A stretch of DNA of 64,000 bases from Pseudoalteromonas undina (lineage in GTDB: Bacteria > Pseudomonadota > Gammaproteobacteria > Enterobacterales > Alteromonadaceae). Positions 1 through 64,000 of the stretch are shown in pieces. The notes under the pieces are model-generated. The model ran no database searches. It had not been told where the DNA came from and was given only the letters and a program-made list of their open reading frames with translations. The position numbers and the translations under genes are program-made. Numbering within the stretch: the stretch's first letter is position 1; each line of letters opens with the position of its first letter. The stretch covers positions 372,001 to 436,000 of the forward strand of contig NZ_AHCF03000004.1 in assembly GCF_000238275.3 (NCBI RefSeq). The letters are read 5' to 3'.

Positions 1-202
1 AACCAAAATTTGGACAATTCAGTGTATTCGCGCAATGCTCTAATAGCTGTGCATACGCGCGGTAAGTAAGGGTCTCTTGCTCTAGTTTATTAAAGTCCAC
101 ATTAATGGCGCACTGCTGCATTATGGCAGCGAAACCTCCCCCAAGTTCTGCAATTAAATGGTCTATTCCTTGTAAAGAGGTGGCTCTAATTAAGCGGCTC
201 AT
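1..202 (-). CDS. AraC-type transcriptional regulator, N-terminal part (partial)
   Basis: Only the first 67 codons are in the window; the gene runs off the left edge. Translating the minus strand from the ATG at 200-202 gives a protein starting MSRLIRATSLQGIDHLIAEL and continuing through TYRAYAQLLEHCA to LNCPNFG. This is the typical beginning of the arabinose-binding-like N-terminal domain (PF12625 type) of AraC regulators such as OruR, with the conserved 'Y/RA..LLE.a...L.cP.FG' pattern. The C-terminal helix-turn-helix domain is not visible. It is divergent from the GMC oxidoreductase at 291 with an 88-bp shared promoter region, so it probably controls that gene. That control is inferred from position only. 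Confidence 0.7.
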   Translation of the reverse strand, partial: MSRLIRATSLQGIDHLIAELGGGFAAIMQQCAINVDFNKLEQETLTYRAYAQLLEHCANTLNCPNFG

Positions 203-290
203 AAAATATACTTTTGCGTGAGGATGTCTAAAAATAACAAGTTTTTATTCGATGTTCCATGCAAACTAGTTTTTTAATTGGAGAATAAGT

Positions 291-1889
291 ATGCATATCA
301 CTACATTTGATTACATTGTTGTTGGCGCAGGCAGTGCAGGCTGCGTTATTGCATCGCGATTATCTGAAAATAAAAATGTGAGTGTGTGCTTAATTGAAGC
401 GGGCGGCAGTGATAAAGGTGCAATGGTTCAAATGCCTGCAGGGGTCGCTGCAAGCGTGCCTTATGGCATTAATAGCTGGCATTACAATACGGTACCTCAA
501 AAAGAACTTAATAATCGCTGCGGATTTATGCCTCGTGGCAAAGTGCTTGGCGGTTCAAGTTCCATTAATGCCATGGTTTATATTCGAGGTAATAAGCACG
601 ATTATAATAGTTGGGCTGCACTGGGCAGTGAGGGCTGGGATTATGAGAGTTTATTGCCTTATTTTATTAAAGCTGAAAATAATAAAACCTTTACTGAAAG
701 TGATGTACACGGGGTTTATGGTCCTTTGCATGTGCAGGATTTAAGCCTGCCAAGCCCAGTAAATCAGCTGTTTTTAAACGCCTGCGAACAACAAGGTGTA
801 CCGCACAATGGCGATATAAACGCAGGGCAGCAAGTGGGTGCAAGGTTATCGCAAGTGACTCAACATCAAGGTGAGCGTTGTAGCGCGGCAAAAGCGTATA
901 TAACTCCCCATTTAAACCGAAAAAACCTAACTGTGCTTAGCAAAGTACACGTTAATAAAGTGCTTTTTTGCGATAAAACTGCAACCGGAGTCTCTGTTTC
1001 TATAAACAATAAGGCCGTTGTATTGCATGCAAAAAAAGAGGTGCTTTTAAGCGCTGGCGCAATTAACTCACCGCAAATTTTAATGCTATCGGGAGTTGGC
1101 CCTAAAGAGCAACTAAAGCAGCATAATATTGAAATAGTAAACGAGCTTTCTGGTGTTGGAGAGAACCTTCATGACCACTTAACCGTTGTGCCATTGTATA
1201 AAGCTAAATACAGTAAAGGCACATTTGGTATAAGTGCGGGTGGGGCGTTTAATATTGCAAAAGGATGCGTTGATTGGTTTGCCAAACGTGAAGGGCAGCT
1301 TACTAGTAATTTTGCAGAATCACATGCCTTTATAAAGCTATTTTCCGATTCAAAAGTACCTGACGTACAGCTTGAATTTGTAATTGGGCTGGTGGATGAC
1401 CATAGCCGTAAACTGCACCTAGGCCATGGTTATAGTATTCACTGTAGTATTATGCACCCTAAAAGCCGTGGCACGATTCGATTAGCCGATGCCAACCCCT
1501 TGAGTGCTCCACTTATTGATCCTAATTATTTAAGCCACCCCGATGATTTAAACGTGATGTTAGCAGGGCTTAAAAAAACTCTGCAGATTATGCAAAGTGA
1601 AGCATTTGATGTAATTAGAGGTAATATGGTTTACCCGCTAGATGTTAACAATAATGAGCAGCTTATTGAGTATATTAGGCAAACGGCCGAGACTGAATAT
1701 CACCCTGTAGGCACTTGTAAAATGGGGCAAGATCCCATGGCGGTAGTGAATAGCCAACTACAAGTACATGGCGTGAAAAATTTGCGTGTGGTTGATGCCT
1801 CAATTATGCCGCATATAATTACCGGCAACACCAATGCCGGTGTGATAGCCATTGCCGAAAAAGCAGCTGACTTAATTAAGCTAGCTTGA
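291..1889 (+). CDS. GMC-family FAD-dependent oxidoreductase (choline/alcohol dehydrogenase-like)
   Basis: A 532-aa flavoprotein of the glucose-methanol-choline family, which oxidises alcohols to aldehydes; the substrate cannot be read from sequence. The N-terminal dinucleotide-binding motif VVGAGSAGCVIASRLSE is followed by a Glu-containing IEAGG strand. The GMC signature region RGKVLGGSSSINAMVYIRG lies near residue 85. The C-terminal catalytic segment shows YHPVGTCKMG (His) and ITGNTNAGVIAIAEKAADLI. Length is normal for AlkJ/BetA-type enzymes and no signal peptide is present. A GGAG Shine-Dalgarno sits 8-9 bases before the ATG. The stop overlaps the end of the convergent methyltransferase gene by 9 bp. 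The AraC-type regulator upstream is a likely activator. Confidence 0.88.
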   Translation: MHITTFDYIVVGAGSAGCVIASRLSENKNVSVCLIEAGGSDKGAMVQMPAGVAASVPYGINSWHYNTVPQKELNNRCGFMPRGKVLGGSSSINAMVYIRGNKHDYNSWAALGSEGWDYESLLPYFIKAENNKTFTESDVHGVYGPLHVQDLSLPSPVNQLFLNACEQQGVPHNGDINAGQQVGARLSQVTQHQGERCSAAKAYITPHLNRKNLTVLSKVHVNKVLFCDKTATGVSVSINNKAVVLHAKKEVLLSAGAINSPQILMLSGVGPKEQLKQHNIEIVNELSGVGENLHDHLTVVPLYKAKYSKGTFGISAGGAFNIAKGCVDWFAKREGQLTSNFAESHAFIKLFSDSKVPDVQLEFVIGLVDDHSRKLHLGHGYSIHCSIMHPKSRGTIRLADANPLSAPLIDPNYLSHPDDLNVMLAGLKKTLQIMQSEAFDVIRGNMVYPLDVNNNEQLIEYIRQTAETEYHPVGTCKMGQDPMAVVNSQLQVHGVKNLRVVDASIMPHIITGNTNAGVIAIAEKAADLIKLA

Positions 1890-2729
1890 CTTATAAAACG
1901 CTGTTAACCATTGCTGCCAGTCTTGCTCTAGTTTGATCATTTGCAGGTGTTTTTTAGCAGCAAAATGCTTGCTTTTATCTTCGTAAGCTAAAAACGGCCC
2001 TACACGACATAGCGAGCAATAATTATCGGATAAGTAAGCAGGCAAAGTTAACAAGCTAGCCAGCTCAGGTAAGGGTTTTTCACTAAATACATAGGTAATG
2101 CCGCTGGTGTCTTTAACGTGCTTATCACGGTCAACATTACGAATTTTATAGCCACTAAAGTGACTAATATCAAATGGCATTTGCCCTTGATATTGTGCGT
2201 TCAAATGGGTACCTAAACTGCCTTCAATATTCCATTCACGGTACGGTTTAACATCTTTTGAAGTGATGAAACACAGCCTCGCGCCTTGCGGGTTTAAAGC
2301 AAACTCATTAGCGTATTTTATAAATTGATGCAGTAATGCACGGTTAAGTACGTTCATGCTGGTATGGCGAGTATTATGTTCAAATGCATCACGACCAACA
2401 AACGCAGGAATAAGCGGAAATTGAAAAATAACCACATCAAAACTATGTAAATGCTGGCCAAGCGCTTGCCAACATTGTGGGTTGGTTACATCAAAACTAT
2501 TAAGTACTTCTACCTTTTGCGACTTTAAAGCATTGAGCGCATTGTCTGGGTATTTTTGCTCAATAGTTGATTGGTCGTCGTAAGTGGATGCCACTAACTT
2601 TTTTGGCTTAATATGACGATAAAGCGCATTTGAAAACGATAAATCGCCATCACCTACCGTAAGTATGTTCCAGTCTGGATTTAAATACATATCAGCGTGA
2701 AGATGTGTTTGGTTTTTCGGGCTCATCAT
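1881..2729 (-). CDS. DUF2431/BMT5-like Rossmann methyltransferase with C-terminal zinc finger
   Basis: A 282-aa protein. Residues ~18-185 carry the DUF2431 fold found in eukaryotic Bmt5 (25S rRNA m3U methyltransferase): ILTVGDGDLSFSNAL, a glycine-rich SAM-binding loop, then LVASTYDDQ, EVLNSFDVTN and a long VVIFQFPLIPAFVGRDAF segment. The C-terminus has a C2H2-like finger, YCSLCRVGPF followed by HFAAKKH, suggesting RNA or protein binding. The family usually acts on rRNA; the bacterial substrate is unknown. Its 5' end overlaps the upstream membrane-protein gene by about 38 bp, and the ATGATG start has no obvious Shine-Dalgarno, so translational coupling is likely. It ends tail-to-tail with the GMC oxidoreductase. 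Confidence 0.75.
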   Translation of the reverse strand: MMSPKNQTHLHADMYLNPDWNILTVGDGDLSFSNALYRHIKPKKLVASTYDDQSTIEQKYPDNALNALKSQKVEVLNSFDVTNPQCWQALGQHLHSFDVVIFQFPLIPAFVGRDAFEHNTRHTSMNVLNRALLHQFIKYANEFALNPQGARLCFITSKDVKPYREWNIEGSLGTHLNAQYQGQMPFDISHFSGYKIRNVDRDKHVKDTSGITYVFSEKPLPELASLLTLPAYLSDNYCSLCRVGPFLAYEDKSKHFAAKKHLQMIKLEQDWQQWLTAFYKSS

Positions 2730-3084
2730 TTTGCTGAGGTGCTTGATGCAACCTGTACATAGCTAAACGTGTTTTTAAACCCTCAATAGCAACCTGTTTT
2801 AAGATGAGGTTAAAGGTAATCAAAATAGCAAAAACAATGTGGATAGGACCATGGGTAAATCCTGCATCAGGATCAAATATAGATAAGCCAAACAATACAA
2901 ACAACACAACCATTAGTATTTCAATGAGTTGATTTGAATAAAAAGAAAGACGACCTTCGCTTTTATGATCTTTTTTTATGCTAATGGCACAAAAAAAAGG
3001 GATCACTTTTATTTTAAAAGCGGCGTTTTTTTCTACAAAATTCTCACCAAGGTCAGTAAGCTGTTGGCGCAATTGGTCTATCAT
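2692..3084 (-). CDS. Small two-TM membrane protein of unknown function
   Basis: A 130-aa protein I do not recognise. The N-terminal ~45 residues are charged (MIDQLRQQLTDLGENFVEK). Two hydrophobic segments follow, around ILMVVLFVLFGLSIF and HIVFAILITFNLILKQVAI. The C-terminus is hydrophilic (APQQNDEPEKPNTSSR). I chose the ATG at 3084 rather than a TTG five codons upstream because GAGAGGA lies about 7 bases before it. It is the first gene of a two-gene unit; the methyltransferase gene downstream begins inside its 3' end. Nothing in the sequence indicates a function beyond membrane location. Confidence 0.65.
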   Translation of the reverse strand: MIDQLRQQLTDLGENFVEKNAAFKIKVIPFFCAISIKKDHKSEGRLSFYSNQLIEILMVVLFVLFGLSIFDPDAGFTHGPIHIVFAILITFNLILKQVAIEGLKTRLAMYRLHQAPQQNDEPEKPNTSSR

Positions 3085-3151
3085 GGGGTGTCCTCTCAAT
3101 ACAGTGCGCGGATGTTACCCTATTACAGACCAATGGTTAAGTAATGGCGTG

Positions 3152-3571
3152 TTATTTAGGGTAAATACTCATACCAATAATTAAGATATGACACACAAAC
3201 ACCACAGATGTGAGCACAAAGCGCATTTTTTGGTAATCTTTGTGATAACCCTGCCAATGAATCGACGCTTTTTCGAAAATCAGTACTAACCAAAAGCTCG
3301 CGCCTAACCAAGCAAGCATCCACTCAATCGGCAAAAATGATAAAAACGGTATAGGAATTACCGGCAGCACAGCTTTAATGGCATCGGCAAAGCTTTGTTG
3401 CCCTGCATGCCATAAATTACCTGCCATAAACGCTAAAATAGCGATGCTGTAAAAACTAAAAAACTCTAAATTGACACTGTTACTGCCAAACATCAATGGC
3501 CAACCCACACAACCTAAAAACGGCAGCAAGCCCAAATAGCCTAGTTGAATGTGATTAACAAATTTTTCCAT
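3152..3571 (-). CDS. DUF3429 family inner-membrane protein
   Basis: A 139-aa, almost entirely hydrophobic protein with about four membrane spans: LGYLGLLPFLGCVGWPL, FFSFYSIAILAFMAGNLWHAG, VLPVIPIPFLSFLPIEWMLA and VLTSVVFVCHILII. The 'LGxxGLLPF' start, 'YsiailaFmaGnlWhaG' and terminal basic HWQGYHKDYQKMR region match the DUF3429 pattern. Function is unknown in the family. It lies 67 bp upstream of the two-gene membrane protein/methyltransferase unit on the same strand and may be co-transcribed with it. Confidence 0.7.
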   Translation of the reverse strand: MEKFVNHIQLGYLGLLPFLGCVGWPLMFGSNSVNLEFFSFYSIAILAFMAGNLWHAGQQSFADAIKAVLPVIPIPFLSFLPIEWMLAWLGASFWLVLIFEKASIHWQGYHKDYQKMRFVLTSVVFVCHILIIGMSIYPK

Positions 3572-3784
3572 GGGTAAGCGCCTTAATCGAGTAGGTATTT
3601 CAACACTGCTAGTGTAACAAGGATAGATAGAGTTATCTTATAAAATTTATACAATGATTAAACGACCATGTTATTTATGACGATCACTCATTTTAATTAA
3701 AATAGTGTTTTTTGAAGCGCTAAGTTAGTGATTATTCGATTATTACCTATACTAATTGTGGGAATCACTAAATGGATGATTAGT

Positions 3785-5053
3785 ATGGCTAACAATGTCA
3801 CTCGACGTAAATTTTTAAGTACGCTAGCGGTCGGTGCTGCGACCTCTGCTGTCGCATTTAAAGCGCCGTATGTGTTTGCAAAAAAACCGGTTACGCTTAG
3901 AGTCATGGGAACGCATGTAACTTTACAAGAAGAGCTTAGAGTCCGCGCCATGCAAGAGCTAGGTATTAATATTGAATTTACCCCTATGGGGAGTGCGGCC
4001 GTTTTACAAAAAGCAGCAGCTGATCCCTCTTCATTTGATTTATATGAACAATGGTCTGACTCAATTAATATATTGTGGCAAGCCAATGCTATTCAACCAA
4101 TTGAAGTAGAAAGACTAAAATATTGGCAGGAAATAAACCCACTAACCAAAACCGGTAAGTTAGTTCCCACAGCAAAATTGGGCGCAGGTGATGCGCCCAA
4201 CAAAATTTTATATGTTCAACAAGATGGCTCACTTGGAAGCCAAGCAACTGATAAAATAAGTTTTATGCCTTATGTTCACAATGTGGATTCATTTGGCTAT
4301 AACACTAATTTTATACCTAAGGGTGTGGCTTACGAGACTGAGTCATGGGGCTGGTTGCTTGAAGAGAGTAACAAAGGTCATGTAGGTTTGGTGAATGCCC
4401 CCACCATAGGTATTTTCGATGCCGCATTGGCAGCCCAGGCTCAAGGGCTGATGACATTTAATAATATTGCCAATATGAGTGTTGCAGAAATAGACAAACT
4501 GTTTGCAATTTTAATTAATAAAAAGCAAGCAGGGCATTTTTCTGGGTTTTGGACATCGGTGCCACAATCTGTTGAGTTTATGCTTAAAAAGCGCGTGCAT
4601 ATTCAAAGCATATTTTCACCGGGGGTGACTGCATGTAGAGCCCAAGGTTTACCCGTTGTTAATGCATCTCCTAAAGAAGGGTATCGAGCATGGCATGGGG
4701 TAATGTGTCTCTCTGCTAATACGGTAGGGCACGTAAAAGACGCCGCTTATGAATATATGAACTGGTGGTTATCGGGCTGGCCTGGTGCATTTATTTCAAA
4801 GCAAGGTTATTACATTTCTAATCCAGAACGTAGTAAAGAAATAATTACCACCCCCGAATGGGATTATTGGTACGATGGCAAAGAAGCGACTCAACCACTA
4901 GCGGGTACCGATGGCAAAAATATAATTATGCCAGGGCAAATTCGCGATGGCGGCAGCTATGAAAAGCGCTTTTCTAATATTGCGGTGTGGAATACAGTGA
5001 TGGATAACTACGATTACAGTTTAGATAAATGGTTTGAACTACTAAACGCATAA
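3785..5053 (+). CDS. Tat-exported extracellular solute-binding protein (PotD/SBP family 1-like), sensor partner
   Basis: A periplasmic binding protein of about 422 aa. I chose the ATG at 3785 because it places a twin-arginine signal right at the N-terminus: VTRRKFLSTL, then a weakly hydrophobic stretch and VFA|KK. The mature part starts VTLRVMGTHVTLQEELRVRA, followed by LGINIEFTPMGS, SFDLYEQW and FMPYVHNVDSFGYNTNF, as in ABC-type polyamine/iron SBPs. No permease or ATPase gene is nearby. The next gene, 9 bp downstream, is a membrane hybrid histidine kinase, so the SBP probably presents its ligand to that kinase, as TorT does for TorS or NspS for MbaA. The ligand is unknown. Confidence 0.82.
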   Translation: MANNVTRRKFLSTLAVGAATSAVAFKAPYVFAKKPVTLRVMGTHVTLQEELRVRAMQELGINIEFTPMGSAAVLQKAAADPSSFDLYEQWSDSINILWQANAIQPIEVERLKYWQEINPLTKTGKLVPTAKLGAGDAPNKILYVQQDGSLGSQATDKISFMPYVHNVDSFGYNTNFIPKGVAYETESWGWLLEESNKGHVGLVNAPTIGIFDAALAAQAQGLMTFNNIANMSVAEIDKLFAILINKKQAGHFSGFWTSVPQSVEFMLKKRVHIQSIFSPGVTACRAQGLPVVNASPKEGYRAWHGVMCLSANTVGHVKDAAYEYMNWWLSGWPGAFISKQGYYISNPERSKEIITTPEWDYWYDGKEATQPLAGTDGKNIIMPGQIRDGGSYEKRFSNIAVWNTVMDNYDYSLDKWFELLNA

Positions 5054-5062
5054 GGGAATTGA

Positions 5063-7318
5063 ATGCTGAAACAGTTAATTGGTTCTTTATCTATTAAAGT
5101 ATTATCTTCGTTGGCTATTTTTATTTTAATACAAATAATAGTTTACGTTGTTATTAATGAGCGAACCGACAAAATAGAGCAAGCCAGTAAAAATGTATTG
5201 AATATTAATGGGCTGTCAGTTGTTGTATTTGAAATTAACAAAGATATTTTACAGATTCAACGAGATATTTCGGTTTATGGTGTGTCGGGTAGCGAGGTTA
5301 TTTTTGATAAAATAAAAAGCACTCAGCAAAGTATTCAAGCGCGGTTAATTGAAGCACAACAGCGAATTCAGCAACACAAGATTAAAAACTCATTAAACGC
5401 CATGCAATCATTGGTTTTAAATTATGGCAAAAGTATCGATAGTCTTAAAAAACGATATGATGAAAAGTCTAAAATTATTGAGCAACAGTTACCAAATACC
5501 TACGAATTAGCATTAACTACCTTAGCAAGCAGGGATCGAGAAACGGCCAAGCTGGGCAAGGATTTATTATTGTTTCAGCTAAAGGATCATTGGCATCATC
5601 TGTATCGCAATTCAATCCTGTTTTTAACTCAACGCGATTACGCCAAACGTAGTCAAGTAAAACAGCGGCTACAATTAATTAAACAATTAACCAACAGTGG
5701 CGCTACAAACAAAATGATTGGCCACAACAAGGTCGAGCAACTAAATAGTTTAACAACTAAATTCGAGTCTTTATTTGCTCAGGCCATTCAAGCTAATAGA
5801 AACTATTTAACCTTAAGTAATATTGTTATTGCCGGTGATTCGGTCGAGTTTTCAGCACTTGCCAAAAAATTGCAAGAAGATGCATTGTTGTTGCTTAGTG
5901 ATATTTCGAAAACCAGTCAAGAGAGCATTGATGCTGCGCAAACTGTTATTCAAGTGTCGTTATTTTTGTCTGTTACCTTGTTTATTCTTTTCGCTTTATT
6001 TTTTCACTTTCATATTATTAAAGCGATTAACAGGCTCACATTTAGTTTTAGATCATTTCTAAATGGTGATTTCTCAGCAAACATAGCTGATATTAACCGT
6101 GAAGACGAAATAGGGTTTTTAGCCCAAGCAGCAAATAAATTTAGAGTGCTAAACGAGCGCCTAGTTGAAGCAAAAAAAGCGGCAGAAGAAACATCCCGAA
6201 TCAAATCTGAGTTTTTAGCTAATATGAGCCATGAAATACGCACTCCCATGAACGGTATTTTAGGCATGGTACAGCTAGTGAGTAATACAGAGCTTGATGC
6301 TAAACAAAAACGCATGATTGAGGTTATTAGCTCTTCAGGTAACAGTTTATTGGTTATTCTTAATGACATTCTTGATTTAAGTAAGCTTGATGCCGATAAA
6401 ATGCTACTAGAAAATAGAGAGTTTAAATTAAGTGCTTTATTGTATGAGCTGGAACAAATTTTTAAATCGCAAGCCGACCATAAAAATATAGAGTTTAAAA
6501 TAGTAAAAGAAAAAGTAGATTCTGTTGATTTGGTACAAGGCGACGAAACCCGTTTAAAACAAGTACTAATGAATTTATTGGGGAATGCATTTAAATTTAC
6601 AGAGTGTGGAACAGTAACATTATCTGTTGCTCTAAAAGAGAAAAATAGCAATGAAGTGATGTTACTATTTAGCGTTATCGATAGTGGTATAGGTATTTCA
6701 CAACATAGTATAAAAACGTTATTTGATGCTTTTACACAAGCTGACACTTCAACAACACGTCGTTTTGGTGGTACAGGGCTTGGATTAACTATCTCTAGTA
6801 AAATATTAAACTTAATGGGCAGTAATTTACAAGTAGAAAGTGAATTGGATAAGGGTTCGACATTTTACTTTCAGCTAAGGCTTAATATTCCCATTGCAAA
6901 TACAAGCGTAAAACAACAAGCACAATTACCCGATGTAAATATTAAAAATAAAGATGTGCAGGTATTAATTGCCGAAGATAATCCGGTAAATCAAATCGTG
7001 CTAGAAAGCTTTTTAAAAGCAATGGGTATTAAACATATTATCGTGGCAGATAATGGTGAAATAGCGCTTGAACTATGTACTAAACAACAATTTGATTTAA
7101 TTATGATGGATATCCAAATGCCGGTAATGGGCGGGCTTTTGGCAACTAAATATATTAGGGAACTAGCCAATTACCACGATGTGCCGATTATTGCCGTTAC
7201 TGCAAACATCACTGAGAAAGACGAGCCTGAGTACGTGACAGCGGGTATAACTAACACTATAAACAAGCCTATAGAATTCAATAGTTTAAAAGTTATAATT
7301 GACCAGTATAGCGAGTAA
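5063..7318 (+). CDS. Hybrid sensor histidine kinase with C-terminal receiver (SBP-coupled)
   Basis: A 751-aa inner-membrane kinase. TM1 is at ~12-30 (VLSSLAIFILIQIIVYVV) and a ~260-aa helical periplasmic domain follows. TM2 is at ~296-318 (FLSVTLFILFALFFHFHI), followed by a HAMP segment (~318-372). HisKA carries SEFLANMSHEIRTPMNG (phospho-His). HATPase_c shows NLLGNAFKFTE, DSGIGIS and GGTGLGL. A receiver (~632-750) has LIAEDNPVNQ and IMMDIQMPVMGG (phospho-Asp). There is no HPt domain, so phosphotransfer probably continues to a separate protein. An AGGGA ribosome site precedes the ATG. It forms an operon with the Tat-SBP at 3785, and a strong terminator follows at 7377. Confidence 0.88.
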   Translation: MLKQLIGSLSIKVLSSLAIFILIQIIVYVVINERTDKIEQASKNVLNINGLSVVVFEINKDILQIQRDISVYGVSGSEVIFDKIKSTQQSIQARLIEAQQRIQQHKIKNSLNAMQSLVLNYGKSIDSLKKRYDEKSKIIEQQLPNTYELALTTLASRDRETAKLGKDLLLFQLKDHWHHLYRNSILFLTQRDYAKRSQVKQRLQLIKQLTNSGATNKMIGHNKVEQLNSLTTKFESLFAQAIQANRNYLTLSNIVIAGDSVEFSALAKKLQEDALLLLSDISKTSQESIDAAQTVIQVSLFLSVTLFILFALFFHFHIIKAINRLTFSFRSFLNGDFSANIADINREDEIGFLAQAANKFRVLNERLVEAKKAAEETSRIKSEFLANMSHEIRTPMNGILGMVQLVSNTELDAKQKRMIEVISSSGNSLLVILNDILDLSKLDADKMLLENREFKLSALLYELEQIFKSQADHKNIEFKIVKEKVDSVDLVQGDETRLKQVLMNLLGNAFKFTECGTVTLSVALKEKNSNEVMLLFSVIDSGIGISQHSIKTLFDAFTQADTSTTRRFGGTGLGLTISSKILNLMGSNLQVESELDKGSTFYFQLRLNIPIANTSVKQQAQLPDVNIKNKDVQVLIAEDNPVNQIVLESFLKAMGIKHIIVADNGEIALELCTKQQFDLIMMDIQMPVMGGLLATKYIRELANYHDVPIIAVTANITEKDEPEYVTAGITNTINKPIEFNSLKVIIDQYSE

Positions 7319-7376
7319 GAATAAACATCCTATGTGCTTTTATATTTTTTGGTGGTATTGGTTAGCAATACACTCA

Positions 7377-7410
7377 AAAGTTAAAAGCGCCTTTAGGCGT
7401 TTTTAACTTT
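7377..7410. terminator. Bidirectional intrinsic terminator
   Basis: Two 15-nt arms (7377-7391 and 7396-7410) pair fully except for one G-U pair, around a TTTA loop. The A-rich left arm and T-rich right arm supply a U-tract on either strand. It lies between the convergent ends of the SBP-coupled kinase gene (+) and the next hybrid kinase gene (-). Confidence 0.85.
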
Positions 7411-7460
7411 AATTAGCAATACATATTTTCAGTGGTTTATTCATTATCACCACCAAAATG

Positions 7461-10400
7461 CTAACTACTGGGTTGTATCTCTAAGTAGCTGTTAATGGTT
7501 GATTCGAGTTTTTTGTAGCTAGTTTGAATGAGCTCTAATTTATTCTTCATACTGCCCATGGCATTTTCACTGGCCATTACTTCTAATTCATCAAATAATT
7601 TATGCAAGTTAGCCGCACCTACATCACCTGATGAGCCTTTCAAGCCATGACTTAATTTTGATATTTGCGATAAATTATTGTTATTTATTGCATCCTCAAG
7701 TTCTTCTAGCTTCATTGGTGTACTCTGAAGGTATAATTCACATACTTTTATAAGAAGCTCTTCATTATTTAATAACCGAGATAGCGCGTTATCTTTATCC
7801 CAATCAGGTAAACTTTGACTATCCAAAGTATCAGAAATTGGTTTATTAATTTCGTTAAGCTGATTATTTTCCAATGGAGCTTCTTTTATAAAAGTTGAAG
7901 ACAACCACTTTGTAGCCGTTGCAACTAATACCTCTGCAGAGATTGGTTTAGTGATGTAATCACTCATTCCCGCATCTAGGCATTTTTGTCTTTCACCCAT
8001 CATTGCATTAGCAGTCATAGCGACTATGGGAATATCAATATTTTGAGGCGCTGCTTCACCAGCTCTTATTTGTTTTGCTGCATCATAACCATTCAATATA
8101 GGCATTTGGCAGTCCATAAATACACAGTGGTATTGATGATTATTGGCCACCGAGTTAACAAGTTTTTCTACTGCTTGTTGGCCATTTGACGCGGTATCTA
8201 TCTCTAAAGATAAACATGACAATATACCCGCGGCTACTTCTATATTTATTTCGTTATCATCAACGATAAGAACATGTGCCCCTTTAAAGTCAGAGTTATC
8301 AGTTTTAACTGAGTCTGATTCACGGCGTTTGTTAATATTAATATTACTGCTACCAGCACTTATTTTATCTTCAAGGCTGCGTTCATCGGCGACTGTTTTT
8401 AAAAACTCTGAAATAAGTATTGGTTTAGAAAGTAAGCTGGCTTGCACGTGTCTTGTTTTAATTTGAGGATAACCGCGATTTGCTAATAAAATAACTTTAA
8501 TTACATGATGATTAGCAATAGTTGGCCACATTTCATCTAAACGTTTTAACAATGTGTCGTCTTGTTCAATAAGTATAAAGTCAGGTAAAGACACGTTTTT
8601 TATATCATCTGAAACAAGAGATTGTTGTAATTGTTCAGCTGAAAAACTATTTCCAGAAAAAGCAGCTATTAAATTATTTATGCTGTCGGCTAACTCGTTA
8701 TTTTTAGTCACAATAGCGAAGCTTTTGTTTTTTAATCGTGGGGCAAAACTATAATGAGTTGTATCATCATTGCTCAGTGTTAGTTTTATGTGAAAACTAC
8801 TACCTAGAGACTTTTCTGACTCAAAGCTAATTTCTCCTCCCAGCAGGCTGCAAAGCTGTCTGCATATAGAAAGCCCCAGCCCTGTTCCACCAAATTTAGA
8901 TGCCACGCTTTTATCTTCTTGGGAAAAGGCGGTAAATAATTTGTTCTGGTTTTCTTGTGCAATGCCCACACCGCTATCGGTAACTTTTACGTGAACGGTC
9001 ACAGTATCATTGCTTGTTTGCTCGCAATAAGCGGTGACCTTTATAAACCCAGTTTCAGTAAATTTAATCGCATTATTTACTAAGTTAGTCAGAATTTGTG
9101 AAAAACGATGGGGGTCAGTTGTAATCGTTTTACATTTTAAATTCACAACATCTAAAACAAATTCGAGGCCTTTCTCCTGAGCTTTAACAGCCATACTGCC
9201 ACAAACACTTTCGATTAATTTTATTAAATTAAACTCTTTAAAGTTCAACTCAAGTTTACCTGCTTCTATTTTAGATAAATCCAAAATATCATTTATTAAT
9301 ACAGATAAAGCACTCACACTCACTTCGGTCATTTCTAAATAGTTTTTTTGTGTTTCACTCAATGGCTCTTTTTTTATTAAGTTTAAAGTACCCACTATGC
9401 CATTAAGTGGAGTACGCATTTCATGGCTTATATTAGAAATAAACGCGCTTTTTACTTCACTGGCTTGTTTGAGCTCTTTAGTGCGAATGGCTACTTTATT
9501 TTCAAGCTCATGATTTACTTTTATTATTTCATTCTCAATGGTGCGCTCTTTGGTTACATCTCTGGCTATTATTGCAATACCAATAAACATTCCAAATTGA
9601 TCGATAATGGCTGATAAAGAGAGTGAAAAGTAGCGTTTAGTAGAGCCGTTACTGATACTAGCGTCTTGCTTAAATTGACGAGTACCATCAGTGAACTTTT
9701 CAATTATCTCGTTAAAATTTAGCTGATCTATTATTTTTAAATCATTAATTGGTTTTCCAATTGCTTCTAACTCTCCAAGCTTAAACATCAGAGTTGCGGC
9801 ATTATTCCAACTAGATACAATACCGTTATTGGTAATGCCAATTACCGCATCAGATGAGCCGGTTATAATTGCCTCAGATTGTGCGCGCGCATTTGCAAGC
9901 TCTTGGCTTTTGCGAAGACTACGATTGAAAAATGCGAGAATGATAGTTAATAAAATAACCAAAATAAGCAAAAAGGTGTAGAGCTTTGTTCTGCGTTCCA
10001 TTTCAATATTTTTTATATACTCAACAGGCGCTAAAACGTGGCTAGATAAAAAGTTTTGTTTTTCACCCAGCGCTAAAGTGATTTGTTTTCTTGCAGTGTA
10101 ATAACTTGTTTGCGCAATGCTTTTTGGTTTTATAAGCGACAATGAGCTATTAGCAACGGGGTTGAAAGTGTAATTATTATTGATGCTAATATCACTACCT
10201 AGGTCTTTACCAAAGGTGAAGTTTTTATTTGGATGCAATAAAAAATAGCCGTTACTGTCAGTTAAAGCGATTTCAAATGGTGAATTAATACTGTTGCTAA
10301 TAATGCTTATTAAGTTATTAGCATTAACGTTAATTATGATAAAGCCAAATCTATTTTGATTTTCATCAAAAATTGGCATAGACAGCCTCAACATCGGGCG

Positions 10401-10991
10401 ATAAGGAAACTCTATTTTACCGTACTCTCTATTCAACGAAATTTCAGACAGATACATTTCGCCATCAGAGAGTTTACTGCTGGCCGTAAAGTACTCTTGC
10501 GCTCCTTTATTTTGGAGCTTATTTAAATCTATAACCTCTACTGCACCCTGAACGCGATCAACCCTTACCAGTTCTTGTCCTTTTTTGTTGGTACTGATGA
10601 TTCTTAGCTGCTCGTAATCGGGGTTATTTTTTAAAAACGCTGCAAATATAATTTCAAGCCTTGTTTTCCATTGAGCATAGGTGGTGTTCTCTAGTGGGTC
10701 TACACCTTTGTTATTTGATGCCCTGGCTAAACCTTTGATTGGAGGGGTTGCGTGTAAAAAACGAATATCTCGACGGTAGTTTTCAATAACCTCTTGTGTT
10801 TGTGAATTAATAGATTGGTTTTTGTCTATTATTTCTAGTTCTACAGAGCCAAGTACTGAGCGCGATAAACTTGCTTCATTAATAATAATGGCTACAACAA
10901 TTAAGGTAATTATGGCGGATAAAGAAATAGGGAATAAAAGGGTGTAATTACTTACCTGACGAATTATCCTTTTCTTAAGATTTATTGGCAT
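7461..10991 (-). CDS. Large hybrid histidine kinase: PDC/Cache-PAS-HisKA-HATPase-REC(degenerate)-REC-HPt
   Basis: A 1176-aa membrane kinase. TM1 is at ~16-38 and an extracytoplasmic PDC/dCache sensor at ~45-330 (IALTDSNGYFLLHP is typical). TM2 is at ~335-358 and a PAS domain at ~370-480 (AVIGITNNGIVSSWNNAA). HisKA carries SAFISNISHEMRTPLNG, and HATPase_c shows NLVNNAIKFTE and GGTGLGL. The first receiver-like domain (~755-870) has DFILIEQDD where the phospho-Asp strand should be, so it looks inactive. The second receiver (~905-1030) is intact: VLIVDDNEIN and VFMDCQMPILNG. The C-terminal HPt shows LSHGLKGSSGDVGA. The ATG at 10991 is preceded by GGAGTAG. It is divergent from the REC-PAS-GGDEF-EAL gene, a possible partner in one phosphorelay (inference). 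Confidence 0.88.
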   Translation of the reverse strand: MPINLKKRIIRQVSNYTLLFPISLSAIITLIVVAIIINEASLSRSVLGSVELEIIDKNQSINSQTQEVIENYRRDIRFLHATPPIKGLARASNNKGVDPLENTTYAQWKTRLEIIFAAFLKNNPDYEQLRIISTNKKGQELVRVDRVQGAVEVIDLNKLQNKGAQEYFTASSKLSDGEMYLSEISLNREYGKIEFPYRPMLRLSMPIFDENQNRFGFIIINVNANNLISIISNSINSPFEIALTDSNGYFLLHPNKNFTFGKDLGSDISINNNYTFNPVANSSLSLIKPKSIAQTSYYTARKQITLALGEKQNFLSSHVLAPVEYIKNIEMERRTKLYTFLLILVILLTIILAFFNRSLRKSQELANARAQSEAIITGSSDAVIGITNNGIVSSWNNAATLMFKLGELEAIGKPINDLKIIDQLNFNEIIEKFTDGTRQFKQDASISNGSTKRYFSLSLSAIIDQFGMFIGIAIIARDVTKERTIENEIIKVNHELENKVAIRTKELKQASEVKSAFISNISHEMRTPLNGIVGTLNLIKKEPLSETQKNYLEMTEVSVSALSVLINDILDLSKIEAGKLELNFKEFNLIKLIESVCGSMAVKAQEKGLEFVLDVVNLKCKTITTDPHRFSQILTNLVNNAIKFTETGFIKVTAYCEQTSNDTVTVHVKVTDSGVGIAQENQNKLFTAFSQEDKSVASKFGGTGLGLSICRQLCSLLGGEISFESEKSLGSSFHIKLTLSNDDTTHYSFAPRLKNKSFAIVTKNNELADSINNLIAAFSGNSFSAEQLQQSLVSDDIKNVSLPDFILIEQDDTLLKRLDEMWPTIANHHVIKVILLANRGYPQIKTRHVQASLLSKPILISEFLKTVADERSLEDKISAGSSNININKRRESDSVKTDNSDFKGAHVLIVDDNEINIEVAAGILSCLSLEIDTASNGQQAVEKLVNSVANNHQYHCVFMDCQMPILNGYDAAKQIRAGEAAPQNIDIPIVAMTANAMMGERQKCLDAGMSDYITKPISAEVLVATATKWLSSTFIKEAPLENNQLNEINKPISDTLDSQSLPDWDKDNALSRLLNNEELLIKVCELYLQSTPMKLEELEDAINNNNLSQISKLSHGLKGSSGDVGAANLHKLFDELEVMASENAMGSMKNKLELIQTSYKKLESTINSYLEIQPSS

Positions 10992-11246
10992 CCACTACTC
11001 CAATTAAAGACCAGCCATTATTTAGCTACCATAAACTTAGAGAGCTATAGGTAATTTATCAAGTTTTACTTTTAATAAAGAGTTTTGTTTTGTATTCATT
11101 TATCTCAAATTTAGAACTCTACAAACCCTTTTTGATTGACGCTAATAATATAATGCTTAAGTATATATTTTAGGTAATTGGTGGAGGTTTGGGTTAACTA
11201 AGCTAGGCTTTATGTGCATTTGTTTAATTTTTTATGGGAAGTGATT

Positions 11247-13349
11247 GTGTTAACCACTGTAGATCAAAGCTTTGCGCATCGAGTACTTATTGTTGATGAT
11301 GAACCCACTAGTTTAATGATTTTAGAGGGAGCTTTATCAGATATTGCAGAAGTTATATGTAGCGATACTGGTTTTGGCGCCATTGAAAAAGCACAGCAGT
11401 TCTTACCAGAAATTATTTTATTAGATATTGAATTACCTGATATTAGCGGGTTAGAAGTGTGTAAACGCTTAAAAAACGATCCCAAAACTAGTGGTGTAAC
11501 AGTAATATTTATTACCTCCCATAATGAGAGTAAGTTTGAGCATTTGTCTTTAGAGTTGGGTGGGATTGACTATATACAAAAGCCCGTTGATCTTAAGGTA
11601 TGCCGCTTGCGCGTTGGCAATCATCTAAAACTAAAAACACAAGAGCAACAACTAAAACATTCACAGCGTTTACTTGCTATTGAATCAGAAAGATTGCGCG
11701 TAACGCTCAACTCGATTGGCGACGCAGTTATAGCAACAGACAAAGACGAAAAAATAACGTTTATGAACCCGATTGCAGAGATGATGACCGGTTGGGTAAT
11801 GCATGAAGCAGTTGGTAATCATATTTCAGAGGTTATGCAACTACGGGATGCAACCACAAAGCACAAAAGCCTTAATCCAATTTCTATTGCTTTAAAAGAG
11901 CAGCGAAGAGTAGCTATGGCGCTTAATTGCCAATTAACGAGCTTAAATGGCAGAATTCATCGGGTTGAGGATTCTGCTTCCCCCATCAGAGATGAAAAGG
12001 GGAATATTATTGGCGCGATTATAGTTTTTCATGATGTGAGCGAGTCGATTGCGATGGCTGTTAAGATGAGCCATTTAGCAAACCATGACCAATTAACCGA
12101 TTTACCCAATCGAATTTTATTACATGATCGCGTTGCGCATGCTTGTCAGGTATCTGTGCGTAATGGTTTTTTAGTGGCGTTAATGTTAATTGATATTGAT
12201 CATTTTAAATATTTAAATGATACAGAGGGACACCATGTTGGCGACCAAATCATAAAACTGGTTGCTAAACGACTTGAATCTATTGTTGATTTAAATACGA
12301 CCTTGGCCCGTGTTGGCGGGGATGAATTTGTATTGTTGCTCCCAGATATTAAATCGCCGTGTCATGTTGATGCTGTTGCATCTGATATTTTGTATGCAAT
12401 GCATCAACCTTTTCGTGTTGATGGAAGAGAGTTTAATTTAACTATAAGCGTGGGAATTAGTATTAATCCAACGGATTCTGATTCTGCCGAATTAATGATG
12501 TCGCATGCTGATGCAGCAATGTATAAAGCCAAAGAGCACGGTAGAGATAGATTTTGTTATTTTTCAGATGACTTAGAACATGAGTTTCATCAACGTCAAA
12601 ATATAGATAAGATTTTAAGAAATGCACTTGAAAATGACACGTTGGAAGTTCACTTTCAGCCCAAACTTAGCCTAAAAAATAAATTAATTATAGGCGCTGA
12701 GGCGTTAGTAAGGTTAAGAGATGAGGAGGGGAGTTTAATATCTCCGTTACACTTTATTCCATTAGCTGAAGAGACTGGTTTAATTAATAAGTTGGGTCAT
12801 AGCGTTTTAAAACAAAGCTGCAGAGCGGCTAAACGCTGGCTAGATAAAGGCCATCCAATTAAAGTTGCTGTTAATGTGGCGGCTAAACAATTTACAGATC
12901 CTAAATTTATAGAAAGCGTAGCGCAAATACTTGAGGATACTGAGCTTCCTAGTGGTTATCTTGAATTAGAGGTGACAGAAAGCGCTTTAATGAGTGATTT
13001 TGATGAAACAAGTAGAATATTAAACGGACTTTCAAACCTTGGTTTGAGCATAGCGATAGATGACTTTGGAACGGGTTATTCGAGCTTGTCGTATTTAAAA
13101 CTATTCCCTGTTGATGTATTAAAGATTGACCAGTCATTTGTTAAAGATATGGTTGATGATAAGCAAAGCCTAGATATAGTGAAAGCAATTACCCATTTAG
13201 CGCATTCATTGAATTTGAGGATAGTTGGTGAAGGCATTGAAACTCAAGCACAGCTAGATACACTTATTTCGCTTGAGTGTGAAGAAGGGCAAGGGTTTTT
13301 GTTTAGCAAGGCTTTACCTGAAAATGAATTTGAAAATCTCATTTTCTGA
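11247..13349 (+). CDS. Response regulator with PAS, GGDEF and EAL domains (c-di-GMP turnover)
   Basis: About 700 aa. The receiver (~8-125) has VLIVDDEPTS, EIILLDIELPD (phospho-Asp) and YIQKPVD. PAS (~145-265) carries DAVIATDKDEKITFMNP. The GGDEF domain has an intact RVGGDEFVLLLPD. The EAL domain has intact GAEALVRLRDEEG, DDFGTGYSSLSYL, KIDQSFV and EGIETQ. Both cyclase and phosphodiesterase motifs look functional, so the net direction of c-di-GMP change cannot be read. No ATG suits the N-terminus. I favour the GTG at 11247 with GGGAA six bases upstream; an in-frame GTG at 11214 would add 11 residues. It is divergent from the large hybrid kinase, a likely phosphodonor. Confidence 0.85.
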   Translation: MLTTVDQSFAHRVLIVDDEPTSLMILEGALSDIAEVICSDTGFGAIEKAQQFLPEIILLDIELPDISGLEVCKRLKNDPKTSGVTVIFITSHNESKFEHLSLELGGIDYIQKPVDLKVCRLRVGNHLKLKTQEQQLKHSQRLLAIESERLRVTLNSIGDAVIATDKDEKITFMNPIAEMMTGWVMHEAVGNHISEVMQLRDATTKHKSLNPISIALKEQRRVAMALNCQLTSLNGRIHRVEDSASPIRDEKGNIIGAIIVFHDVSESIAMAVKMSHLANHDQLTDLPNRILLHDRVAHACQVSVRNGFLVALMLIDIDHFKYLNDTEGHHVGDQIIKLVAKRLESIVDLNTTLARVGGDEFVLLLPDIKSPCHVDAVASDILYAMHQPFRVDGREFNLTISVGISINPTDSDSAELMMSHADAAMYKAKEHGRDRFCYFSDDLEHEFHQRQNIDKILRNALENDTLEVHFQPKLSLKNKLIIGAEALVRLRDEEGSLISPLHFIPLAEETGLINKLGHSVLKQSCRAAKRWLDKGHPIKVAVNVAAKQFTDPKFIESVAQILEDTELPSGYLELEVTESALMSDFDETSRILNGLSNLGLSIAIDDFGTGYSSLSYLKLFPVDVLKIDQSFVKDMVDDKQSLDIVKAITHLAHSLNLRIVGEGIETQAQLDTLISLECEEGQGFLFSKALPENEFENLIF

Positions 13350-13443
13350 TGGCTACCTTTAGTGCTCAGTGTAACTAGTATTTTTAATTTTAAGATAGCT
13401 CACATTCAATTATTTTAACTTCTTACCTTGGGTAATCTTAAAA

Positions 13444-13471
13444 ATCGATTGTTTTAATCTAAACAATCAAT
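13444..13471. promoter_or_regulatory. Inverted repeat upstream of ahpC (OxyR-like operator candidate)
   Basis: Perfect 8-bp arms GATTGTTT (13447-13454) and AAACAATC (13461-13468) around a 6-bp spacer extend to 10 of 11 matching positions. The repeat lies ~95 bp before the ahpC ATG. OxyR classically controls ahpCF, and operators of this length and dyad symmetry are expected, but the bases fit the E. coli OxyR consensus only loosely. Confidence 0.45.
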
Positions 13472-13565
13472 TTTATTTAATTCCTCAATAGCCTTATTGT
13501 ATTAATCAAGCCAACGCACAGGGCGTTAACTTTTTTAAATACACTAAACATAAATGAGGAATACT

Positions 13566-14135
13566 ATGAGCACTTCATTGATTAACACAAAATTACAACC
13601 TTTCAATGCAACAGCTTACCACAATGGTGACTTTGTAGAACTCACTGAAAAAGACGTATTAGGTAAGTGGTCTATCTTTTTCTTTTACCCAGCAGATTTC
13701 ACATTTGTATGCCCAACTGAATTAGGTGACCTTGCAGATCATTATGCACAGCTACAAGAAATGGGCGTAGAGGTTTACTCGGTATCAACAGATACGCACT
13801 TTACTCACAAAGCTTGGCATGACACGTCAGACACTATCGGTAAAATTACTTACCCAATGATTGGCGACCCAACAGGACGCATTACACGTAACTTTGGTGT
13901 AATGATTGAAGATGATGGTTTAGCTCTTCGCGGTACATTTGTAATGAACCCAGAGGGTGAAATCAAAGTTGTTGAAACGCATGATTTAGGTATTGGTCGT
14001 AGTGCTAAAGAACTTGTTCGTAAAGTACAAGCCGCACAATACATTGCCACGCATGACGGCGAAGTATGTCCTGCATCTTGGCAGCCAGGTGAAGACACAT
14101 TAGCACCTTCACTAGACCTAGTTGGTAAGATTTAA
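13566..14135 (+). CDS. ahpC: Alkyl hydroperoxide reductase subunit C (2-Cys peroxiredoxin)
   Basis: A 189-aa cytoplasmic peroxiredoxin that reduces H2O2 and organic peroxides using electrons from AhpF. It matches E. coli AhpC along its length: SLINTKLQPFNATAYHNG, the peroxidatic cysteine in FYPADFTFVCPTELGDLADH, YSVSTDTHFTHKAWH, and the resolving cysteine in HDGEVCPASW, ending LAPSLDLVGKI. The start is set at 13566 rather than at an in-frame ATG 12 bases upstream because that upstream ATG lies inside the TGAGGA ribosome site. It is the first gene of an ahpC-ahpF pair and is probably under peroxide control. Confidence 0.96.
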   Translation: MSTSLINTKLQPFNATAYHNGDFVELTEKDVLGKWSIFFFYPADFTFVCPTELGDLADHYAQLQEMGVEVYSVSTDTHFTHKAWHDTSDTIGKITYPMIGDPTGRITRNFGVMIEDDGLALRGTFVMNPEGEIKVVETHDLGIGRSAKELVRKVQAAQYIATHDGEVCPASWQPGEDTLAPSLDLVGKI

Positions 14136-14177
14136 ACCTTACCTTCATTAAATTTAGAGTAGCACATAACTCTAATA

Positions 14178-14202
14178 CCAGTGAGCCTACTTGGCTCACT
14201 GG
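14178..14202 (+). other. ahpC-ahpF intercistronic hairpin
   Basis: Perfect 10-bp stem CCAGTGAGCC / GGCTCACTGG with a 5-nt loop, 42 bp after the ahpC stop and without a U-tract. It is more likely an mRNA-stabilising or processing hairpin, allowing more AhpC than AhpF, than a full terminator (inference). Confidence 0.6.
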
Positions 14203-14296
14203 GCACTCTCCCACGCCATCACTCTTTTCTAAAATTCGCACATGCACTGATGGCATGGGGGTTCTGCTGTTTTATTTTTCCGTAAGGGGCTAAGCC

Positions 14297-15874
14297 ATGT
14301 TAGACAACAACATAAAGAACCAATTAAAAAGCCATTTTGAATCGCTGACTCAGCCTGTTGAGCTGCTTATCGCCTTGGATGACAGCAAAAAATCAACAGA
14401 AGTAGAAAGTTTAGCGAATGATTTAGCATCACTAAGCGATAAGTTTAGTGTAAGTAACAATCCAGATACTTCGGCACGCAGACCTTCAATGGTGGTGCAT
14501 TCGCCACAAAAAAATACTCATATTACCTTTGCAGGGGTACCTATGGGTCATGAATTTACTAGTTTAGTGTTAGCGCTATTACATACGGGGGGGCACCCTA
14601 GTAAAGCCAGTCAAGAAGATATTGAACAAATACAAACACTTGAGCAAACACTCAATTTTGAAGTGTATATTAGTTTGAGCTGCCAAACCTGCCCGCAAGT
14701 GGTTCAAGCGCTAAATACAATGGCTGCTACAAATAGCAATATCAAAGCCACCATGATTGATGGTGCTCTGTTTCAAGATGAAGTAGAACAACGAAATATA
14801 TTGGCTGTACCCGCTGTTTACTTAAACGGAGAGCCTTTTAGCCAAGGGGCAATGAGCCTAACCGATATTTTAAATAAAGTTGATAGCAAAGGTGCACAGC
14901 GCCAAGCCAAAGCATTGAATGAAAAATCAGTGTTTGATGTTCTTGTCGTCGGTGGTGGGCCAGCAGGTGCTTCGGCAGCTATTTATTCTGCACGTAAAGG
15001 GCTAAATACGGGGGTGGTTGCCGATCGATTTGGTGGCCAGGTAGCTGACACATTGGCCATTGAAAACTTTATTTCGGTAAAAGCAACCGAAGGGCCAAAA
15101 ATGGTGGCTCAGCTTGAAGAGCATGTTAAAGAATATGATGTTGATGTAATGCACAACCAACGCGCGGAAAATTTGCAAAAAGGCAGTAATGGCTATGACA
15201 TTACTTTAGAAAATGGCGCTGTATTACAAGCTAAATCACTTGTGCTAGCAACCGGTGCACGCTGGCGTGAAATGAATGTACCTGGCGAGCAACAATATAA
15301 AGGCCACGGCGTTGCATACTGCCCGCATTGTGATGGCCCATTATTTAAAGGCAAACCTGTTGCTGTAATAGGTGGCGGTAACTCAGGTATTGAAGCGGCT
15401 ATTGATTTAGCTAACATTGTAGAGCATGTAACGGTGCTTGAATTTGCCGATGCGTTACGTGCCGACGAAGTACTTATTCGTAAAGCAAATAGCTTAAAAA
15501 ACATTACTATTATTAAAAATGCACAAACTACTGAAGTACTCGGTGATGGTAACAAAGTAATAGGCCTTAATTATACCGATCGTGTTTCTGGAGAAAGTAA
15601 GGAGCTAGTTTTAGCCGGTATATTTGTACAAATTGGTTTGATACCGAACACCGAATGGTTAAAAGAGAGTGACCTTGAGCTTAGTCAATTTGGTGAAATA
15701 CTCATTGATGCTAAAGGTGCAACGTCGTTACCAGGTATATACGGGGCGGGCGATGCGACCAATACGCCATTTAAGCAAATTATTATTGCTATGGGCGCCG
15801 GAGCAACTGCTAGCTTAGGAGCTTTTGACTACTTAATTCGCCAAACACCCGATGCAGAGCAAAATGCTGCTTAA
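14297..15874 (+). CDS. ahpF: Alkyl hydroperoxide reductase subunit F (NADH:peroxiredoxin reductase)
   Basis: A 525-aa flavoprotein disulfide reductase that recycles AhpC with NADH. The N-terminal double thioredoxin-like domain (~1-200) has the redox pair CQTC in [14 protein letters not shown]. The thioredoxin-reductase-like part has [19 protein letters not shown] (FAD), [13 protein letters not shown] (active CxxC), [16 protein letters not shown] (NAD) and the C-terminal [16 protein letters not shown] motif. Length equals the family norm (~520). An AAGGGG ribosome site lies 8 bases before the ATG. It is downstream of ahpC, and a terminator follows at 15935. Confidence 0.96.
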
Positions 15875-15901
15875 TAGCGTTTTAGCGTAAGCCTCTTGAT
15901 A

Positions 15902-15963
15902 AAACAGCTCTCACCCATAGCTGTTTGTTCACCCAAGCCGCCCTCTCCAAAGGCGGCTTTTTT
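15902..15963 (+). terminator. ahpF terminator region (two hairpins)
   Basis: A first hairpin AAACAGCT...AGCTGTTT (15902-15926) is followed by a strong intrinsic terminator: AAGCCGCC / GGCGGCTT arms (15935-15942 and 15952-15959) and TTTT. It ends ahpCF transcription just before the convergent DUF3185 gene. Confidence 0.85.
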
Positions 15964-15968
15964 GTGTG

Positions 15969-16160
15969 TTATTTAAGTCGGGTAAGGCCTACTAAAATAC
16001 AAACTGCGCCACCAATAAAGCCAAGCCATGCTTCTACTGGGGTTTCGCCATTGAATGCACGAGTAACTTGTGAAGCTGCAGAATCGTAAACATCATAACC
16101 CCACATACCAAGTGCTACGCCAATAACAATAAGTACAATACCAATGATTTTATTTGTCAT
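15969..16160 (-). CDS. DUF3185 family small membrane protein
   Basis: A 63-aa protein with two membrane segments, IIGIVLIVIGVALGMWGYDVY and WLGFIGGAVCILVGLTRLK, joined by a short polar loop containing SAASQVTRAFNGETP. This is the usual size and pattern of DUF3185. It is in the inner membrane; its function is unknown. It is convergent with ahpF and sits just upstream of a hybrid kinase gene transcribed the other way round the intergenic gap. An AAAGGATC ribosome site precedes its ATG. Confidence 0.78.
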   Translation of the reverse strand: MTNKIIGIVLIVIGVALGMWGYDVYDSAASQVTRAFNGETPVEAWLGFIGGAVCILVGLTRLK

Positions 16161-16209
16161 AATGATCCTTTGTGTTTTTAGTGCAAATTAATCTGGGCGA
16201 CACTCGTTG

Positions 16210-18234
16210 TTATAATGTGGCTACGCCCAGTCTTTTTAGTGTATTTGTAATTGCTTCTTCTATCGCTGGCAGTTTAAACGGTTTGGCTATAAACATATCC
16301 ATGCCTGCTTGCTTACAGTTTAGTTTATCTTGTGAGGATGCATTAGCAGTTAACGCCACAATATAAGTTTCTTGCGAGTCACAGATACCTTGTGCCTTTA
16401 GTTGCTTGGTGGCTTCAAAACCATCCATGATAGGCATAATGCAATCCATAAAAATAAGGTCAAAATGCTTTTGTTTGCATTTTAACAGGGCATCTTGGCC
16501 GTCAATAGCAAAGTCTGATTTTATATTAAATTTATCCAGTGCTGATTCTAATACCAGGCGATTTATTTCGTTATCATCAACCACCAAAACCGAGAGCTTA
16601 TTACTATGGTTATTAATAAATTTAAGGCTAGGTTTTTGTGTTTGTTGTTTACCACGCTCAATTGGGATAGTTAAGGTAAAACATGTGCCCACGTTAACCT
16701 CACTGGTTACCTCAATTTTGCCATTCATAAAACCAACGAGCTCTTTAACTATGGCTAAGCCTAACCCGGTGCCACCTTTATTGTTGTTAGCATCAACCTC
16801 TTGGGTAAAAGGCTTAAATAATGAGTTTAAATACGTTTTACTCATGCCGCGACCCGTATCGGTTATTTTAATTGTAAGTAAAGGGCGCTTTGTATCTAAT
16901 GCTAACTGTGAATCGAGCGAAACAGAACCACGCTCTGTAAATTTTAATGCGTTACTCAGTAAATTAGAGACAATTTGGCTTAATCGAGAGGTGTCGCAGT
17001 ATACCCAAACATCATTAGGAATGAGGTTAGTGGCTCGTAGTTCAATGTTTTTATTGCTAAACAATACCGAATATAAAGAAACCAAATCGGTAAATACCGT
17101 TTTAAGCAACGAGTGATGAGGTTCCAGTTTTAATTCACCATGATTTATTTTTGAAAAATCGAGTACTTCATTGATAATACTTAATAATATATCAGCACTT
17201 CGTAGGGCAATTTTAATTTTTTCAGCCCGCTTGTCATAATCATGTTCATCTATGAGTGTCGCTAACATACCCGTAATACCATTGAGCGGAGTGCGTAGCT
17301 CATGACTAATTTTTGCAAACAGCATACTTCTATCTTTTAATAGCTGTTCAGCAAGTGCTTTTTTTTGTTTTAACTCTTCGCGTAGCTTAACGGCTTCGGT
17401 TATATCTTGAAAAGTGCCAAATAATCGCACACATTGGCCGTTATTAAACTCGGCCTCACCAAAAGTCGACACCCAAATGCTTTGCTGTTTAGCGGTAACA
17501 ATTTCCAGCTCTAAGTGCCATTTATCACCCGTAGATATTGCCTTTTCTACCGCTTTATTAATACTGTCTCGGCTTTTACCTGCTTTATAAAATTCAATGG
17601 CTTTTTCTATATCTGGAGTATAGTGTTCTTCGGCTTGATGAATACGTCGAGTTTGTTGGCTCCAAAAAATAGTATTTTCTATTAGGTCGACTTCCCATGT
17701 ACCTATATTTGCTACGTTTTCAAGCTTTAATAAAGTGTCACTATTTTTAGTGAGATTGGCTTTATCCTGATTGCGCGCCAATTCCGAGCCTAACCACTGC
17801 GCTAATAATTCAATATAATCATAGGCTTCATCGCTAAAAGGAGCGCATTCTTGAGCAGATGAAAAGTTAACAGTTCCAAATACGTCTTTGCCTATTCGTA
17901 TAGGCGCACCAATGTACGCTTCTAATTGGAAATTAATATAGCATGGATGATTTGCAATACTACTTTGCGACGCATTATGAAATGCGAGTGCAGAGTTGGC
18001 CGACAAGGTATGCGTGCAATAGGTGCCGTTTAATTCAAACTCTGTACCAATTGCAAGAGAATTGTCAGGGGTGATGGCATGTAAAACAATATAAGAATCA
18101 TTTTTTACGCGGCTGATAATAGCTAAGTCGAGTTGAAAAACATCGAGCCCAAAAGCAAGTAAGTCTGCAATTTTTTGATCAAAGCTTAGCTGCTGATCTG
18201 AGACTATATTATGAAAGCATCGAAGAAAATTCAC
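16210..18234 (-). CDS. Soluble hybrid histidine kinase: GAF-PAS-HisKA-HATPase-REC
   Basis: About 674 aa with no transmembrane segment, so probably a cytoplasmic sensor. GAF (~15-155) includes YCTHTLSANSALAFHNA and GAPIRIGKDVFGTVNF. PAS (~160-290) carries VANIGTWEVDLIENTIFWS. HisKA has SMLFAKISHELRTPLNG, and HATPase_c shows NLLSNALKFTE, DTGRGMS and GGTGLGLAIV. The C-terminal receiver has LVVDDNEINR and IFMDCIMPIMDG. There is no ATG at the N-terminus. I prefer the GTG at 18234, preceded by AAGG at a good distance; the GTG at 18285 would add 17 residues of no obvious domain. The cognate output protein is not adjacent. Confidence 0.83.
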   Translation of the reverse strand: MNFLRCFHNIVSDQQLSFDQKIADLLAFGLDVFQLDLAIISRVKNDSYIVLHAITPDNSLAIGTEFELNGTYCTHTLSANSALAFHNASQSSIANHPCYINFQLEAYIGAPIRIGKDVFGTVNFSSAQECAPFSDEAYDYIELLAQWLGSELARNQDKANLTKNSDTLLKLENVANIGTWEVDLIENTIFWSQQTRRIHQAEEHYTPDIEKAIEFYKAGKSRDSINKAVEKAISTGDKWHLELEIVTAKQQSIWVSTFGEAEFNNGQCVRLFGTFQDITEAVKLREELKQKKALAEQLLKDRSMLFAKISHELRTPLNGITGMLATLIDEHDYDKRAEKIKIALRSADILLSIINEVLDFSKINHGELKLEPHHSLLKTVFTDLVSLYSVLFSNKNIELRATNLIPNDVWVYCDTSRLSQIVSNLLSNALKFTERGSVSLDSQLALDTKRPLLTIKITDTGRGMSKTYLNSLFKPFTQEVDANNNKGGTGLGLAIVKELVGFMNGKIEVTSEVNVGTCFTLTIPIERGKQQTQKPSLKFINNHSNKLSVLVVDDNEINRLVLESALDKFNIKSDFAIDGQDALLKCKQKHFDLIFMDCIMPIMDGFEATKQLKAQGICDSQETYIVALTANASSQDKLNCKQAGMDMFIAKPFKLPAIEEAITNTLKRLGVATL

Positions 18235-18439
18235 AAAAACCCTTAATTTATTTGGTGTGTACACAAAATTTAATGCAAAAAACACGCCTAAATTTAATCT
18301 GTTTTTTGCAATACGACGGGGAACACATCGTTCTTTATTACATTACCCCGTTGGTTTAAAAATTAATAGCTGGAGTAAGCTGTAAATTCAAAGGTTATAT
18401 CACTGTATACTTCTTATAGGTTGATTTTATAGCTTATGT

Positions 18440-19291
18440 TCATTTCTCACGCAACCTAGGGCTACCTAGGTAAGTTTTAGCTTCACTTATGCCCATTTGA
18501 TAGCCTGAATTGAGTATAGCTAGATTTTTAGTGGTGCGGCCGACTTTAAACCCTGCTGGTGGAGCAATAATATTTATTTTGCAATCCGGTGGAGCATTAT
18601 GCAAAAAATCAATACTGTCATTATATTTTTTAGAACGCAGTATGGCCGCCTCTGCAAGCGCTGGGGTATCTTTATAGAGTTGTTTGGTTAACCACGGAAC
18701 TTTGTTATCTTTTTTACGATAGCCTAAAGGTTGAGAAAGGATAACTGTTATTTCTGATGCCCCCATTTCATAAGCTTTTTTTACCGGAATAGAATCTGCA
18801 ACGCCGCCATCGGTCATGGCGATCCCGTTTATTGTTGGATAATCCCGATAAGCTATTGGTATAGCGCAAGAGGCTTTTAATTGCTCTACCATTTCGCTAC
18901 CTGTTGCTTGTAAGTAATGAGCTTGTCCAGATTCGATTGCCGTTGCAACAATATAAAAGTCGTGAGGGGATTGCGAGAATTCGTCGGTATTTAAAGGAAT
19001 TTCACGTACTGTTTCTTGCCAAAGCCAGTCTAAATCAAACAAGTGTCCACCTTTAACAAATCGTGGCAAGTTAATAAATTCAGGCCTACAGGAATAATCA
19101 GTGATTACTTTGTAGTTTCGGGTTGCTTGCTTACATAAATACGCAGCAACATTTGTAGCACCAGCTGATACACCAAAATAGCTGGTAAAAGGTTGATATC
19201 CCTGCTCTAAAAACTCATCAAGTACACCTGCGGCAAAAATACCGCGCATGGCACCGCCCTCAACCACTAATGCGTGCTGGGTATTGTTCAT
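18440..19291 (-). CDS. Patatin-like phospholipase (YjjU/RssA type)
   Basis: A 283-aa serine lipid hydrolase. The oxyanion-hole motif LVVEGGAMRGIFAAGVLDEF is at the N-terminus. The nucleophile elbow is GVSAG (Ser), and the catalytic Asp is in TDGGVADSIPV. No signal peptide is present, so it acts in the cytoplasm or at the inner-membrane face. The start is placed at the ATG at 19291, which has GGAAG seven bases upstream; two upstream in-frame starts lack a usable ribosome site. Just upstream lies a fragment of an AraC-type regulator on the same strand. Confidence 0.85.
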   Translation of the reverse strand: MNNTQHALVVEGGAMRGIFAAGVLDEFLEQGYQPFTSYFGVSAGATNVAAYLCKQATRNYKVITDYSCRPEFINLPRFVKGGHLFDLDWLWQETVREIPLNTDEFSQSPHDFYIVATAIESGQAHYLQATGSEMVEQLKASCAIPIAYRDYPTINGIAMTDGGVADSIPVKKAYEMGASEITVILSQPLGYRKKDNKVPWLTKQLYKDTPALAEAAILRSKKYNDSIDFLHNAPPDCKINIIAPPAGFKVGRTTKNLAILNSGYQMGISEAKTYLGSPRLREK

Positions 19292-19323
19292 ATTAACTTC
19301 CATCCTTTGACAATGCACTTATG

Positions 19324-19566
19324 CTACCAAGTGTGCCCTAACTGTGCGAGCAACTTTTTACTCTGATATGGGACTTTTAAATTGTTTTCTTTAGGCTGTT
19401 GGCGAAAAAAAGTAGCTAAAAAGCGCTGACGAAAGCTTAAACCTGATGAAAACCCTGATTGTTTAGCAATTTTATCTATGTTTTGGTTACTCGTTTCTAA
19501 TGGCTGCTGTGCTTTGGCAAGTAGTTCTGATACACAGTATGGAGAGAGGCCAATGTAAGCAGTCAA
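19324..19566 (-). pseudogene. Fragment of an AraC-type regulator (C-terminal helix-turn-helix only)
   Basis: An open frame of about 80 codons whose translation contains LLAKAQQPLETSNQNIDKIA followed by KQSGFSSGLSFRQRF. This is the 'Rl..A..LLE.t...i..IA...GF.s..sFrq.F' pattern of the second AraC helix-turn-helix. There is no sensor domain: a TGA stop lies a few codons before the frame begins, no ATG fits, and no further AraC-like sequence is seen upstream. The tail after RQQPKENN looks altered. It is best read as a decayed remnant of a FtrA/GlxA-like regulator, possibly once controlling the patatin gene downstream. Confidence 0.6.
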
Positions 19567-19644
19567 GCTAAAGAAAAATCAACAGACTTATTTTTATGTT
19601 GCAGTAAGGTATTTTCGATTGCTATTTATATTACATTCTGAGAT

Positions 19645-19660
19645 ATTAATTATAATATAA
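19645..19660. promoter_or_regulatory. Weak GntR-type operator motif upstream of tkt
   Basis: This AT-rich stretch matches the locus consensus TTGTATTATMATACAA at 12 of 16 positions, 22 bp before the tkt start. Base composition could give such a match by chance, so it is only suggestive of co-regulation with araBDA. Confidence 0.3.
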
Positions 19661-19682
19661 TATTAACAGGAAATAATTACAG

Positions 19683-21686
19683 ATGACTCTGCCTAGTTCT
19701 CAATCTGCAAATGCAATCCGTATGCTTGCTGTCGATGCTGTTCAAAAAGCTAACTCTGGTCACCCAGGTGCGCCAATGGGAATGGCCGATATTGCCGCTG
19801 TGCTTTGGCAAAAATTTCACCGTCACAATCCATCAAACCCTAGCTGGGTTAACCGCGATCGTTTTGTATTGTCAAATGGCCATGGCTCAATGCTGCAATA
19901 TGCGCTATTGCACCTAAGCGGTTATGACGTCAGTATTGAAGATATTAAACAGTTTCGCCAATTACATTCTAAAACACCTGGTCACCCAGAGTACGGTTAT
20001 ACTCCAGGGGTCGAAACAACAACTGGACCACTAGGTGCCGGTATTGCTAATGCGGTAGGTATGGCGATTGCTGAAAAAACTTTAGCGGCACAATTTAACA
20101 AACCACATTTTGATATCGTTGATCACTTTACTTATTGCTTTTTAGGCGATGGTTGTTTGATGGAAGGTATCTCTCATGAAGCTGGTTCATTAGCGGGTAC
20201 TTTAAAGTTAGGCAAACTGATCGCTTTTTGGGATGACAATGGCATCTCAATTGATGGCGAAGTAGAAGGTTGGTTTACTGACGATACGCCAAAGCGTTTT
20301 GAATCATACGGTTGGCAGGTTATTAGTGGCGTTGATGGTCACGACATGGCTGCGATTGCCAGTGCTATTGAAGCGGCACAAGCGAACCCTGAGCAACCAA
20401 CGCTTATCTGTTGTAAAACAGTGATTGGTTTTGGTTCACCCAATAAATCAGGCAGTCATGATTGTCACGGTTCACCACTGGGTAATGATGAAATTGCAGC
20501 GGTTCGTGAGCAACTAAATTGGCCACATCCAGCGTTTGAAATTCCACAAGATGTATATAATGAGTGGAATACTCAAACTAAAGGCCAAGACTTAGAAAGT
20601 GCCTGGCAACAAACCTTTGCCGCATACAGCAAAGCGCACCCTGAATTAAGTAACGAGTTTAACCGTCGTGTGATGGCTAAATCATTACCGAATAATTTTG
20701 CTGAACTTGCTGATCAATACATTACTAAGTGCCAAGATGAAATGCAAAACATTGCAACGCGTAAATCATCACAAAATGCGATTACCTTTTTTGCCCAGCA
20801 ATTACCTGAATTAATGGGCGGCTCTGCTGACTTAGCTGGCTCAAACTTAACTTTATGGCCTGATGCAAAGGGCTTACAAGAAGACGACGCGGGTAACTAT
20901 GTATTTTATGGGGTGCGTGAGTTTGGCATGAGCGCCATTATGAATGGTATTGCATTACATGGTGGCTTTATCCCATTTGGTGCTACATTCTTAATGTTTA
21001 TGGAATATGCACGTAATGCTGTGCGTATGTCTGCATTAATGAAAGCGCAAAGCATTTTTGTCTACACTCATGATTCTATTGGTCAAGGTGAAGATGGCCC
21101 AACTCATCAGCCGATTGAACAAATTGCCAACCTGCGTATGACACCTAATATGACGACGTGGCGCCCATGTGATGAGGTTGAAACAGCTGTTGCGTGGCGT
21201 CAAGCTCTAATAAAAGAAGCTGGCCCAAGCGCGTTGATCTTTAGTCGCCAAGGCACCAAAGCTATGCCGCGTGATAAAGCGCAGTTAGACAATGTAGCAA
21301 AAGGGGGTTACACCCTCGTTGAGTGTGAGCAAACACCAGAGCTAATTTTAATGGCAACAGGCTCTGAAGTTGAATTAGCGGTTAATGCGGCAGCTGAGCT
21401 AACAGCTCAAGGCAAACAAGTGCGTGTTGTTTCTATGCCATCAACCAATCAGTTTGATTTACAAGATAAAGCATACCGCCAAAGTGTATTACCTGCAGGT
21501 GTGGCTAAAATTGCCGTCGAAGCTGCACACAGTGATTTTTGGTATAAATACGTTGGCCAAGATGGTGATGTATTAGGTATGACTACTTTTGGTGAGTCAG
21601 CACCGGGTGCTGTATTGCTGGAGCATTTTGGTTTTACCGTAGAGAACTTAGTTGCTAAGGCAAATGCGTTATTAAACGACATCTAG
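19683..21686 (+). CDS. tkt: Transketolase
   Basis: A 667-aa TPP enzyme that transfers two-carbon units between pentose- and other sugar phosphates. N-terminal [36 protein letters not shown] with downstream [10 protein letters not shown] (the GDG-N TPP/Mg motif) and [19 protein letters not shown] are diagnostic. It is full length against E. coli TktA (663 aa). It is placed in the arabinose locus, convergent with tal and next to araBDA. It is therefore probably a pathway-dedicated copy that takes the xylulose-5-phosphate made by AraA-AraB-AraD; another copy elsewhere in the genome is expected but not visible. Confidence 0.95.
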
Positions 21687-21704
21687 GTTAAAGTTTTACC
21701 TGAT

Positions 21705-21743
21705 AAAAAGCCCGCTGATTTAATTAAATCAGCGGGCTTTTTT
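21705..21743. terminator. Bidirectional terminator between tkt and tal
   Basis: A perfect 38-bp palindrome (arms 21705-21723 and 21724-21742) with a GC-rich core AGCCCGCTGA and flanking A and T runs. It can terminate tkt on the plus strand and tal on the minus strand. Confidence 0.93.
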
Positions 21744-21804
21744 ATATCTTTAATTCGAGCTCTCGATAATGATTGATCATCAAGAGCCCAATTTAGTTAA
21801 TGAT

Positions 21805-22758
21805 TTAGACTAGCTCAGCTAAGATTGCTTCTAGTTTTTCTTGGTCAATTGCAAACTGACGAATGCCTTGGCTTAGTTTATTTGTTGCCATTGCATCTTG
21901 GTTCATTTCCCAGCGGAACGCTTGTTCGGTCATAGGCTCTGGGGCAGCAACTGTTTCAGTGGTAGGAGCAAGTTGACGCGCTAAAGGTGCATCTGTTGCT
22001 GCCAGTTCTGATAATAGCCCTGGGCTGATGGTTAATCTATCACAGCCTGCTAGCAACTGAATTTCGTTGATGTTTCTGAAACTTGCGCCCATAACGATGG
22101 TTTTATAATCATGCTTTTTGAAAAAGTCATAAATATGAGTCACTGATTGCACGCCTGGATCGTTAGCACCGCTAAAATCAGTATCAGTATTAGTAGCTTT
22201 ATACCAATCCAAAATACGCCCTACAAATGGCGAAATTAAATAAGCACCTACCTCAGCACAGACACGGGCTTGGGCAAACGCGAATACCAGCGTTAAGTTA
22301 CAACGAATACCTTGTTGCTCAAGTACTTTTGCCGCTTGAATACCTTCCCATGTTGACGCTATTTTGATCAACACCCGTGATGTATCAATATCTTGCTCTT
22401 TATAAAGTGCAACGAGCTCAAGCGCTTTATTAATCGTTGCTTGAGTATCAAATGATAAGCGCGCATCGACTTCAGTAGATACTAAACCTGGGACTTGCGC
22501 CATTAGGTTTGCACCAATCAATACTGATAACTTATCGGCGGCTTTACTGATCACTTGTGCATTGTCATTGGTTTGTTGCTTAGCCCAAGCAACGGCTTCA
22601 ACAGCCAGTGGACGGTATTTTTCAATTTTAATCGCATTGAGTAATAACGATGGATTTGTTGTGGCATCTTGCGGCTTATATTGGTCGATCGCTTCAAAAT
22701 CACCGGTATCAGCAACCACAGTGGTCATGGTTTTTAATTGTTCTAATTGGCTAGACAT
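21805..22758 (-). CDS. tal: Transaldolase
   Basis: A 317-aa class I transaldolase (E. coli TalB is also 317). [21 protein letters not shown] is the usual start and the Schiff-base lysine lies in [30 protein letters not shown] and [12 protein letters not shown] are conserved. The ATG at 22758 is preferred over one six bases upstream because AGGA sits six bases before it. It converts sedoheptulose-7-phosphate and glyceraldehyde-3-phosphate, completing pentose-phosphate processing of arabinose carbon with the convergent tkt. It is divergent from araB across a 237-bp regulatory region holding three copies of the putative operator. Confidence 0.95.
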
Positions 22759-22765
22759 AGGCATC

Positions 22766-22781
22766 CTATTTTATCATACAA
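22766..22781. promoter_or_regulatory. Putative GntR-type operator at the tal start
   Basis: CTATTTTATCATACAA matches the consensus TTGTATTATMATACAA at about 12 of 16 positions with an intact right half-site. It lies 8-23 bp upstream of the tal ATG, where a bound repressor would block elongation or initiation. Confidence 0.5.
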
Positions 22782-22897
22782 AATAAATTAATGGCTTTTA
22801 GCATTGCTTACAACATGGTTTAAGCCCTTTTTTAGTGCAAAACATTAGTTTAAAGGGCACAGGTGTCACGACTATTTCAGAATTAATCTGTTAATAA

Positions 22898-22946
22898 TAT
22901 TTTTATAATACCTTTACAACCCGTCATTATTGATATTATCATACAA
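22898..22946 (+). promoter_or_regulatory. araB promoter with two operator copies
   Basis: A -35-like TTTACA (22913-22918) and -10-like TATCAT (22937-22942) are 18 bp apart. The operator-like TGATATTATCATACAA (22931-22946, 14 of 16 to consensus) covers the -10. A second, weaker copy, TATTTTTATAATACCT (22898-22913), abuts the -35. This arrangement fits repression of araBDA by the locus GntR regulator. Confidence 0.55.
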
Positions 22947-22995
22947 ATAACAGTAATGACTAACATTGTTAGTATCCAATTAGTGAAAGGTATTT

Positions 22996-24648
22996 ATGTC
23001 TCGTTATACATTGGGCTTAGATTATGGCTCTGATTCAGTAAGAGCACTGCTTGTTGATGTAATTACAGGTAAAGAGCTGGCTAGCCATTTAGTGAATTAT
23101 CCGCGTTGGGCGCAAGGTTTATATTGCGACCCAAGTAAAGACCAATTTCGTCAGCATCCACAAGACTACATCGACAGCTTGATTGAGGTCGTCAATGGAC
23201 TATGGCAACAAGTACCTGCGGGAACTGCGGATAAAGTAATAGGTATGAGTTTTGATACCACGGGATCAACCCCGGTGGCTATTAATAACCAAGGTACGCC
23301 TTTAGCGCTGACAGAAGAATTTGCTGAAAACCCTAATGCGATGTTCATTCTTTGGAAAGACCATACGTCGATTAAAGAGGCGAATGAGATCACCAAAGCC
23401 GCGACCAATAACGAGGTTAATTATCTTTCACATATGGGCGGTATCTATTCATCAGAATGGTACTGGGCAAAAGCACTACATATTTTTAGAGATGATGCGG
23501 CTGTAAAAGCGGCAACTTACTCGTGGGTAGAGCATTGTGACTGGATGACTGCATTAATGTGTGGCACCACTCACCCAGAAGTATTAACGCTGGGACGTTG
23601 TGCTACGGGCCATAAACAAATGTGGAATGAGCAATGGGGTGGTTTCCCACCAAATAGTTTCTTCAGCAATATTGACCCATTATTAGATGGTGTGGTTGAT
23701 ACGCTTAATGCCACAACTCAACCGAGTGACCAAGTCGCTGGTAAATTAACAGCGCAATGGGCTGATAAACTTGGTTTATCACAGAATGTAGTTGTAGGTT
23801 ACGGTGCTTTTGACTGTCATATGGGGGCAGTGGCTGCCAATGTGCGTCCAGGTGTTTTAACTAAAGTAATGGGCACTTCAACCTGTGACATTACTGTTAC
23901 TTCAAAACAGCAACTAGGCGATACGTGCGTTAAAGGTATTTGTGGTCAGGTTGATGGTTCAGTTATTCCAGACATGATTGGCCTTGAAGCGGGGCAATCT
24001 GCGTTTGGCGATTTATATGCATGGTTTAAAAATCTGATGCTATGGCCGACTCGCCAATTAACAAATTTAAACGACGTTGAACAAAACTTGATAAATAAAA
24101 TTGAAGACTCAATTTTAGTTGATTTATCAAAAGCTGCCAGTGCATTACCGGTTAAAAATACCGATGTAACAGCACTTGACTGGGTCAACGGCCGTCGCAC
24201 ACCTGATGCAGACCAAAGCGTAGCAATGGCCATAACGGGCATGAAAATGGGCACTGATGCGCCGCAGTTCTTTAAAGCATTAGTTGAGGCGACGGCTTTT
24301 GGTGCTCGTGCTATTACTGAACGTTTTCAAAATGAAGGCGTGCCAATTGAATCAGTGGTGGTAATTGGCGGTATTTCGAAAAAATCAGATTACGTAATGC
24401 AAACCTGTGCGGATGTATGGAACTGCCAAATTGACGTACTTGAAAGTGAGCAAAGTTGTGCGCTTGGCGCTGCCATTATGGCCGCAGTGGCTGCCGGTGA
24501 ATATGCAACGGTTGCTGATGCACAGCAAGTGATGGCGTCTGCTGTGTGTCATCAATACCTACCAAATCCAGAGCGTGTTGCTGTTTATGATGAGCTATAC
24601 GCTAATTATCAAGCGCTGGCACAGTATGTTGATGGAGCAAAATCATGA
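22996..24648 (+). CDS. araB: L-ribulokinase
   Basis: A 550-aa FGGY-family kinase that phosphorylates L-ribulose to L-ribulose-5-phosphate with ATP. It starts YTLGLDYGSDSVRALLVDV (phosphate-1 motif). MGTSTCDITV, YGAFDCHMGAVAANV and VVVIGGISKKSDYVMQTCAD are typical of ribulokinase. It is full length. AAAGG lies five bases before the ATG. It is the first gene of araB-araD-araA; its stop overlaps the araD start (ATGA). Confidence 0.95.
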   Translation: MSRYTLGLDYGSDSVRALLVDVITGKELASHLVNYPRWAQGLYCDPSKDQFRQHPQDYIDSLIEVVNGLWQQVPAGTADKVIGMSFDTTGSTPVAINNQGTPLALTEEFAENPNAMFILWKDHTSIKEANEITKAATNNEVNYLSHMGGIYSSEWYWAKALHIFRDDAAVKAATYSWVEHCDWMTALMCGTTHPEVLTLGRCATGHKQMWNEQWGGFPPNSFFSNIDPLLDGVVDTLNATTQPSDQVAGKLTAQWADKLGLSQNVVVGYGAFDCHMGAVAANVRPGVLTKVMGTSTCDITVTSKQQLGDTCVKGICGQVDGSVIPDMIGLEAGQSAFGDLYAWFKNLMLWPTRQLTNLNDVEQNLINKIEDSILVDLSKAASALPVKNTDVTALDWVNGRRTPDADQSVAMAITGMKMGTDAPQFFKALVEATAFGARAITERFQNEGVPIESVVVIGGISKKSDYVMQTCADVWNCQIDVLESEQSCALGAAIMAAVAAGEYATVADAQQVMASAVCHQYLPNPERVAVYDELYANYQALAQYVDGAKS

Positions 24649-25346
24649 GCTACACAGAGTTAAAGCGTGAAGTATTTGAAGCCAATATGGAATTACAACG
24701 TCGTGGTTTAGTAATTTATACCTTTGGTAATGTGTCGCAAATTGACCGCGACAAAGGTGTCATTGCGATTAAACCAAGCGGTGTGTCGTATGACCAAATG
24801 AAAGCGGAAGACATGGTGATTGTTGATTTAGAAAACAACATTGTTGAGGGCAGTATGCGGCCATCTTCAGACACCAAAACCCATATCCATCTGTATCGTC
24901 ATTTTAATGAGATTGGTGGCGTTACCCATACTCATTCAACCTACGCAACAGCATGGGCACAAGCAAAACAAAGCATTCCGTGCTTTGGTACGACACATGC
25001 TGATTATGTGCACGGTGATATTACCTGTACGCGTGAGCTTACTGATACGCAAGTAAATGGTGATTATGAGCTTGAGACTGGTATTCAAATTACCGATGCT
25101 TATAAAGACCGTGACCCAAAAGCAGCACCTATGGTGATTGTGGCAGGGCACGCACCGTTTACGTGGGGTAAAGATGCAGCGCAATCTGTTTATCACGCGG
25201 CGCTGCTAGAAGAAATTGCTCGCATGGCTTACCTAACTCGCACGCTTGATCAACATGCAGGTGCACTTAAAAAGTCTGTGATGGATAAACATTATTTAAG
25301 AAAACACGGTAAAGATGCCTACTACGGCCAAAGTAACCGTGGCTAA
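24645..25346 (+). CDS. araD: L-ribulose-5-phosphate 4-epimerase
   Basis: A 233-aa class II aldolase-family epimerase that makes D-xylulose-5-phosphate from L-ribulose-5-phosphate. Substrate loops [11 protein letters not shown] and [11 protein letters not shown] are followed by the zinc-binding [14 protein letters not shown] (two His) and [13 protein letters not shown] (third His). The E. coli protein is 231 aa. Its start overlaps the araB stop by four bases, indicating translational coupling, and araA follows 22 bp after its stop. Confidence 0.95.
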
Positions 25347-25368
25347 CCAGTACAAGAGGAATTTATAT

Positions 25369-26868
25369 ATGCCGTCGTCAATCAAAGAAGTTTGGTTTGT
25401 AACTGGGTCACAACATTTATATGGCCCAAAAGTGTTAAACACCGTTGCAGATAATAGCGCTGCAATTGTTGCAGGTTTAAATAGCGAAGCTAATTTACCG
25501 GTTAACTTAGTGTGTAAGCCAACGGTGAAAACGCCTGAAGAAATTCATGCGGTGTGCCAAGCAGCAAACACCGATCCTAATTGTGTAGGTCTAGTATTAT
25601 GGATGCATACGTTCTCACCCGCGAAAATGTGGATTGCTGGATTAAACGAGTTACGTAAACCATGGTTACACCTTCATACGCAATTCAATGCCGCGCTACC
25701 GTGGGCTGATATTGATATGAACTATATGAATACCCATCAAAGTGCCCACGGTGACCGTGAATTTGGTTTCATTGGTACTGTAATGCGCAAAGAGCGCAAA
25801 GTGGTTGCTGGCCACTGGCAACGTGCTGACGTACAAAAGCAAATTGATGATTGGTGTCGCGCAGCTAAAGGGTGGGCTGAGAGCCAAACACTTAAAGTGG
25901 CACGTTTTGGCGATAATATGCGTCAAGTTGCGGTTACTGAAGGTAACAAAGTTTCAGCACAAATCACCTTTGGTTATGAAGTACATGCCTTTGGCGTAGC
26001 GGAGCTCGTTAAAGTTGTTGATACCGTAACGGATGCCGAAGTAGATGCGCAGCTTGAAGTATACAAAACTGACTATGTGATTAGCGATGAAACGCTGCAA
26101 GATGATTACAAAGTATCGATGCTACGCAATGAAGCACGTTTAGAGCTTGGTATGGAGCGCTTTTTAGAAAAAGGTGGCTTTAAAGCATTCACTAACTGTT
26201 TTGAAGATTTATCAGGTTTATCAGGTTTACCAGGACTTGCAACGCAGCGCTTAATGGCGAAAGGCTTTGGCTATGGCGGCGAGGGCGACTGGAAAACAGC
26301 TGCCATGGTACGCATCATGAAAGTAATGGGTGAAGGCCGTGAAGGCGGTTGTTCATTCATGGAAGACTACACCTATAACATGGGCGATACTGACCAAGTA
26401 TTAGGTGCTCACATGTTAGAAGTGTGTCCATCAATTGCTGCGCAAAAACCACGCCTTGAAGTTCACACTCATACCATTGGGGTGAAATGTGATGTGGGTC
26501 GTTTATTGTTTACTGCTAAAGCAGGTGAGGCAATTAACGTTTCGCCAATTGATATGGGTAATCGTTTTCGTATATTAATTAACGAAGTAGACACGGTAAC
26601 CCCACCGGCTGAATTACCGCATTTACCGGTTGCATCAGCATTGTGGGAGCCAAAACCTAACCTATCAGTAGCGTCTGCTGCGTGGATCCATGCAGGTGGT
26701 GCACACCATACTGCGTACAGCCAAGCTGTTACCACCGATATGATCGTTGATTTTGCTGAAATGGCAGGTGTTGAAACCATGATTATTGATGCTGATACCA
26801 GTATCCGTGGTTTCAAAACAGAACTACGCCACAATGCAGCGTATTACATGTTAAAACGTGGGCTTTAA
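25369..26868 (+). CDS. araA: L-arabinose isomerase
   Basis: A 499-aa enzyme converting L-arabinose to L-ribulose (E. coli AraA is 500 aa). [17 protein letters not shown] is the standard start. [36 protein letters not shown] and the metal-site EVCPSIA and HTHTIGVK follow. The start at 25369 is chosen because AAGAGGA lies about eight bases upstream; the frame is open further upstream into the end of araD. It is the last gene of araBDA and is followed by a strong terminator at 26904. Confidence 0.96.
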
Positions 26869-26903
26869 TCACTTATAACGGCAGTGATCTAAGTTAACTA
26901 AAT

Positions 26904-26937
26904 AAGCCAACTTTATAGTAAAGTTGGCTTTTGTTTT
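26904..26937 (+). terminator. araA intrinsic terminator
   Basis: A perfect 12-bp stem (26904-26915 with 26919-26930) around TAG is followed by TTGTTTT. It ends the araBDA message 36 bp after the araA stop. Read-through would reach the HAD phosphatase 20 bp beyond. Confidence 0.9.
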
Positions 26938-26956
26938 CTCAGAATTTGGAGTACAG

Positions 26957-27547
26957 ATGCTCGATCTCACAAAATACCAAGGTATTATTTTTGATATGGA
27001 TGGCACACTTATCGATTCGATGGGCTCTCATTTAAAAGCATGGGAGCTAACCTGCTATGCGTTTGATTATCCGTTTGATTATGATTATATGTATGGCTTA
27101 GGTGGCGTACCAACACTTGCCACAGTTGATATTCTTAATGAAAAATTTGGACTTAGTCATGACGCAGATGCCGTTGCAGAGCAAAAACATCAGTTTTGGC
27201 TAGGTTTAGACAGCAAACCAGAAATCATAACTGAAACAGTCGATGTATTAAACTATTACCATGGCAAAATGCCAATTGGGGTAGGTACTGGTGCGGATCG
27301 TGCGCATGCTGTTGACCACTTAACCCATACAGGGTTAATTGATAAGATTAAAACTTTAGTCACCGCCTGTGATGTTCGCCACGGTAAACCTCATCCTGAA
27401 ACTTTCTTAACAGTAGCAAAGCAAATAGGTATTCAACCACAAAATTGTGTAGTGTTTGAAGACACGCAAATAGGTTATCAAGCAGCGACTGCGGCGGGTA
27501 TGGATTGTATTTTAGTCAAAGACGGCAAAATACAACTAAAAACTTAG
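26957..27547 (+). CDS. HAD-superfamily sugar phosphatase (YqaB/beta-phosphoglucomutase-like)
   Basis: A 196-aa HAD hydrolase. GIIFDMDGTLIDSMGSHLKAW holds the nucleophile Asp and general-acid Asp. MPIGVGTGADRAHAV is motif II, VRHGKPHPETF supplies the motif III Lys, and CVVFEDTQIGYQAATAAGMD is motif IV. It is closest in style to E. coli YqaB (fructose-1-phosphatase). The start at ATG 26957 has GGAG upstream; the frame extends into the araA terminator and that part is not coding. Its role in an arabinose locus is probably to dephosphorylate misphosphorylated or accumulating sugar phosphates (inference). Confidence 0.82.
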   Translation: MLDLTKYQGIIFDMDGTLIDSMGSHLKAWELTCYAFDYPFDYDYMYGLGGVPTLATVDILNEKFGLSHDADAVAEQKHQFWLGLDSKPEIITETVDVLNYYHGKMPIGVGTGADRAHAVDHLTHTGLIDKIKTLVTACDVRHGKPHPETFLTVAKQIGIQPQNCVVFEDTQIGYQAATAAGMDCILVKDGKIQLKT

Positions 27548-27575
27548 GCGAATAAATTTGCAATTACCTGTCAAA

Positions 27576-27591
27576 TTGTATTATAAAAGTA
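27576..27591. promoter_or_regulatory. Putative GntR-type operator upstream of galM
   Basis: TTGTATTATAAAAGTA has a perfect left half of the consensus TTGTATTATMATACAA. A second right-half-like TACAATTATA follows at 27596. A possible TTGCAA (27558-27563) to TATAAA (27582-27587) promoter with an 18-bp spacer is overlapped by the site, 29 bp before the galM ATG. Confidence 0.5.
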
Positions 27592-27619
27592 TAAATACAA
27601 TTATAAAAAGGTTATTGGT

Positions 27620-28831
27620 ATGTCATTGCAATGTGTAACTCAGCGCCTAACAGCGGTTCATCAGTCGTCAACATCGATTAAAAAATTATCTCGCGGTATC
27701 TTTGCAGTGGCAGTGTCTTTATCAATAGCCTTAACCCCCGCGTGTGCTCACCAAGGAGACAATATGACCAATTCACCTTCTGCATTACTGCGTGCTTACG
27801 GCAAGCTGGCAGATCAAACTCCGATCAACCAAGTAACTTTAACCAATAGTAATGGCGTGAGCGTTGATGTGATCAATTATGGTGGCATCATAACGCGCAT
27901 CGAAACGCCAGACAGCAATGGCAACATGGGTAACATTGTTTTAGGTATGGATAATCTGGAAGATTATACGAATTCAACCACTTACTTTGGTGCAATCATT
28001 GGTCGATTTGGTAATCGTATTGCCAATGGTAAATTTAGCCTTAACGGTACCGACTATCAATTAGCCACTAATGATGGCGATAATCACTTGCACGGTGGCG
28101 TGCAAGGTTTTGATAAAAAAGTCTGGACTATGGCGCCATTTAGTACAGAAAACAGTGCGGGTGTAACACTTAAGCTTATAAGTCCTGATGGCGATCAAGG
28201 TTATCCAGGTACCTTGACCACGCAAGTAACTTATACGCTGACCAATAAAAATACCCTAAATATGCAATTTGTGGCAAAAACAGATAAGCCAACCATCATC
28301 AATATGACCCAGCACAGCTATTTTAACTTGGCGGGTAAGGGCGATATTCTCGATCATCAAATGCAAATCAACTCAAATGCAATTACCCCTGTGGATAGCG
28401 GTTTGATCCCAACAGGTGAGTTGATGCAAGTGGCTAGCACGCCGTTTGATTTCAGAAATTCAAAAGCGATTGGCAAAGACATTAATATTGATGATGAGCA
28501 GCTAAAGCTTGGTAAAGGTTATGACCATAACTTTGTACTTAAAAACAAACCTAATCATGATTTGATTGAAGCCGCTAATGTGTATGAACCAAGCTCAGGG
28601 CGTACATTGACTGTATATACCGAAGAGCCAGCGGTACAGTTTTACTCGGGCAACTTTTTAGATGGCAGCAGTAAACAAGCTTCAGGTTTAGTACATAAAT
28701 TAAGAAGTGGTTTTTGTTTAGAGCCACAGCACTTTCCAGACGCGCCTAATCAGCCAAGATTCCCAAGCACGACATTGCTCCCAGGTGAGGTTTACTCAAC
28801 TCGTATCGTGTATGAGTTTGGTACTAAGTAA
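27620..28831 (+). CDS. galM: Secreted aldose 1-epimerase (mutarotase)
   Basis: A 403-aa GalM-family protein that interconverts sugar anomers. An N-terminal ~45-residue extension has a hydrophobic core (GIFAVAVSLSIALTP) ending ACAHQGD, an export signal, so the enzyme should work in the periplasm. The core shows GGIITRIETPDSNGN, GRFGNRIANGKF, GDNHLHGG, MTQHSYFNLAGKGD (catalytic His) and EEPAVQFYSGNF (catalytic Glu region). E. coli GalM is 346 aa and cytoplasmic; the extra length here is the signal region. AAAAGG precedes the ATG. It precedes a lipoprotein GH43 and probably supplies the right arabinose anomer for uptake. Confidence 0.88.
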   Translation: MSLQCVTQRLTAVHQSSTSIKKLSRGIFAVAVSLSIALTPACAHQGDNMTNSPSALLRAYGKLADQTPINQVTLTNSNGVSVDVINYGGIITRIETPDSNGNMGNIVLGMDNLEDYTNSTTYFGAIIGRFGNRIANGKFSLNGTDYQLATNDGDNHLHGGVQGFDKKVWTMAPFSTENSAGVTLKLISPDGDQGYPGTLTTQVTYTLTNKNTLNMQFVAKTDKPTIINMTQHSYFNLAGKGDILDHQMQINSNAITPVDSGLIPTGELMQVASTPFDFRNSKAIGKDINIDDEQLKLGKGYDHNFVLKNKPNHDLIEAANVYEPSSGRTLTVYTEEPAVQFYSGNFLDGSSKQASGLVHKLRSGFCLEPQHFPDAPNQPRFPSTTLLPGEVYSTRIVYEFGTK

Positions 28832-28846
28832 TAATCTTGCTCGATA

Positions 28847-28885
28847 AGCGTAGAGTGCCGTTTTTACACTGACGAACTCTATGCT
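28847..28885 (+). other. galM-GH43 intergenic hairpin
   Basis: Ten-bp arms AGCGTAGAGT and ACTCTATGCT (one G-U pair) enclose a 19-nt loop just after galM, with no U-tract. It is a possible RNA processing or stability element between the two genes. Confidence 0.35.
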
Positions 28886-28978
28886 ACGGGCAACAACAGA
28901 AATCTAAAAAAGCAAAGCTTTCGAATCAAACCATCGCTCAATATGGATGGATAATAAAAATCAAGGGTGATAACAACA

Positions 28979-30949
28979 ATGAATGCACAACATCACTTGC
29001 GCACTAAATTAAAGCGTACTGCTAAAGCAACAGGCCTTGTAGGTTTATTCGCTTTGTCTTTAAGCTCACTTAGTGGTTGTGAATCTACAACCCGCGCAGA
29101 CACACAACAAACACAAGATGCAGCACCAATCGCGAACGCAAAAGCACCTACGCAAGATGATGGCGTGTTTACTAATCCATTATTTCCTAATGGTGCCGAT
29201 CCATGGCTTGAGTACTGGGATGGTAACTATTACCTAACGACGACGACATGGACATCTGAATTGGTGATGCGTAAATCACCTACTTTAGCAGGACTTGCCG
29301 ATGCAACCCCAGTAAATGTATGGTCAGCGACAGATCCTGCGCGTTGTTGTAACTTTTGGGCGTTTGAATTTCATCGTGTTAAAGGCCCTGATGACTACCG
29401 TTGGTACATGATGTATACAGCAGGGACTGATGGCACATTAGATAACCAACACCTTAATGTATTAGAAAGTGCTGGTGACGACCCAATGGGTCCGTATGAG
29501 TACAAAGGCGCGCTCATGCCTGACGTATGGAATATCGATGGTAACTATTTAAGCTACAAAGATAAGCTGTATGTTATTTATTCCCAGTGGCAGGGCGATC
29601 AACAGTTAAACATTATTGCTGAAATGGAAAACCCGTGGACGCTGAAAAAAGGCACGCCACATACTGTGATCACACGTCCTGAACTTGACTGGGAGATCAG
29701 CGGACGTAAGGTAACTGAAGGTGCTGAAATTTTGCAGCATAACGGTCGTACTTTTATGACTTACTCAGCAAGCTTTTGTAACACGCCAGATTATAAGTTA
29801 GGTATGTTAGAACTGGTGGGTGATGATCCGCTAGATGCAAACAGCTGGAAGAAGTTTGAGCAACCAGTGTTTGAACGCACAGATGAAGTATTTGGGCCAG
29901 GTCATAATGGCTTTTTCACTTCTCCAGATGGCAGCGAAGATTGGTTGGTATACCACGGCAATGACTCAGTAGAACATGGTTGTAGTGCCACACGTTCTTT
30001 ACGTGCGCAAAAATTTACTTGGAATGATGATGGCACGCCAAACTTTGCAAAACCTGTAACACCGGGTGTTGAAGTAGCTCCGCCATCAGGCGAATACGGA
30101 CCACTGGTTACTCGTGTGCAAGGTCAGCGTTATAACCTAGTAAATGCAACTAGCGGTTTGTGTTTAGACATTGCAGCCGATCCTCAAGATGCGCGTGCTG
30201 TGCAACGTCAATGTGCTGCAACCAATGGTCAGTGGGTGATTGATGCCACTACAGATGGCTTTGTCCGTTTAGCAAATCGCGAAGACAGCAAGTTTTTAGA
30301 GTTGGCTAATTGTAGCGATGCTGATAATGCGAAAACACAATCTGCAGCGTGGCGTAATAACTTCTGTCAGCAATGGAAAGTCTCCCCAAGCACTGATGGA
30401 AATGTCACCATTACGAATCGCTACACTGAAAAATCATTAGCCGTAGCAGGGTGTTCAGGCGCACAAAATCAAGCAGTGTTACAGCAAGGCAAAGACACGG
30501 CATGTGGTGACTGGCAATTACAGCTAGTTGGCAGCGTGGCAGTAATGAGCCAACAAAGCGGTAAAGCGTTGAGTGTTGCTGGTACTGTTAAAGCAGGCAC
30601 TAATGTTGAGCAACAAGCGTTTACTCATAGCGATGCCCAGCAGTGGTTTTTTGCACCAACAGATACTGGTTACGTTGCTATAAAACAAGACCTTGATAGC
30701 GATTACTGCGCTGCTGTGGCAAACAATGCCTTGGTACCTGGCGCTAATGTTGAAATGGCCTCGTGCGAAACTAAAACAGCCCAATGGCGCATTGCTCCTG
30801 TTGCAGGTGGCGGGGTGATGTTGATCAACCGTTATACAAAACAAGCGCTGGGTTTAAGTGATTGTGGTCTTGCAGATAAAACTAATTTTGCACAACAACC
30901 TGATTTAGGAAACAAGTGTCAGATTTTCCACCTTCGTGAACCTAACTAG
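28979..30949 (+). CDS. GH43 exo-arabinofuranosidase lipoprotein with C-terminal ricin-type (CBM13-like) lectin domains
   Basis: About 656 aa. The lipoprotein signal ends LSSLSGC. The GH43 five-blade propeller (~45-370) has the catalytic Asp in NGADPWLEYWDG, the pKa-modulating Asp in WNIDGNYLSYKD, the acid Glu in KVTEGAEILQHNG and the calcium-site His in FGPGHNGFF. It resembles the GH43 subfamily 26 exo-1,5-arabinofuranosidases and the paralogues at 43387 and 48461. Residues ~380-655 form two ricin B-like lectin modules with QW repeats (CLDIAADPQDARAVQ, NGQWVI, DAQQWFF). It is probably anchored in the outer membrane, binding and trimming arabinan. Start ATG 28979 has AGGGTG upstream; a GTG 12 bases earlier is possible. 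Confidence 0.87.
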   Translation: MNAQHHLRTKLKRTAKATGLVGLFALSLSSLSGCESTTRADTQQTQDAAPIANAKAPTQDDGVFTNPLFPNGADPWLEYWDGNYYLTTTTWTSELVMRKSPTLAGLADATPVNVWSATDPARCCNFWAFEFHRVKGPDDYRWYMMYTAGTDGTLDNQHLNVLESAGDDPMGPYEYKGALMPDVWNIDGNYLSYKDKLYVIYSQWQGDQQLNIIAEMENPWTLKKGTPHTVITRPELDWEISGRKVTEGAEILQHNGRTFMTYSASFCNTPDYKLGMLELVGDDPLDANSWKKFEQPVFERTDEVFGPGHNGFFTSPDGSEDWLVYHGNDSVEHGCSATRSLRAQKFTWNDDGTPNFAKPVTPGVEVAPPSGEYGPLVTRVQGQRYNLVNATSGLCLDIAADPQDARAVQRQCAATNGQWVIDATTDGFVRLANREDSKFLELANCSDADNAKTQSAAWRNNFCQQWKVSPSTDGNVTITNRYTEKSLAVAGCSGAQNQAVLQQGKDTACGDWQLQLVGSVAVMSQQSGKALSVAGTVKAGTNVEQQAFTHSDAQQWFFAPTDTGYVAIKQDLDSDYCAAVANNALVPGANVEMASCETKTAQWRIAPVAGGGVMLINRYTKQALGLSDCGLADKTNFAQQPDLGNKCQIFHLREPN

Positions 30950-30974
30950 TCACTAAACATGTTCGACTCTTACC

Positions 30975-31002
30975 AAGCCACTACTTTGTTAGTGGCTTTT
31001 AT
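30975..31002 (+). terminator. Terminator after galM-GH43
   Basis: Stem AAGCCACTA / TAGTGGCTT with a six-nt loop followed by TT and ATTTGG lies between the convergent GH43 and carboxylesterase genes. Confidence 0.75.
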
Positions 31003-31017
31003 TTGGTTTGCTGCAAA

Positions 31018-32601
31018 TTAGTGAATTTTATTAGCCCATTTTTCACCAGCTGGTGTCCGGCGCCATTTAAAATACTCATCAAGTGTTTCTAAGGCTTGTT
31101 TGTCTGGTACAGGGCCAACTTTCGCTTGCTGTTGAAAATACATAGTGCTTGGCTTTTCGTTATTAAAAGCGGGCCAATGGGGCAAGGTATTGTCATTTGG
31201 ATTGCCATTTTTGGCAAAATTAGTCCAATAGGTGGCCATTGTTTGTGACATTTTTAAATCGTTTTTGGTTACATTCGGATCTGATTTATTTAGATTTTTA
31301 AACATGTAGGCAATTTCATGGCCATGGCCAGCACCATGATCTTCATTTTTGGCGCCTTTTTCACGCTTTGGGTGATGGTCGAAGTAATAAAAGTATGCAG
31401 GGGCTTTACCATACTGACTTTGTAACTTAGCCCAACTCCATGTATGCCAACCAAATGCTGCATCGCGAACTAGATTTCGAGCACTGCGAGGAATGCTGTT
31501 TTTTGCAACAGGGTAAGCTTCAAGTAAGCTCGGTGCAAATTGACCAAAACGGGTTTTTACTCCATCAACAAAATTATTAACATCAGGGTCCCACACAAAG
31601 CTGACGCCTTCATCGGAATTATAGCCAACTAAGGCTGGGACATCATTAAACTTGCCTTGTTGATAGAGTTTATATTGGTCGCCTTTGATCACATAACCGT
31701 CAACGATAGGCCAGCCACCAGGCAGTGACCAACCTTTTGGTATAAAGGTGTCTGCGCTCATTTTTCGTAGCTGTGCAATTGAGGTTGTGCCAAACTGTTT
31801 TACATAGTCGAAACCTTCTGCTTGAGCCCGCTCTAAGGTCGACATGTTTTCACCAGGGTAGTTTTTAATGCGAGTAGGGCCAAATGAACCGCCACTTTGC
31901 GAAATAACTTTGTTAAATAGACCACTTGCTAACGGTGACGCTGCAAGCATACTCACTGATATACCGCCCGCGGATTCACCCGCAATAGTGACATTGTTAG
32001 CATCACCACCAAAATGGCTGATATTGTTTTTAAGCCACTTTAAGGCGGCTATTTGATCGAGCAAACCATAATTTCCAGAGACACCTGCTGGGCTTTCTTT
32101 ATTAAGTTCCGGATGGGCTAAAAAACCTAATTGACCGACACGATAGGCGATAGACACTACGATAACGCCTTTATTCGCAAGCGCCACACCATCAAAAATA
32201 GGATCGGATGAACTGCCAAAACTAAAGCCTCCCCCGTAAATCCAAACTAATACAGGGAGCTTTTCATTATCGGATTGTGCGGGTGTCCAAATATTTAAAT
32301 ATAAGCTATCTTCACTGACTCCAGATACCGGATTGCCTGCCTGTATTGGTGCTGGGGCATATTCTTGTGCTTTAAGTACACCTTGCCATTTTTCAGCCGG
32401 TTGCGGGGCTTTCCAACGTAATTCACCAACGGGTGGTTTAGCAAACGGCACGCCTTTAAAAACCGCCAGGTTTTGCTGGGCGGTGCCCTGAAGTTTACCT
32501 TGTGCCACAGTGACTTGGGTGAGCGGCTCAGCGTTTACACAGGCCGTTGTTGCAGTTAAAAATGCAGCATATAAAAGCCGCTTAAGTGTTGAGGTGTTCA
32601 T
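31018..32601 (-). CDS. Secreted type B carboxylesterase
   Basis: A 527-aa alpha/beta hydrolase of the carboxylesterase/PNB-esterase family with an N-terminal export signal (LLYAAFLTATTACVNA). Family marks are FKGVPFAKPPVGELRWKAPQ, the oxyanion hole WIYGGGFSFGSS, nucleophile GESAGGISVS (Ser) and the late Asp/Glu and His regions (YNSDEGVSF, GAGHGHEIAYMF). It may remove feruloyl or acetyl groups from pectic arabinan, given its place in the locus. It overlaps the 3' end of the upstream hydrolase gene; ATG 32601, six bases after AAAAGGA, is preferred over 32607. Confidence 0.85.
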   Translation of the reverse strand: MNTSTLKRLLYAAFLTATTACVNAEPLTQVTVAQGKLQGTAQQNLAVFKGVPFAKPPVGELRWKAPQPAEKWQGVLKAQEYAPAPIQAGNPVSGVSEDSLYLNIWTPAQSDNEKLPVLVWIYGGGFSFGSSSDPIFDGVALANKGVIVVSIAYRVGQLGFLAHPELNKESPAGVSGNYGLLDQIAALKWLKNNISHFGGDANNVTIAGESAGGISVSMLAASPLASGLFNKVISQSGGSFGPTRIKNYPGENMSTLERAQAEGFDYVKQFGTTSIAQLRKMSADTFIPKGWSLPGGWPIVDGYVIKGDQYKLYQQGKFNDVPALVGYNSDEGVSFVWDPDVNNFVDGVKTRFGQFAPSLLEAYPVAKNSIPRSARNLVRDAAFGWHTWSWAKLQSQYGKAPAYFYYFDHHPKREKGAKNEDHGAGHGHEIAYMFKNLNKSDPNVTKNDLKMSQTMATYWTNFAKNGNPNDNTLPHWPAFNNEKPSTMYFQQQAKVGPVPDKQALETLDEYFKWRRTPAGEKWANKIH

Positions 32602-32603
32602 AA

Positions 32604-33461
32604 TCATTCCTTTTCAAATTGCTTTGCTTTTATATCCCAATTAATAAAGTCAGCTGTATTACCCTGCAAAAATAGCGTTGCATTGGTTTGCTTATCTTTT
32701 AATTGCCAATCCAACCATTTGATAGCTAACTTTGAGAACGAACCACCAAACGGCTGTTCAAACGTTCCTGAATGCCCCGCGGTTTTATGATTAGCAAACA
32801 CAATTGGCACATGATTTATACGCTGATAATCAAGCTTGGCATTTTCTGTGGCAATATCGGTTGGCCCACCAACAAGGTATATAACAGGGGCATGTAAATT
32901 CTTTAGTGAGTCAACATCGGCGCTTGCCATGGTCATATCACCAATACCTGAATTAAACATTAAATAACTGCTGACTCTTTCATCTGCTGCAGTGGCAAGT
33001 AGTTGCGCGCCGCCACACGATTGGCCTGCAATAGCGATTTTCTTAAGGTTTGCGCTTTGGTAAAATTCACTCAGCGGATTTGCAGATTGCGCTGTGATCC
33101 AATCAATCGCGTGAGGGATCATGCTATTACTGGCTTTATTTAAGGGCCTGTCATCAAGGCTGTTTTGCATTTTTCCTAATGCAATCACTAAGTAACCATG
33201 CGAGGCAATGTCTGAGAGCATATGCTCAAAGGGATATGATGTATCCATGCAGCCGCCGTTCGCAAATACTACAACGGGTGGTTTTATTGACTGATTTAAC
33301 TCGTTCGGGCGGTATATAACATAGTTACCTAACGAGGTTTCAGTGGCTGCAATGGCGCTAAATGGGCCACTGCCACCTTCGTCTATCACTTTAAAGTCGG
33401 CTGTTTTAGCAAAGCCAAGTGAGGGTATCAAGCATAGTAAGGTGATGAAAAGACGTTGCAT
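32604..33461 (-). CDS. Secreted alpha/beta hydrolase (chlorophyllase/PETase-like fold)
   Basis: A 285-aa protein with a cleavable signal peptide (LFITLLCLIPSLGFA|K). VVFANGGCMDTSYPFEHML gives the oxyanion region, IAIAGQSCGGAQLLATAA holds the nucleophile Ser (GxSxG as GQSCG), and KTAGHSGTF the likely catalytic His. Substrate cannot be read from sequence; an esterase acting on acylated arabinan is plausible. It is the first gene of a two-gene unit with the type B carboxylesterase. A putative GntR operator lies 21-36 bp upstream, tying it to the arabinose regulon. Confidence 0.75.
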   Translation of the reverse strand: MQRLFITLLCLIPSLGFAKTADFKVIDEGGSGPFSAIAATETSLGNYVIYRPNELNQSIKPPVVVFANGGCMDTSYPFEHMLSDIASHGYLVIALGKMQNSLDDRPLNKASNSMIPHAIDWITAQSANPLSEFYQSANLKKIAIAGQSCGGAQLLATAADERVSSYLMFNSGIGDMTMASADVDSLKNLHAPVIYLVGGPTDIATENAKLDYQRINHVPIVFANHKTAGHSGTFEQPFGGSFSKLAIKWLDWQLKDKQTNATLFLQGNTADFINWDIKAKQFEKE

Positions 33462-33481
33462 AGCCCCTTCCTTAGTTAATA

Positions 33482-33497
33482 TTGTATTATAAATGCC
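33482..33497. promoter_or_regulatory. Putative GntR-type operator upstream of the esterase pair
   Basis: TTGTATTATAAATGCC carries a perfect half-site of the locus consensus. On the minus strand it includes a TATAAT -10-like hexamer, 21 bp upstream of the hydrolase ATG. Confidence 0.5.
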
Positions 33498-33530
33498 ACT
33501 GTATATGATGTTGTGTAAGTTGAAAATAAA

Positions 33531-33565
33531 AAGTTAAAAAAAAGCCAGACTCTCGTCTGGCTTTT
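33531..33565 (-). terminator. Terminator of the large GH43-LamG gene
   Basis: A perfect 11-bp stem (33540-33550 with 33555-33565) around TCTC is followed on the minus strand by a T-rich run (the A-run at 33531-33540). It ends the gene at 33609. Confidence 0.88.
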
Positions 33566-33608
33566 CACGACAACAAACTATTGGGTAAGGCAGCTCACCC
33601 TAAATAGT

Positions 33609-36600
33609 TTACTCCTGTGCAGTAGCTGCATCGTAGAGTGCTTTGATTGCGTCAGCATCGATTGCCCCGTTAAATATTTTTAACTCATCAACCGCGCCGT
33701 TGTATGGTGTATCCCAGTAGTTTACACCTAACGCAAATTCATTGGTTTCGCCCTCAACAGTAAACACGCGAGGGAAGCCACCTGCTTCAATTTTAAGCTC
33801 ACCGTTTACATACATCTTCAAGGTGTCACCGTTGGTTCCGTCAACAGTGAAGGCAACATGTGACCACTCTTTGGCTGGCAGTCGCATGCCTAAATCACCA
33901 TTATCAAAGAACGCACCGCCGCCATTTGCCCAAAGGCGAGTCGTATTCGAATCAACCAATGAGGGGACTAAGCTTATCCAAGATGCCGAGCTTGCACCTG
34001 CAAAAAATGCAGTGGTGTAATCAGTGAACGTTTCCGGCTTTAACCACATAGACACAGAGTAATCATTGGTGGTGATCAAGTTATTTGGTAAACGAACCCC
34101 CGAACCTTCTAGGAATACTGCTTGGCCTTTAATACCTTCAACAAAAGTCACGTTACCGCCAGTGTTATCAATACGGTCTCCCGTAGGCTTGGCGTTTGCG
34201 TAAGCTGCTTTAAGTTCAGTTAAGTCGCCTTCAAAACTATATTCTGCAGGGGCTAATGACTTAACGGTTACTTCAAAAGTTTTGGTATCGGTAAAGTCTT
34301 TATAGTTAATTGTTGCTGTTAAAGTAACAACTTGATCACCTGCATTAGCGCTTGGCTGATTAACAACGGCAGTGCCATTAACCGGTTTTAAGAACTCCTC
34401 ATTATTTGATGTCCAGCTAATACCTGACACAAATGGCCCAACACGCGGTAAGGTAAAGCTTTCACGGATAGCCGTTGTATCACCTAAATCAAGTGCATCA
34501 GTAATGAAGGTTTCAAACTTAGTTGGATCAGTTAGGTTGTTTATCGCTGCACCATTGATATCTAAGCTGTTTAATGCGTAATCATAGACGATAAATTCAT
34601 CAATTTGACCTTGGAATGGAGTATCCCAGCCAAAATTTATACCAAGTGCAAATTTAGCTGTATCAGCGCTAAACATATCAGGGCGTGGCATTGAACCAAC
34701 AAGTGAACCATTAGAGTAGTACTTCATTGTGCCGTTAGCATAAGTGATAGTTACGTGACTCCATTGTCCAGCGGTTGCACCTTGAGTCATCTCAATTTGA
34801 TTCCATTGCTCAACCTCTGGTTCAACTAGGTAGCGACTCCATAAAATTGTATTTGTGGTGAAATGAGGTGCACCCCCTGGGATATAACTTACCCAACGAT
34901 CAGCATTCTCAGCTGCAAAAAAGGCAGGGCTATAGCCAGTTACAACGTCAGGTTTAGACCAAAATGAAACTGTGTAGCTATCTGAGTTGATTATGTCATC
35001 AGGTAATCGAACACCGGTCGCACCATCAAAATCGAATGCTTGACCTGTTTGACCGGCAGTATAGGCCGGCGTACCAACACCTGTATTGTCCAAGTTGTTA
35101 TCAGTGGTCATGGCATCAGCAAGGTTGCTTAAATTATCTGTTAAGCCGTTTTCAAAGCTATAGTGCGCAATCGCATTTTTAAATACGGGGCGCGCTTTTA
35201 GATTAACATTGAACGTTTTGGTGATAGTTTCACCATTAAGTGACATATTAGCGGTTAATGTAACTGCTTGATCGCCCCGATCAGGGGTGGGAATAAATAC
35301 GGAGCCATTTGCATCAATGTAATATTCATTACTTGATTCCCAGCGAATAGTCGTACCCGCTTTCCCTTTGGTTGGCAATGAATAACCTTCATCATCAATT
35401 GTCAGCTCGGTCTTAATATTTAATGCATCGCTCACGGTTGCTAAAACACTGGTCGTTTCATCAATTTCAGCGACTTTACTGCCCCAGACTGTGGCATTTT
35501 CTAACGATACAGCAGAAAAAGTGACGACAAGATCTTTTTTACCATCATCCCATTGCCATTTAGCCACACCGTAGTAAGTGCCAGACTCAAGTTCAAGTTT
35601 TACGTTTGAATCATCTACCATGTACCAAATACCTGTTTCATCACCTGTTACTGAGTGATCGGCATTTAAAGCAATGTGAGTAGAGCGCACTGCGCTGGTA
35701 TTAACATCAGTCCCATGGTTTATGAACTTGTAGTAACCGTATAGTTGCTCAGCCACCACTAAATTATCACCCTCTAATGGTACATAACGTTGCGGTGAGG
35801 TTACCGGCCAACCGGTTGAATTAATGAACATCTCATGCACGCGAACTTGGTGAGCTTCACTCGCTGTCGGAAACGGTGTAGAGGTTTGTGGGAAACGCGT
35901 GTGGGTAATCAATAAGTGGCGGCCAGTCGCTTCATCATAATGTGCTGAATTATGGCCCGGTGATTGATAACCCCATGCTGGTGAGATTTCCCCAAGCTCT
36001 TGGGTGTATTCAAAGCCACCTAATAGCTTTTCACCAATCTCTAAACCACCAACAGCGGCAATATCATTGCCTGCGGTATCTAAGTATGGGCCATCTGGCG
36101 TTTTTGAACGTGCTACACGAATGTTATAGCCACCGTTTACATCAAAACCAGCTACTGAGTAAAATAAGTAATAGTAGTCACTTTCAGGGCTATACATAGC
36201 AAAGGCGCCTTCAATAGCTCTAAAGTCACCACCCACCAAATGTTTACCATAGCCTTGCTCAGCATCTGGCATACCCGTTTCTTCATCCATTGCCAGTACA
36301 AAGATACCGCCAGAATATGAACCATAAACCATCCATAATTGGCCATCTTTATCATAAAAGGCAGCAGGGTCAATGGCATTTGGATCAACGGCGCCATTCC
36401 ACGTTGTTTGGCCGTTATCAAGAGGGTACTGTGCAAACTCTTCATCGTTGCGATAGCCACTGCGTAAAAATACGCCTTTATTTTTATATGGGCCTTCAAT
36501 ATTATCAGCTTCTGCGAGGCCTAAGTATGAGCGGTTCCAGCATACTTCATCAACAACGTCTGGCGTGTCAGGATTATCTTGAGCGCAATGGTTATAGTAA

Positions 36601-37034
36601 AACCAAAACTTACCATTGGGGGCTTTAACGACATCGGCAGCCCAGTTACCAGTAAATCCATCAGTCCACTGAATACCCTCTGCAATTTCGCTCGTGTAAT
36701 TAAAGTCAAATAACGGGCTTTCATTTACTGCACTATTTGCTGATAAACTTGAAATCATTTCCCAATTTAACAAGTCAGTGGATTTAGCAGCGGCTAAATG
36801 TGAACCAAAGATATAATAGGTGCCATCATTTTCAATGACTGATGGATCGTGTACGCCGACATAAGTAACGGCAACATTACCAAGCTCGTTATATGTAACG
36901 CTATCAGTGAGGGTTGGTTTTGCACTTTGTGGCTGAGCAACTGCTGGCGATGATTCTAGCTTAGTGCCTTCCTCAGAGCATGCTGTAACAGCTAAAGCGT
37001 AGGTGATCACCACCGCTAGTTTGGTTAGTTTCAT
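33609..37034 (-). CDS. GH43 endo-arabinanase-type lipoprotein with two Ig-like and two LamG domains
   Basis: An 1141-aa surface-type lipoprotein (signal ends LAVTAC). GH43 (~45-430) has VGVHDPSVIENDG (base Asp), DPNAIDPAAFYDKDG (Asp), DFRAIEGAFAMYSPE (acid Glu) and YQSPGHNSAHYD (His). The long inserts and the following beta-sandwich (~440-525, including GIWYMVDDSNV) resemble Bacillus AbnB-type endo-1,5-arabinanases. Then an aBig-type Ig-like module (~540-615, TIRWESSNEY) and a LamG/concanavalin-like module (~625-820) appear. A second Ig-like (ISWTSNNEEFLKPVNG) and a second LamG module follow, to the end. The LamG pair probably binds glycan. AGAGGA precedes the ATG. It is likely the main surface arabinan-cutting enzyme. 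Confidence 0.85.
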   Translation of the reverse strand: MKLTKLAVVITYALAVTACSEEGTKLESSPAVAQPQSAKPTLTDSVTYNELGNVAVTYVGVHDPSVIENDGTYYIFGSHLAAAKSTDLLNWEMISSLSANSAVNESPLFDFNYTSEIAEGIQWTDGFTGNWAADVVKAPNGKFWFYYNHCAQDNPDTPDVVDEVCWNRSYLGLAEADNIEGPYKNKGVFLRSGYRNDEEFAQYPLDNGQTTWNGAVDPNAIDPAAFYDKDGQLWMVYGSYSGGIFVLAMDEETGMPDAEQGYGKHLVGGDFRAIEGAFAMYSPESDYYYLFYSVAGFDVNGGYNIRVARSKTPDGPYLDTAGNDIAAVGGLEIGEKLLGGFEYTQELGEISPAWGYQSPGHNSAHYDEATGRHLLITHTRFPQTSTPFPTASEAHQVRVHEMFINSTGWPVTSPQRYVPLEGDNLVVAEQLYGYYKFINHGTDVNTSAVRSTHIALNADHSVTGDETGIWYMVDDSNVKLELESGTYYGVAKWQWDDGKKDLVVTFSAVSLENATVWGSKVAEIDETTSVLATVSDALNIKTELTIDDEGYSLPTKGKAGTTIRWESSNEYYIDANGSVFIPTPDRGDQAVTLTANMSLNGETITKTFNVNLKARPVFKNAIAHYSFENGLTDNLSNLADAMTTDNNLDNTGVGTPAYTAGQTGQAFDFDGATGVRLPDDIINSDSYTVSFWSKPDVVTGYSPAFFAAENADRWVSYIPGGAPHFTTNTILWSRYLVEPEVEQWNQIEMTQGATAGQWSHVTITYANGTMKYYSNGSLVGSMPRPDMFSADTAKFALGINFGWDTPFQGQIDEFIVYDYALNSLDINGAAINNLTDPTKFETFITDALDLGDTTAIRESFTLPRVGPFVSGISWTSNNEEFLKPVNGTAVVNQPSANAGDQVVTLTATINYKDFTDTKTFEVTVKSLAPAEYSFEGDLTELKAAYANAKPTGDRIDNTGGNVTFVEGIKGQAVFLEGSGVRLPNNLITTNDYSVSMWLKPETFTDYTTAFFAGASSASWISLVPSLVDSNTTRLWANGGGAFFDNGDLGMRLPAKEWSHVAFTVDGTNGDTLKMYVNGELKIEAGGFPRVFTVEGETNEFALGVNYWDTPYNGAVDELKIFNGAIDADAIKALYDAATAQE

Positions 37035-37405
37035 TTTGTGTGTCCTCTTTATATCGAGATATTGTTGTTATTTAATTATGTGTTCAATGAATGCCAGAGT
37101 CTGAAATGCAAACCAACATACTATTATCATTTTATAGTACTATTTGAGCTGTGCAAGTTTATTACATAAGTAAATTTATTGTTAACTGTGTTGTGTGTCT
37201 AACTTGTTAATTTATAAATTATTTTATTTTTTTAGGTGGGTTGGATAAATATTTAGCTGACTAAAGAAAGCAGTGGTTAACATAAAGTAGATACAAGGGT
37301 TGTTTTATGATTTTATTTTTAAATAGTTAAAGATTTTGATTCTGACAGATTTAAGTGAGGAGCATTTATGGTTTTAAAAATGCTCCTTCGCGAGTTATGT
37401 GCTAG
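37035..37405. promoter_or_regulatory. Intergenic region with GH43-LamG promoter, operator-like site and hairpin
   Basis: This is 371 bp without a gene. TACTATTATCATTTTA (37119-37134) matches the putative GntR operator at 13 of 16 positions, 85-100 bp upstream of the large GH43 gene. A hairpin with 10-bp arms AGGAGCATTT / AAATGCTCCT (37358-37387) lies just past the end of the GH43 gene at 37406 and may terminate it, though the following T-run is poor. The rest is AT-rich with no coding potential seen. Confidence 0.5.
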
Positions 37406-38359
37406 CTAGTTTTGGCTTTCAATCCCTTCGGATGTCATTATTACGCGTTTTAATGAACCATCTTTATTGTAATATAGCGGGTCTATTGCCACCGAGCGGC
37501 GAAAGCGTCCGCCACTGGGCTTACCGTCTTTTGGTGGTACTGCGCCAGTATGATAAATAAAGTAACTTTTACCTTTAAATTCTATAATTGACTGATGATT
37601 AGTTTCACTGTTTCCTGCAATTTCATTTAAAATGCCTTTATATTCCCATGGACCATGAACACTTTTACTCATGGCATAACAGATTTTTTCAGGGAATTCG
37701 CATGCATAAGAAACATAATAGTATTCATCTTTCTTATGAACCCACAGTGCTTCGGTAAAGTTTGGTAAATCAATGGTTTTAATTTCACCATCGAGATGAA
37801 GTAAGTCATCACTAAGTTTTACATATTTAGGTATTAAGTTGCCAAAAAATAGGTAGGTATCACCGTTCTCTTCTTCATAGATAGCCGGATCAATATCATC
37901 CCAATCATTAGGAGTGTGTTTAGTCATGTCATCGGTAACAAGAGCGTGACCGATAGCATCTTTAAATGGGCCTGTGGGTGACTTTGATGTTGCAACACCA
38001 ATAGCAAAACCGGGTTTAGTATCATCATGGCGCACAGTGGTGAAAAAATAAAAGGTACCGTTGCGCTCGATCATATGCGATGCCCATGCCTCTCCTTTCG
38101 CCCATTTAAAGTCAGTAGCTTTCATAATTGGGCCGTGTTTTTTCCAATTCACCATATCGGTTGAGGAAAATGCGAGCCAGTCATGCATTTCAAAAAAAAC
38201 ATCGTTGTTGGGAGCTTCATCGTGGCCGGTATAAAGATAAACCGTGTTGTTGTGAACAAGTGCAGCAGGATCAGCAGTAAATATATCTTTGAAAAGTGGA
38301 TTTTGTGCAATAGCCAAGCTACTCGAAAGTAACAAAGGCAGGGTAAAATATTTAAACAT
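37406..38359 (-). CDS. Secreted GH43 glycosidase (arabinofuranosidase/xylosidase type)
   Basis: A 317-aa single-domain GH43 protein with a signal peptide (LLLSSSLAIA|Q), probably periplasmic. The base Asp lies in IFTADPAALVHNN, the second Asp in WDDIDPAIYEEENG, the acid Glu in LPNFTEALWVHKKDE and the His in SETNHQSIIEFKG. It differs clearly from the other GH43 proteins here and resembles arabinoxylan/arabinan alpha-L-arabinofuranosidases. The subfamily was not assigned. AGAGGA precedes the ATG. It is divergent from the TonB-dependent receptor across a 511-bp region. Confidence 0.8.
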   Translation of the reverse strand: MFKYFTLPLLLSSSLAIAQNPLFKDIFTADPAALVHNNTVYLYTGHDEAPNNDVFFEMHDWLAFSSTDMVNWKKHGPIMKATDFKWAKGEAWASHMIERNGTFYFFTTVRHDDTKPGFAIGVATSKSPTGPFKDAIGHALVTDDMTKHTPNDWDDIDPAIYEEENGDTYLFFGNLIPKYVKLSDDLLHLDGEIKTIDLPNFTEALWVHKKDEYYYVSYACEFPEKICYAMSKSVHGPWEYKGILNEIAGNSETNHQSIIEFKGKSYFIYHTGAVPPKDGKPSGGRFRRSVAIDPLYYNKDGSLKRVIMTSEGIESQN

Positions 38360-38870
38360 ATGTATTCCTCTAAAAACTGTAAATTATTTTGTATTTATTT
38401 GTTTTATGGTCATTAGCTAGCATCTGTCAGTGCGCTTGTAATTTTGCGACATGACGCTAGGCGCTTAAAATACTAGCGTAGCAGAAAATAACATTATTTA
38501 TATTATTATATTTTTAATTGTTTGTTTAGGATAATTTAACAAATAGTATCCATATTTATGTTTTTAAAAATAATGATTGAAGTCAAAATCAATAAATTCA
38601 AGTTGTTGTTTTTATTCGTATTATTTTTAGTTTGAAATTTATTTCGTTAGAGGTGTGTATTTTCACTCATCGGTTTTTAGATCCAATAATTATGTTGACT
38701 GTTAAATAATCATACAATACTATTAAATTGAAGGCAGCAATAAATTAACATAATTAAACGACACACAAATCAATATTCTCAACTGACAACAAGCATATTG
38801 AAGTGGTAAACCAGAGGTAGATGCATTAAGTCATACTGCCAATATAACTATAATTTGGAGAGCACCGCTA
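38360..38870. promoter_or_regulatory. Divergent promoter region between GH43 and the TonB receptor
   Basis: This is 511 bp without a gene. Near the right side, TTGACT (38695-38700) and TACTAT (38718-38723) form a promoter with an exact 17-bp spacer. The operator-like TTAAATAATCATACAA (38702-38717, 13 of 16) fills that spacer. A 148-bp leader then precedes the receptor ATG. On the left, TTGTATTTATTTGTTT (38389-38404) is a poor half-match close to the GH43 start. A hairpin with arms ACGCTAG/CTAGCGT (38454-38479) is of unknown role. No small ORF with a convincing ribosome site was seen. Confidence 0.6.
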
Positions 38871-41702
38871 ATGTTAAAAAGAACACACATAGCTAGCGCA
38901 ATTGTTATGGCAATTACAAGTCAATTTGCCTATGCACAGGAAGAGCAAACACAAGCTCAAAAAGTCGATGCTGATGCGATTGAGGTTATTCAAGTATCGG
39001 GAATACGAGGTAGCCTAAATAAGGCCCTAGATGAAAAGCGCGCTAGCGTGCAGATTGTAGATGCAATTGTTGCAGAAGATATAGGAAAGTTTCCTGATAA
39101 CAATGTGGTAGAGGCTTTACAGCGTGTTACTGGCGTGCAAACAACAGGTCGTGGGGCAGGTGAAGTGAGCCAAGTGTCTATTCGTGGTTTAACTGATGTA
39201 CACACTACCATTAACGGTCGTAATATTTTTACAGGCTCTGGTCGCGATGTATCACTGCAAGATATTCCTGCTAGTTTATTGTCAGGTGTAACGGTTTATA
39301 AAACGCGTTCTGCAGATCAAGTCGAGCGTGGTATTGCGGGTTCAATCGATATTAAAACTAATCGCCCGTTTAACTTTGATGGCAAAAAAGTTGTTTTAGC
39401 AGCACGTGGTATTTACTCAGATCAACCAGACAAGATTGATCCAAATATCAGTGCACTGTTAAGTAATCGTTGGGAAGTTGATGGTGCTGGTGAATTTGGG
39501 GCGTTATTTAATATCTCTTATGCTGAAACTCATTATCGTGATGATACCATCACCGCAGGTGCGGCTTTTCCATTTTTTACTGATAAACCAGCAACCGGTT
39601 ACTCACCTTACTCACGTGTTCCAAATAATGATTCACAAGGTAACTTAATTTGGCAAGCGGGTCTTGAAGGTGGTCTTCCCACAGCGCCAGGTTCTACACT
39701 GAATGTTGATGGTGTACCTACAGAGTATTTAATTGCTCGTGATGCAATATTCGGTACTTCTTTCTCAGGTATACGTAAGCGTCCAGCTGCTTCGTTATCG
39801 TTGCAATGGGCACCAATTGATACGTTAGAGATTACTGCTGAAGGTTTTTATACTGGATATGAAAACGATTCACAAAATGCGATGTGGTTTTCTAATACTT
39901 TTGAAAACGGTAATGGCAATATTGAAACTCCAACAATCTTTGATGGCACTAATGTTATCAAAGAGAAGCAAGCTATTAGAGCTGGAGGCTTCCAAAGTGG
40001 AGACTCTAGCGCTGAGAAAACGGATAGTTACCTTTATGCACTTAGCTCAAAGTGGCAAGCGAGTGATTATTTGACCATTAATACGGAAGTTGTATACCAA
40101 GAAAGTGAATTTGAAACTGACTTTTTTGCTATGCGTTTTGACCGTGTCGCAACTGGTTTAGATGTTGATTTTAATGATAATGACGGTATGCCAGGGATTG
40201 CATTTTGGGATGACCCTAATACAGCAGTTAACGAAGCTGACATGGCTGCAATTGATAATTGGAATGCCGGTACGCTATATGATAATGGCGGGGGGAACCG
40301 TGGTGACTCTCTTTCATTTACATTTGATGCGGAATATTTATTTGGCGGCACTTATTTAGATAAAATTAAGTTTGGTGGACGTTACGAAAGCCGAACTGCT
40401 GAAGAGTTTACGCGAACCCAAGATAGTGGTATTGCTAACACATCGTTGGCACAGCTTATTGAATTACTTGCTGACAATGGTGCATCAGGTGATGGCTCTG
40501 GTGTGGTATATAAAGTAGAAGACTACTTAGACGGTCGTGCAGATGTATTCGATAGTTTTATTTCTGCAGATGGTGGTTACTTACTTGATAATGCGAATGT
40601 AATCCGTGGTATTTATGGCCTTGAGGGTGAAGATAAGTACAAAACTTTTGATATAGACGAAACATCATATGCACTTTATACAACGGCAAACTTTTTCTTA
40701 ACAGAAAACATTAGCGGTGAGATAGGTGTCCGTTATGTCAGTTACGAACAAGATATGTCATTTACAGCTGAAACCGGCACGAATACAAATATATTTGATT
40801 CAAGTTCAGCAAATGCAGATGTAAGTAAAGTACTGCCTAGTTTGATGCTAAATTGGAACATTACTGATGAGCTTGTAGGGCGTATTGCATACACAGAAAC
40901 CCTACGTATGCCTAACTTTGCTGACTTAAATGCATTGCAATATTGGACTGATCCGTTGACAGAAGGTGCAATATACGGCGAAGGAACAGGTGGTAATCCA
41001 GAGCTTAAGCCTACCGAGTCAAAAAACTATGACTTATCTTTAGAGTGGTATTTTGCAGATTCTAGTTCTATTTATGCTGCATATTTTAAGCGTGAAATAG
41101 AAGGGCTAGTTGTACCAGGTCGCAAAACAGTCGTACGTGAAGGCAACGATGGTGTAACTCGTCCTTATGTTTTAAGTGCGCCAGTAAATGCATCAAATGG
41201 CGAGTTGTCAGGCTTTGAACTAGGTGCGGTTTACTTCCCTGATAACTTACCAGATATGCTTAATGGTTTAGGTTTACAAGCAAGTTTTACCTTACTTGAT
41301 TCATCTCAATATACACCTGATTTTGACGAAGCTGGAAATATATCAGGCTATATTGATTCAAATATGGCGGGTGTGTCGGATGAGTCATACAGTATTGTTG
41401 GTATATATGAGCGTGAATCGTTCGATATGCGTTTATCTTATGTTTGGCGCTCAGAGTTCTACACAGGCAATGAAGCTGCTATATTTGCAAACCCTTTGCA
41501 ATTTTGGAGTCGTCCAGAACAAAGCTTAGATTTCCAATTTAGCTATGACGTAACCGATGATTTCGTAGTTACATTTGATGCGACCAATATCTTAGATGAC
41601 GTTTATCAAAGCTACTATGGCAAAGGTAACGATAACTTATTTAATTTTAGTAATGGCATCTACTCACGTACATTTGCGCTAGGCGCACGTTATTCTTTCT
41701 AA
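38871..41702 (+). CDS. TonB-dependent outer-membrane receptor for arabino-oligosaccharides (predicted)
   Basis: A 943-aa outer-membrane receptor. The signal peptide ends SQFAYAQ, followed by a TonB-box-like segment IEVIQVSGIRGSL. The plug domain shows VQIVDAIVAEDIGKFPDNN, VVEALQRVTGVQTTGRG and VSIRGLTDVHT. The beta-barrel ends in TFALGARYSF with the usual terminal Phe. It belongs to the proteobacterial glycan-uptake TonB receptors that work without SusD. The substrate is inferred from the surrounding arabinan-degrading genes and the operator-like motif in its promoter. GGAG precedes the ATG, and a terminator follows at 41724. Confidence 0.88.
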   Translation: MLKRTHIASAIVMAITSQFAYAQEEQTQAQKVDADAIEVIQVSGIRGSLNKALDEKRASVQIVDAIVAEDIGKFPDNNVVEALQRVTGVQTTGRGAGEVSQVSIRGLTDVHTTINGRNIFTGSGRDVSLQDIPASLLSGVTVYKTRSADQVERGIAGSIDIKTNRPFNFDGKKVVLAARGIYSDQPDKIDPNISALLSNRWEVDGAGEFGALFNISYAETHYRDDTITAGAAFPFFTDKPATGYSPYSRVPNNDSQGNLIWQAGLEGGLPTAPGSTLNVDGVPTEYLIARDAIFGTSFSGIRKRPAASLSLQWAPIDTLEITAEGFYTGYENDSQNAMWFSNTFENGNGNIETPTIFDGTNVIKEKQAIRAGGFQSGDSSAEKTDSYLYALSSKWQASDYLTINTEVVYQESEFETDFFAMRFDRVATGLDVDFNDNDGMPGIAFWDDPNTAVNEADMAAIDNWNAGTLYDNGGGNRGDSLSFTFDAEYLFGGTYLDKIKFGGRYESRTAEEFTRTQDSGIANTSLAQLIELLADNGASGDGSGVVYKVEDYLDGRADVFDSFISADGGYLLDNANVIRGIYGLEGEDKYKTFDIDETSYALYTTANFFLTENISGEIGVRYVSYEQDMSFTAETGTNTNIFDSSSANADVSKVLPSLMLNWNITDELVGRIAYTETLRMPNFADLNALQYWTDPLTEGAIYGEGTGGNPELKPTESKNYDLSLEWYFADSSSIYAAYFKREIEGLVVPGRKTVVREGNDGVTRPYVLSAPVNASNGELSGFELGAVYFPDNLPDMLNGLGLQASFTLLDSSQYTPDFDEAGNISGYIDSNMAGVSDESYSIVGIYERESFDMRLSYVWRSEFYTGNEAAIFANPLQFWSRPEQSLDFQFSYDVTDDFVVTFDATNILDDVYQSYYGKGNDNLFNFSNGIYSRTFALGARYSF

Positions 41703-42034
41703 TATTTAAAAAAGACTAAAAAGCCTCAGTATCACTGAGGTTTTTTTATTTTATTATGCAAGTCCATAATTTATTTCCCTTTTATAAAATTAATACATAA
41801 TTATTTTTAGATAAACACATGCTTATAGTCGAAAATAGTTGCATGATAATTAGTATGATAATACTATTTATCTTGTTAGCATTAAGTTTACAAAAATAAC
41901 GAATTCAATGAACATCACAATGCTTTGCAATCGAAATTAGATTCGATACTTGTATAACATATTAATAATGATGGTCTTTTTTCTTTTTTAAATATGTTGC
42001 TTTATATAACATATTTTAAAAATTAGGTAGTTGT
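41703..42034. promoter_or_regulatory. Terminator of TonB receptor, then operator/promoter of the GPH transporter operon
   Basis: This is 332 bp without a gene. A terminator (stem CCTCAGT/ACTGAGG, 41724-41740, then seven T) ends the receptor gene. The near-perfect palindrome TAGTATGATAATACTA (41851-41866) is one of the best copies of the locus motif. It overlaps a TTGCAT (41839-41844) to TACTAT (41862-41867) promoter with a 17-bp spacer, the same geometry as the receptor promoter. A ~165-bp AT-rich leader follows to the transporter ATG. Confidence 0.65.
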
Positions 42035-43372
42035 ATGGAAAATCAAAAGTTATCAGTTGTTGAAAAAGTCGGTTTTGGTGCCGGTGATATGGCAGTAAAC
42101 GTTATGGTTGCTGCATTATTTTATTTTATGTCGTTTTTCTACACCGACATTTATGGCCTTGACCCTGTTGATATGGGGATTTTATTTTTAGTTGCACGTT
42201 TTGTTGATGCGTTTACAGACCCATTAATGGGCGTGATTACCGATAAAGTAAAAACGCGCTGGGGGCAGTTCCGCCATTGGTTCTTATTTTTATCTGTGCC
42301 CTATGGGATTTCAATCGTTCTACTATTTACCACGCCAGATTTTGATTACAACATGAAGTTGGTATGGGCTTATCTTACCTATTTATTTGCCACCTTAATG
42401 TTTACTGGTGTGGCTATTCCTTATATTTCATATATCGGTGTATTAACCGCAGATCCAAAAGAGCGATTATCCGCAAACGGATACCGAATGTTTTTTGCCA
42501 AAATAGCGAATGTAGTTATTGTGTTTTCAGTTCCCTTACTAGCGTCTTTGTGGGGCGGTGGCGATATTGCTCATGGTTATAAACTGGCAATGATTTTAGT
42601 GTCCACTTGTGGTGTAGCATTGTTTCTATTTTGTTTTTTTACTACTCGTGAACGTATTACTCATGAACCTCAGACAGAAAGCATCGCAACACAATTTAAA
42701 ACATTATTGAAAAACGATCAGTGGTTATTATTATGTGCTGCATGCGTGCTCGGTACTTTAGGTTACGCAATTCGTGGCAGTGTCGCTATGTATTATGCAA
42801 CTTATTATTTAGGTGAACCAAGTCTTGCTGGAGCGTTTACCAGTGCTGGTATTGCCGCATCAATTGTATCTATGATCGCTAGTACATGGATCACCCAACG
42901 CTATTGTAAAATGAAGCTATTTCGTCAATCACAAATCGCGGTGTTATTCATATCTGTTGTAATGTATTTTGCTGTGCAACCTGGAGATGTATATCTTGCC
43001 TTCTTTTTATACATTATTCTTTCCTTTGTGGTTGATTTACACGCCCCTGTGTTTTGGTCAGCCATAGCTGAAGCCGTTGATTATGGTGAAATTAAAGACG
43101 GTGTACGTGCCTCAGGATTATCGTTTGGTGGCATCTCATTTTGCCAAAAAGCGGGTGGCGGCTTAGCAGGTCTTGCCGGTGGTTTACTATTAGCATTTTT
43201 TGAATACAAACCAAATGTTGAGCAAACAGAATTCACCTTGATGGGTCTTGCTTTAATGCTGACTGTTATTCCAGGAGTATTTCATGCATTGCTGGGCTTT
43301 ATATTAAAGAAATACAAAATTACAGATCAATATTATACCGACATGGTTAAAAACCAACGGTTACCAGAATAA
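42035..43372 (+). CDS. GPH-family (MelB/XylP-like) sugar:cation symporter
   Basis: A 445-aa inner-membrane transporter with about 12 membrane spans. EKVGFGAGDMAVNVMVAAL at the N-terminus, ARFVDAFTDPLMGVITDKVK (substrate/cation helix motif) and TRWGQFRHWFLF are standard for the glycoside-pentoside-hexuronide family. It is followed 14 bp later by a cytoplasmic GH43, then a GH127-type enzyme and an FKBP-like protein. The pairing with a cytoplasmic glycosidase suggests it imports arabino-oligosaccharides rather than free arabinose (inference). Confidence 0.88.
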   Translation: MENQKLSVVEKVGFGAGDMAVNVMVAALFYFMSFFYTDIYGLDPVDMGILFLVARFVDAFTDPLMGVITDKVKTRWGQFRHWFLFLSVPYGISIVLLFTTPDFDYNMKLVWAYLTYLFATLMFTGVAIPYISYIGVLTADPKERLSANGYRMFFAKIANVVIVFSVPLLASLWGGGDIAHGYKLAMILVSTCGVALFLFCFFTTRERITHEPQTESIATQFKTLLKNDQWLLLCAACVLGTLGYAIRGSVAMYYATYYLGEPSLAGAFTSAGIAASIVSMIASTWITQRYCKMKLFRQSQIAVLFISVVMYFAVQPGDVYLAFFLYIILSFVVDLHAPVFWSAIAEAVDYGEIKDGVRASGLSFGGISFCQKAGGGLAGLAGGLLLAFFEYKPNVEQTEFTLMGLALMLTVIPGVFHALLGFILKKYKITDQYYTDMVKNQRLPE

Positions 43373-43386
43373 TTTTAGGAGCATTT

Positions 43387-44331
43387 ATGTCAACTTTACC
43401 TAAGCCTTTGATCCCACAACGTGCTGACCCATATATTCATAAGCACACAGATGGTTATTATTATTTTACCGCGTCTGTTCCTGCCTATGATGGCATTGAA
43501 CTACGTCGTGCAAAGACGCTTGAAGGACTTGCAACGGCAACACCAAAAATGGTCTGGATGAAGCCACAAACAGGTCCGTACTCGGAGCTTATTTGGGCAC
43601 CTGAGATCCATTTTAATGATGGCGCTTGGTATGTTTATTTTGCCGCAGCACCGAGTCGTGAAATTAAGCACGATTTATTTCAACACCGTATGTATGCAAT
43701 TAGCTGTAAAGATGCGGATCCGATTGAAGGCGAGTGGCAGTTTTGCGGTCAAATTGAAACCCCATGGGATACTTTTTGTTTAGATGCCACGACTTTTTAT
43801 CATAATGATGAGCTTTATTATTGTTGGGCACAAAAAGAACCGGGTGTAAAAGGTAACTCAAATCTGTACTTGGCAAAAATGTCATCACCAATAGAGATCT
43901 CTGGCGAAATCACGCGTTTAACCATCCCTGAACTTGATTGGGAAATAATTGGTTTTTGGGTGAATGAAGGCCCTAACGTACTTAAACGTAACGGTAAAAT
44001 ATTCTTAACGTATTCAGCCAGTGCCACCGATGAAAACTATGCTATGGGCTTGCTATATGCGGACCTAGATAGTGATTTATTAGATATAAATAGCTGGACT
44101 AAAGTACAAGAGCCGGTATTTCGTAGTAATGAGCCTAAGTCGATGTTTGGCCCCGGGCATAACAGTTTTACGCAAGATGAAAATGGTAATGACGTACTGG
44201 TTTATCACTGTCGTCAATATACTGAAATTGAAGGTGACCCACTGTGGAACCCAGATCGTCATACCTTCACAAAATCATTAAATTGGGATGATAACGGTAT
44301 GCCTGTTTTTGGTAAACCTGGCGAACAATAA
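43387..44331 (+). CDS. Cytoplasmic GH43 alpha-L-arabinofuranosidase (subfamily 26-like)
   Basis: A 314-aa GH43 protein without a signal peptide. The base Asp lies in PQRADPYIHKHTDG, the second Asp in CLDATTFYHND, the acid Glu in VNEGPNVLKRNG and the His in GPGHNSF. TYSASATDENYAMGLLYAD is shared almost exactly with the exported paralogue at 48461. It should release arabinose from short imported oligomers. TAGGAG precedes the ATG. It is the second gene of the GPH operon; a long frame of the next gene overlaps its 3' end, but the real downstream start lies after its stop. Confidence 0.86.
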   Translation: MSTLPKPLIPQRADPYIHKHTDGYYYFTASVPAYDGIELRRAKTLEGLATATPKMVWMKPQTGPYSELIWAPEIHFNDGAWYVYFAAAPSREIKHDLFQHRMYAISCKDADPIEGEWQFCGQIETPWDTFCLDATTFYHNDELYYCWAQKEPGVKGNSNLYLAKMSSPIEISGEITRLTIPELDWEIIGFWVNEGPNVLKRNGKIFLTYSASATDENYAMGLLYADLDSDLLDINSWTKVQEPVFRSNEPKSMFGPGHNSFTQDENGNDVLVYHCRQYTEIEGDPLWNPDRHTFTKSLNWDDNGMPVFGKPGEQ

Positions 44332-44353
44332 AAATAACAAAAGGACTCTGTGT

Positions 44354-46804
44354 ATGTTTGATTTAGCAGCAAAAAAATTACCACACGTTATTAGTTTTTC
44401 ACTTGCGGTAATGTTGTTATCGGCTTGCAGCGAACACCCAAATACAGATGATAAAACTGTTAATACGCATCATACACAGAGCACACCACAACAACTTTTT
44501 GCACTTGAGCAAGTTAGCTTAAGTGCAAGCCCGTTTTTACATGCCCAGCAAACTAACGTTCGTTATTTATTGGCATTGCACCCAGATCAATTATTAGCCC
44601 CTTACTTACGTGAAGCTGGTATCGAGCCCAAAGCGTCATCTTATGGTAATTGGGAAGACTCGGGACTTGATGGTCACATTGGCGGTCACTATTTATCGGC
44701 GTTAAGCCTTGCGTGGGCTGCAACTGGCGATGAAGAACTAAAGCGCCGTTTAGATTACATGTTAAATGAGCTACAACGCGCCCAACAGGTTAATGACGGT
44801 TATTTAGGAGGCATACCAAATGGTCAAGCAATGTGGCAACAAATTCATGATGGTAATATTAAAGCCGATTTATTTAGTTTAAATGATCGTTGGGTGCCAC
44901 TTTATAACATAGACAAAATTTTTCATGGTCTGCGTGATGCTTATTTGATTGCAGGCAGTGAGCAAGCAAAAACAATGCTGTTTGGTTTAGGCGAATGGTT
45001 TTTAAACTTAACCTCTAAGTTAAGCGATGAACAAATTCAACAGATGCTATATTCAGAATACGGTGGTTTAAATGCGGTATTTGCTGATATGGCTACTATC
45101 GGTAATGATAAACGTTACTTAAAACTAGCACGTCAATTTACTCACCATAGCATTGTCGATCCGCTGTTAAAAAAACAAGATAAGCTAACTGGCTTACATG
45201 CTAATACCCAAATTCCAAAAATTATTGGTATGTTGAAGGTCGCTGAGACCAGTGATGATGAAGCGTGGCAACAAGGCGCAGATTATTTTTGGCAAACAGT
45301 GACTAAAGAGCGCTCAGTGGCTATTGGTGGTAACAGTGTACGTGAGCATTTTCACGACAAAAAAGACTTTACCGCGATGGTTGAAGATGTTGAAGGCCCG
45401 GAAACCTGTAACACGTACAACATGATGAAACTCAGCAAGCTGCTGTTTCTGAAAACCGCGGACACTCGCTATTTAGAATACTACGAGCGCGCAACCTATA
45501 ACCATATTTTATCGTCGCAACATCCTGAGCACGGTGGGCTTGTGTACTTTACGCCGATGCGTCCTGGGCACTATCGTATGTATTCATCGGTACAAGATTC
45601 AATGTGGTGTTGTGTCGGTTCGGGTATCGAAAATCATAGTAAATATGGTGAGCTGATCTACAGTAAAAATGACGATAACTTATGGGTAAATCTATTTATT
45701 TCAAGTACGCTTGATTGGCAGCAACAAGGCTTAAAAGTAACTCAACAAAGCCATTTTCCTGATGCTAATAATGTTACATTGGTTTTCAATACATTAGATA
45801 AAAAGGATAATTCACCAGCGCAGTTGCATATTCGTAAGCCAAGTTGGATCACGGGTGATTTACAGTTTAAGCTTAATGGCAAACCTATAAATGCCACTGC
45901 AGAGCAGGGGTATTACGCAATAAAACATGATTGGCATGATGGCGACAAATTAACTTTTACTTTAGCGCCAAAGCTGTACACAGAGCAACTGCCGGATGGC
46001 CAAGATTACTATGCGGTATTGTATGGTCCTGTGGTAATGGCAACCAAAGTACAAGCGTTTAAAAACGAGCAGTTGAATTTTGTGGCAGACAATAGCCGCA
46101 TGGGTCATATTGCAGCAGGGCCTACCTGTCCATCCGAAGCACTTCCTATCATGCTCAGTGAACCTGAGCAGTTTATTGCTGATTTAAAGCGAGCGCCTAG
46201 CGCTGAACTTGCATTTACCACAGATAAAAATGTCGCCATAGCCCAGCAGGGTATAGGGAGTACACAAACAACTCAGTTAATTCCGTTCTTTAGGCTTCAT
46301 GATAGTCGCTATCAAGTTTACTGGCCGCAGCAAAGTGAAGCCGAATTTACTCAGTTCGTGAAAGATTCAAAAGCTGCTGAACAAGCAAAAGAGCAATTAC
46401 GATTATTGACCGTTGACCAAATAACACCGGGCGAGCAACAGCCTGAAGTTGAGCATGACTTTAAAGGTGAAAATACCCGTACAGGTGTTAATAACGGCCA
46501 TCATTGGCGTGATGCAACAGGTTGGTTTGAATATAAGCTAACTAACTCAGAGCAGCAGGCAGTTTCACTGCGTATCTGTTATTTTAATGCAGATATAGGC
46601 CGTAAGTTTACTATCACTATTAATGGTGAGGTGCTGGCAAAAGTCAGCTTACCCGCTAAGCAAACTGATGCAGAATTTTACAGCATTGATTATCCATTAA
46701 CTGATGAAATGAAAAAAGCTAGCTCATTAACACTGCGCTTTAGTGCAATAAAAGGATCGGTTGCTGGTGGTATTTACGGTATTCGTTTAATCAATAATAA
46801 CTAG
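44354..46804 (+). CDS. GH127/GH146-type beta-L-arabinofuranosidase lipoprotein (DUF1680)
   Basis: An 816-aa lipoprotein (signal ends VMLLSAC) with an (alpha/alpha)6 catalytic domain. Catalytic/zinc residues match Bifidobacterium HypBA1: VEGPETCNTYNMMKL gives a Glu (~350) and Cys (~352), and SMWCCVGSGIENHSKYGE gives the paired Cys (~419-420). The WEDSGLDGHIGGHYLSALS motif is also diagnostic. GH127/GH146 enzymes remove beta-linked L-arabinofuranose, a minor decoration of plant arabinans. The start is set at ATG 44354 because AAGGA precedes it and the signal peptide then begins properly. It is the third gene of the GPH operon. Confidence 0.88.
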   Translation: MFDLAAKKLPHVISFSLAVMLLSACSEHPNTDDKTVNTHHTQSTPQQLFALEQVSLSASPFLHAQQTNVRYLLALHPDQLLAPYLREAGIEPKASSYGNWEDSGLDGHIGGHYLSALSLAWAATGDEELKRRLDYMLNELQRAQQVNDGYLGGIPNGQAMWQQIHDGNIKADLFSLNDRWVPLYNIDKIFHGLRDAYLIAGSEQAKTMLFGLGEWFLNLTSKLSDEQIQQMLYSEYGGLNAVFADMATIGNDKRYLKLARQFTHHSIVDPLLKKQDKLTGLHANTQIPKIIGMLKVAETSDDEAWQQGADYFWQTVTKERSVAIGGNSVREHFHDKKDFTAMVEDVEGPETCNTYNMMKLSKLLFLKTADTRYLEYYERATYNHILSSQHPEHGGLVYFTPMRPGHYRMYSSVQDSMWCCVGSGIENHSKYGELIYSKNDDNLWVNLFISSTLDWQQQGLKVTQQSHFPDANNVTLVFNTLDKKDNSPAQLHIRKPSWITGDLQFKLNGKPINATAEQGYYAIKHDWHDGDKLTFTLAPKLYTEQLPDGQDYYAVLYGPVVMATKVQAFKNEQLNFVADNSRMGHIAAGPTCPSEALPIMLSEPEQFIADLKRAPSAELAFTTDKNVAIAQQGIGSTQTTQLIPFFRLHDSRYQVYWPQQSEAEFTQFVKDSKAAEQAKEQLRLLTVDQITPGEQQPEVEHDFKGENTRTGVNNGHHWRDATGWFEYKLTNSEQQAVSLRICYFNADIGRKFTITINGEVLAKVSLPAKQTDAEFYSIDYPLTDEMKKASSLTLRFSAIKGSVAGGIYGIRLINNN

Positions 46805-46814
46805 TAGGACGAGT

Positions 46815-47249
46815 ATGAGTTTACAGCATTATGACGATGTGCATTTTAAAGTGAGTGTTCGGCGTTACCCGCTCGCAGAGCAATACATAACACAGCCCGA
46901 AGTGCATGTAACTGGCTCGGGATTAATGTATCGTATTATTGAACTTGGCAGTGGCGAACCACCTTCATGGGATGCCACTGTTAAGGTGCAGCAACGCGTG
47001 ATGACTGCAACAGGGCATGTGCTTTATGATACGCGGCAAATTGAGCAAGTGGCTGAGTATGAAATAGCAGAAGCGATAGAAGGTTTGCAAGAAGCACTCA
47101 TGCTGATGCCTAAAGGCAGCCGTTATGAGTTATTAATTTTACCGCATCTTGCCTACGATATTTACAGTGTGGCACTTAACGAGTCGTTAGCGATAAGCAG
47201 TGAGCAGCTTATTTTTATGGATATTAAACTCATTGATTTTAAAGAGTAA
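46815..47249 (+). CDS. FKBP-type peptidyl-prolyl isomerase-like protein
   Basis: A 144-aa protein with no signal peptide. Its pattern follows the FKBP fold: GSGLMYRIIELGSGEPPSWD, VLYDTRQ, AIEGLQEALMLMPKGSRYEL, LPHLAYDI and LIFMDIKLIDF. Compared with FKBPs, the central 'VhYtG.l.dG..FDsS' region is diverged (VKVQQRVMTATGHVLYDT), so isomerase activity is uncertain. It is 10 bp downstream of the GH127-type gene with AGGA before its ATG, the last gene of the GPH operon. A folding aid for the secreted enzymes is unlikely if it stays in the cytoplasm; its job here is unknown. Confidence 0.65.
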   Translation: MSLQHYDDVHFKVSVRRYPLAEQYITQPEVHVTGSGLMYRIIELGSGEPPSWDATVKVQQRVMTATGHVLYDTRQIEQVAEYEIAEAIEGLQEALMLMPKGSRYELLILPHLAYDIYSVALNESLAISSEQLIFMDIKLIDFKE

Positions 47250-47298
47250 TCGTGAGCTAGAACAGTAATTTTTGTGTTGAGAATGCGATATATCAAAA

Positions 47299-47329
47299 CT
47301 AAAAACCTGCAAAAAATGCAGGCTTTTAG
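47299..47329. terminator. Bidirectional terminator between FKBP-like and endo-arabinanase genes
   Basis: Arms CTAAAA-CCTGCA and TGCAGG-TTTTAG (one mismatch) around AAAAA lie between the convergent gene ends at 47249 and 47346. Confidence 0.75.
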
Positions 47330-47345
47330 TGGCTGTTCTTAAGTG

Positions 47346-48356
47346 TTACTTCTCAATCAGCTTAGTGGTGCGCTTGTTTAGATCGCTACTATCAACCACA
47401 GGCCAGTTATCGTCCCAAGTCATCGGCAGAATTCGTAATTTTTGTAAACCGTTATCAGCCGTTTCGTAAGCATGAAGTACTAAGTAATCTTTACCGTCAA
47501 AGGTATAAGCAGCATTATGACCAAGCGCTACCCAGTCTTTATTACCTTCGATCACCAGCGAACCACCGCCATTATTTAAGTCACGGCCTTCTTTATCAAG
47601 GTATGGGCCTTCTACGTTTTTACTGCGCCCTACACGGACATTGTAAGTGCTGTCTAAACCTTGGCAGCATTTATCAAACGACACAAATAAGTAGTAATAA
47701 CCATTCTTTTTAAAGATATACGGTGCTTCTACAGGCCCGTGTTCAGTGTTAGGGCGTGCTGAAATGCTATGCCATTCTTGTGGTTGAGCAAGTCTTACCA
47801 TGTCATCGTCAAGTTTAACTAACTTAAGGCCGCCCCAAAACGAACCAAAGCTCATCCATGGTGTACCATTGTCATCTTCAACAATTGCAGGGTCAATCGC
47901 ATTCCAGTTATCACGCTCAGGCACAGACTGTATAACTATGCCATGATCTATCCACTTATAATCTGGTGATTTAGGGTCTAGAGTTTCGTTAACCGTTACA
48001 CCAATTGCAGAGGTGTTTTTACCAAACGCAGACACAGAATAATAAAGATAAAATTTGCCATCTTTTTGGTATACATCCGGCGCCCAAAGGTGGCCACCAA
48101 AGTCACTGGCAATGCGTTTTGCCCAGCTTGGCTCATCTTTAAATACGCGGCCAGTAAGCTGCCAATTTTTCATGTCTTTTGATTCGTAATAAGTGATCCC
48201 CATACCCGTGCTAAAGACGTAATAGGTATCGCCTTCTTTAGTCATTACAGGGTCGTGTACTTCAACTTGTTTAGCCATGGAATTACTTGCTAAACAAAGT
48301 AATGTACTTGCACCGAGCAGTTTACATGTATGAGCGAACTTTTTTGCGCGTTTCAT
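47346..48356 (-). CDS. Secreted GH43 endo-1,5-alpha-L-arabinanase
   Basis: A 336-aa single-domain enzyme with a signal peptide (STLLCLASNSMA|K). VEVHDPVMTKEGDTYYVFST, WAPDVYQKDGKFYLYYSVS, WNAIDPAIVEDDNGTPWMSFG, VEAPYIFKKNGYYYLFVSF and ALGHNAAYTFDG supply the base Asp, the pKa Asp, the acid Glu and the metal-site His. The layout is that of Cellvibrio Arb43A and Bacillus AbnA. It cuts the alpha-1,5 backbone of arabinan, probably in the periplasm or outside. AGGTAG precedes the ATG. It is divergent from the GH43 at 48461 across 104 bp. Confidence 0.9.
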   Translation of the reverse strand: MKRAKKFAHTCKLLGASTLLCLASNSMAKQVEVHDPVMTKEGDTYYVFSTGMGITYYESKDMKNWQLTGRVFKDEPSWAKRIASDFGGHLWAPDVYQKDGKFYLYYSVSAFGKNTSAIGVTVNETLDPKSPDYKWIDHGIVIQSVPERDNWNAIDPAIVEDDNGTPWMSFGSFWGGLKLVKLDDDMVRLAQPQEWHSISARPNTEHGPVEAPYIFKKNGYYYLFVSFDKCCQGLDSTYNVRVGRSKNVEGPYLDKEGRDLNNGGGSLVIEGNKDWVALGHNAAYTFDGKDYLVLHAYETADNGLQKLRILPMTWDDNWPVVDSSDLNKRTTKLIEK

Positions 48357-48395
48357 AGTTGCCTACCTTTTTTATTTTATTCATTACACTTATTC

Positions 48396-48411
48396 AGCTA
48401 CTATAATATAA
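48396..48411. promoter_or_regulatory. Weak GntR-type operator motif between two divergent GH43 genes
   Basis: AGCTACTATAATATAA matches the locus consensus at 11 of 16. A separate right half ATACAA follows at 48415. It is placed where it could serve both divergent genes, but the score is low. Confidence 0.3.
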
Positions 48412-48460
48412 GTAATACAATATTAACAATGGAAATTAAACTATAAAAATAGGAAATACC

Positions 48461-49489
48461 ATGGCCAAGAATCTGATTGCCACTGCAATGGTAAGCGTAC
48501 TTAGTATGTCATGCTTTTACAGTGTTGCAGAGGCAAATAATAATCCAACATTGATGCCAATTGATAACCCAATTGTTTTGCAACGCGCTGATCCTTGGTT
48601 GGTCCGCGATGAAAAAACCGGTTGTTATACCTTTATTGGTACATCCCCTAAATTTGATGAAATAGAGCTTCGTCAAGCGTGCCGAATTAATGACTTGAAA
48701 CTAGCAGAGCCAAAAGTGATTTGGCATAAAAATGAAAAAGGCCCAATGAGTACCAATATTTGGGCACCAGAGCTACATAAAGTTGATGGCAGTTGGTATA
48801 TTCATTTTGCAGCGGGTGATGTAGAAAAGCCGTTTAGTATCCGCATGTATGTGCTTAAAAATGACAGTAAAAACCCGATGAACGGCCAATGGCAAGAAAT
48901 GGGTCAGTTAAAAACCCACCTTGATAGTTTTTCATTGGACGCTACAACATTTAGCCATAAAGGTAAGCGTTATTTAGTGTGGGCACAGCAAAACCAACCC
49001 GCAACGTATAACTCCGCATTGTGGGTTGCACAAATGGATTCACCAACATCGATAAAAGAGCCAATAGTTAATATTTCAGAGCCAACACTTGATTGGGAAT
49101 TACAAGGCTATAAGGTGAATGAAGGAGCCGCAGTGATGGTCCGTGAGGGAAAAGTACTACTTACGTATTCTGCCAGTGCGACTGATCATCGATATGCAAT
49201 GGGCTTGTTATGGGCCGATGCAGATGCCGATTTACTCGACCCAGCAAGCTGGCATAAGAGGCAGCAGCCAATTTTTGCTAGTAACGAAAAAGTAGGGCGC
49301 TTTGGTCCAGGTCACAATAGTTTTGTAAAAGCAGAGGACGGTGTTACAGACTTATTAATTTACCACAGCCGTGATTATAAAGAGCTTAAAGGAACACCGT
49401 TAACAGATCCAAATCGCCATGCTCGAGCGCGTATAATAAAGTGGGATGACCAAGGATTTCCTATTCTTTCGCCAGAGTTTCCGGACTGA
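48461..49489 (+). CDS. Exported GH43 alpha-L-arabinofuranosidase (subfamily 26-like)
   Basis: A 342-aa GH43 protein with a signal peptide (VLSMSCFYSVAEA|N), probably periplasmic. The base Asp lies in LQRADPWLVRDEKTG, the second Asp in SLDATTFSHKG, the acid Glu in VNEGAAVMVREG and the His in GPGHNSF. It is clearly paralogous to the cytoplasmic GH43 at 43387 (shared TYSASATD.RYAMGLL and HNSF blocks). It is more distant from the lectin-bearing lipoprotein at 28979. It should release terminal arabinose from oligomers after TonB import. A bidirectional terminator follows at 49507. Confidence 0.86.
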   Translation: MAKNLIATAMVSVLSMSCFYSVAEANNNPTLMPIDNPIVLQRADPWLVRDEKTGCYTFIGTSPKFDEIELRQACRINDLKLAEPKVIWHKNEKGPMSTNIWAPELHKVDGSWYIHFAAGDVEKPFSIRMYVLKNDSKNPMNGQWQEMGQLKTHLDSFSLDATTFSHKGKRYLVWAQQNQPATYNSALWVAQMDSPTSIKEPIVNISEPTLDWELQGYKVNEGAAVMVREGKVLLTYSASATDHRYAMGLLWADADADLLDPASWHKRQQPIFASNEKVGRFGPGHNSFVKAEDGVTDLLIYHSRDYKELKGTPLTDPNRHARARIIKWDDQGFPILSPEFPD

Positions 49490-49506
49490 TTATAGAGCTG
49501 ATAATA

Positions 49507-49531
49507 AAAAAGGAGCCTGTTGCTCCTTTTT
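49507..49531. terminator. Bidirectional terminator
   Basis: A perfect 10-bp stem AAAAAGGAGC / GCTCCTTTTT with a CTGTT loop lies between the convergent GH43 and GH105-fusion genes. A and T runs serve both strands. Confidence 0.9.
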
Positions 49532-49547
49532 AATGAACTAGGGCTGA

Positions 49548-52500
49548 TTACTCAACCACAATCCCAACAGCGTCTAAGTAGTAGTCAGTCCAGCTATTAT
49601 ATTGTCCTTGTAACCACATAATGACTTTATGTTTGTCGGAATTGACTATCATAGGGCGTAAATTTTCATTGTTTTTATCATGTGTTAACTGCTGCCACTG
49701 AATAATGTTAGTATCATCATCAAGCCCAATGTGTGCGCTAAATATTTGATGCGGCATTGCTAAAGACTCACCCGTAGTCGGATTCACATTACTTGAAATA
49801 ACCACATGAGTAGGGTCGCTGGGATCCACAGTGATTAAGCCTGTATAGCTGGCTTCACGGTCATATAAACGGCTTCCTGCAAACGCAACTTCACGGTCAT
49901 GCCATTTTTTTCCATCCCAAGATGCAATACGATAACGCTGATCTAGATTATTTAAGTAATAAGTATAAGCAACGTGTGGGTAGCCTTTATCATCAAAAGC
50001 CACTGAGCTTGTCCATGCACTTTTTTCAACACTTAAATCAACGCCACGGAAGTTGCCGCCGCCACCTTGAAATAATTTCTCTGCTTCAGATGGTTTTAAT
50101 GGCCCATCCTTTTTAAGGTTTTTAATTAATGTGCCATCCACGTTATAGAAATTACCTTTTCTAAACTCAGAATAATAAATGCTGTTACCAAAGTCGCGAG
50201 GGTGGGCATCAGTGAATGACAAACCTATTGTGTCTTTGCTATTCCCTGCATAGCGTGCATACGGTCTTTGTACGCCAGGGACTTCATTTTGAATTAGATG
50301 AACATGTTCATCGCTCCAGGTAGCACCATAGTCTTTTGATGTAACATACGTTGGATTCCAATCAATACCGCGATAAAGGTTATATAGTGTTCCTTCATCG
50401 GGTAAGTCGTATAAGTTCATGTAGGTTACGTTGGCAGGACTTTGTATCGTTTTCTCTTCGCCCCAACTTAAAAAATTGTCAGAATTTGAAATACGGTAGT
50501 AATGTACTTTTTCACTATTATGACGTGCGTAAACGCTTAATACACTGCCATCAGGACGCGCATAAAAAACCGGTGAGTTATGATCATCATGGTCAAATTT
50601 AGTTTTTAATGTGGTACGACCGAGTAGTTGCTTTTTATCAAGGTCGTAGACACCTACCGCAGCGTCACCCACACCATTGCCAGCAACGCTACCGATAATT
50701 AATTTACCGTTTTGGATAATGGCGCGGGGATCTTGAAACCAACACCACCCTGCATTATGCATTAACGTTTGAATTGTATTGTGAGCGACGTGTTTTTTTG
50801 GTTTTTCATCTTCAAGTAGTTTATACACTTCACTACCGGCTGCTAAAAATGCCCCAACACCATACACTTCAGTATAATCTGGAAATGAATCTCCAGGAGC
50901 TGCGCCTACAGGTTGTACGAAGGCTAGCATGCCATCATCGGTAACTGAATCTGAAATCGCACGCCATGCTTTCATTAATGCAGGGCGATACGTTTCTTTA
51001 TCAAGGTAGCCATTATTGATACCCCATGCTAAACCAAATGCGTAGAATGATGTACCACTGGTTTCTTTGATGGGATAACCTTGTGTACCACCAAGTAAAC
51101 CCATAGACCATGTGCCATCGTCACGTTGTATTTCAATTAAACGTGCGGCCATCTTTTTATATAAATTAATGTAAAAGTCACGTTTTTCCCAAGTCACTGG
51201 TAAGTCCGGTATCATCAGTGCTAATCCACCAAATACCCAGCCATTGCCACGAGCCCAAAAAACGTCTTCGCCATTTTTTTCGTGTTTATCAAAGAAACTA
51301 GAATCACGCCAAAATAGCTGACCTTTCTTACTCCACAATAGGTCGTATGTTGCTTTATACTCTTGGTGCATAAAGTCTAAATACTTTTCTTCACCGGTAA
51401 TTTTAGCTAAACGTGCCCATACAGGCGGTGCCATAAATAATGCATCACACCAGCCCCAACGATCATGGGCATGGGTATTTTCAGCAAGCCAATCAAGTGT
51501 GCCGGTTTTTGGGTGAGCCAAAATCCAGTCAAACTGCTTACGGGTGGGTTCGAGCATTTTTGGCTGATGGAAGTCTTCGTATAAAGACAGATAAAATTGA
51601 CCTACAGTGTGATCATCGGCGTGATAAGGGCGTTGGTGAAGTTTCCAGTCATTTCGCTGACCAATTTCCATTAAAAAGTTTGTATATTTATCATCATCAG
51701 CAATTTTACGCCATTCGTTCATACCCGCGTAAAGGGCACCATGATGCCACTCTAAATCATGATATTGTTCGCGATTCATCCACTGGGGTGGTTTGCGTGG
51801 TAGTGCGCGGTATTTACCTTCTTCTGCAAAATTTGCAATTTGCCAGTCTGCTACTTTTTTCGTTAGTGACTTTACAGATTCTGCGGTTACTTGTGTGTTT
51901 TTATCTTTGGCTAAATAGTTACTCGCATAATCTTGCCATTGTTTGAAGGTTGTTATGTCACCCGCTTTAGACCAAGCAAACCCTCCATAATAGGTAATTT
52001 CACCCGCTTTATTCGTCTGCGCAACAAGCAGAGCATGCGATCGATCTTTCTTATCACTTTGTTGTAAAATATAGTGAGTGTGGGTAAATTTAGGCAATAA
52101 AACAGATGTGCCTACTTGGCTGCCATCAATAGTTTCCCATGTTGTTATTGCATCACCTTCAGAGTTGACATGTGTCTGTGCTTTACCATCATGGGTAGTG
52201 ACCCCCACAGCAACTTTAAGTTGTATGGGTTTACCATTGTGTGTAAATTGACTTTGCACTTTATAAAATTGGCTACCTTTTTCCAGTGTGTAGCGTTTTT
52301 TCTCGGTGATGTCTTGATCGGTATACTGGTAAGTGAGCTCAAAAACGACTTTATCAGCGGTTTTTTCTATTATTGAATAATCAGTATACACATTGGGCTG
52401 TATCAGTCTGTCGCTCTTATCGGCATTTTCATCCCATAAGGCCATTGAGCCGCAGCCTAATGAATTACCAACATGATAAGGGTCGTAACCTTCACCATGA

Positions 52501-52778
52501 TCTGCATGATAAGAGATACCTTCTCGTTCTCCTTCATACCATTTATTAATAATTGGGTAATCAACGCGTTTAAGCCAGCAGTCAGTGCCACTATTTTCTA
52601 CCGAATCTTTTAAAGCAGGCCCATAAACGCGAAATGCAACCTTGTCATTTTCAAATGCAAAGTCGTCCATACGCTCAGGAACAAAGCGTGCTTCTACGCT
52701 TTTTTGGTGCATTTTTGAGGAGCAGCTACTGAGTAATACTAGAGAACTTATAGATGCAATTTTAAGCAGAGTGTTCAT
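49548..52778 (-). CDS. DUF4861-GH105-BNR_4 fusion lipoprotein
   Basis: About 1076 aa, with a lipoprotein signal (SSLVLLSSC). The N-terminal ~25-310 resembles DUF4861: AFRVYGPALKDSVENSGTDC, YHADHGEGYDPYHVGNSLGC. Residues ~320-670 are a GH105-type (alpha/alpha)6 unsaturated-uronyl hydrolase: NDWKLHQRPYHADDHTVGQ, RWGWCDALFMAPPVWARL, VFWARGNGWVFGGL. The last ~390 residues are a BNR_4-type seven-blade propeller: GWCWFQDPRAIIQNGK, FDHDDHNSPVFYARPDG. GH105 hydrolyses products of pectin or ulvan lyases. BNR_4 propellers occur among ulvan-lyase-like proteins, so the fusion may couple cleavage with product hydrolysis (inference). The start at 52778 follows GAGGTG. Confidence 0.78.
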   Translation of the reverse strand: MNTLLKIASISSLVLLSSCSSKMHQKSVEARFVPERMDDFAFENDKVAFRVYGPALKDSVENSGTDCWLKRVDYPIINKWYEGEREGISYHADHGEGYDPYHVGNSLGCGSMALWDENADKSDRLIQPNVYTDYSIIEKTADKVVFELTYQYTDQDITEKKRYTLEKGSQFYKVQSQFTHNGKPIQLKVAVGVTTHDGKAQTHVNSEGDAITTWETIDGSQVGTSVLLPKFTHTHYILQQSDKKDRSHALLVAQTNKAGEITYYGGFAWSKAGDITTFKQWQDYASNYLAKDKNTQVTAESVKSLTKKVADWQIANFAEEGKYRALPRKPPQWMNREQYHDLEWHHGALYAGMNEWRKIADDDKYTNFLMEIGQRNDWKLHQRPYHADDHTVGQFYLSLYEDFHQPKMLEPTRKQFDWILAHPKTGTLDWLAENTHAHDRWGWCDALFMAPPVWARLAKITGEEKYLDFMHQEYKATYDLLWSKKGQLFWRDSSFFDKHEKNGEDVFWARGNGWVFGGLALMIPDLPVTWEKRDFYINLYKKMAARLIEIQRDDGTWSMGLLGGTQGYPIKETSGTSFYAFGLAWGINNGYLDKETYRPALMKAWRAISDSVTDDGMLAFVQPVGAAPGDSFPDYTEVYGVGAFLAAGSEVYKLLEDEKPKKHVAHNTIQTLMHNAGWCWFQDPRAIIQNGKLIIGSVAGNGVGDAAVGVYDLDKKQLLGRTTLKTKFDHDDHNSPVFYARPDGSVLSVYARHNSEKVHYYRISNSDNFLSWGEEKTIQSPANVTYMNLYDLPDEGTLYNLYRGIDWNPTYVTSKDYGATWSDEHVHLIQNEVPGVQRPYARYAGNSKDTIGLSFTDAHPRDFGNSIYYSEFRKGNFYNVDGTLIKNLKKDGPLKPSEAEKLFQGGGGNFRGVDLSVEKSAWTSSVAFDDKGYPHVAYTYYLNNLDQRYRIASWDGKKWHDREVAFAGSRLYDREASYTGLITVDPSDPTHVVISSNVNPTTGESLAMPHQIFSAHIGLDDDTNIIQWQQLTHDKNNENLRPMIVNSDKHKVIMWLQGQYNSWTDYYLDAVGIVVE

Positions 52779-52874
52779 CATCACCTCTTTATGATTGTTC
52801 ATTAATTTGCACTGAGGCTAACAACACGAGAGGAAGCTACCTTGCCTAATTAATGAGAGTCCTTATCTGTATGC

Positions 52875-52897
52875 AAAAAAGGGGTGATAACACCCCC
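52875..52897 (-). terminator. Terminator of the sodium:solute symporter gene
   Basis: Stem GGGGTG/CACCCC with an ATAA loop (52881-52896) is followed on the minus strand by six T. It separates the symporter gene from the GH105-fusion gene. Confidence 0.88.
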
Positions 52898-52925
52898 TAT
52901 AAACGTGGGAACAACTAATTAAGTT

Positions 52926-54554
52926 TTACCAAAAGCGATAGTAAATAAACGCAGTGATACCGATGATCCCCGCAGTATGAATGTAATCCCATTTATCTAA
53001 TCCGGCAGCTACTTCTTTTAATGTGGCTTTATCAAGACTTGAGAAGGTTAAACCTTTGAGTTGTTCATTACTGGCAGGTTTTGTGAAAATACTCACTACA
53101 ATCATCAGCACAACAACCACAACAAATAATAAAATACAGTAGTACAACCAGTTCATATCGGTGATCCACGCAAATGATGAACCAGCTAAATTATCTTTAA
53201 ATGGCAGTAACACTAAGCGGATCATACCCAGTACAAAACCAGACACTAAACCAGCAAAGCCAGCTGCGGGGGTGATACGTTTACTACATAAACCTAATAA
53301 AAATACAGCAGCAATACCTGGGGCAATGAGTGATTGCACACTTTGTAAGTATTCGTACAGCACATCTGCAATTAAACTCATAATAGGTATCCATAACAAA
53401 CCTAAAATTACAATGGCTACGGTTGCTAAACGGCCTACTTTTAACAAGTGTTTTTCACTTGATTCAGGTTTGAACTTTTTATAAAAATCGATAGTAAATA
53501 ATGTCGCCGACGAATTGAATAATGATGCTAACGAGCTCATTAATGCGGCAACTAGGCCACCAATTACGATGCCTTTAACACCAGAGGGGAGTAACTCGGC
53601 AACCAATGTAGGAAATGCTTGATCGGCACTGTCATAGCTAATAATACCTTTTGCTTTTAATGCATAAGCGATCATTCCTGGTACTAAAAAGATGAAAATA
53701 GGCAATAACTTTAAGTAACCTGCAAACATAGTACCGCGACGCGCTTCTTTAATGCCTTTCGCTGAGAGTACACGTTGTACAATATATTGGTCAGTACACC
53801 AATACCAAAAACCAATAATGAATGAACCAAAAATGATGCCAGGCCATGGGAACTCGGTATCTGAGGCGCTACGGATTAAATGCATATTTACATCATTTAA
53901 GCGTTCAACCTCTGACCAGCCACCGACTTTATCCAAACCAACAACTAAGATAACCACAGAGCCAATGATCAACACAGGGGTTTGTAGCACCGAGGTCCAC
54001 ATTATCGCTTTCATACCACCGAGTACGGTATAGATACCGGTGATCACCACTAAGCCAATAGCGGATATCCAGAAAAAGTCGATGCCCCAAATGCTTTCGA
54101 TACCTAAAATAGTTTTAAACGCGATACCACCGGCATAAACAGTCACTGCTACTTTGGTGAGTACATAACTGATTAATGAGATAACCGACAAAAAAGTACG
54201 TGATTTAGAATTAAAACGACGCTCTAAAAATTCCGGCATAGTATAAACTTTACTACTCCAGTAAAAAGGCACAAACACCCAACCAAGTAATAATATTATC
54301 CACGATTGCATTTCCCAATGCGCTAACGCCATGCCTGATTGTGCACCTGCACCAGATAAACCAACTAAATGCTCAGAGCCAATGTTTGAGGCAAAGATTG
54401 ACGCACCAATGACTAGCCAACTCGCATTACGCCCGGCTAAAAAATAATCTGTAGTATCTTCTTCTTTTTGTCTCATTGAGACGATGACTACAGCTAAGAG
54501 CAAGACAAAGAATCCTGCGAGCACGAGCCAGTCTAATGTACTTAATTCGATCAT
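52926..54554 (-). CDS. SSS-family sodium:sugar symporter (SglT-like), predicted L-arabinose importer
   Basis: About 542 aa with ~14 membrane spans. It starts LSTLDWLVLAGFFVLLLAVV. DYFLAGRNASWLVIGASIFA, NIGSEHLVGLSGAGAQSG and the SSS signature area SSLASLFNSSATLFTIDFYK (Na+ and sugar sites) match bacterial SglT-type transporters. The ATG at 54554 has GGAA seven bases upstream; an in-frame ATG four codons earlier is possible. It is divergent from the GntR regulator, with a motif copy 54 bp upstream of its start. It is probably the main uptake route for free arabinose. Confidence 0.88.
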   Translation of the reverse strand: MIELSTLDWLVLAGFFVLLLAVVIVSMRQKEEDTTDYFLAGRNASWLVIGASIFASNIGSEHLVGLSGAGAQSGMALAHWEMQSWIILLLGWVFVPFYWSSKVYTMPEFLERRFNSKSRTFLSVISLISYVLTKVAVTVYAGGIAFKTILGIESIWGIDFFWISAIGLVVITGIYTVLGGMKAIMWTSVLQTPVLIIGSVVILVVGLDKVGGWSEVERLNDVNMHLIRSASDTEFPWPGIIFGSFIIGFWYWCTDQYIVQRVLSAKGIKEARRGTMFAGYLKLLPIFIFLVPGMIAYALKAKGIISYDSADQAFPTLVAELLPSGVKGIVIGGLVAALMSSLASLFNSSATLFTIDFYKKFKPESSEKHLLKVGRLATVAIVILGLLWIPIMSLIADVLYEYLQSVQSLIAPGIAAVFLLGLCSKRITPAAGFAGLVSGFVLGMIRLVLLPFKDNLAGSSFAWITDMNWLYYCILLFVVVVVLMIVVSIFTKPASNEQLKGLTFSSLDKATLKEVAAGLDKWDYIHTAGIIGITAFIYYRFW

Positions 54555-54607
54555 TTTTGATTCCATTTAAGCCCGAAAGTAACTTTCGTTTAATTTGTGT
54601 GTGATAA

Positions 54608-54623
54608 AAATATTATAATACAA
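54608..54623. promoter_or_regulatory. Putative GntR-type operator upstream of the symporter
   Basis: AAATATTATAATACAA matches TTGTATTATMATACAA at 13 of 16. On the minus strand it contains a TATAAT -10-like hexamer about 58 bp from the symporter start. Confidence 0.5.
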
Positions 54624-54736
54624 ATTTGTTAAATGAAAGAAATTTGTTAAATATTGATGGTCGTTTTAACTTCTGTGTTTTTATAATTCAGAATTAAAGC
54701 AAAGATAAAATAATATGCAGGAAAATTGTAAAATAT

Positions 54737-54776
54737 TTGCCTGATGACGTGGTAAATTTATAGTAGTATCATACAA
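54737..54776 (+). promoter_or_regulatory. Promoter and operator of the GntR regulator (autoregulation)
   Basis: TTGCCT (54737-54742) and TATAGT (54759-54764) with a 16-bp spacer form a likely promoter. TAGTAGTATCATACAA (54761-54776, 14 of 16 to consensus) overlaps the -10 and start area, 25-40 bp before the ATG. This is the arrangement expected for an autorepressor. Confidence 0.6.
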
Positions 54777-54800
54777 TAAGTATTTTTAAAGGAACTGTTT

Positions 54801-55532
54801 ATGGCACGCATTGAAAATTTAAATTTGTCGCAACAGGTAACCAATGAGCTGGGTAAAGCCATTATTAATGGTCATTATACAGCTGAGACGGGTTTACCAA
54901 CCGAAGCAAAGTTATGTGAAGAGTATGGCATTAGTCGTACTGCTGTTCGTGAAGCAGTTAAAATGCTTGCAGCAAAAGGTCTTATATCGTCACGTCCTCG
55001 TCAAGGAATACGTGTAGAGCCTGCTAATACTTGGAATTTATACGATACCAGCGTTTTAAAATGGCTTCTTGAGAGTAGTCCAACTCTTTATGTGTTAAAA
55101 GAGTTTTTACAGGTACGCTTGGCGATAGAACCACAAGCTGCGGCGTTAGCAGCAAAACGAGCAGATAAAGATGCTATTGCAGAGATTGCTGTTGCGCTAG
55201 AAAAAATGCAAGCAGCTGCTGATGCACCTGATGGTGAAATTCATGAGGCAGATTTAGCGTTTCATACCGCTATTTTATTTGCTAGCGGAAACCGTTTTTT
55301 CTTTCAATTACGTGATTTCATCCGTACGGCATTAAATGTAAGTATTCAACACACAACACCCGCAAAAGGAAGCAAGAAGGCCATTGCTGATGAACACTTT
55401 AAAGTGTATCAAGCCATATTAAATGGTGAGGCTGAGCGGGCTAAAAACATGATGACCTACATGATTGATGAAGCAATGTCATTTATTGAAAAAGAAATTG
55501 CAGAAAAAGAGTCACAAAACGCATCAAAATAA
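54801..55532 (+). CDS. GntR/FadR-family (FCD) transcriptional regulator, predicted arabinose regulator
   Basis: A 243-aa regulator. The N-terminal winged helix shows ETGLPTEAKLCEEYGISRTA, then VREAVKMLAAKGLISSRPRQ, G and RV. The C-terminal all-helical FCD ligand domain has the metal-binding pattern D..FH (EADLAFHTAILFASGN), H in DEHFKVYQAI and RA.N.M at the end. It sits between the symporter and the oxidative-branch genes. The recurring 16-bp motif overlaps its own promoter, which makes it the best candidate to bind all copies in the locus. Whether it senses arabinose or a downstream intermediate is unknown. Confidence 0.88.
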   Translation: MARIENLNLSQQVTNELGKAIINGHYTAETGLPTEAKLCEEYGISRTAVREAVKMLAAKGLISSRPRQGIRVEPANTWNLYDTSVLKWLLESSPTLYVLKEFLQVRLAIEPQAAALAAKRADKDAIAEIAVALEKMQAAADAPDGEIHEADLAFHTAILFASGNRFFFQLRDFIRTALNVSIQHTTPAKGSKKAIADEHFKVYQAILNGEAERAKNMMTYMIDEAMSFIEKEIAEKESQNASK

Positions 55533-55572
55533 TCACATTTATTAATGAATTATCTTAATACTTAAGGAAATC

Positions 55573-56352
55573 ATGCCAGTCTCAACAACACACACAACAA
55601 GTTATCCAAGCCTCGCTGGTAAAAGTGTTTTTATTACCGGCGGTGCAACAGGGATCGGCGAAGTCATGGTAAAACGTTTTTGTGAACAAGGTGCAAAAGT
55701 AACCTTTGTTGATATAGCAAAAGAGCAAGGAAGGCAACTATGTGACTCAGTTGCCGGTCAATATTGTTATGACCCTAAGTTCATATATTGTGATATTCGA
55801 GACATAGAACAGCTAAAAACTGCCATCAAAACGACGGGCAAAACACAAGGGGAGATCAGTGTATTGATAAACAATGCTGCTGACGATACCCGCCACGTTG
55901 CCGATAGTATGAGTGTTGAATACTGGGATGATAAGTTAGCCGTTAACTTACGGCCTTGTTTTTTTTCGGCGCAGGCCGTAGCTCCGCAAATGCAACGAAT
56001 TGGTGGTGGTAGCATTATTAATATGGGCTCAGTGAGCTGGCGTATTAAGCAAACGGGCATGCCGGCTTATACGACCGCTAAAGCAGGAATTGAAGGGTTA
56101 ACTCGCTCATTAGCTGCGACTTATGGTAAAGATAATATTCGTATTAATACGTTAGTGCCAGGGTGGGTTATGACTGAACGGCAAATAACCCATTGGTTAA
56201 CTCCCGAAATGATCGAAGATGTAAGACATAATCAATGTATAAATGAAACATTGCAGGCCGATGATATTGTTAATGCGGCTCTTTTCTTAGCCGCAGATGA
56301 TAGTAAAATGATGACCGCACAATCATTAGTTGTTGATGCCGGTTGGACTTAA
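55573..56352 (+). CDS. SDR-family sugar 1-dehydrogenase (predicted L-arabinose/pentose dehydrogenase)
   Basis: A 259-aa NAD(P)-dependent short-chain dehydrogenase. VFITGGATGIGEVMVKRF binds the cofactor, VLINNAADDTRHVADSM follows, and the catalytic triad lies in IINMGSVSW (Ser) and PAYTTAKAGIEGLTRSLAA (Tyr, Lys). LVPGWVMTERQ and the terminal SLVVDAGWT closely follow Caulobacter xylose dehydrogenase (XylB). It should oxidise a pentose to its lactone. It lies 40 bp after the regulator, with AAGGAA before the ATG, and upstream of a TauE/SafE permease and an SMP-30 lactonase. Confidence 0.82.
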   Translation: MPVSTTHTTSYPSLAGKSVFITGGATGIGEVMVKRFCEQGAKVTFVDIAKEQGRQLCDSVAGQYCYDPKFIYCDIRDIEQLKTAIKTTGKTQGEISVLINNAADDTRHVADSMSVEYWDDKLAVNLRPCFFSAQAVAPQMQRIGGGSIINMGSVSWRIKQTGMPAYTTAKAGIEGLTRSLAATYGKDNIRINTLVPGWVMTERQITHWLTPEMIEDVRHNQCINETLQADDIVNAALFLAADDSKMMTAQSLVVDAGWT

Positions 56353-56382
56353 AGTTAAAGAAAAAAATTTACCTAACCTCAA

Positions 56383-56398
56383 TCATATTATAATATTA
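56383..56398. promoter_or_regulatory. Weak GntR-type operator motif upstream of the TauE/SafE gene
   Basis: TCATATTATAATATTA matches the consensus at about 12 of 16 and sits 53 bp before the permease start. It could mark an internal regulated promoter, but AT-rich chance matches are possible. Confidence 0.3.
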
Positions 56399-56450
56399 GA
56401 ATAATCTTTTCTGATAAGTAGTTTAACCCAGTGAATAAGGTAGAAACGCA

Positions 56451-57158
56451 TTGCCCGATATCGTATTAGTTTATTTTATATTAATAATTGGTGCATGCTT
56501 ACAGTGCGTTATTGGTTTTGGACTAGGGTTATTGTGTGCGCCAATTTTATACTGGCTTATGCCAGAGTTAGTACCCGGACCAATGATTTTAAATGCCTTG
56601 TTGATCACTTCTATTCTTGCTATTAAGCATCGCGGTGCAATAGATTTAAAGCACACAGGATATTCAATTTTTGGTGGCGCCGTAGGGGTATTAATTGCTG
56701 CGAGTGTTATGTTGCAAGTAGACCCTCATCAGTATCGTATTTTACTTGGGTGTTGTTTATTAATTGCAGTTGGGCTATCGCTCACAGGTTGGTCGCCTAA
56801 GCTTACTTTTATCTCTAATGTACTTGCATCACTTGCATCTGGTTTTATTGGCACCACCACATCAGCAGGAGGCGCTCCGATGGGGCTACTCTATCAAGCG
56901 CAAAACAAAGATAAAATTAAAGCTAATTTAAGCATCTTCTTTGTGTTTATTAATCTGTTTGGTATTACGGCTTTGCTCGTTACTGGTACAGCAGACTCGA
57001 ATGACTTACTTCTATTTATTAAATGCCTACCAGCTATTCTAATTGGCTGGGGATTGTCATACTTTCTAAATAATAAAATCAACGAGCAATCTATTCGAAT
57101 TTTAATTATTGTGGTTGCAACGTTTTCAGGTCTAGCACTGATTTTCTTTCAACGTTAA
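56451..57158 (+). CDS. TauE/SafE-family membrane permease
   Basis: A 235-aa inner-membrane protein with about seven to eight hydrophobic helices. It starts with the typical IVLVYFILIIGACLQCVIGF and carries SGFIGTTTSAGGAPMGLLYQ, the characteristic TauE/SafE mid-protein motif. The family moves sulfite, sulfoacetate and other small organic anions. No ATG fits; a TTG at 56451 with AAGG about 11 bases upstream is used. Lying between a sugar dehydrogenase and a lactonase, it may move a sugar acid such as arabinonate. That substrate is an inference. Confidence 0.78.
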   Translation: MPDIVLVYFILIIGACLQCVIGFGLGLLCAPILYWLMPELVPGPMILNALLITSILAIKHRGAIDLKHTGYSIFGGAVGVLIAASVMLQVDPHQYRILLGCCLLIAVGLSLTGWSPKLTFISNVLASLASGFIGTTTSAGGAPMGLLYQAQNKDKIKANLSIFFVFINLFGITALLVTGTADSNDLLLFIKCLPAILIGWGLSYFLNNKINEQSIRILIIVVATFSGLALIFFQR

Positions 57159-57197
57159 GATGATGATATTAACTCGTAAGCTGTATTAGGTTAAGTA

Positions 57198-58073
57198 ATG
57201 GAAGTTAATTCGGTTAAAATGATTATTCCTTGCCAATGTTTACTAGGTGAAGGACCATATTACAGCGAATCACGAAAATGTTTATTTTGGGTCGATATTT
57301 TAGACAAGTTGCTTTACCGTTTTGATCTTCAGCAGCAAACTGTTTCTCGATATCCGATGGAGCAAGCTATTTGTTGGGTTATGGAGACTACGGAACAGCG
57401 TTTGATCGCAGGTTTTGAACGCGGTATTTATTACCTTGATAACAGCACATTCCAACCTATAGAGCTTTACTCTCTTTCCAATCTTGCTATAAATAATCGT
57501 TTAAATGATGCGAAAACAGATAGAAACGGATATGTGTTTTTTGGCACCATGGATAAATATGAACAACAAAGCACTGGAGCGCTTTATCGTTTTGGTCATC
57601 AACAGGCACCAACAATTGTTGACAGTAATTATATGATCAGTAATGGACCTGCAATAAGTAAAAATGGACGCATCTTATATTCAACAGAATCATCCACCAG
57701 AACTATCTATCAATTTGATTTAAGTGAACAAGGTGAGCTTAGCAACAAGCGAGAATTTATAAAATTTGACGAGGCAATGGGTTTTCCCGATGGTATGACA
57801 GTCGATAATGATAACCACTTATGGGTTGCATCATGGAATGGTTCTGGACTTTATCGTTTCTCACCACAAGGAAAATATGTTCAGTTTTATAAATTACCAG
57901 CTCCAAGAGTAACGAGCCTTACCTTTATGGGAGATGATTTAGATACGATAGCCGTAACTACAGCCCGCACTGGTTTAGATAAAGAGGCACTAGAACAGTT
58001 TCCTTACAGTGGAGGTCTTTTTATTATCACAGTACCCTTTAAAGGAATAGCAGAAACACCTGTTCATTTATGA
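57198..58073 (+). CDS. SMP-30/gluconolactonase-family lactonase (predicted arabinonolactonase)
   Basis: A 291-aa six-blade propeller of the SMP-30/LRE family. Metal-site residues lie in LLGEGPYYSESRKCLFWVDI (Glu), NRLNDAKTDRNGYVFFGTMD (Asn-Asp), YMISNGPAISKNGRILYSTE (Asn) and FPDGMTVDNDNHLWVASWNG (Asp). The family hydrolyses sugar lactones and would open the lactone produced by the SDR dehydrogenase. No signal peptide, so cytoplasmic. It is the last gene of the regulator-SDR-TauE-lactonase cluster and ends 4 bp from the convergent diguanylate cyclase gene. Confidence 0.85.
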   Translation: MEVNSVKMIIPCQCLLGEGPYYSESRKCLFWVDILDKLLYRFDLQQQTVSRYPMEQAICWVMETTEQRLIAGFERGIYYLDNSTFQPIELYSLSNLAINNRLNDAKTDRNGYVFFGTMDKYEQQSTGALYRFGHQQAPTIVDSNYMISNGPAISKNGRILYSTESSTRTIYQFDLSEQGELSNKREFIKFDEAMGFPDGMTVDNDNHLWVASWNGSGLYRFSPQGKYVQFYKLPAPRVTSLTFMGDDLDTIAVTTARTGLDKEALEQFPYSGGLFIITVPFKGIAETPVHL

Positions 58074-58077
58074 TTAT

Positions 58078-59505
58078 TTATTCTTCAAAAGTACACGCTT
58101 TATTACGTCCTGAATCTTTTGCTAAATAAAGAGCTTTATCTGCTACTTTTATGAGCGTTTCACTTGTGGATGCTTTAGTTACTAAGCAAGTAGTATATCC
58201 TATGCTTATTGTTAGTTTATTACTCACACTTGAATAATCATGTGCAATTTTCAGAGATTTAATTTTTTGCTGTATTAATGTCGTAAAGTGCTCGCATTGC
58301 TCTAGCCCAGTGAAGGGTAAAATTATGGCAAACTCTTCGCCTCCGTATCGAGCTGCTAAATCTCCCTCACGCTTACATAAACTGCTTAATGCGCTTGCTA
58401 CTTGTTTTAATGCGTCATCCCCTTTTTGGTGACCATAATTATCGTTATAGCGTTTGAAAAAGTCGATATCACATATAATTAAGCTAACGGGTTGGTTATG
58501 CCTTGCGCAGCGTTTAATTTCACTTTTGAGTGTAGCATCAAAAAAACGGCGATTAGCAATATTAGTTAGCGCATCAGTATTCGCTAATTTATTGAGCTTT
58601 ATATTGGCGTTAATTAATTGCTGTTGGGTTAACTGTAGCTTTTTTTTATAGTTAATATTTTTAAGTGCATTATTAATGATTTCGCCTACGAGCTTTATTC
58701 TAATTAAATCTATTTTGCTCCAATTACGTTTTGTTTTAACACAATCACAACCAATAAAGCCTACTAGCTCTTCATCAAAACGAAGGCCTATGCACAGAAC
58801 AGATTGAATATTTTGCTCTTTAAATTCAGCTTTTTCAGCGTCGGCTTTTGTTGGTAATTGTTCAATATCATTGACTTGAAATAGATGGCTCTCATTCATT
58901 ATTTCAAAAAAGTAGGGTAGCTCAACTTTGGGTACATTTTGTAGTCTGTCTTTGCAAGCGATAATGCCCGTATTGACCCATTCGTGAGTATTGGTGATAG
59001 TTTCGTTGTCGGTGTTGAATTCAAATAAATAACTGCGGTCTGCCTTCAAAACAGTGCCAATGGCTTTAAGGGCAAAGTTAATTTGCTGGTCTATATTGTC
59101 ATTTTGTATATCAATGAGTTTGGTAGAAATTTTAGAGATAATTTGATCAAAGTTATATTGTTCTGTAAGTGTACGATCTTGCTCTAAAGTGATCATAGAC
59201 ACAGAGTCATTAACTATTGAGTGGTTAACATTTAAAAGCTGCGGCGAAAATTCACACTCTAATAAAACAGCTGTGATATTTGATGAAAATAATTGCTCAA
59301 TGGTTATCAGCGTATCATCATTAAAGTCGCGAAGAGTAATATTATTAAAAACATCGTTACTAACAGCGTCATCACTATTTATGTTAAGTAGTGTTTTAGC
59401 ATGTTGGTTTAACGTGTAGTGATGCGTTTTATTATCATAAGCAATAACGGCTAAATTAATTAGATTAAAAATCTGCCAAATTGTATTGTTTGAGTCATGG
59501 CTCAC
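58078..59505 (-). CDS. PAS/GAF diguanylate cyclase (GGDEF)
   Basis: A 475-aa cytoplasmic protein. The N-terminal ~1-110 looks PAS-like, and ~120-290 is a GAF domain (LKADRSYLFEFNTDNETITN, SVLCIGLRFDEELVGFIGCD). The C-terminal GGDEF domain (~315-475) carries DALTNIANRRFFDATL, ICDIDFFKRYNDNYGHQKGD and the active-site RYGGEEFAIILP. An RxxD inhibitory site (REGD) stands five residues before GGEEF. It should make c-di-GMP with product inhibition. There is no EAL domain. It is convergent with the lactonase and has no sign of belonging to the arabinose regulon. Confidence 0.88.
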   Translation of the reverse strand: MSHDSNNTIWQIFNLINLAVIAYDNKTHHYTLNQHAKTLLNINSDDAVSNDVFNNITLRDFNDDTLITIEQLFSSNITAVLLECEFSPQLLNVNHSIVNDSVSMITLEQDRTLTEQYNFDQIISKISTKLIDIQNDNIDQQINFALKAIGTVLKADRSYLFEFNTDNETITNTHEWVNTGIIACKDRLQNVPKVELPYFFEIMNESHLFQVNDIEQLPTKADAEKAEFKEQNIQSVLCIGLRFDEELVGFIGCDCVKTKRNWSKIDLIRIKLVGEIINNALKNINYKKKLQLTQQQLINANIKLNKLANTDALTNIANRRFFDATLKSEIKRCARHNQPVSLIICDIDFFKRYNDNYGHQKGDDALKQVASALSSLCKREGDLAARYGGEEFAIILPFTGLEQCEHFTTLIQQKIKSLKIAHDYSSVSNKLTISIGYTTCLVTKASTSETLIKVADKALYLAKDSGRNKACTFEE

Positions 59506-59728
59506 TTGTTTCTCCGCATTAAAATATGAAAACTACCCATATTTATGAATTAATTATTATTTTTGTATCCGCTTAGTTATTTTTAGTACAGTTTTATGTA
59601 TTTTACTAAGTTTTTAGTGCGTTTATTTGGCCTACGTATTACAATTGTGATTGTATATCATTACGTATTTCCCAATTTGCTTTATTTCATGAGCTTACTT
59701 CGTTTTCAGTAAAGGCCTTTTATATTTC

Positions 59729-60622
59729 ATGACAGAAATAACTACACATCACGCCTCCCGTCGCCGTCTATTAATTGCACTTGCAATTACCTGTTCGTTT
59801 ATGGTTATTCAGCTTATAGGTGCTTATTATGCTAATTCACTGGCTGTTCTTGCTGATGCAGGCCACTTATTTGTTCATAACAGTTCGCTATTTATAGCAC
59901 TTATTGCCTCAAGCTTCGCTATTCATCTGGCTAAAACTTACAACGACGGTCACCAAAAAGCTGAATTAATCGGTGGTCTGATCAACGGAATTCTCTATCT
60001 AGCCATTAGTTTACTTATTTTGTATGAGGGAGCTGAGCGCTTTATGCATCATAAAGGTGGGCATGAGTTGGTTATAAATAGTTATTTAATGTCGGTGATT
60101 GCTGCTATTGGTTTTTTATTTCATGGTGCGGCAGCATGGGTGCTGTATAAAGGCCGTAAGGCTAGTATTAATGTGTATGCGGTATTTTTACATTCGTTTT
60201 TTGATTTAATATCAACGGTCTCTACTTTTGCTGCCGGTGTACTCATTTATATAACAGGCTGGAATGTAATTGATATTTTATCGAGTATGTTAATTGCATC
60301 ATTTGTATTGTTTACGGGTATTAAGGTCATTGTTAGCTGTATCAAAGGGTTGCATTCGAATAAAGCGAAGTTACCTGATGTTGCTGATATCGAAACAGAA
60401 ATAACGACTATGGAGCATGTAGCAAATGTGCACAATGTGACTGTTGTTCGTAAAAATAAAAAGGTGATAGTGGGGGCTCATGTGGTGTTAAAGCAGCATT
60501 GCACTATAGAAAAGCATGATGAAGAGTGTCGCTTAAAAGTAATCAAACTGCTTGCAGATAAATTTAATGTACGTAATAGTGTTCTTCAAATCGAAAGCTA
60601 TGAATGCAAGCACATACATTAA
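59729..60622 (+). CDS. Cation diffusion facilitator (ZitB/CzcD-like) with altered TM2 metal motif
   Basis: A 297-aa inner-membrane exporter, probably for Zn2+ or a similar divalent metal. Six helices are followed by a cytoplasmic domain (~210-290). TM5 carries the usual HxxxD (H155-D159 in FLHSFFD). In TM2, VLADAGHLFVHN has His at position 50 where the family normally has Asp, giving H46xxxH50. The N-terminus and C-terminus are His-containing (HH at 7-8, CKHIH at the end). The ATG is poorly placed from the nearest AAAGG, so the start is moderately sure. Confidence 0.85.
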   Translation: MTEITTHHASRRRLLIALAITCSFMVIQLIGAYYANSLAVLADAGHLFVHNSSLFIALIASSFAIHLAKTYNDGHQKAELIGGLINGILYLAISLLILYEGAERFMHHKGGHELVINSYLMSVIAAIGFLFHGAAAWVLYKGRKASINVYAVFLHSFFDLISTVSTFAAGVLIYITGWNVIDILSSMLIASFVLFTGIKVIVSCIKGLHSNKAKLPDVADIETEITTMEHVANVHNVTVVRKNKKVIVGAHVVLKQHCTIEKHDEECRLKVIKLLADKFNVRNSVLQIESYECKHIH

Positions 60623-60628
60623 TAAATT

Positions 60629-60664
60629 AACCTAAAAGCGACTTGGTTAAGCTGTTTTTAGGTT
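60629..60664. terminator. Possible bidirectional terminator between CDF and GGDEF-EAL genes
   Basis: Outer arms AACCTAAAA and TTTTTAGGTT with an inner AGC/GCT pair form an imperfect A/T-flanked hairpin between convergent gene ends. Confidence 0.45.
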
Positions 60665-63600
60665 TATATTAAATTAATAATCTTTTCAAAGCATGCAGGG
60701 CTCATTAAATCGCTAGCACTCATAGGGCGTGCGAAGTAGTAGCCCTGTAGCTTATGACAACCTATGTTCGTTAAAAAATCTAGTTGCTCCCGCGTCTCTA
60801 CCCCTTCAGCAATACAATATAGCTCTAAGTTTTCAGCAAGCGAGTAAATTGTTTTAATAATCGATTCGTCACCTTTATCTATGCCGATACTATTTACAAA
60901 ACTTTGGTCAATTTTTATTACGTTAATTGGAAATTGGCTCAAATAAGTGAGTGATGAATAGCCAGTACCAAAATCATCTAGAAACAGCTTAAACCCTGCA
61001 GCTTGAAGACTTTTAAGTTGTTTAGCTGCTTTGTGCTTATCTTCTAACAGCGTGTTTTCTGTAATTTCAAGACGTATTTGCTGTGGCTTGATATTGGCTT
61101 TTTCAAGTATAGCGCTCAGTCGCTGGGTTATATTAGCCTTTAAAATATGTTTTGGTGATACATTTAACGAAATATAAAACAGTGGGTTAATGCTAAGAAT
61201 AGGCGCAAGCTCTGTAATTGCACGTTGCAATGCTTGCTCTGTGAGCATATCAATTAAGCCAGTTTCTTCTGCTACCGGTATAAATAAAGCCGGAGAGATT
61301 AGTTTTCCTTGGTTTTCCCAGCGCATCAATAATTCAACACCACTTATTGTTTTATCTTTTGTATTAACTACTGGCTGGTAATGGTTAAAAAACTGATTAT
61401 CTTTTGCTGCGTCTTTTAAGTCATTTTCAAGGATAAGCTTTTGTTTGATTTGCTCATTCATTTTTTCATTAAAGAACTGAAATCCATTTCGACCTGCTTG
61501 TTTTGCATGCATCATAGCGATATCTGCATTACGTATTAAGGCATCTGTTGAGTTTGCATCATGGGGGTACAAGGCAATACCAATGCTGGCAGATATATTA
61601 ATAGAAAAGTCTTCAATAATAACTTTACTTGCCAGCTCACTACTCATTTCGTTAAGTGTATGCTGCAGTGAAGACATAGAAGTAATGTTCTCGATTAATA
61701 CTAAAAATTCATCACCACTTTGACGGCCAAAGGTCGCATGGTCGCCCAGATATAAGCCAACTCGCTCGGTAATGTTGCACAGTAATTTATCGCCCACGGC
61801 ATGTCCAAACGAATCATTTACAGGTTTGAACTTATCTAAATCTATAAATATAACCGCACATTGCAAGTCGTTTTTAGCGGCTTTTGTAATGGCATTTTCA
61901 ATTTTTTGATTCATTAAACTACGATTAGGTAGCCCGGTTAACGCATCATAGTTGGCCAAATAACGTAGCTCATTCTCAGCACGCTTTTGTTCGGTTAAAT
62001 CTGTTATAACAATAACATAATAGCCAACTTTACCTTCTTCATTAGCGACAGCTGTGGCACTTAAATGAATAGGATGCTGCTGTGCTTTTGTAGTATTAAC
62101 ATAGGCATTTGTTCGCCAATTCTCTTTGGGTTGCAGTGCCTTTAATGTGGCTGCAAATTCTTTACATTTGGTTTGCCCAATGGCTTTGATAAATAGCTCT
62201 GAGGTAACAGCTCCCTCATCACCATCATCAGAAAATACCTCCATAAAGCTATTATTAGCTGAAAAAGGCATTAGATTTTCGTCTAGGATAAGTAAAAAGT
62301 CATTGATTTGGCTAAATGCTTCACCGAGTATTTTTGCTTGCTGTTCGTTTGCTAACTGCTCAGTAATGTTAGTAAAAATACCAGATACATACTCAGGCTT
62401 TTTAGTGTCTTGATTATAAATAATTTGCCCTAAGTCATGAAACCACAACCAATGACCATCTTTGTGGCGTAACCGGTAAGTCGCTTGCCAGTCTTGCGAC
62501 TGAGTCTGTTTTATAAATGTATCCCACTTGCTTTGTATTCTGCGGCGCTCATCAGGATGCATAATATTAAAAAAGCTTTGTATATCAATGCGCTCAGGCA
62601 AGTCTGCAAAGCCTAACTCCATACCTCTAGCTGTGTTTACAGTATTGTCTGCAAAGCTATAGTTCCAAACACCACTTTTATTGCTTTTTAGTGCGAGCTC
62701 AGTTTGAGTTTTAGAGTGAATAGCTGCACGGTGGGCGCGCTCAATTGCTATTTTACGGCTACGGTATTGCCAAAAAAATAAAAACAGAATTATGGTCACA
62801 GCAAGGAAGTAGCATGCATAAGCGAGAGGAGACTGCCAAGGTGCATAGGCGACGCTAAAGTTAAGCCTTACAGGTTCGCTAGTAACGACTCCATTACGCT
62901 GCTGAGTTGATACTGATAATACATAATCACCAGGTTGTAATTTAGTAAAAAACACCTGGTTAGATTTTAAATCGTTATAGCTCAATGATGAGGGGCCAGT
63001 AAGCTCTACTCGGTAGAAGGTCTTACTTATATTTTTATAGTCAAAATTAGAAAACCGAACCGTTAACCCCATATCATCATGCTTTAGTTTTAACGGTTCA
63101 TTACGATATTTTTCAGGTGTATAATTGAGCGTCTCTGAAAATAAATTGATATTGGTAATTGCTAACTTGCTTTGGGTGTTTTGTTGTTTACTCTTAAATT
63201 GATCGGGGTCAAACTGAAGTACACCGCTACGATTACCAAACACGAGTTCATTATTTTGCAATTTAAGTGCTGCAAGTGCAGTAAAATGATTGCTACTTAG
63301 GCCATCTTTTATTGTATAGGTTGTTACGTTTAATGAATCTAGATTAAGTTTATACAGTCCGTTGTCAGAACTAACCCATAAAAAATCATTATCATCGGCA
63401 ATAAGCTCAAAAATAGAGTTAGTATTTAATGAATTGTTTTTATTAAAAGTATGAACTTGCTCGTAGGTTTCAGCGTTAACGGCAATTAAGCCTTCTTGTG
63501 TTGTAGCTAACCACAGTAGTTTTCGTTTTGCATCGTAGTAATAATTCTCGACCGTATGGTACAGGTTCTTTTTTGCCGTTTTAGATTTAAAAATAGCAGT

Positions 63601-64000
63601 TAAAGTGCCCGTTGCTTCGTTATACCTATAAAAAGTGTCAGAGGTACTTAAAAGTAGCTCGCCAGGGAACATCGTTGAAGGGGTATGGAATGCGTAAGCT
63701 TGTAAGGGCGATACAAGCTCTTTTAAGCCTTTTATAACTCTATTTTCACCAGAGTTACCGTCAAATATATAAAAGTTATCATTATTGATATAAGCAAACT
63801 TATCGGGCGCTACCTGAGCAATACCAAATAAATAGTCAGTATTTAGATTATGCTCGGTGATAAATTTGTTTTGTTCAAATGCTCCCGTTTCTTTGTTAAA
63901 AAGCTCGAGTCCAAAAAAAGTAGCTAGCCAAAGATAGTTCTCACCTTTATTGTTGGCAGGAAAAATATCACCAATAGCAGATAAACCATAAGCTGCTTTG
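60664..64000 (-). CDS. Propeller sensor with PAS, GGDEF and EAL domains (partial, 5' end outside window)
   Basis: The frame stays open to the right edge, so at least 1112 residues are present and the N-terminus is missing. Two-component-regulator propeller repeats (LWLATFFGLELFNKETG, LWLATTQEGLIAVN, FLWVSSDNGLYKLN) lead into a Y_Y_Y beta-sandwich (LKLKHDDMGLTVRFSNFDY). One TM helix (ACYFLAVTIILFLFFW), PAS/PAC (YRLRHKDGHWLWFHDLG) and a second PAS follow. GGDEF has a variant RQSGDEFLVLIE. EAL has SGVELLMRWEN (ELL for EAL), DDFGTGYSSLTYL, KIDQSFV and EGVETREQ. It is a membrane c-di-GMP enzyme with the sensor module used by Bacteroidetes HTCS glycan sensors. Confidence 0.85.
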   Translation of the reverse strand, partial: KAAYGLSAIGDIFPANNKGENYLWLATFFGLELFNKETGAFEQNKFITEHNLNTDYLFGIAQVAPDKFAYINNDNFYIFDGNSGENRVIKGLKELVSPLQAYAFHTPSTMFPGELLLSTSDTFYRYNEATGTLTAIFKSKTAKKNLYHTVENYYYDAKRKLLWLATTQEGLIAVNAETYEQVHTFNKNNSLNTNSIFELIADDNDFLWVSSDNGLYKLNLDSLNVTTYTIKDGLSSNHFTALAALKLQNNELVFGNRSGVLQFDPDQFKSKQQNTQSKLAITNINLFSETLNYTPEKYRNEPLKLKHDDMGLTVRFSNFDYKNISKTFYRVELTGPSSLSYNDLKSNQVFFTKLQPGDYVLSVSTQQRNGVVTSEPVRLNFSVAYAPWQSPLAYACYFLAVTIILFLFFWQYRSRKIAIERAHRAAIHSKTQTELALKSNKSGVWNYSFADNTVNTARGMELGFADLPERIDIQSFFNIMHPDERRRIQSKWDTFIKQTQSQDWQATYRLRHKDGHWLWFHDLGQIIYNQDTKKPEYVSGIFTNITEQLANEQQAKILGEAFSQINDFLLILDENLMPFSANNSFMEVFSDDGDEGAVTSELFIKAIGQTKCKEFAATLKALQPKENWRTNAYVNTTKAQQHPIHLSATAVANEEGKVGYYVIVITDLTEQKRAENELRYLANYDALTGLPNRSLMNQKIENAITKAAKNDLQCAVIFIDLDKFKPVNDSFGHAVGDKLLCNITERVGLYLGDHATFGRQSGDEFLVLIENITSMSSLQHTLNEMSSELASKVIIEDFSINISASIGIALYPHDANSTDALIRNADIAMMHAKQAGRNGFQFFNEKMNEQIKQKLILENDLKDAAKDNQFFNHYQPVVNTKDKTISGVELLMRWENQGKLISPALFIPVAEETGLIDMLTEQALQRAITELAPILSINPLFYISLNVSPKHILKANITQRLSAILEKANIKPQQIRLEITENTLLEDKHKAAKQLKSLQAAGFKLFLDDFGTGYSSLTYLSQFPINVIKIDQSFVNSIGIDKGDESIIKTIYSLAENLELYCIAEGVETREQLDFLTNIGCHKLQGYYFARPMSASDLMSPACFEKIINLI

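Follow-up and report, generated by a model that had tools for sequence, protein, structure and literature searches.

In Bacillus subtilis, the arabinose and arabinan genes are controlled by AraR, a chimera of the GntR and LacI families that joins a GntR-type DNA-binding domain to a LacI-like effector domain. The closest known system to the locus described here is the AraR-II regulon of Shewanella, reported in 2010, in which a GntR-type regulator controls an arabinose/arabinoside locus and has sites before most operons (PMC2996990). The same source lists araBAD, a mutarotase, a GPH transporter, a TonB receptor, a xylose-dehydrogenase-like araY and an arabinolactonase in the Shewanella locus. 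A literature search on arabinose GntR regulation in Pseudoalteromonas or Alteromonadales, and on L-arabonate as an inducer, returned nothing on the present regulon among the matches listed.

The window, a stretch of 64,000 nucleotides from Pseudoalteromonas undina, contains an arabinan/arabinose locus with a GntR-family gene at 54801 (Table 1). Very probably, the product of this gene is a local repressor (AraR) that acts on 11-bp operators and is released by arabinan breakdown products. Its targets would be the arabinan and arabinose genes of the stretch that opens with tkt (19683) and closes with the SMP-30 gene (58073).

Table 1. Genes and predicted operators of the arabinan/arabinose locus. 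Site blocks were compared in up to 7 aligned Pseudoalteromonas genomes, and in fewer at some promoters.
Feature	Position	Strand	Evidence or conservation
Operator before transketolase (TTATAATATAA)	19650..19660	+	conserved block 5/5; one base differs in G022, G003, G057
Transketolase (tkt)	19683..21686	+	Pfam
Transaldolase (tal)	21805..22764	-	Pfam TAL_FSA
Operator C before tal (TTATCATACAA)	22771..22781	+	identical 4/5, one base differs in G020; centre 12 bp from tal start
Operator B between tal and araB (TTATAATACCT)	22903..22913	+	identical 5/5
Operator A between tal and araB (TTATCATACAA)	22936..22946	+	identical 5/5 Pseudoalteromonas; identical 16-mer also before araB in G159 and G279
araB, araD, araA (ribulokinase, ribulose-5-P epimerase, arabinose isomerase)	22996..26868	+	Pfam; NCBIfam ribulokinase for araB
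Operator before mutarotase gene (TTGTATTATAA)	27576..27586	+	identical 5/5; exact genome-wide match, intergenic
Aldose 1-epimerase (galM-like, possible arabinose mutarotase)	27620..28831	+	Pfam
Operator before two hydrolase genes (32604-33461, 31018-32607)	33482..33492	+	identical 3/3 aligned genomes
Large GH43	33609-37034		downstream of block 37119
Irregular operator-like block before large GH43	37119..37139	+	conserved block, different shape, 7 genomes; least regular of the sites
Degenerate operator before GH43b (37406-38359)	38498..38517	+	weak in the window, more distinct (AATACAATAATACAA-like) in relatives
Operator before TonB receptor	38707..38717	+	inside 17-bp spacer, TTGACT 38695 ... 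TACTAT to 38723
TonB-dependent receptor	38871..41702	+	Pfam, NCBIfam
Operator before GPH operon	41851..41861	+	AGTATGATAATACTAT in 7/7
GPH transporter, GH43, GH127, FKBP-type genes (probable operon)	42035..47249	+	Pfam
GH43d	47346-48356		divergent from GH43e
Operator between GH43d and GH43e	48410..48420	+	GTAATACAATATTAACA in 7/7
GH43e	48461-49489		divergent from GH43d
Sodium:solute symporter (SSF)	52926..54566	-	Pfam SSF
Operator before SSF symporter, divergent from regulator (TTATAATACAA)	54613..54623	+	identical 4/7, two bases differ in G022, G003, G057; exact genome-wide match, intergenic
Operator before regulator gene (GTATCATACAA)	54766..54776	+	block in 7/7, right arm varies; centre 30 bp from start
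GntR-family regulator, FadR/FCD subfamily (proposed AraR), 243 aa	54801..55532	+	Pfam
Short-chain dehydrogenase, D-xylose 1-dehydrogenase-like	55573..56352	+	NCBIfam XylDhXylBProt, 307 bits (cut-off 400)
Operator before TauE/SafE	56388..56398	+	block in 7/7, with changes
TauE/SafE family transporter	56451..57158	+	Pfam
SMP-30/gluconolactonase family	57198..58073	+	Pfam

The proposed regulator and its known relatives

The regulator consists of an N-terminal GntR winged helix (Pfam, 67.5 bits) and a C-terminal FCD domain (85.5 bits), both above the cut-offs. Pfam was run on 33 ORFs lying at 11214-63672, and a DNA-binding domain was found in this product only. The best solved relative is DgoR (7c7e, E 1.3e-29), and R106, D151, H155 and H199 of the regulator align with DgoR R102, D146, H150 and H195. 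The metal-binding Asp/His/His of FCD proteins (D151, H155, H199) is thus present here, as it is in the orthologs compared. None of the 25 NCBIfam models listed for the protein reached its cut-off, and no DgoR model was among the 25. The GntR-type DNA-binding domain is common to the Bacillus AraR and this regulator, but the effector domain is LacI-like in the former and FCD in the latter; the match to PDB 4egy covers the DNA-binding part alone (E 6.5e-4).

The likeness to the Shewanella system lies in a GntR-type regulator whose sites precede most of the ara operons, and in the shared genes for araBAD, mutarotase, GPH transporter, TonB receptor, dehydrogenase and lactonase (PMC2996990). Three loci matched to Shewanella AraR-II by gene content (in genomes G350, G340 and G397) carry the same site class as the window, for example TAGTATTGTAGTACAA. 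Their regulators are 33-36% identical to the window protein overall and 48% identical in the DNA-binding domain, and they form a separate clade, so that orthology to Shewanella AraR-II is not borne out by these proteins, with the reservation that the branches are long and the placement unsure. A genome of the same genus as these loci (G359) carries a window-type regulator (69%). The gene sets also differ: a periplasmic-binding-protein/ABC transporter is encoded in the G350 locus, where the SDR gene also has a PF00920 dehydratase as its neighbour. Neither occurs in the window locus, which differs further in its sites before tkt and tal.

DgoR of Escherichia coli shares the conserved metal/carboxylate residues with the window regulator, and the operators overlap the promoter in both, but DgoR controls galactonate genes. 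The core of its IR1 operator, TTGTAGTACAA (PMC12288454), recurs unchanged in the middle of the araB site in G340 and G397.

Predicted operator sites and their conservation

A sequence-only reading of this DNA had described a 16-bp palindrome at thirteen positions, ten good and three weak. On inspection of all thirteen, the repeated sites are real and make up a single regulon, but the palindrome was framed wrongly, because the symmetry centre lies 2.5 bp away. When TTGTATTATMATACAA was searched with up to 3 mismatches, 14 strand-counted matches were found against 4.5 +/- 2.9 expected, a number equalled in 1 of 100 shuffles, so that the literal 16-mer barely beats chance. These 14 matches correspond to 8 places, one of which (5119) is beyond the locus, and three of the ten copies called good (22898, 33482 and 37119) differ from TTGTATTATMATACAA at more than 3 bases. 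A softened consensus, TWGTATKATMATACWA, again with up to 3 mismatches, gave 242 places (one strand) genome-wide against 292 in the reversed control, and hence no enrichment. As it first stood, the 16-mer carries little statistical weight.

Alignment with six Pseudoalteromonas relatives nonetheless shows the sites as conserved blocks. In eight promoters (those of the abhydrolase, large GH43 and GH43b genes being left aside), 111/120 site bases are identical in P. lipolytica (G022) and 880/1520 bases outside the sites; the corresponding counts for G003 are 111/120 and 887/1520. Site identity to these two relatives is therefore 92.5%, against 58% for the remaining promoter DNA. The three copies classed as weak (tkt, GH43d/e and TauE) are conserved nearly as well as the others, with 28/32 bases kept in G022 compared to 83/88. 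Two of them, listed at 19645 and 48396, hold up as sites but are best positioned a few bases further on, as given in Table 1. The degenerate operator before GH43b is a further copy beyond the original list, and no site was seen upstream of the GH88/DUF4861 gene (49548-52802). Sites resembling the GH43d/e operator occur in two Bowmanella, Lacimicrobium, Paraglaciecola, G159 and G369, and the TauE promoters of other genera have a site at p <= 0.05 in 7 of 8 cases.

The core TWTTATMATACAA has 7 exact matches genome-wide. The arabinan locus makes up 0.9% of the genome and holds 4 of them, each in an intergenic position, while the other 3 are inside ORFs; TTRTMATACAAW has 8 exact matches, 5 of them in the locus. 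With one mismatch allowed, the core pattern was found 59 times genome-wide against 79 in the reversed control, and exact 12-mers 8 times against 10; neither is an excess. Because the genome-wide counts do not exceed the controls, it is placement and conservation alone that set the sites apart from chance, and the patterns were derived from the sites themselves. Two pattern matches beyond the locus lie at the starts of unrelated genes.

A de novo motif search over the 19 gaps between genes in the locus lends weak support to the operator. With a palindromic width of 16 it returned TaaTAtTATAaTAttA, scoring 26.0 against 18.4 +/- 2.9 in 15 shuffles (maximum 23.1), but widths of 12, 14, 18 and 20 returned other strings, and an unconstrained model returned A/T runs and terminator-like strings. 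An EM refinement started from the original consensus was dropped, as it drifted to low-information AT sequence.

The frame of the operator emerges from 92 sites in 13 genomes, for which the best symmetry is the 11-bp TTRT-NNN-AYAA. A centre at position 10 was preferred in 99.2-99.8% of bootstraps with all 92 sites; with the 12 window sites alone, the two candidate centres are indistinguishable (bootstrap 0.48-0.57). The full TTGT-NNN-ACAA is present in 6/92 sites, and most have TTAT in one half, a mismatch to the G. The predicted consensus is TTRTMATAYAA, in which one half is strong (TACAA/TTGTA) and the other a variant (TTAT). Judged by symmetry, the 92 sites have the form TNGTNNNACNA that PMC2230225 gives for operators of the FadR subfamily, and the 11-bp operator therefore suits an FCD-GntR protein.

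Distribution of the regulator and the motif

The motif follows the protein lineage across genomes. A close ortholog (83-100% identity) and araA are found in the same 18 of 108 Pseudoalteromonas genomes, and among 295 genomes of the order, all six with an ortholog of at least 69% identity have araA. A matrix trained on the window alone was then applied to other genera, using one gene list for all groups and 300 permuted matrices. Nine regulator-bearing genomes (68 merged promoter regions) scored 9.42 against 4.59 +/- 0.58 for permuted matrices (0/300), and the three loci with a 33-36% FCD-GntR gene by araA (17 regions) scored 8.55 against 5.09 +/- 0.73 (0/300). For six arabinose loci that lack such a gene next to araA (13 regions), the score was 5.29 against 5.68 +/- 0.74, a value reached in 218/300, so that no motif is detectable in them. 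Gene by gene, with divergent genes that share one promoter counted twice, 58/87 upstream regions had a site at p <= 0.05 in loci with a window-type regulator, compared to 12/31 in nine other loci, mostly from the three Shewanella-type ones.

A 55% homolog near araBDA in Catenovulum has sites before araB (p 0.0015) and before itself (p 0.004). In Pseudoalteromonas THAF3, a 58% homolog sits amid unrelated genes, and the motif precedes the adjoining MFS gene as the sole site of at least 15 bits in 16.7 kb (0/2000 shuffles; 13 gaps examined); the homolog's own promoter is without a site (score 3.3). Own-promoter sites were found for 3/22 homologs at 42-58% identity and 2/14 at 34-38%, which is no general enrichment, although both members of a 47-49% clade (G241 and G259) have good ones and a 53% clade carries the variant ATCATATATCATATTA. 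Where the ara genes and the regulator lie apart (75 kb in G205, different contigs in G279), the motif is present in both clusters.

Proposed mode of regulation

The gene at 54801 is likely to encode the regulator of these sites. The sequence-only reading had assigned it this role from its autoregulatory placement, and the same protein is now favoured by the comparative tests: co-occurrence, matrix transfer, the THAF3 homolog and the operator type. The protein would bind as a dimer to about a dozen FadR-type operators in intergenic promoters. The two clearest cases are the TonB receptor and the GPH operon, whose 17-bp spacer between the -35 and -10 elements contains the operator; most other operators lie 12-60 bp from a start codon. 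The spacer arrangement at the TonB receptor is found in 7/7 genomes and also before a second receptor in G048 and G050, and the GPH operator with its overlap (TAGTATGATAATACTA) lies inside the promoter-like TTGCAT-17-TACTAT (41839-41867). Since the operators overlap promoters, bound protein should block RNA polymerase, and from this we infer repression rather than activation. Arabinan breakdown products, once in the cell, would release the repressor.

The motif has TATAAT-like letters, so that part of the conservation could reflect promoter -10 elements, and one might suppose that the blocks are mainly such elements of AT-rich promoters. TTATAATACAA does include TATAAT in an AT-rich region, and a promoter scan of 38300-56500 (49 hits against 55.8 in shuffles, no excess) indicates that letters cannot tell promoters here. 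However, in the promoters of the TonB receptor and the GPH operon, what is conserved is a block within the spacer, ahead of the -10 hexamer; versions with TATCAT are conserved as well as those with TATAAT; the TACAA half is conserved too; the tal/araB region has three copies, one of them 12 bp from a start codon; and promoters of the six arabinose loci that lack the regulator have scores typical of permuted matrices. We consider this explanation very improbable. Hardly more probable is that a regulator encoded elsewhere binds the sites while the FCD-GntR protein controls only its own small operon. Position alone is no proof of binding, and more distant homologs have variant sites or none in their own promoters, but this idea sits poorly with the shared distribution of regulator and araA, the THAF3 motif beside the regulator amid unrelated genes, the motif in both clusters of G205 and G279, and the fit of the operator to the FCD-GntR subfamily.

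An activating role for the protein, or a dual one, is also unlikely. There is precedent for activation in the FadR subfamily, namely GntR1/2 of Corynebacterium at ptsG (PMC2230225), and the distance from site to start codon is 88-179 bp in some cases. Nevertheless, the two readable promoters have the operator between -35 and -10, a position fit for repression, and an operator closely precedes the regulator gene itself.

Possible effector and oxidative branch

Genes for a sugar dehydrogenase, a lactonase and an exporter follow the regulator gene, which suggests L-arabonate; our best guess for the effector is this aldonic acid, as a product of the dehydrogenase and the lactonase. A more elaborate and rather doubtful proposal is that the regulator does not sense arabinose, and that the dehydrogenase, lactonase and TauE/SafE transporter form a dedicated signalling branch, in which a little L-arabinose would be oxidised to L-arabonate, which would release the repressor and then be exported. 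In the same proposal, sister FCD regulators would respond to aldonates derived from other sugars, such as galactonate, through this class of operator. Export enters this proposal because the genome seems to be without an arabonate dehydratase. The dehydratase search covered PF00920 and PF13378: two genes have PF00920 and are assigned to IlvD and Edd above NCBIfam cut-offs, and one gene has PF13378 above the Pfam cut-off, with no NCBIfam cut-off reached.

The regulon could instead respond to L-arabinose or L-ribulose, with the dehydrogenase and lactonase as an ordinary catabolic or detoxifying side path, and this is a substantial possibility, if somewhat short of an even one. Bacillus AraR and E. 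coli AraC both respond to arabinose. In addition, the single MR_MLE-type gene of the genome has galactonate dehydratase as its best NCBIfam model (260 of 311 bits, under the cut-off), so an onward route from the sugar acid may exist. Against an arabinose or ribulose signal, FCD proteins with this type of metal site take carboxylates, and DgoR, the nearest solved relative, takes D-galactonate (PMC7674646); moreover, a 53% homolog adjoins genes for an SDR and a 2-dehydro-3-deoxygalactonokinase.

Implications

The analysis provides a predicted operator and a candidate regulator for a whole marine arabinan-degradation system, and makes regulon members predictable in Pseudoalteromonas, Bowmanella, Lacimicrobium, Paraglaciecola and Catenovulum. 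The comparison with the Shewanella-type loci suggests control of arabinose genes by two distinct FCD-GntR lineages through almost identical operators. Should the aldonate idea prove true, it would explain why genes for sugar oxidation travel with such regulators without a full catabolic pathway.

The arabinan locus and its proposed regulator

The genome carrying the window is 4.03 Mb in size, and its arabinan/arabinose locus (see table) combines sugar-metabolism genes (tkt, tal, araB-araD-araA, a HAD gene and a mutarotase), glycan-cleaving genes (five GH43 genes and one large GH43, GH127 and two alpha/beta hydrolases), transport genes (a TonB receptor and GPH and SSF transporters), and FCD-GntR, SDR, TauE and SMP-30 genes. 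Among 33 ORFs scanned from 11214 to 63672, only the FCD-GntR gene at 54801 encodes a DNA-binding domain. The GH88/DUF4861 gene is likely a later insertion into the locus. No predicted operator was seen before it, and in five of the six relatives the sequence stretches compared contained no match (P. haloplanktis ATCC 14393, P. lipolytica, P. rhizosphaerae and genomes G003 and G057); the sixth, P. prydzensis, matches the first 671 residues of its protein. The TonB receptor occurs as two or three tandem copies in the loci of P. prydzensis, P. rhizosphaerae and genome G359 (stretches L108 and L109).

Features of the locus and of two plasmid-borne homolog loci (window positions unless a plasmid is named)
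Feature	Position	Content or basis
Arabinan/arabinose locus	19683-58073	Pfam and NCBIfam scans
GH88/DUF4861 gene	49548-52802	1084-aa ORF: DUF4861 (BT3233-like), GH88 and a weak BNR-like part
Pseudoalteromonas sp. THAF3, 58% homolog neighbourhood	L180 plasmid, 8031-12570	MFS, D-amino-acid aminotransferase and 5-oxoprolinase genes
P. nigrifaciens, 53% homolog	L182 plasmid, 8082-14618	SDR, 2-dehydro-3-deoxygalactonokinase, alpha-galactosidase and SLC5 transporter alongside

Conservation and frame of the repeated sites

A 16-bp palindrome repeated across the locus had been proposed, from the sequence alone, as the site of a GntR regulon. By count this literal 16-mer is only marginal (14 matches in the window versus 4.5 expected, equalled in 1 of 100 shuffles), and genome-wide a softened version falls below its reversed control (242 versus 292). 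The repeated sites nevertheless hold up because they are conserved: in alignments with six relatives they stand as blocks amid drifting promoter DNA. Across eight promoters, 111 of 120 bases of the predicted sites are identical in P. lipolytica, versus 880 of 1520 in the rest of the promoters; the values for G003 are 111/120 and 887/1520. Of 32 bases in the weak copies (tkt, GH43d/e and TauE), 28 are retained. The site before GH43big is irregular, and that before GH43b is degenerate in the window and clearer in relatives.

The palindromic frame had to be shifted. When 92 distinct sites from 13 genomes (12 from the window, 34 from three Pseudoalteromonas relatives and 46 from other genera) were symmetrised about every possible centre, the best was position 10, located 2.5 bp from the centre originally proposed (10.95 versus 8.37 bits, arms of 8). 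Bootstrap preference for position 10 over that centre was 0.992-0.998 for all 92 sites and 0.998-1.000 for those of other genera, whereas the 12 sites of the window gave only 0.48-0.57. The predicted operator unit is TTRT-NNN-AYAA, a FadR-subfamily form (compare TNGTNNNACNA in an excerpt of PMC2230225); perfect TTGT-NNN-ACAA occurs in 6 of the 92 sites, all from other genera.

Two patterns derived from these same sites were searched genome-wide. The 13-base core TWTTATMATACAA has seven exact matches, four in the locus (all intergenic) and three within ORFs. Eight matches to TTRTMATACAAW include five in the locus; of the others, one falls within an ORF, one coincides with the start of a nucleoside-transporter gene, and one lies about 40 bp upstream of an aminotransferase IV gene. 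Genome-wide totals show no excess over reversed controls (59 versus 79 for the core with one mismatch, 8 versus 10 for TTRTMATACAAW), and therefore the letters alone are insufficient to make a site.

Linkage of the predicted operator to the FCD-GntR lineage

Of 108 genomes in the genus, 18 encode an ortholog of the 54801 product (83-100% identity), and exactly these 18 also have araA; 21 further genomes carry only more distant homologs. Within the order, six of 295 genomes have an ortholog of at least 69% identity, all six with araA, which is present in 59 genomes, 53 of them lacking such an ortholog.

Promoters of arabinose loci elsewhere were then scored, with a single gene list, using a matrix trained only on the window. 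In nine genomes with the window-type regulator (G369, G279, G159, G205, G359, two Bowmanella, Lacimicrobium and a Paraglaciecola MAG), the mean best score over 68 merged promoter regions was 9.42 versus 4.59 +/- 0.58 for permuted matrices (0/300 as good). Enrichment was also found in 17 regions of the Shewanella-type loci (G350, G340 and G397), where an FCD-GntR protein of 33-36% identity adjoins araA (8.55 versus 5.09 +/- 0.73; 0/300), but not in 13 regions of six loci with no FCD-GntR gene beside araA (5.29 versus 5.68 +/- 0.74; 218/300). This last group comprises G254, G189, G300, G172, G316 and G293, some of which carry such a gene elsewhere. Regulator and araA are 75 kb apart in G205 and on different contigs in G279, and sites occur in both clusters of each. 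In Catenovulum adriaticum, the gene for a 55% homolog is located about 8 kb from araA, and sites precede both this gene and araB.

The motif can also be separated from arabinose genes, because in Pseudoalteromonas sp. THAF3 a site stands beside a homolog that lies amid dipeptidase, MFS, D-amino-acid and 5-oxoproline genes. This site (16.6 bits), the sole one of at least 15 bits in 16.7 kb, precedes the adjacent MFS gene (0/2000 shuffles, 13 gaps examined). The 58% homolog shares 77% identity in the DNA-binding domain, as measured on G055, which has the same overall identity. The operator class would here have been recruited to an unrelated pathway. Genomes G259 and G241 (stretches L080 and L081), in which no araA match was found, each encode an FCD regulator (47-49% identity) whose gene is preceded by two good sites.

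Regulation by the 54801 product, originally proposed from autoregulatory placement, draws support from the shared distribution with araA, the transfer test and THAF3; counting against it, the own promoters of more distant homologs show no general enrichment (3/22 and 2/14).

Predicted mode of regulation and effector

In seven genomes the predicted operator of the TonB-receptor promoter fills the 17-bp spacer between TTGAC(T/C) and a TANNAT hexamer. The second receptor of P. prydzensis and P. rhizosphaerae has the same layout, as do, with TTGACA, the G159 receptor and two of three G359 receptors; that of the GPH promoter is similar (TTGCAT-17-TACTAT). Most other predicted operators lie 12-60 bp from start codons, and the tal/araB region has three. 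Because of these positions, the arrangement suggests repression and autoregulation: a bound FCD-GntR protein would occlude the promoters and would also control its own gene.

The sequence-only reading supposed that arabinose or ribulose is the effector, which may be so. We hypothesize instead that it is L-arabonate. The FCD metal/carboxylate residues align with those of DgoR, whose effector is D-galactonate according to an excerpt of PMC7674646. Downstream of the regulator lie a D-xylose-dehydrogenase-like SDR gene, a TauE-type gene with its own predicted operator and an SMP-30 gene. NCBIfam assigns the genome's two PF00920 genes to IlvD and Edd; for one MR_MLE gene elsewhere, the best match is galactonate dehydratase, below cut-off. 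In Shewanella-type G350, a PF00920 gene whose product resembles L-arabinonate dehydratase (821 of 882 bits) sits beside the SDR gene. The P. nigrifaciens locus may be a regulon for galactose oxidation under a sister regulator; its variant sites are AGCATATATCATATTA (not significant) and AGTATATATCATACAA (p 0.04).

Relationship to known arabinose regulators

In Shewanella, an ara locus containing araY and araL was assigned in 2010 to a predicted GntR-type AraR-II regulon (PMC2996990, in excerpt), and AraR is also named in excerpts of PMC10191376 and PMC3223726. The 54801 protein is only 33-36% identical to the proteins of the Shewanella-type loci and falls in a separate clade, in a tree that is unsure given its long branches; the predicted operator of those loci is nearly the same as the window's. 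Their araB site contains TTGTAGTACAA, the core of E. coli DgoR IR1 in an excerpt of PMC12288454. On sequence comparison, the window regulator is a lineage distinct from the Shewanella-type proteins that shares nearly the same predicted operator. What is new is a further predicted GntR-type arabinose regulator, such regulons having already been predicted in Shewanella in the excerpted work.
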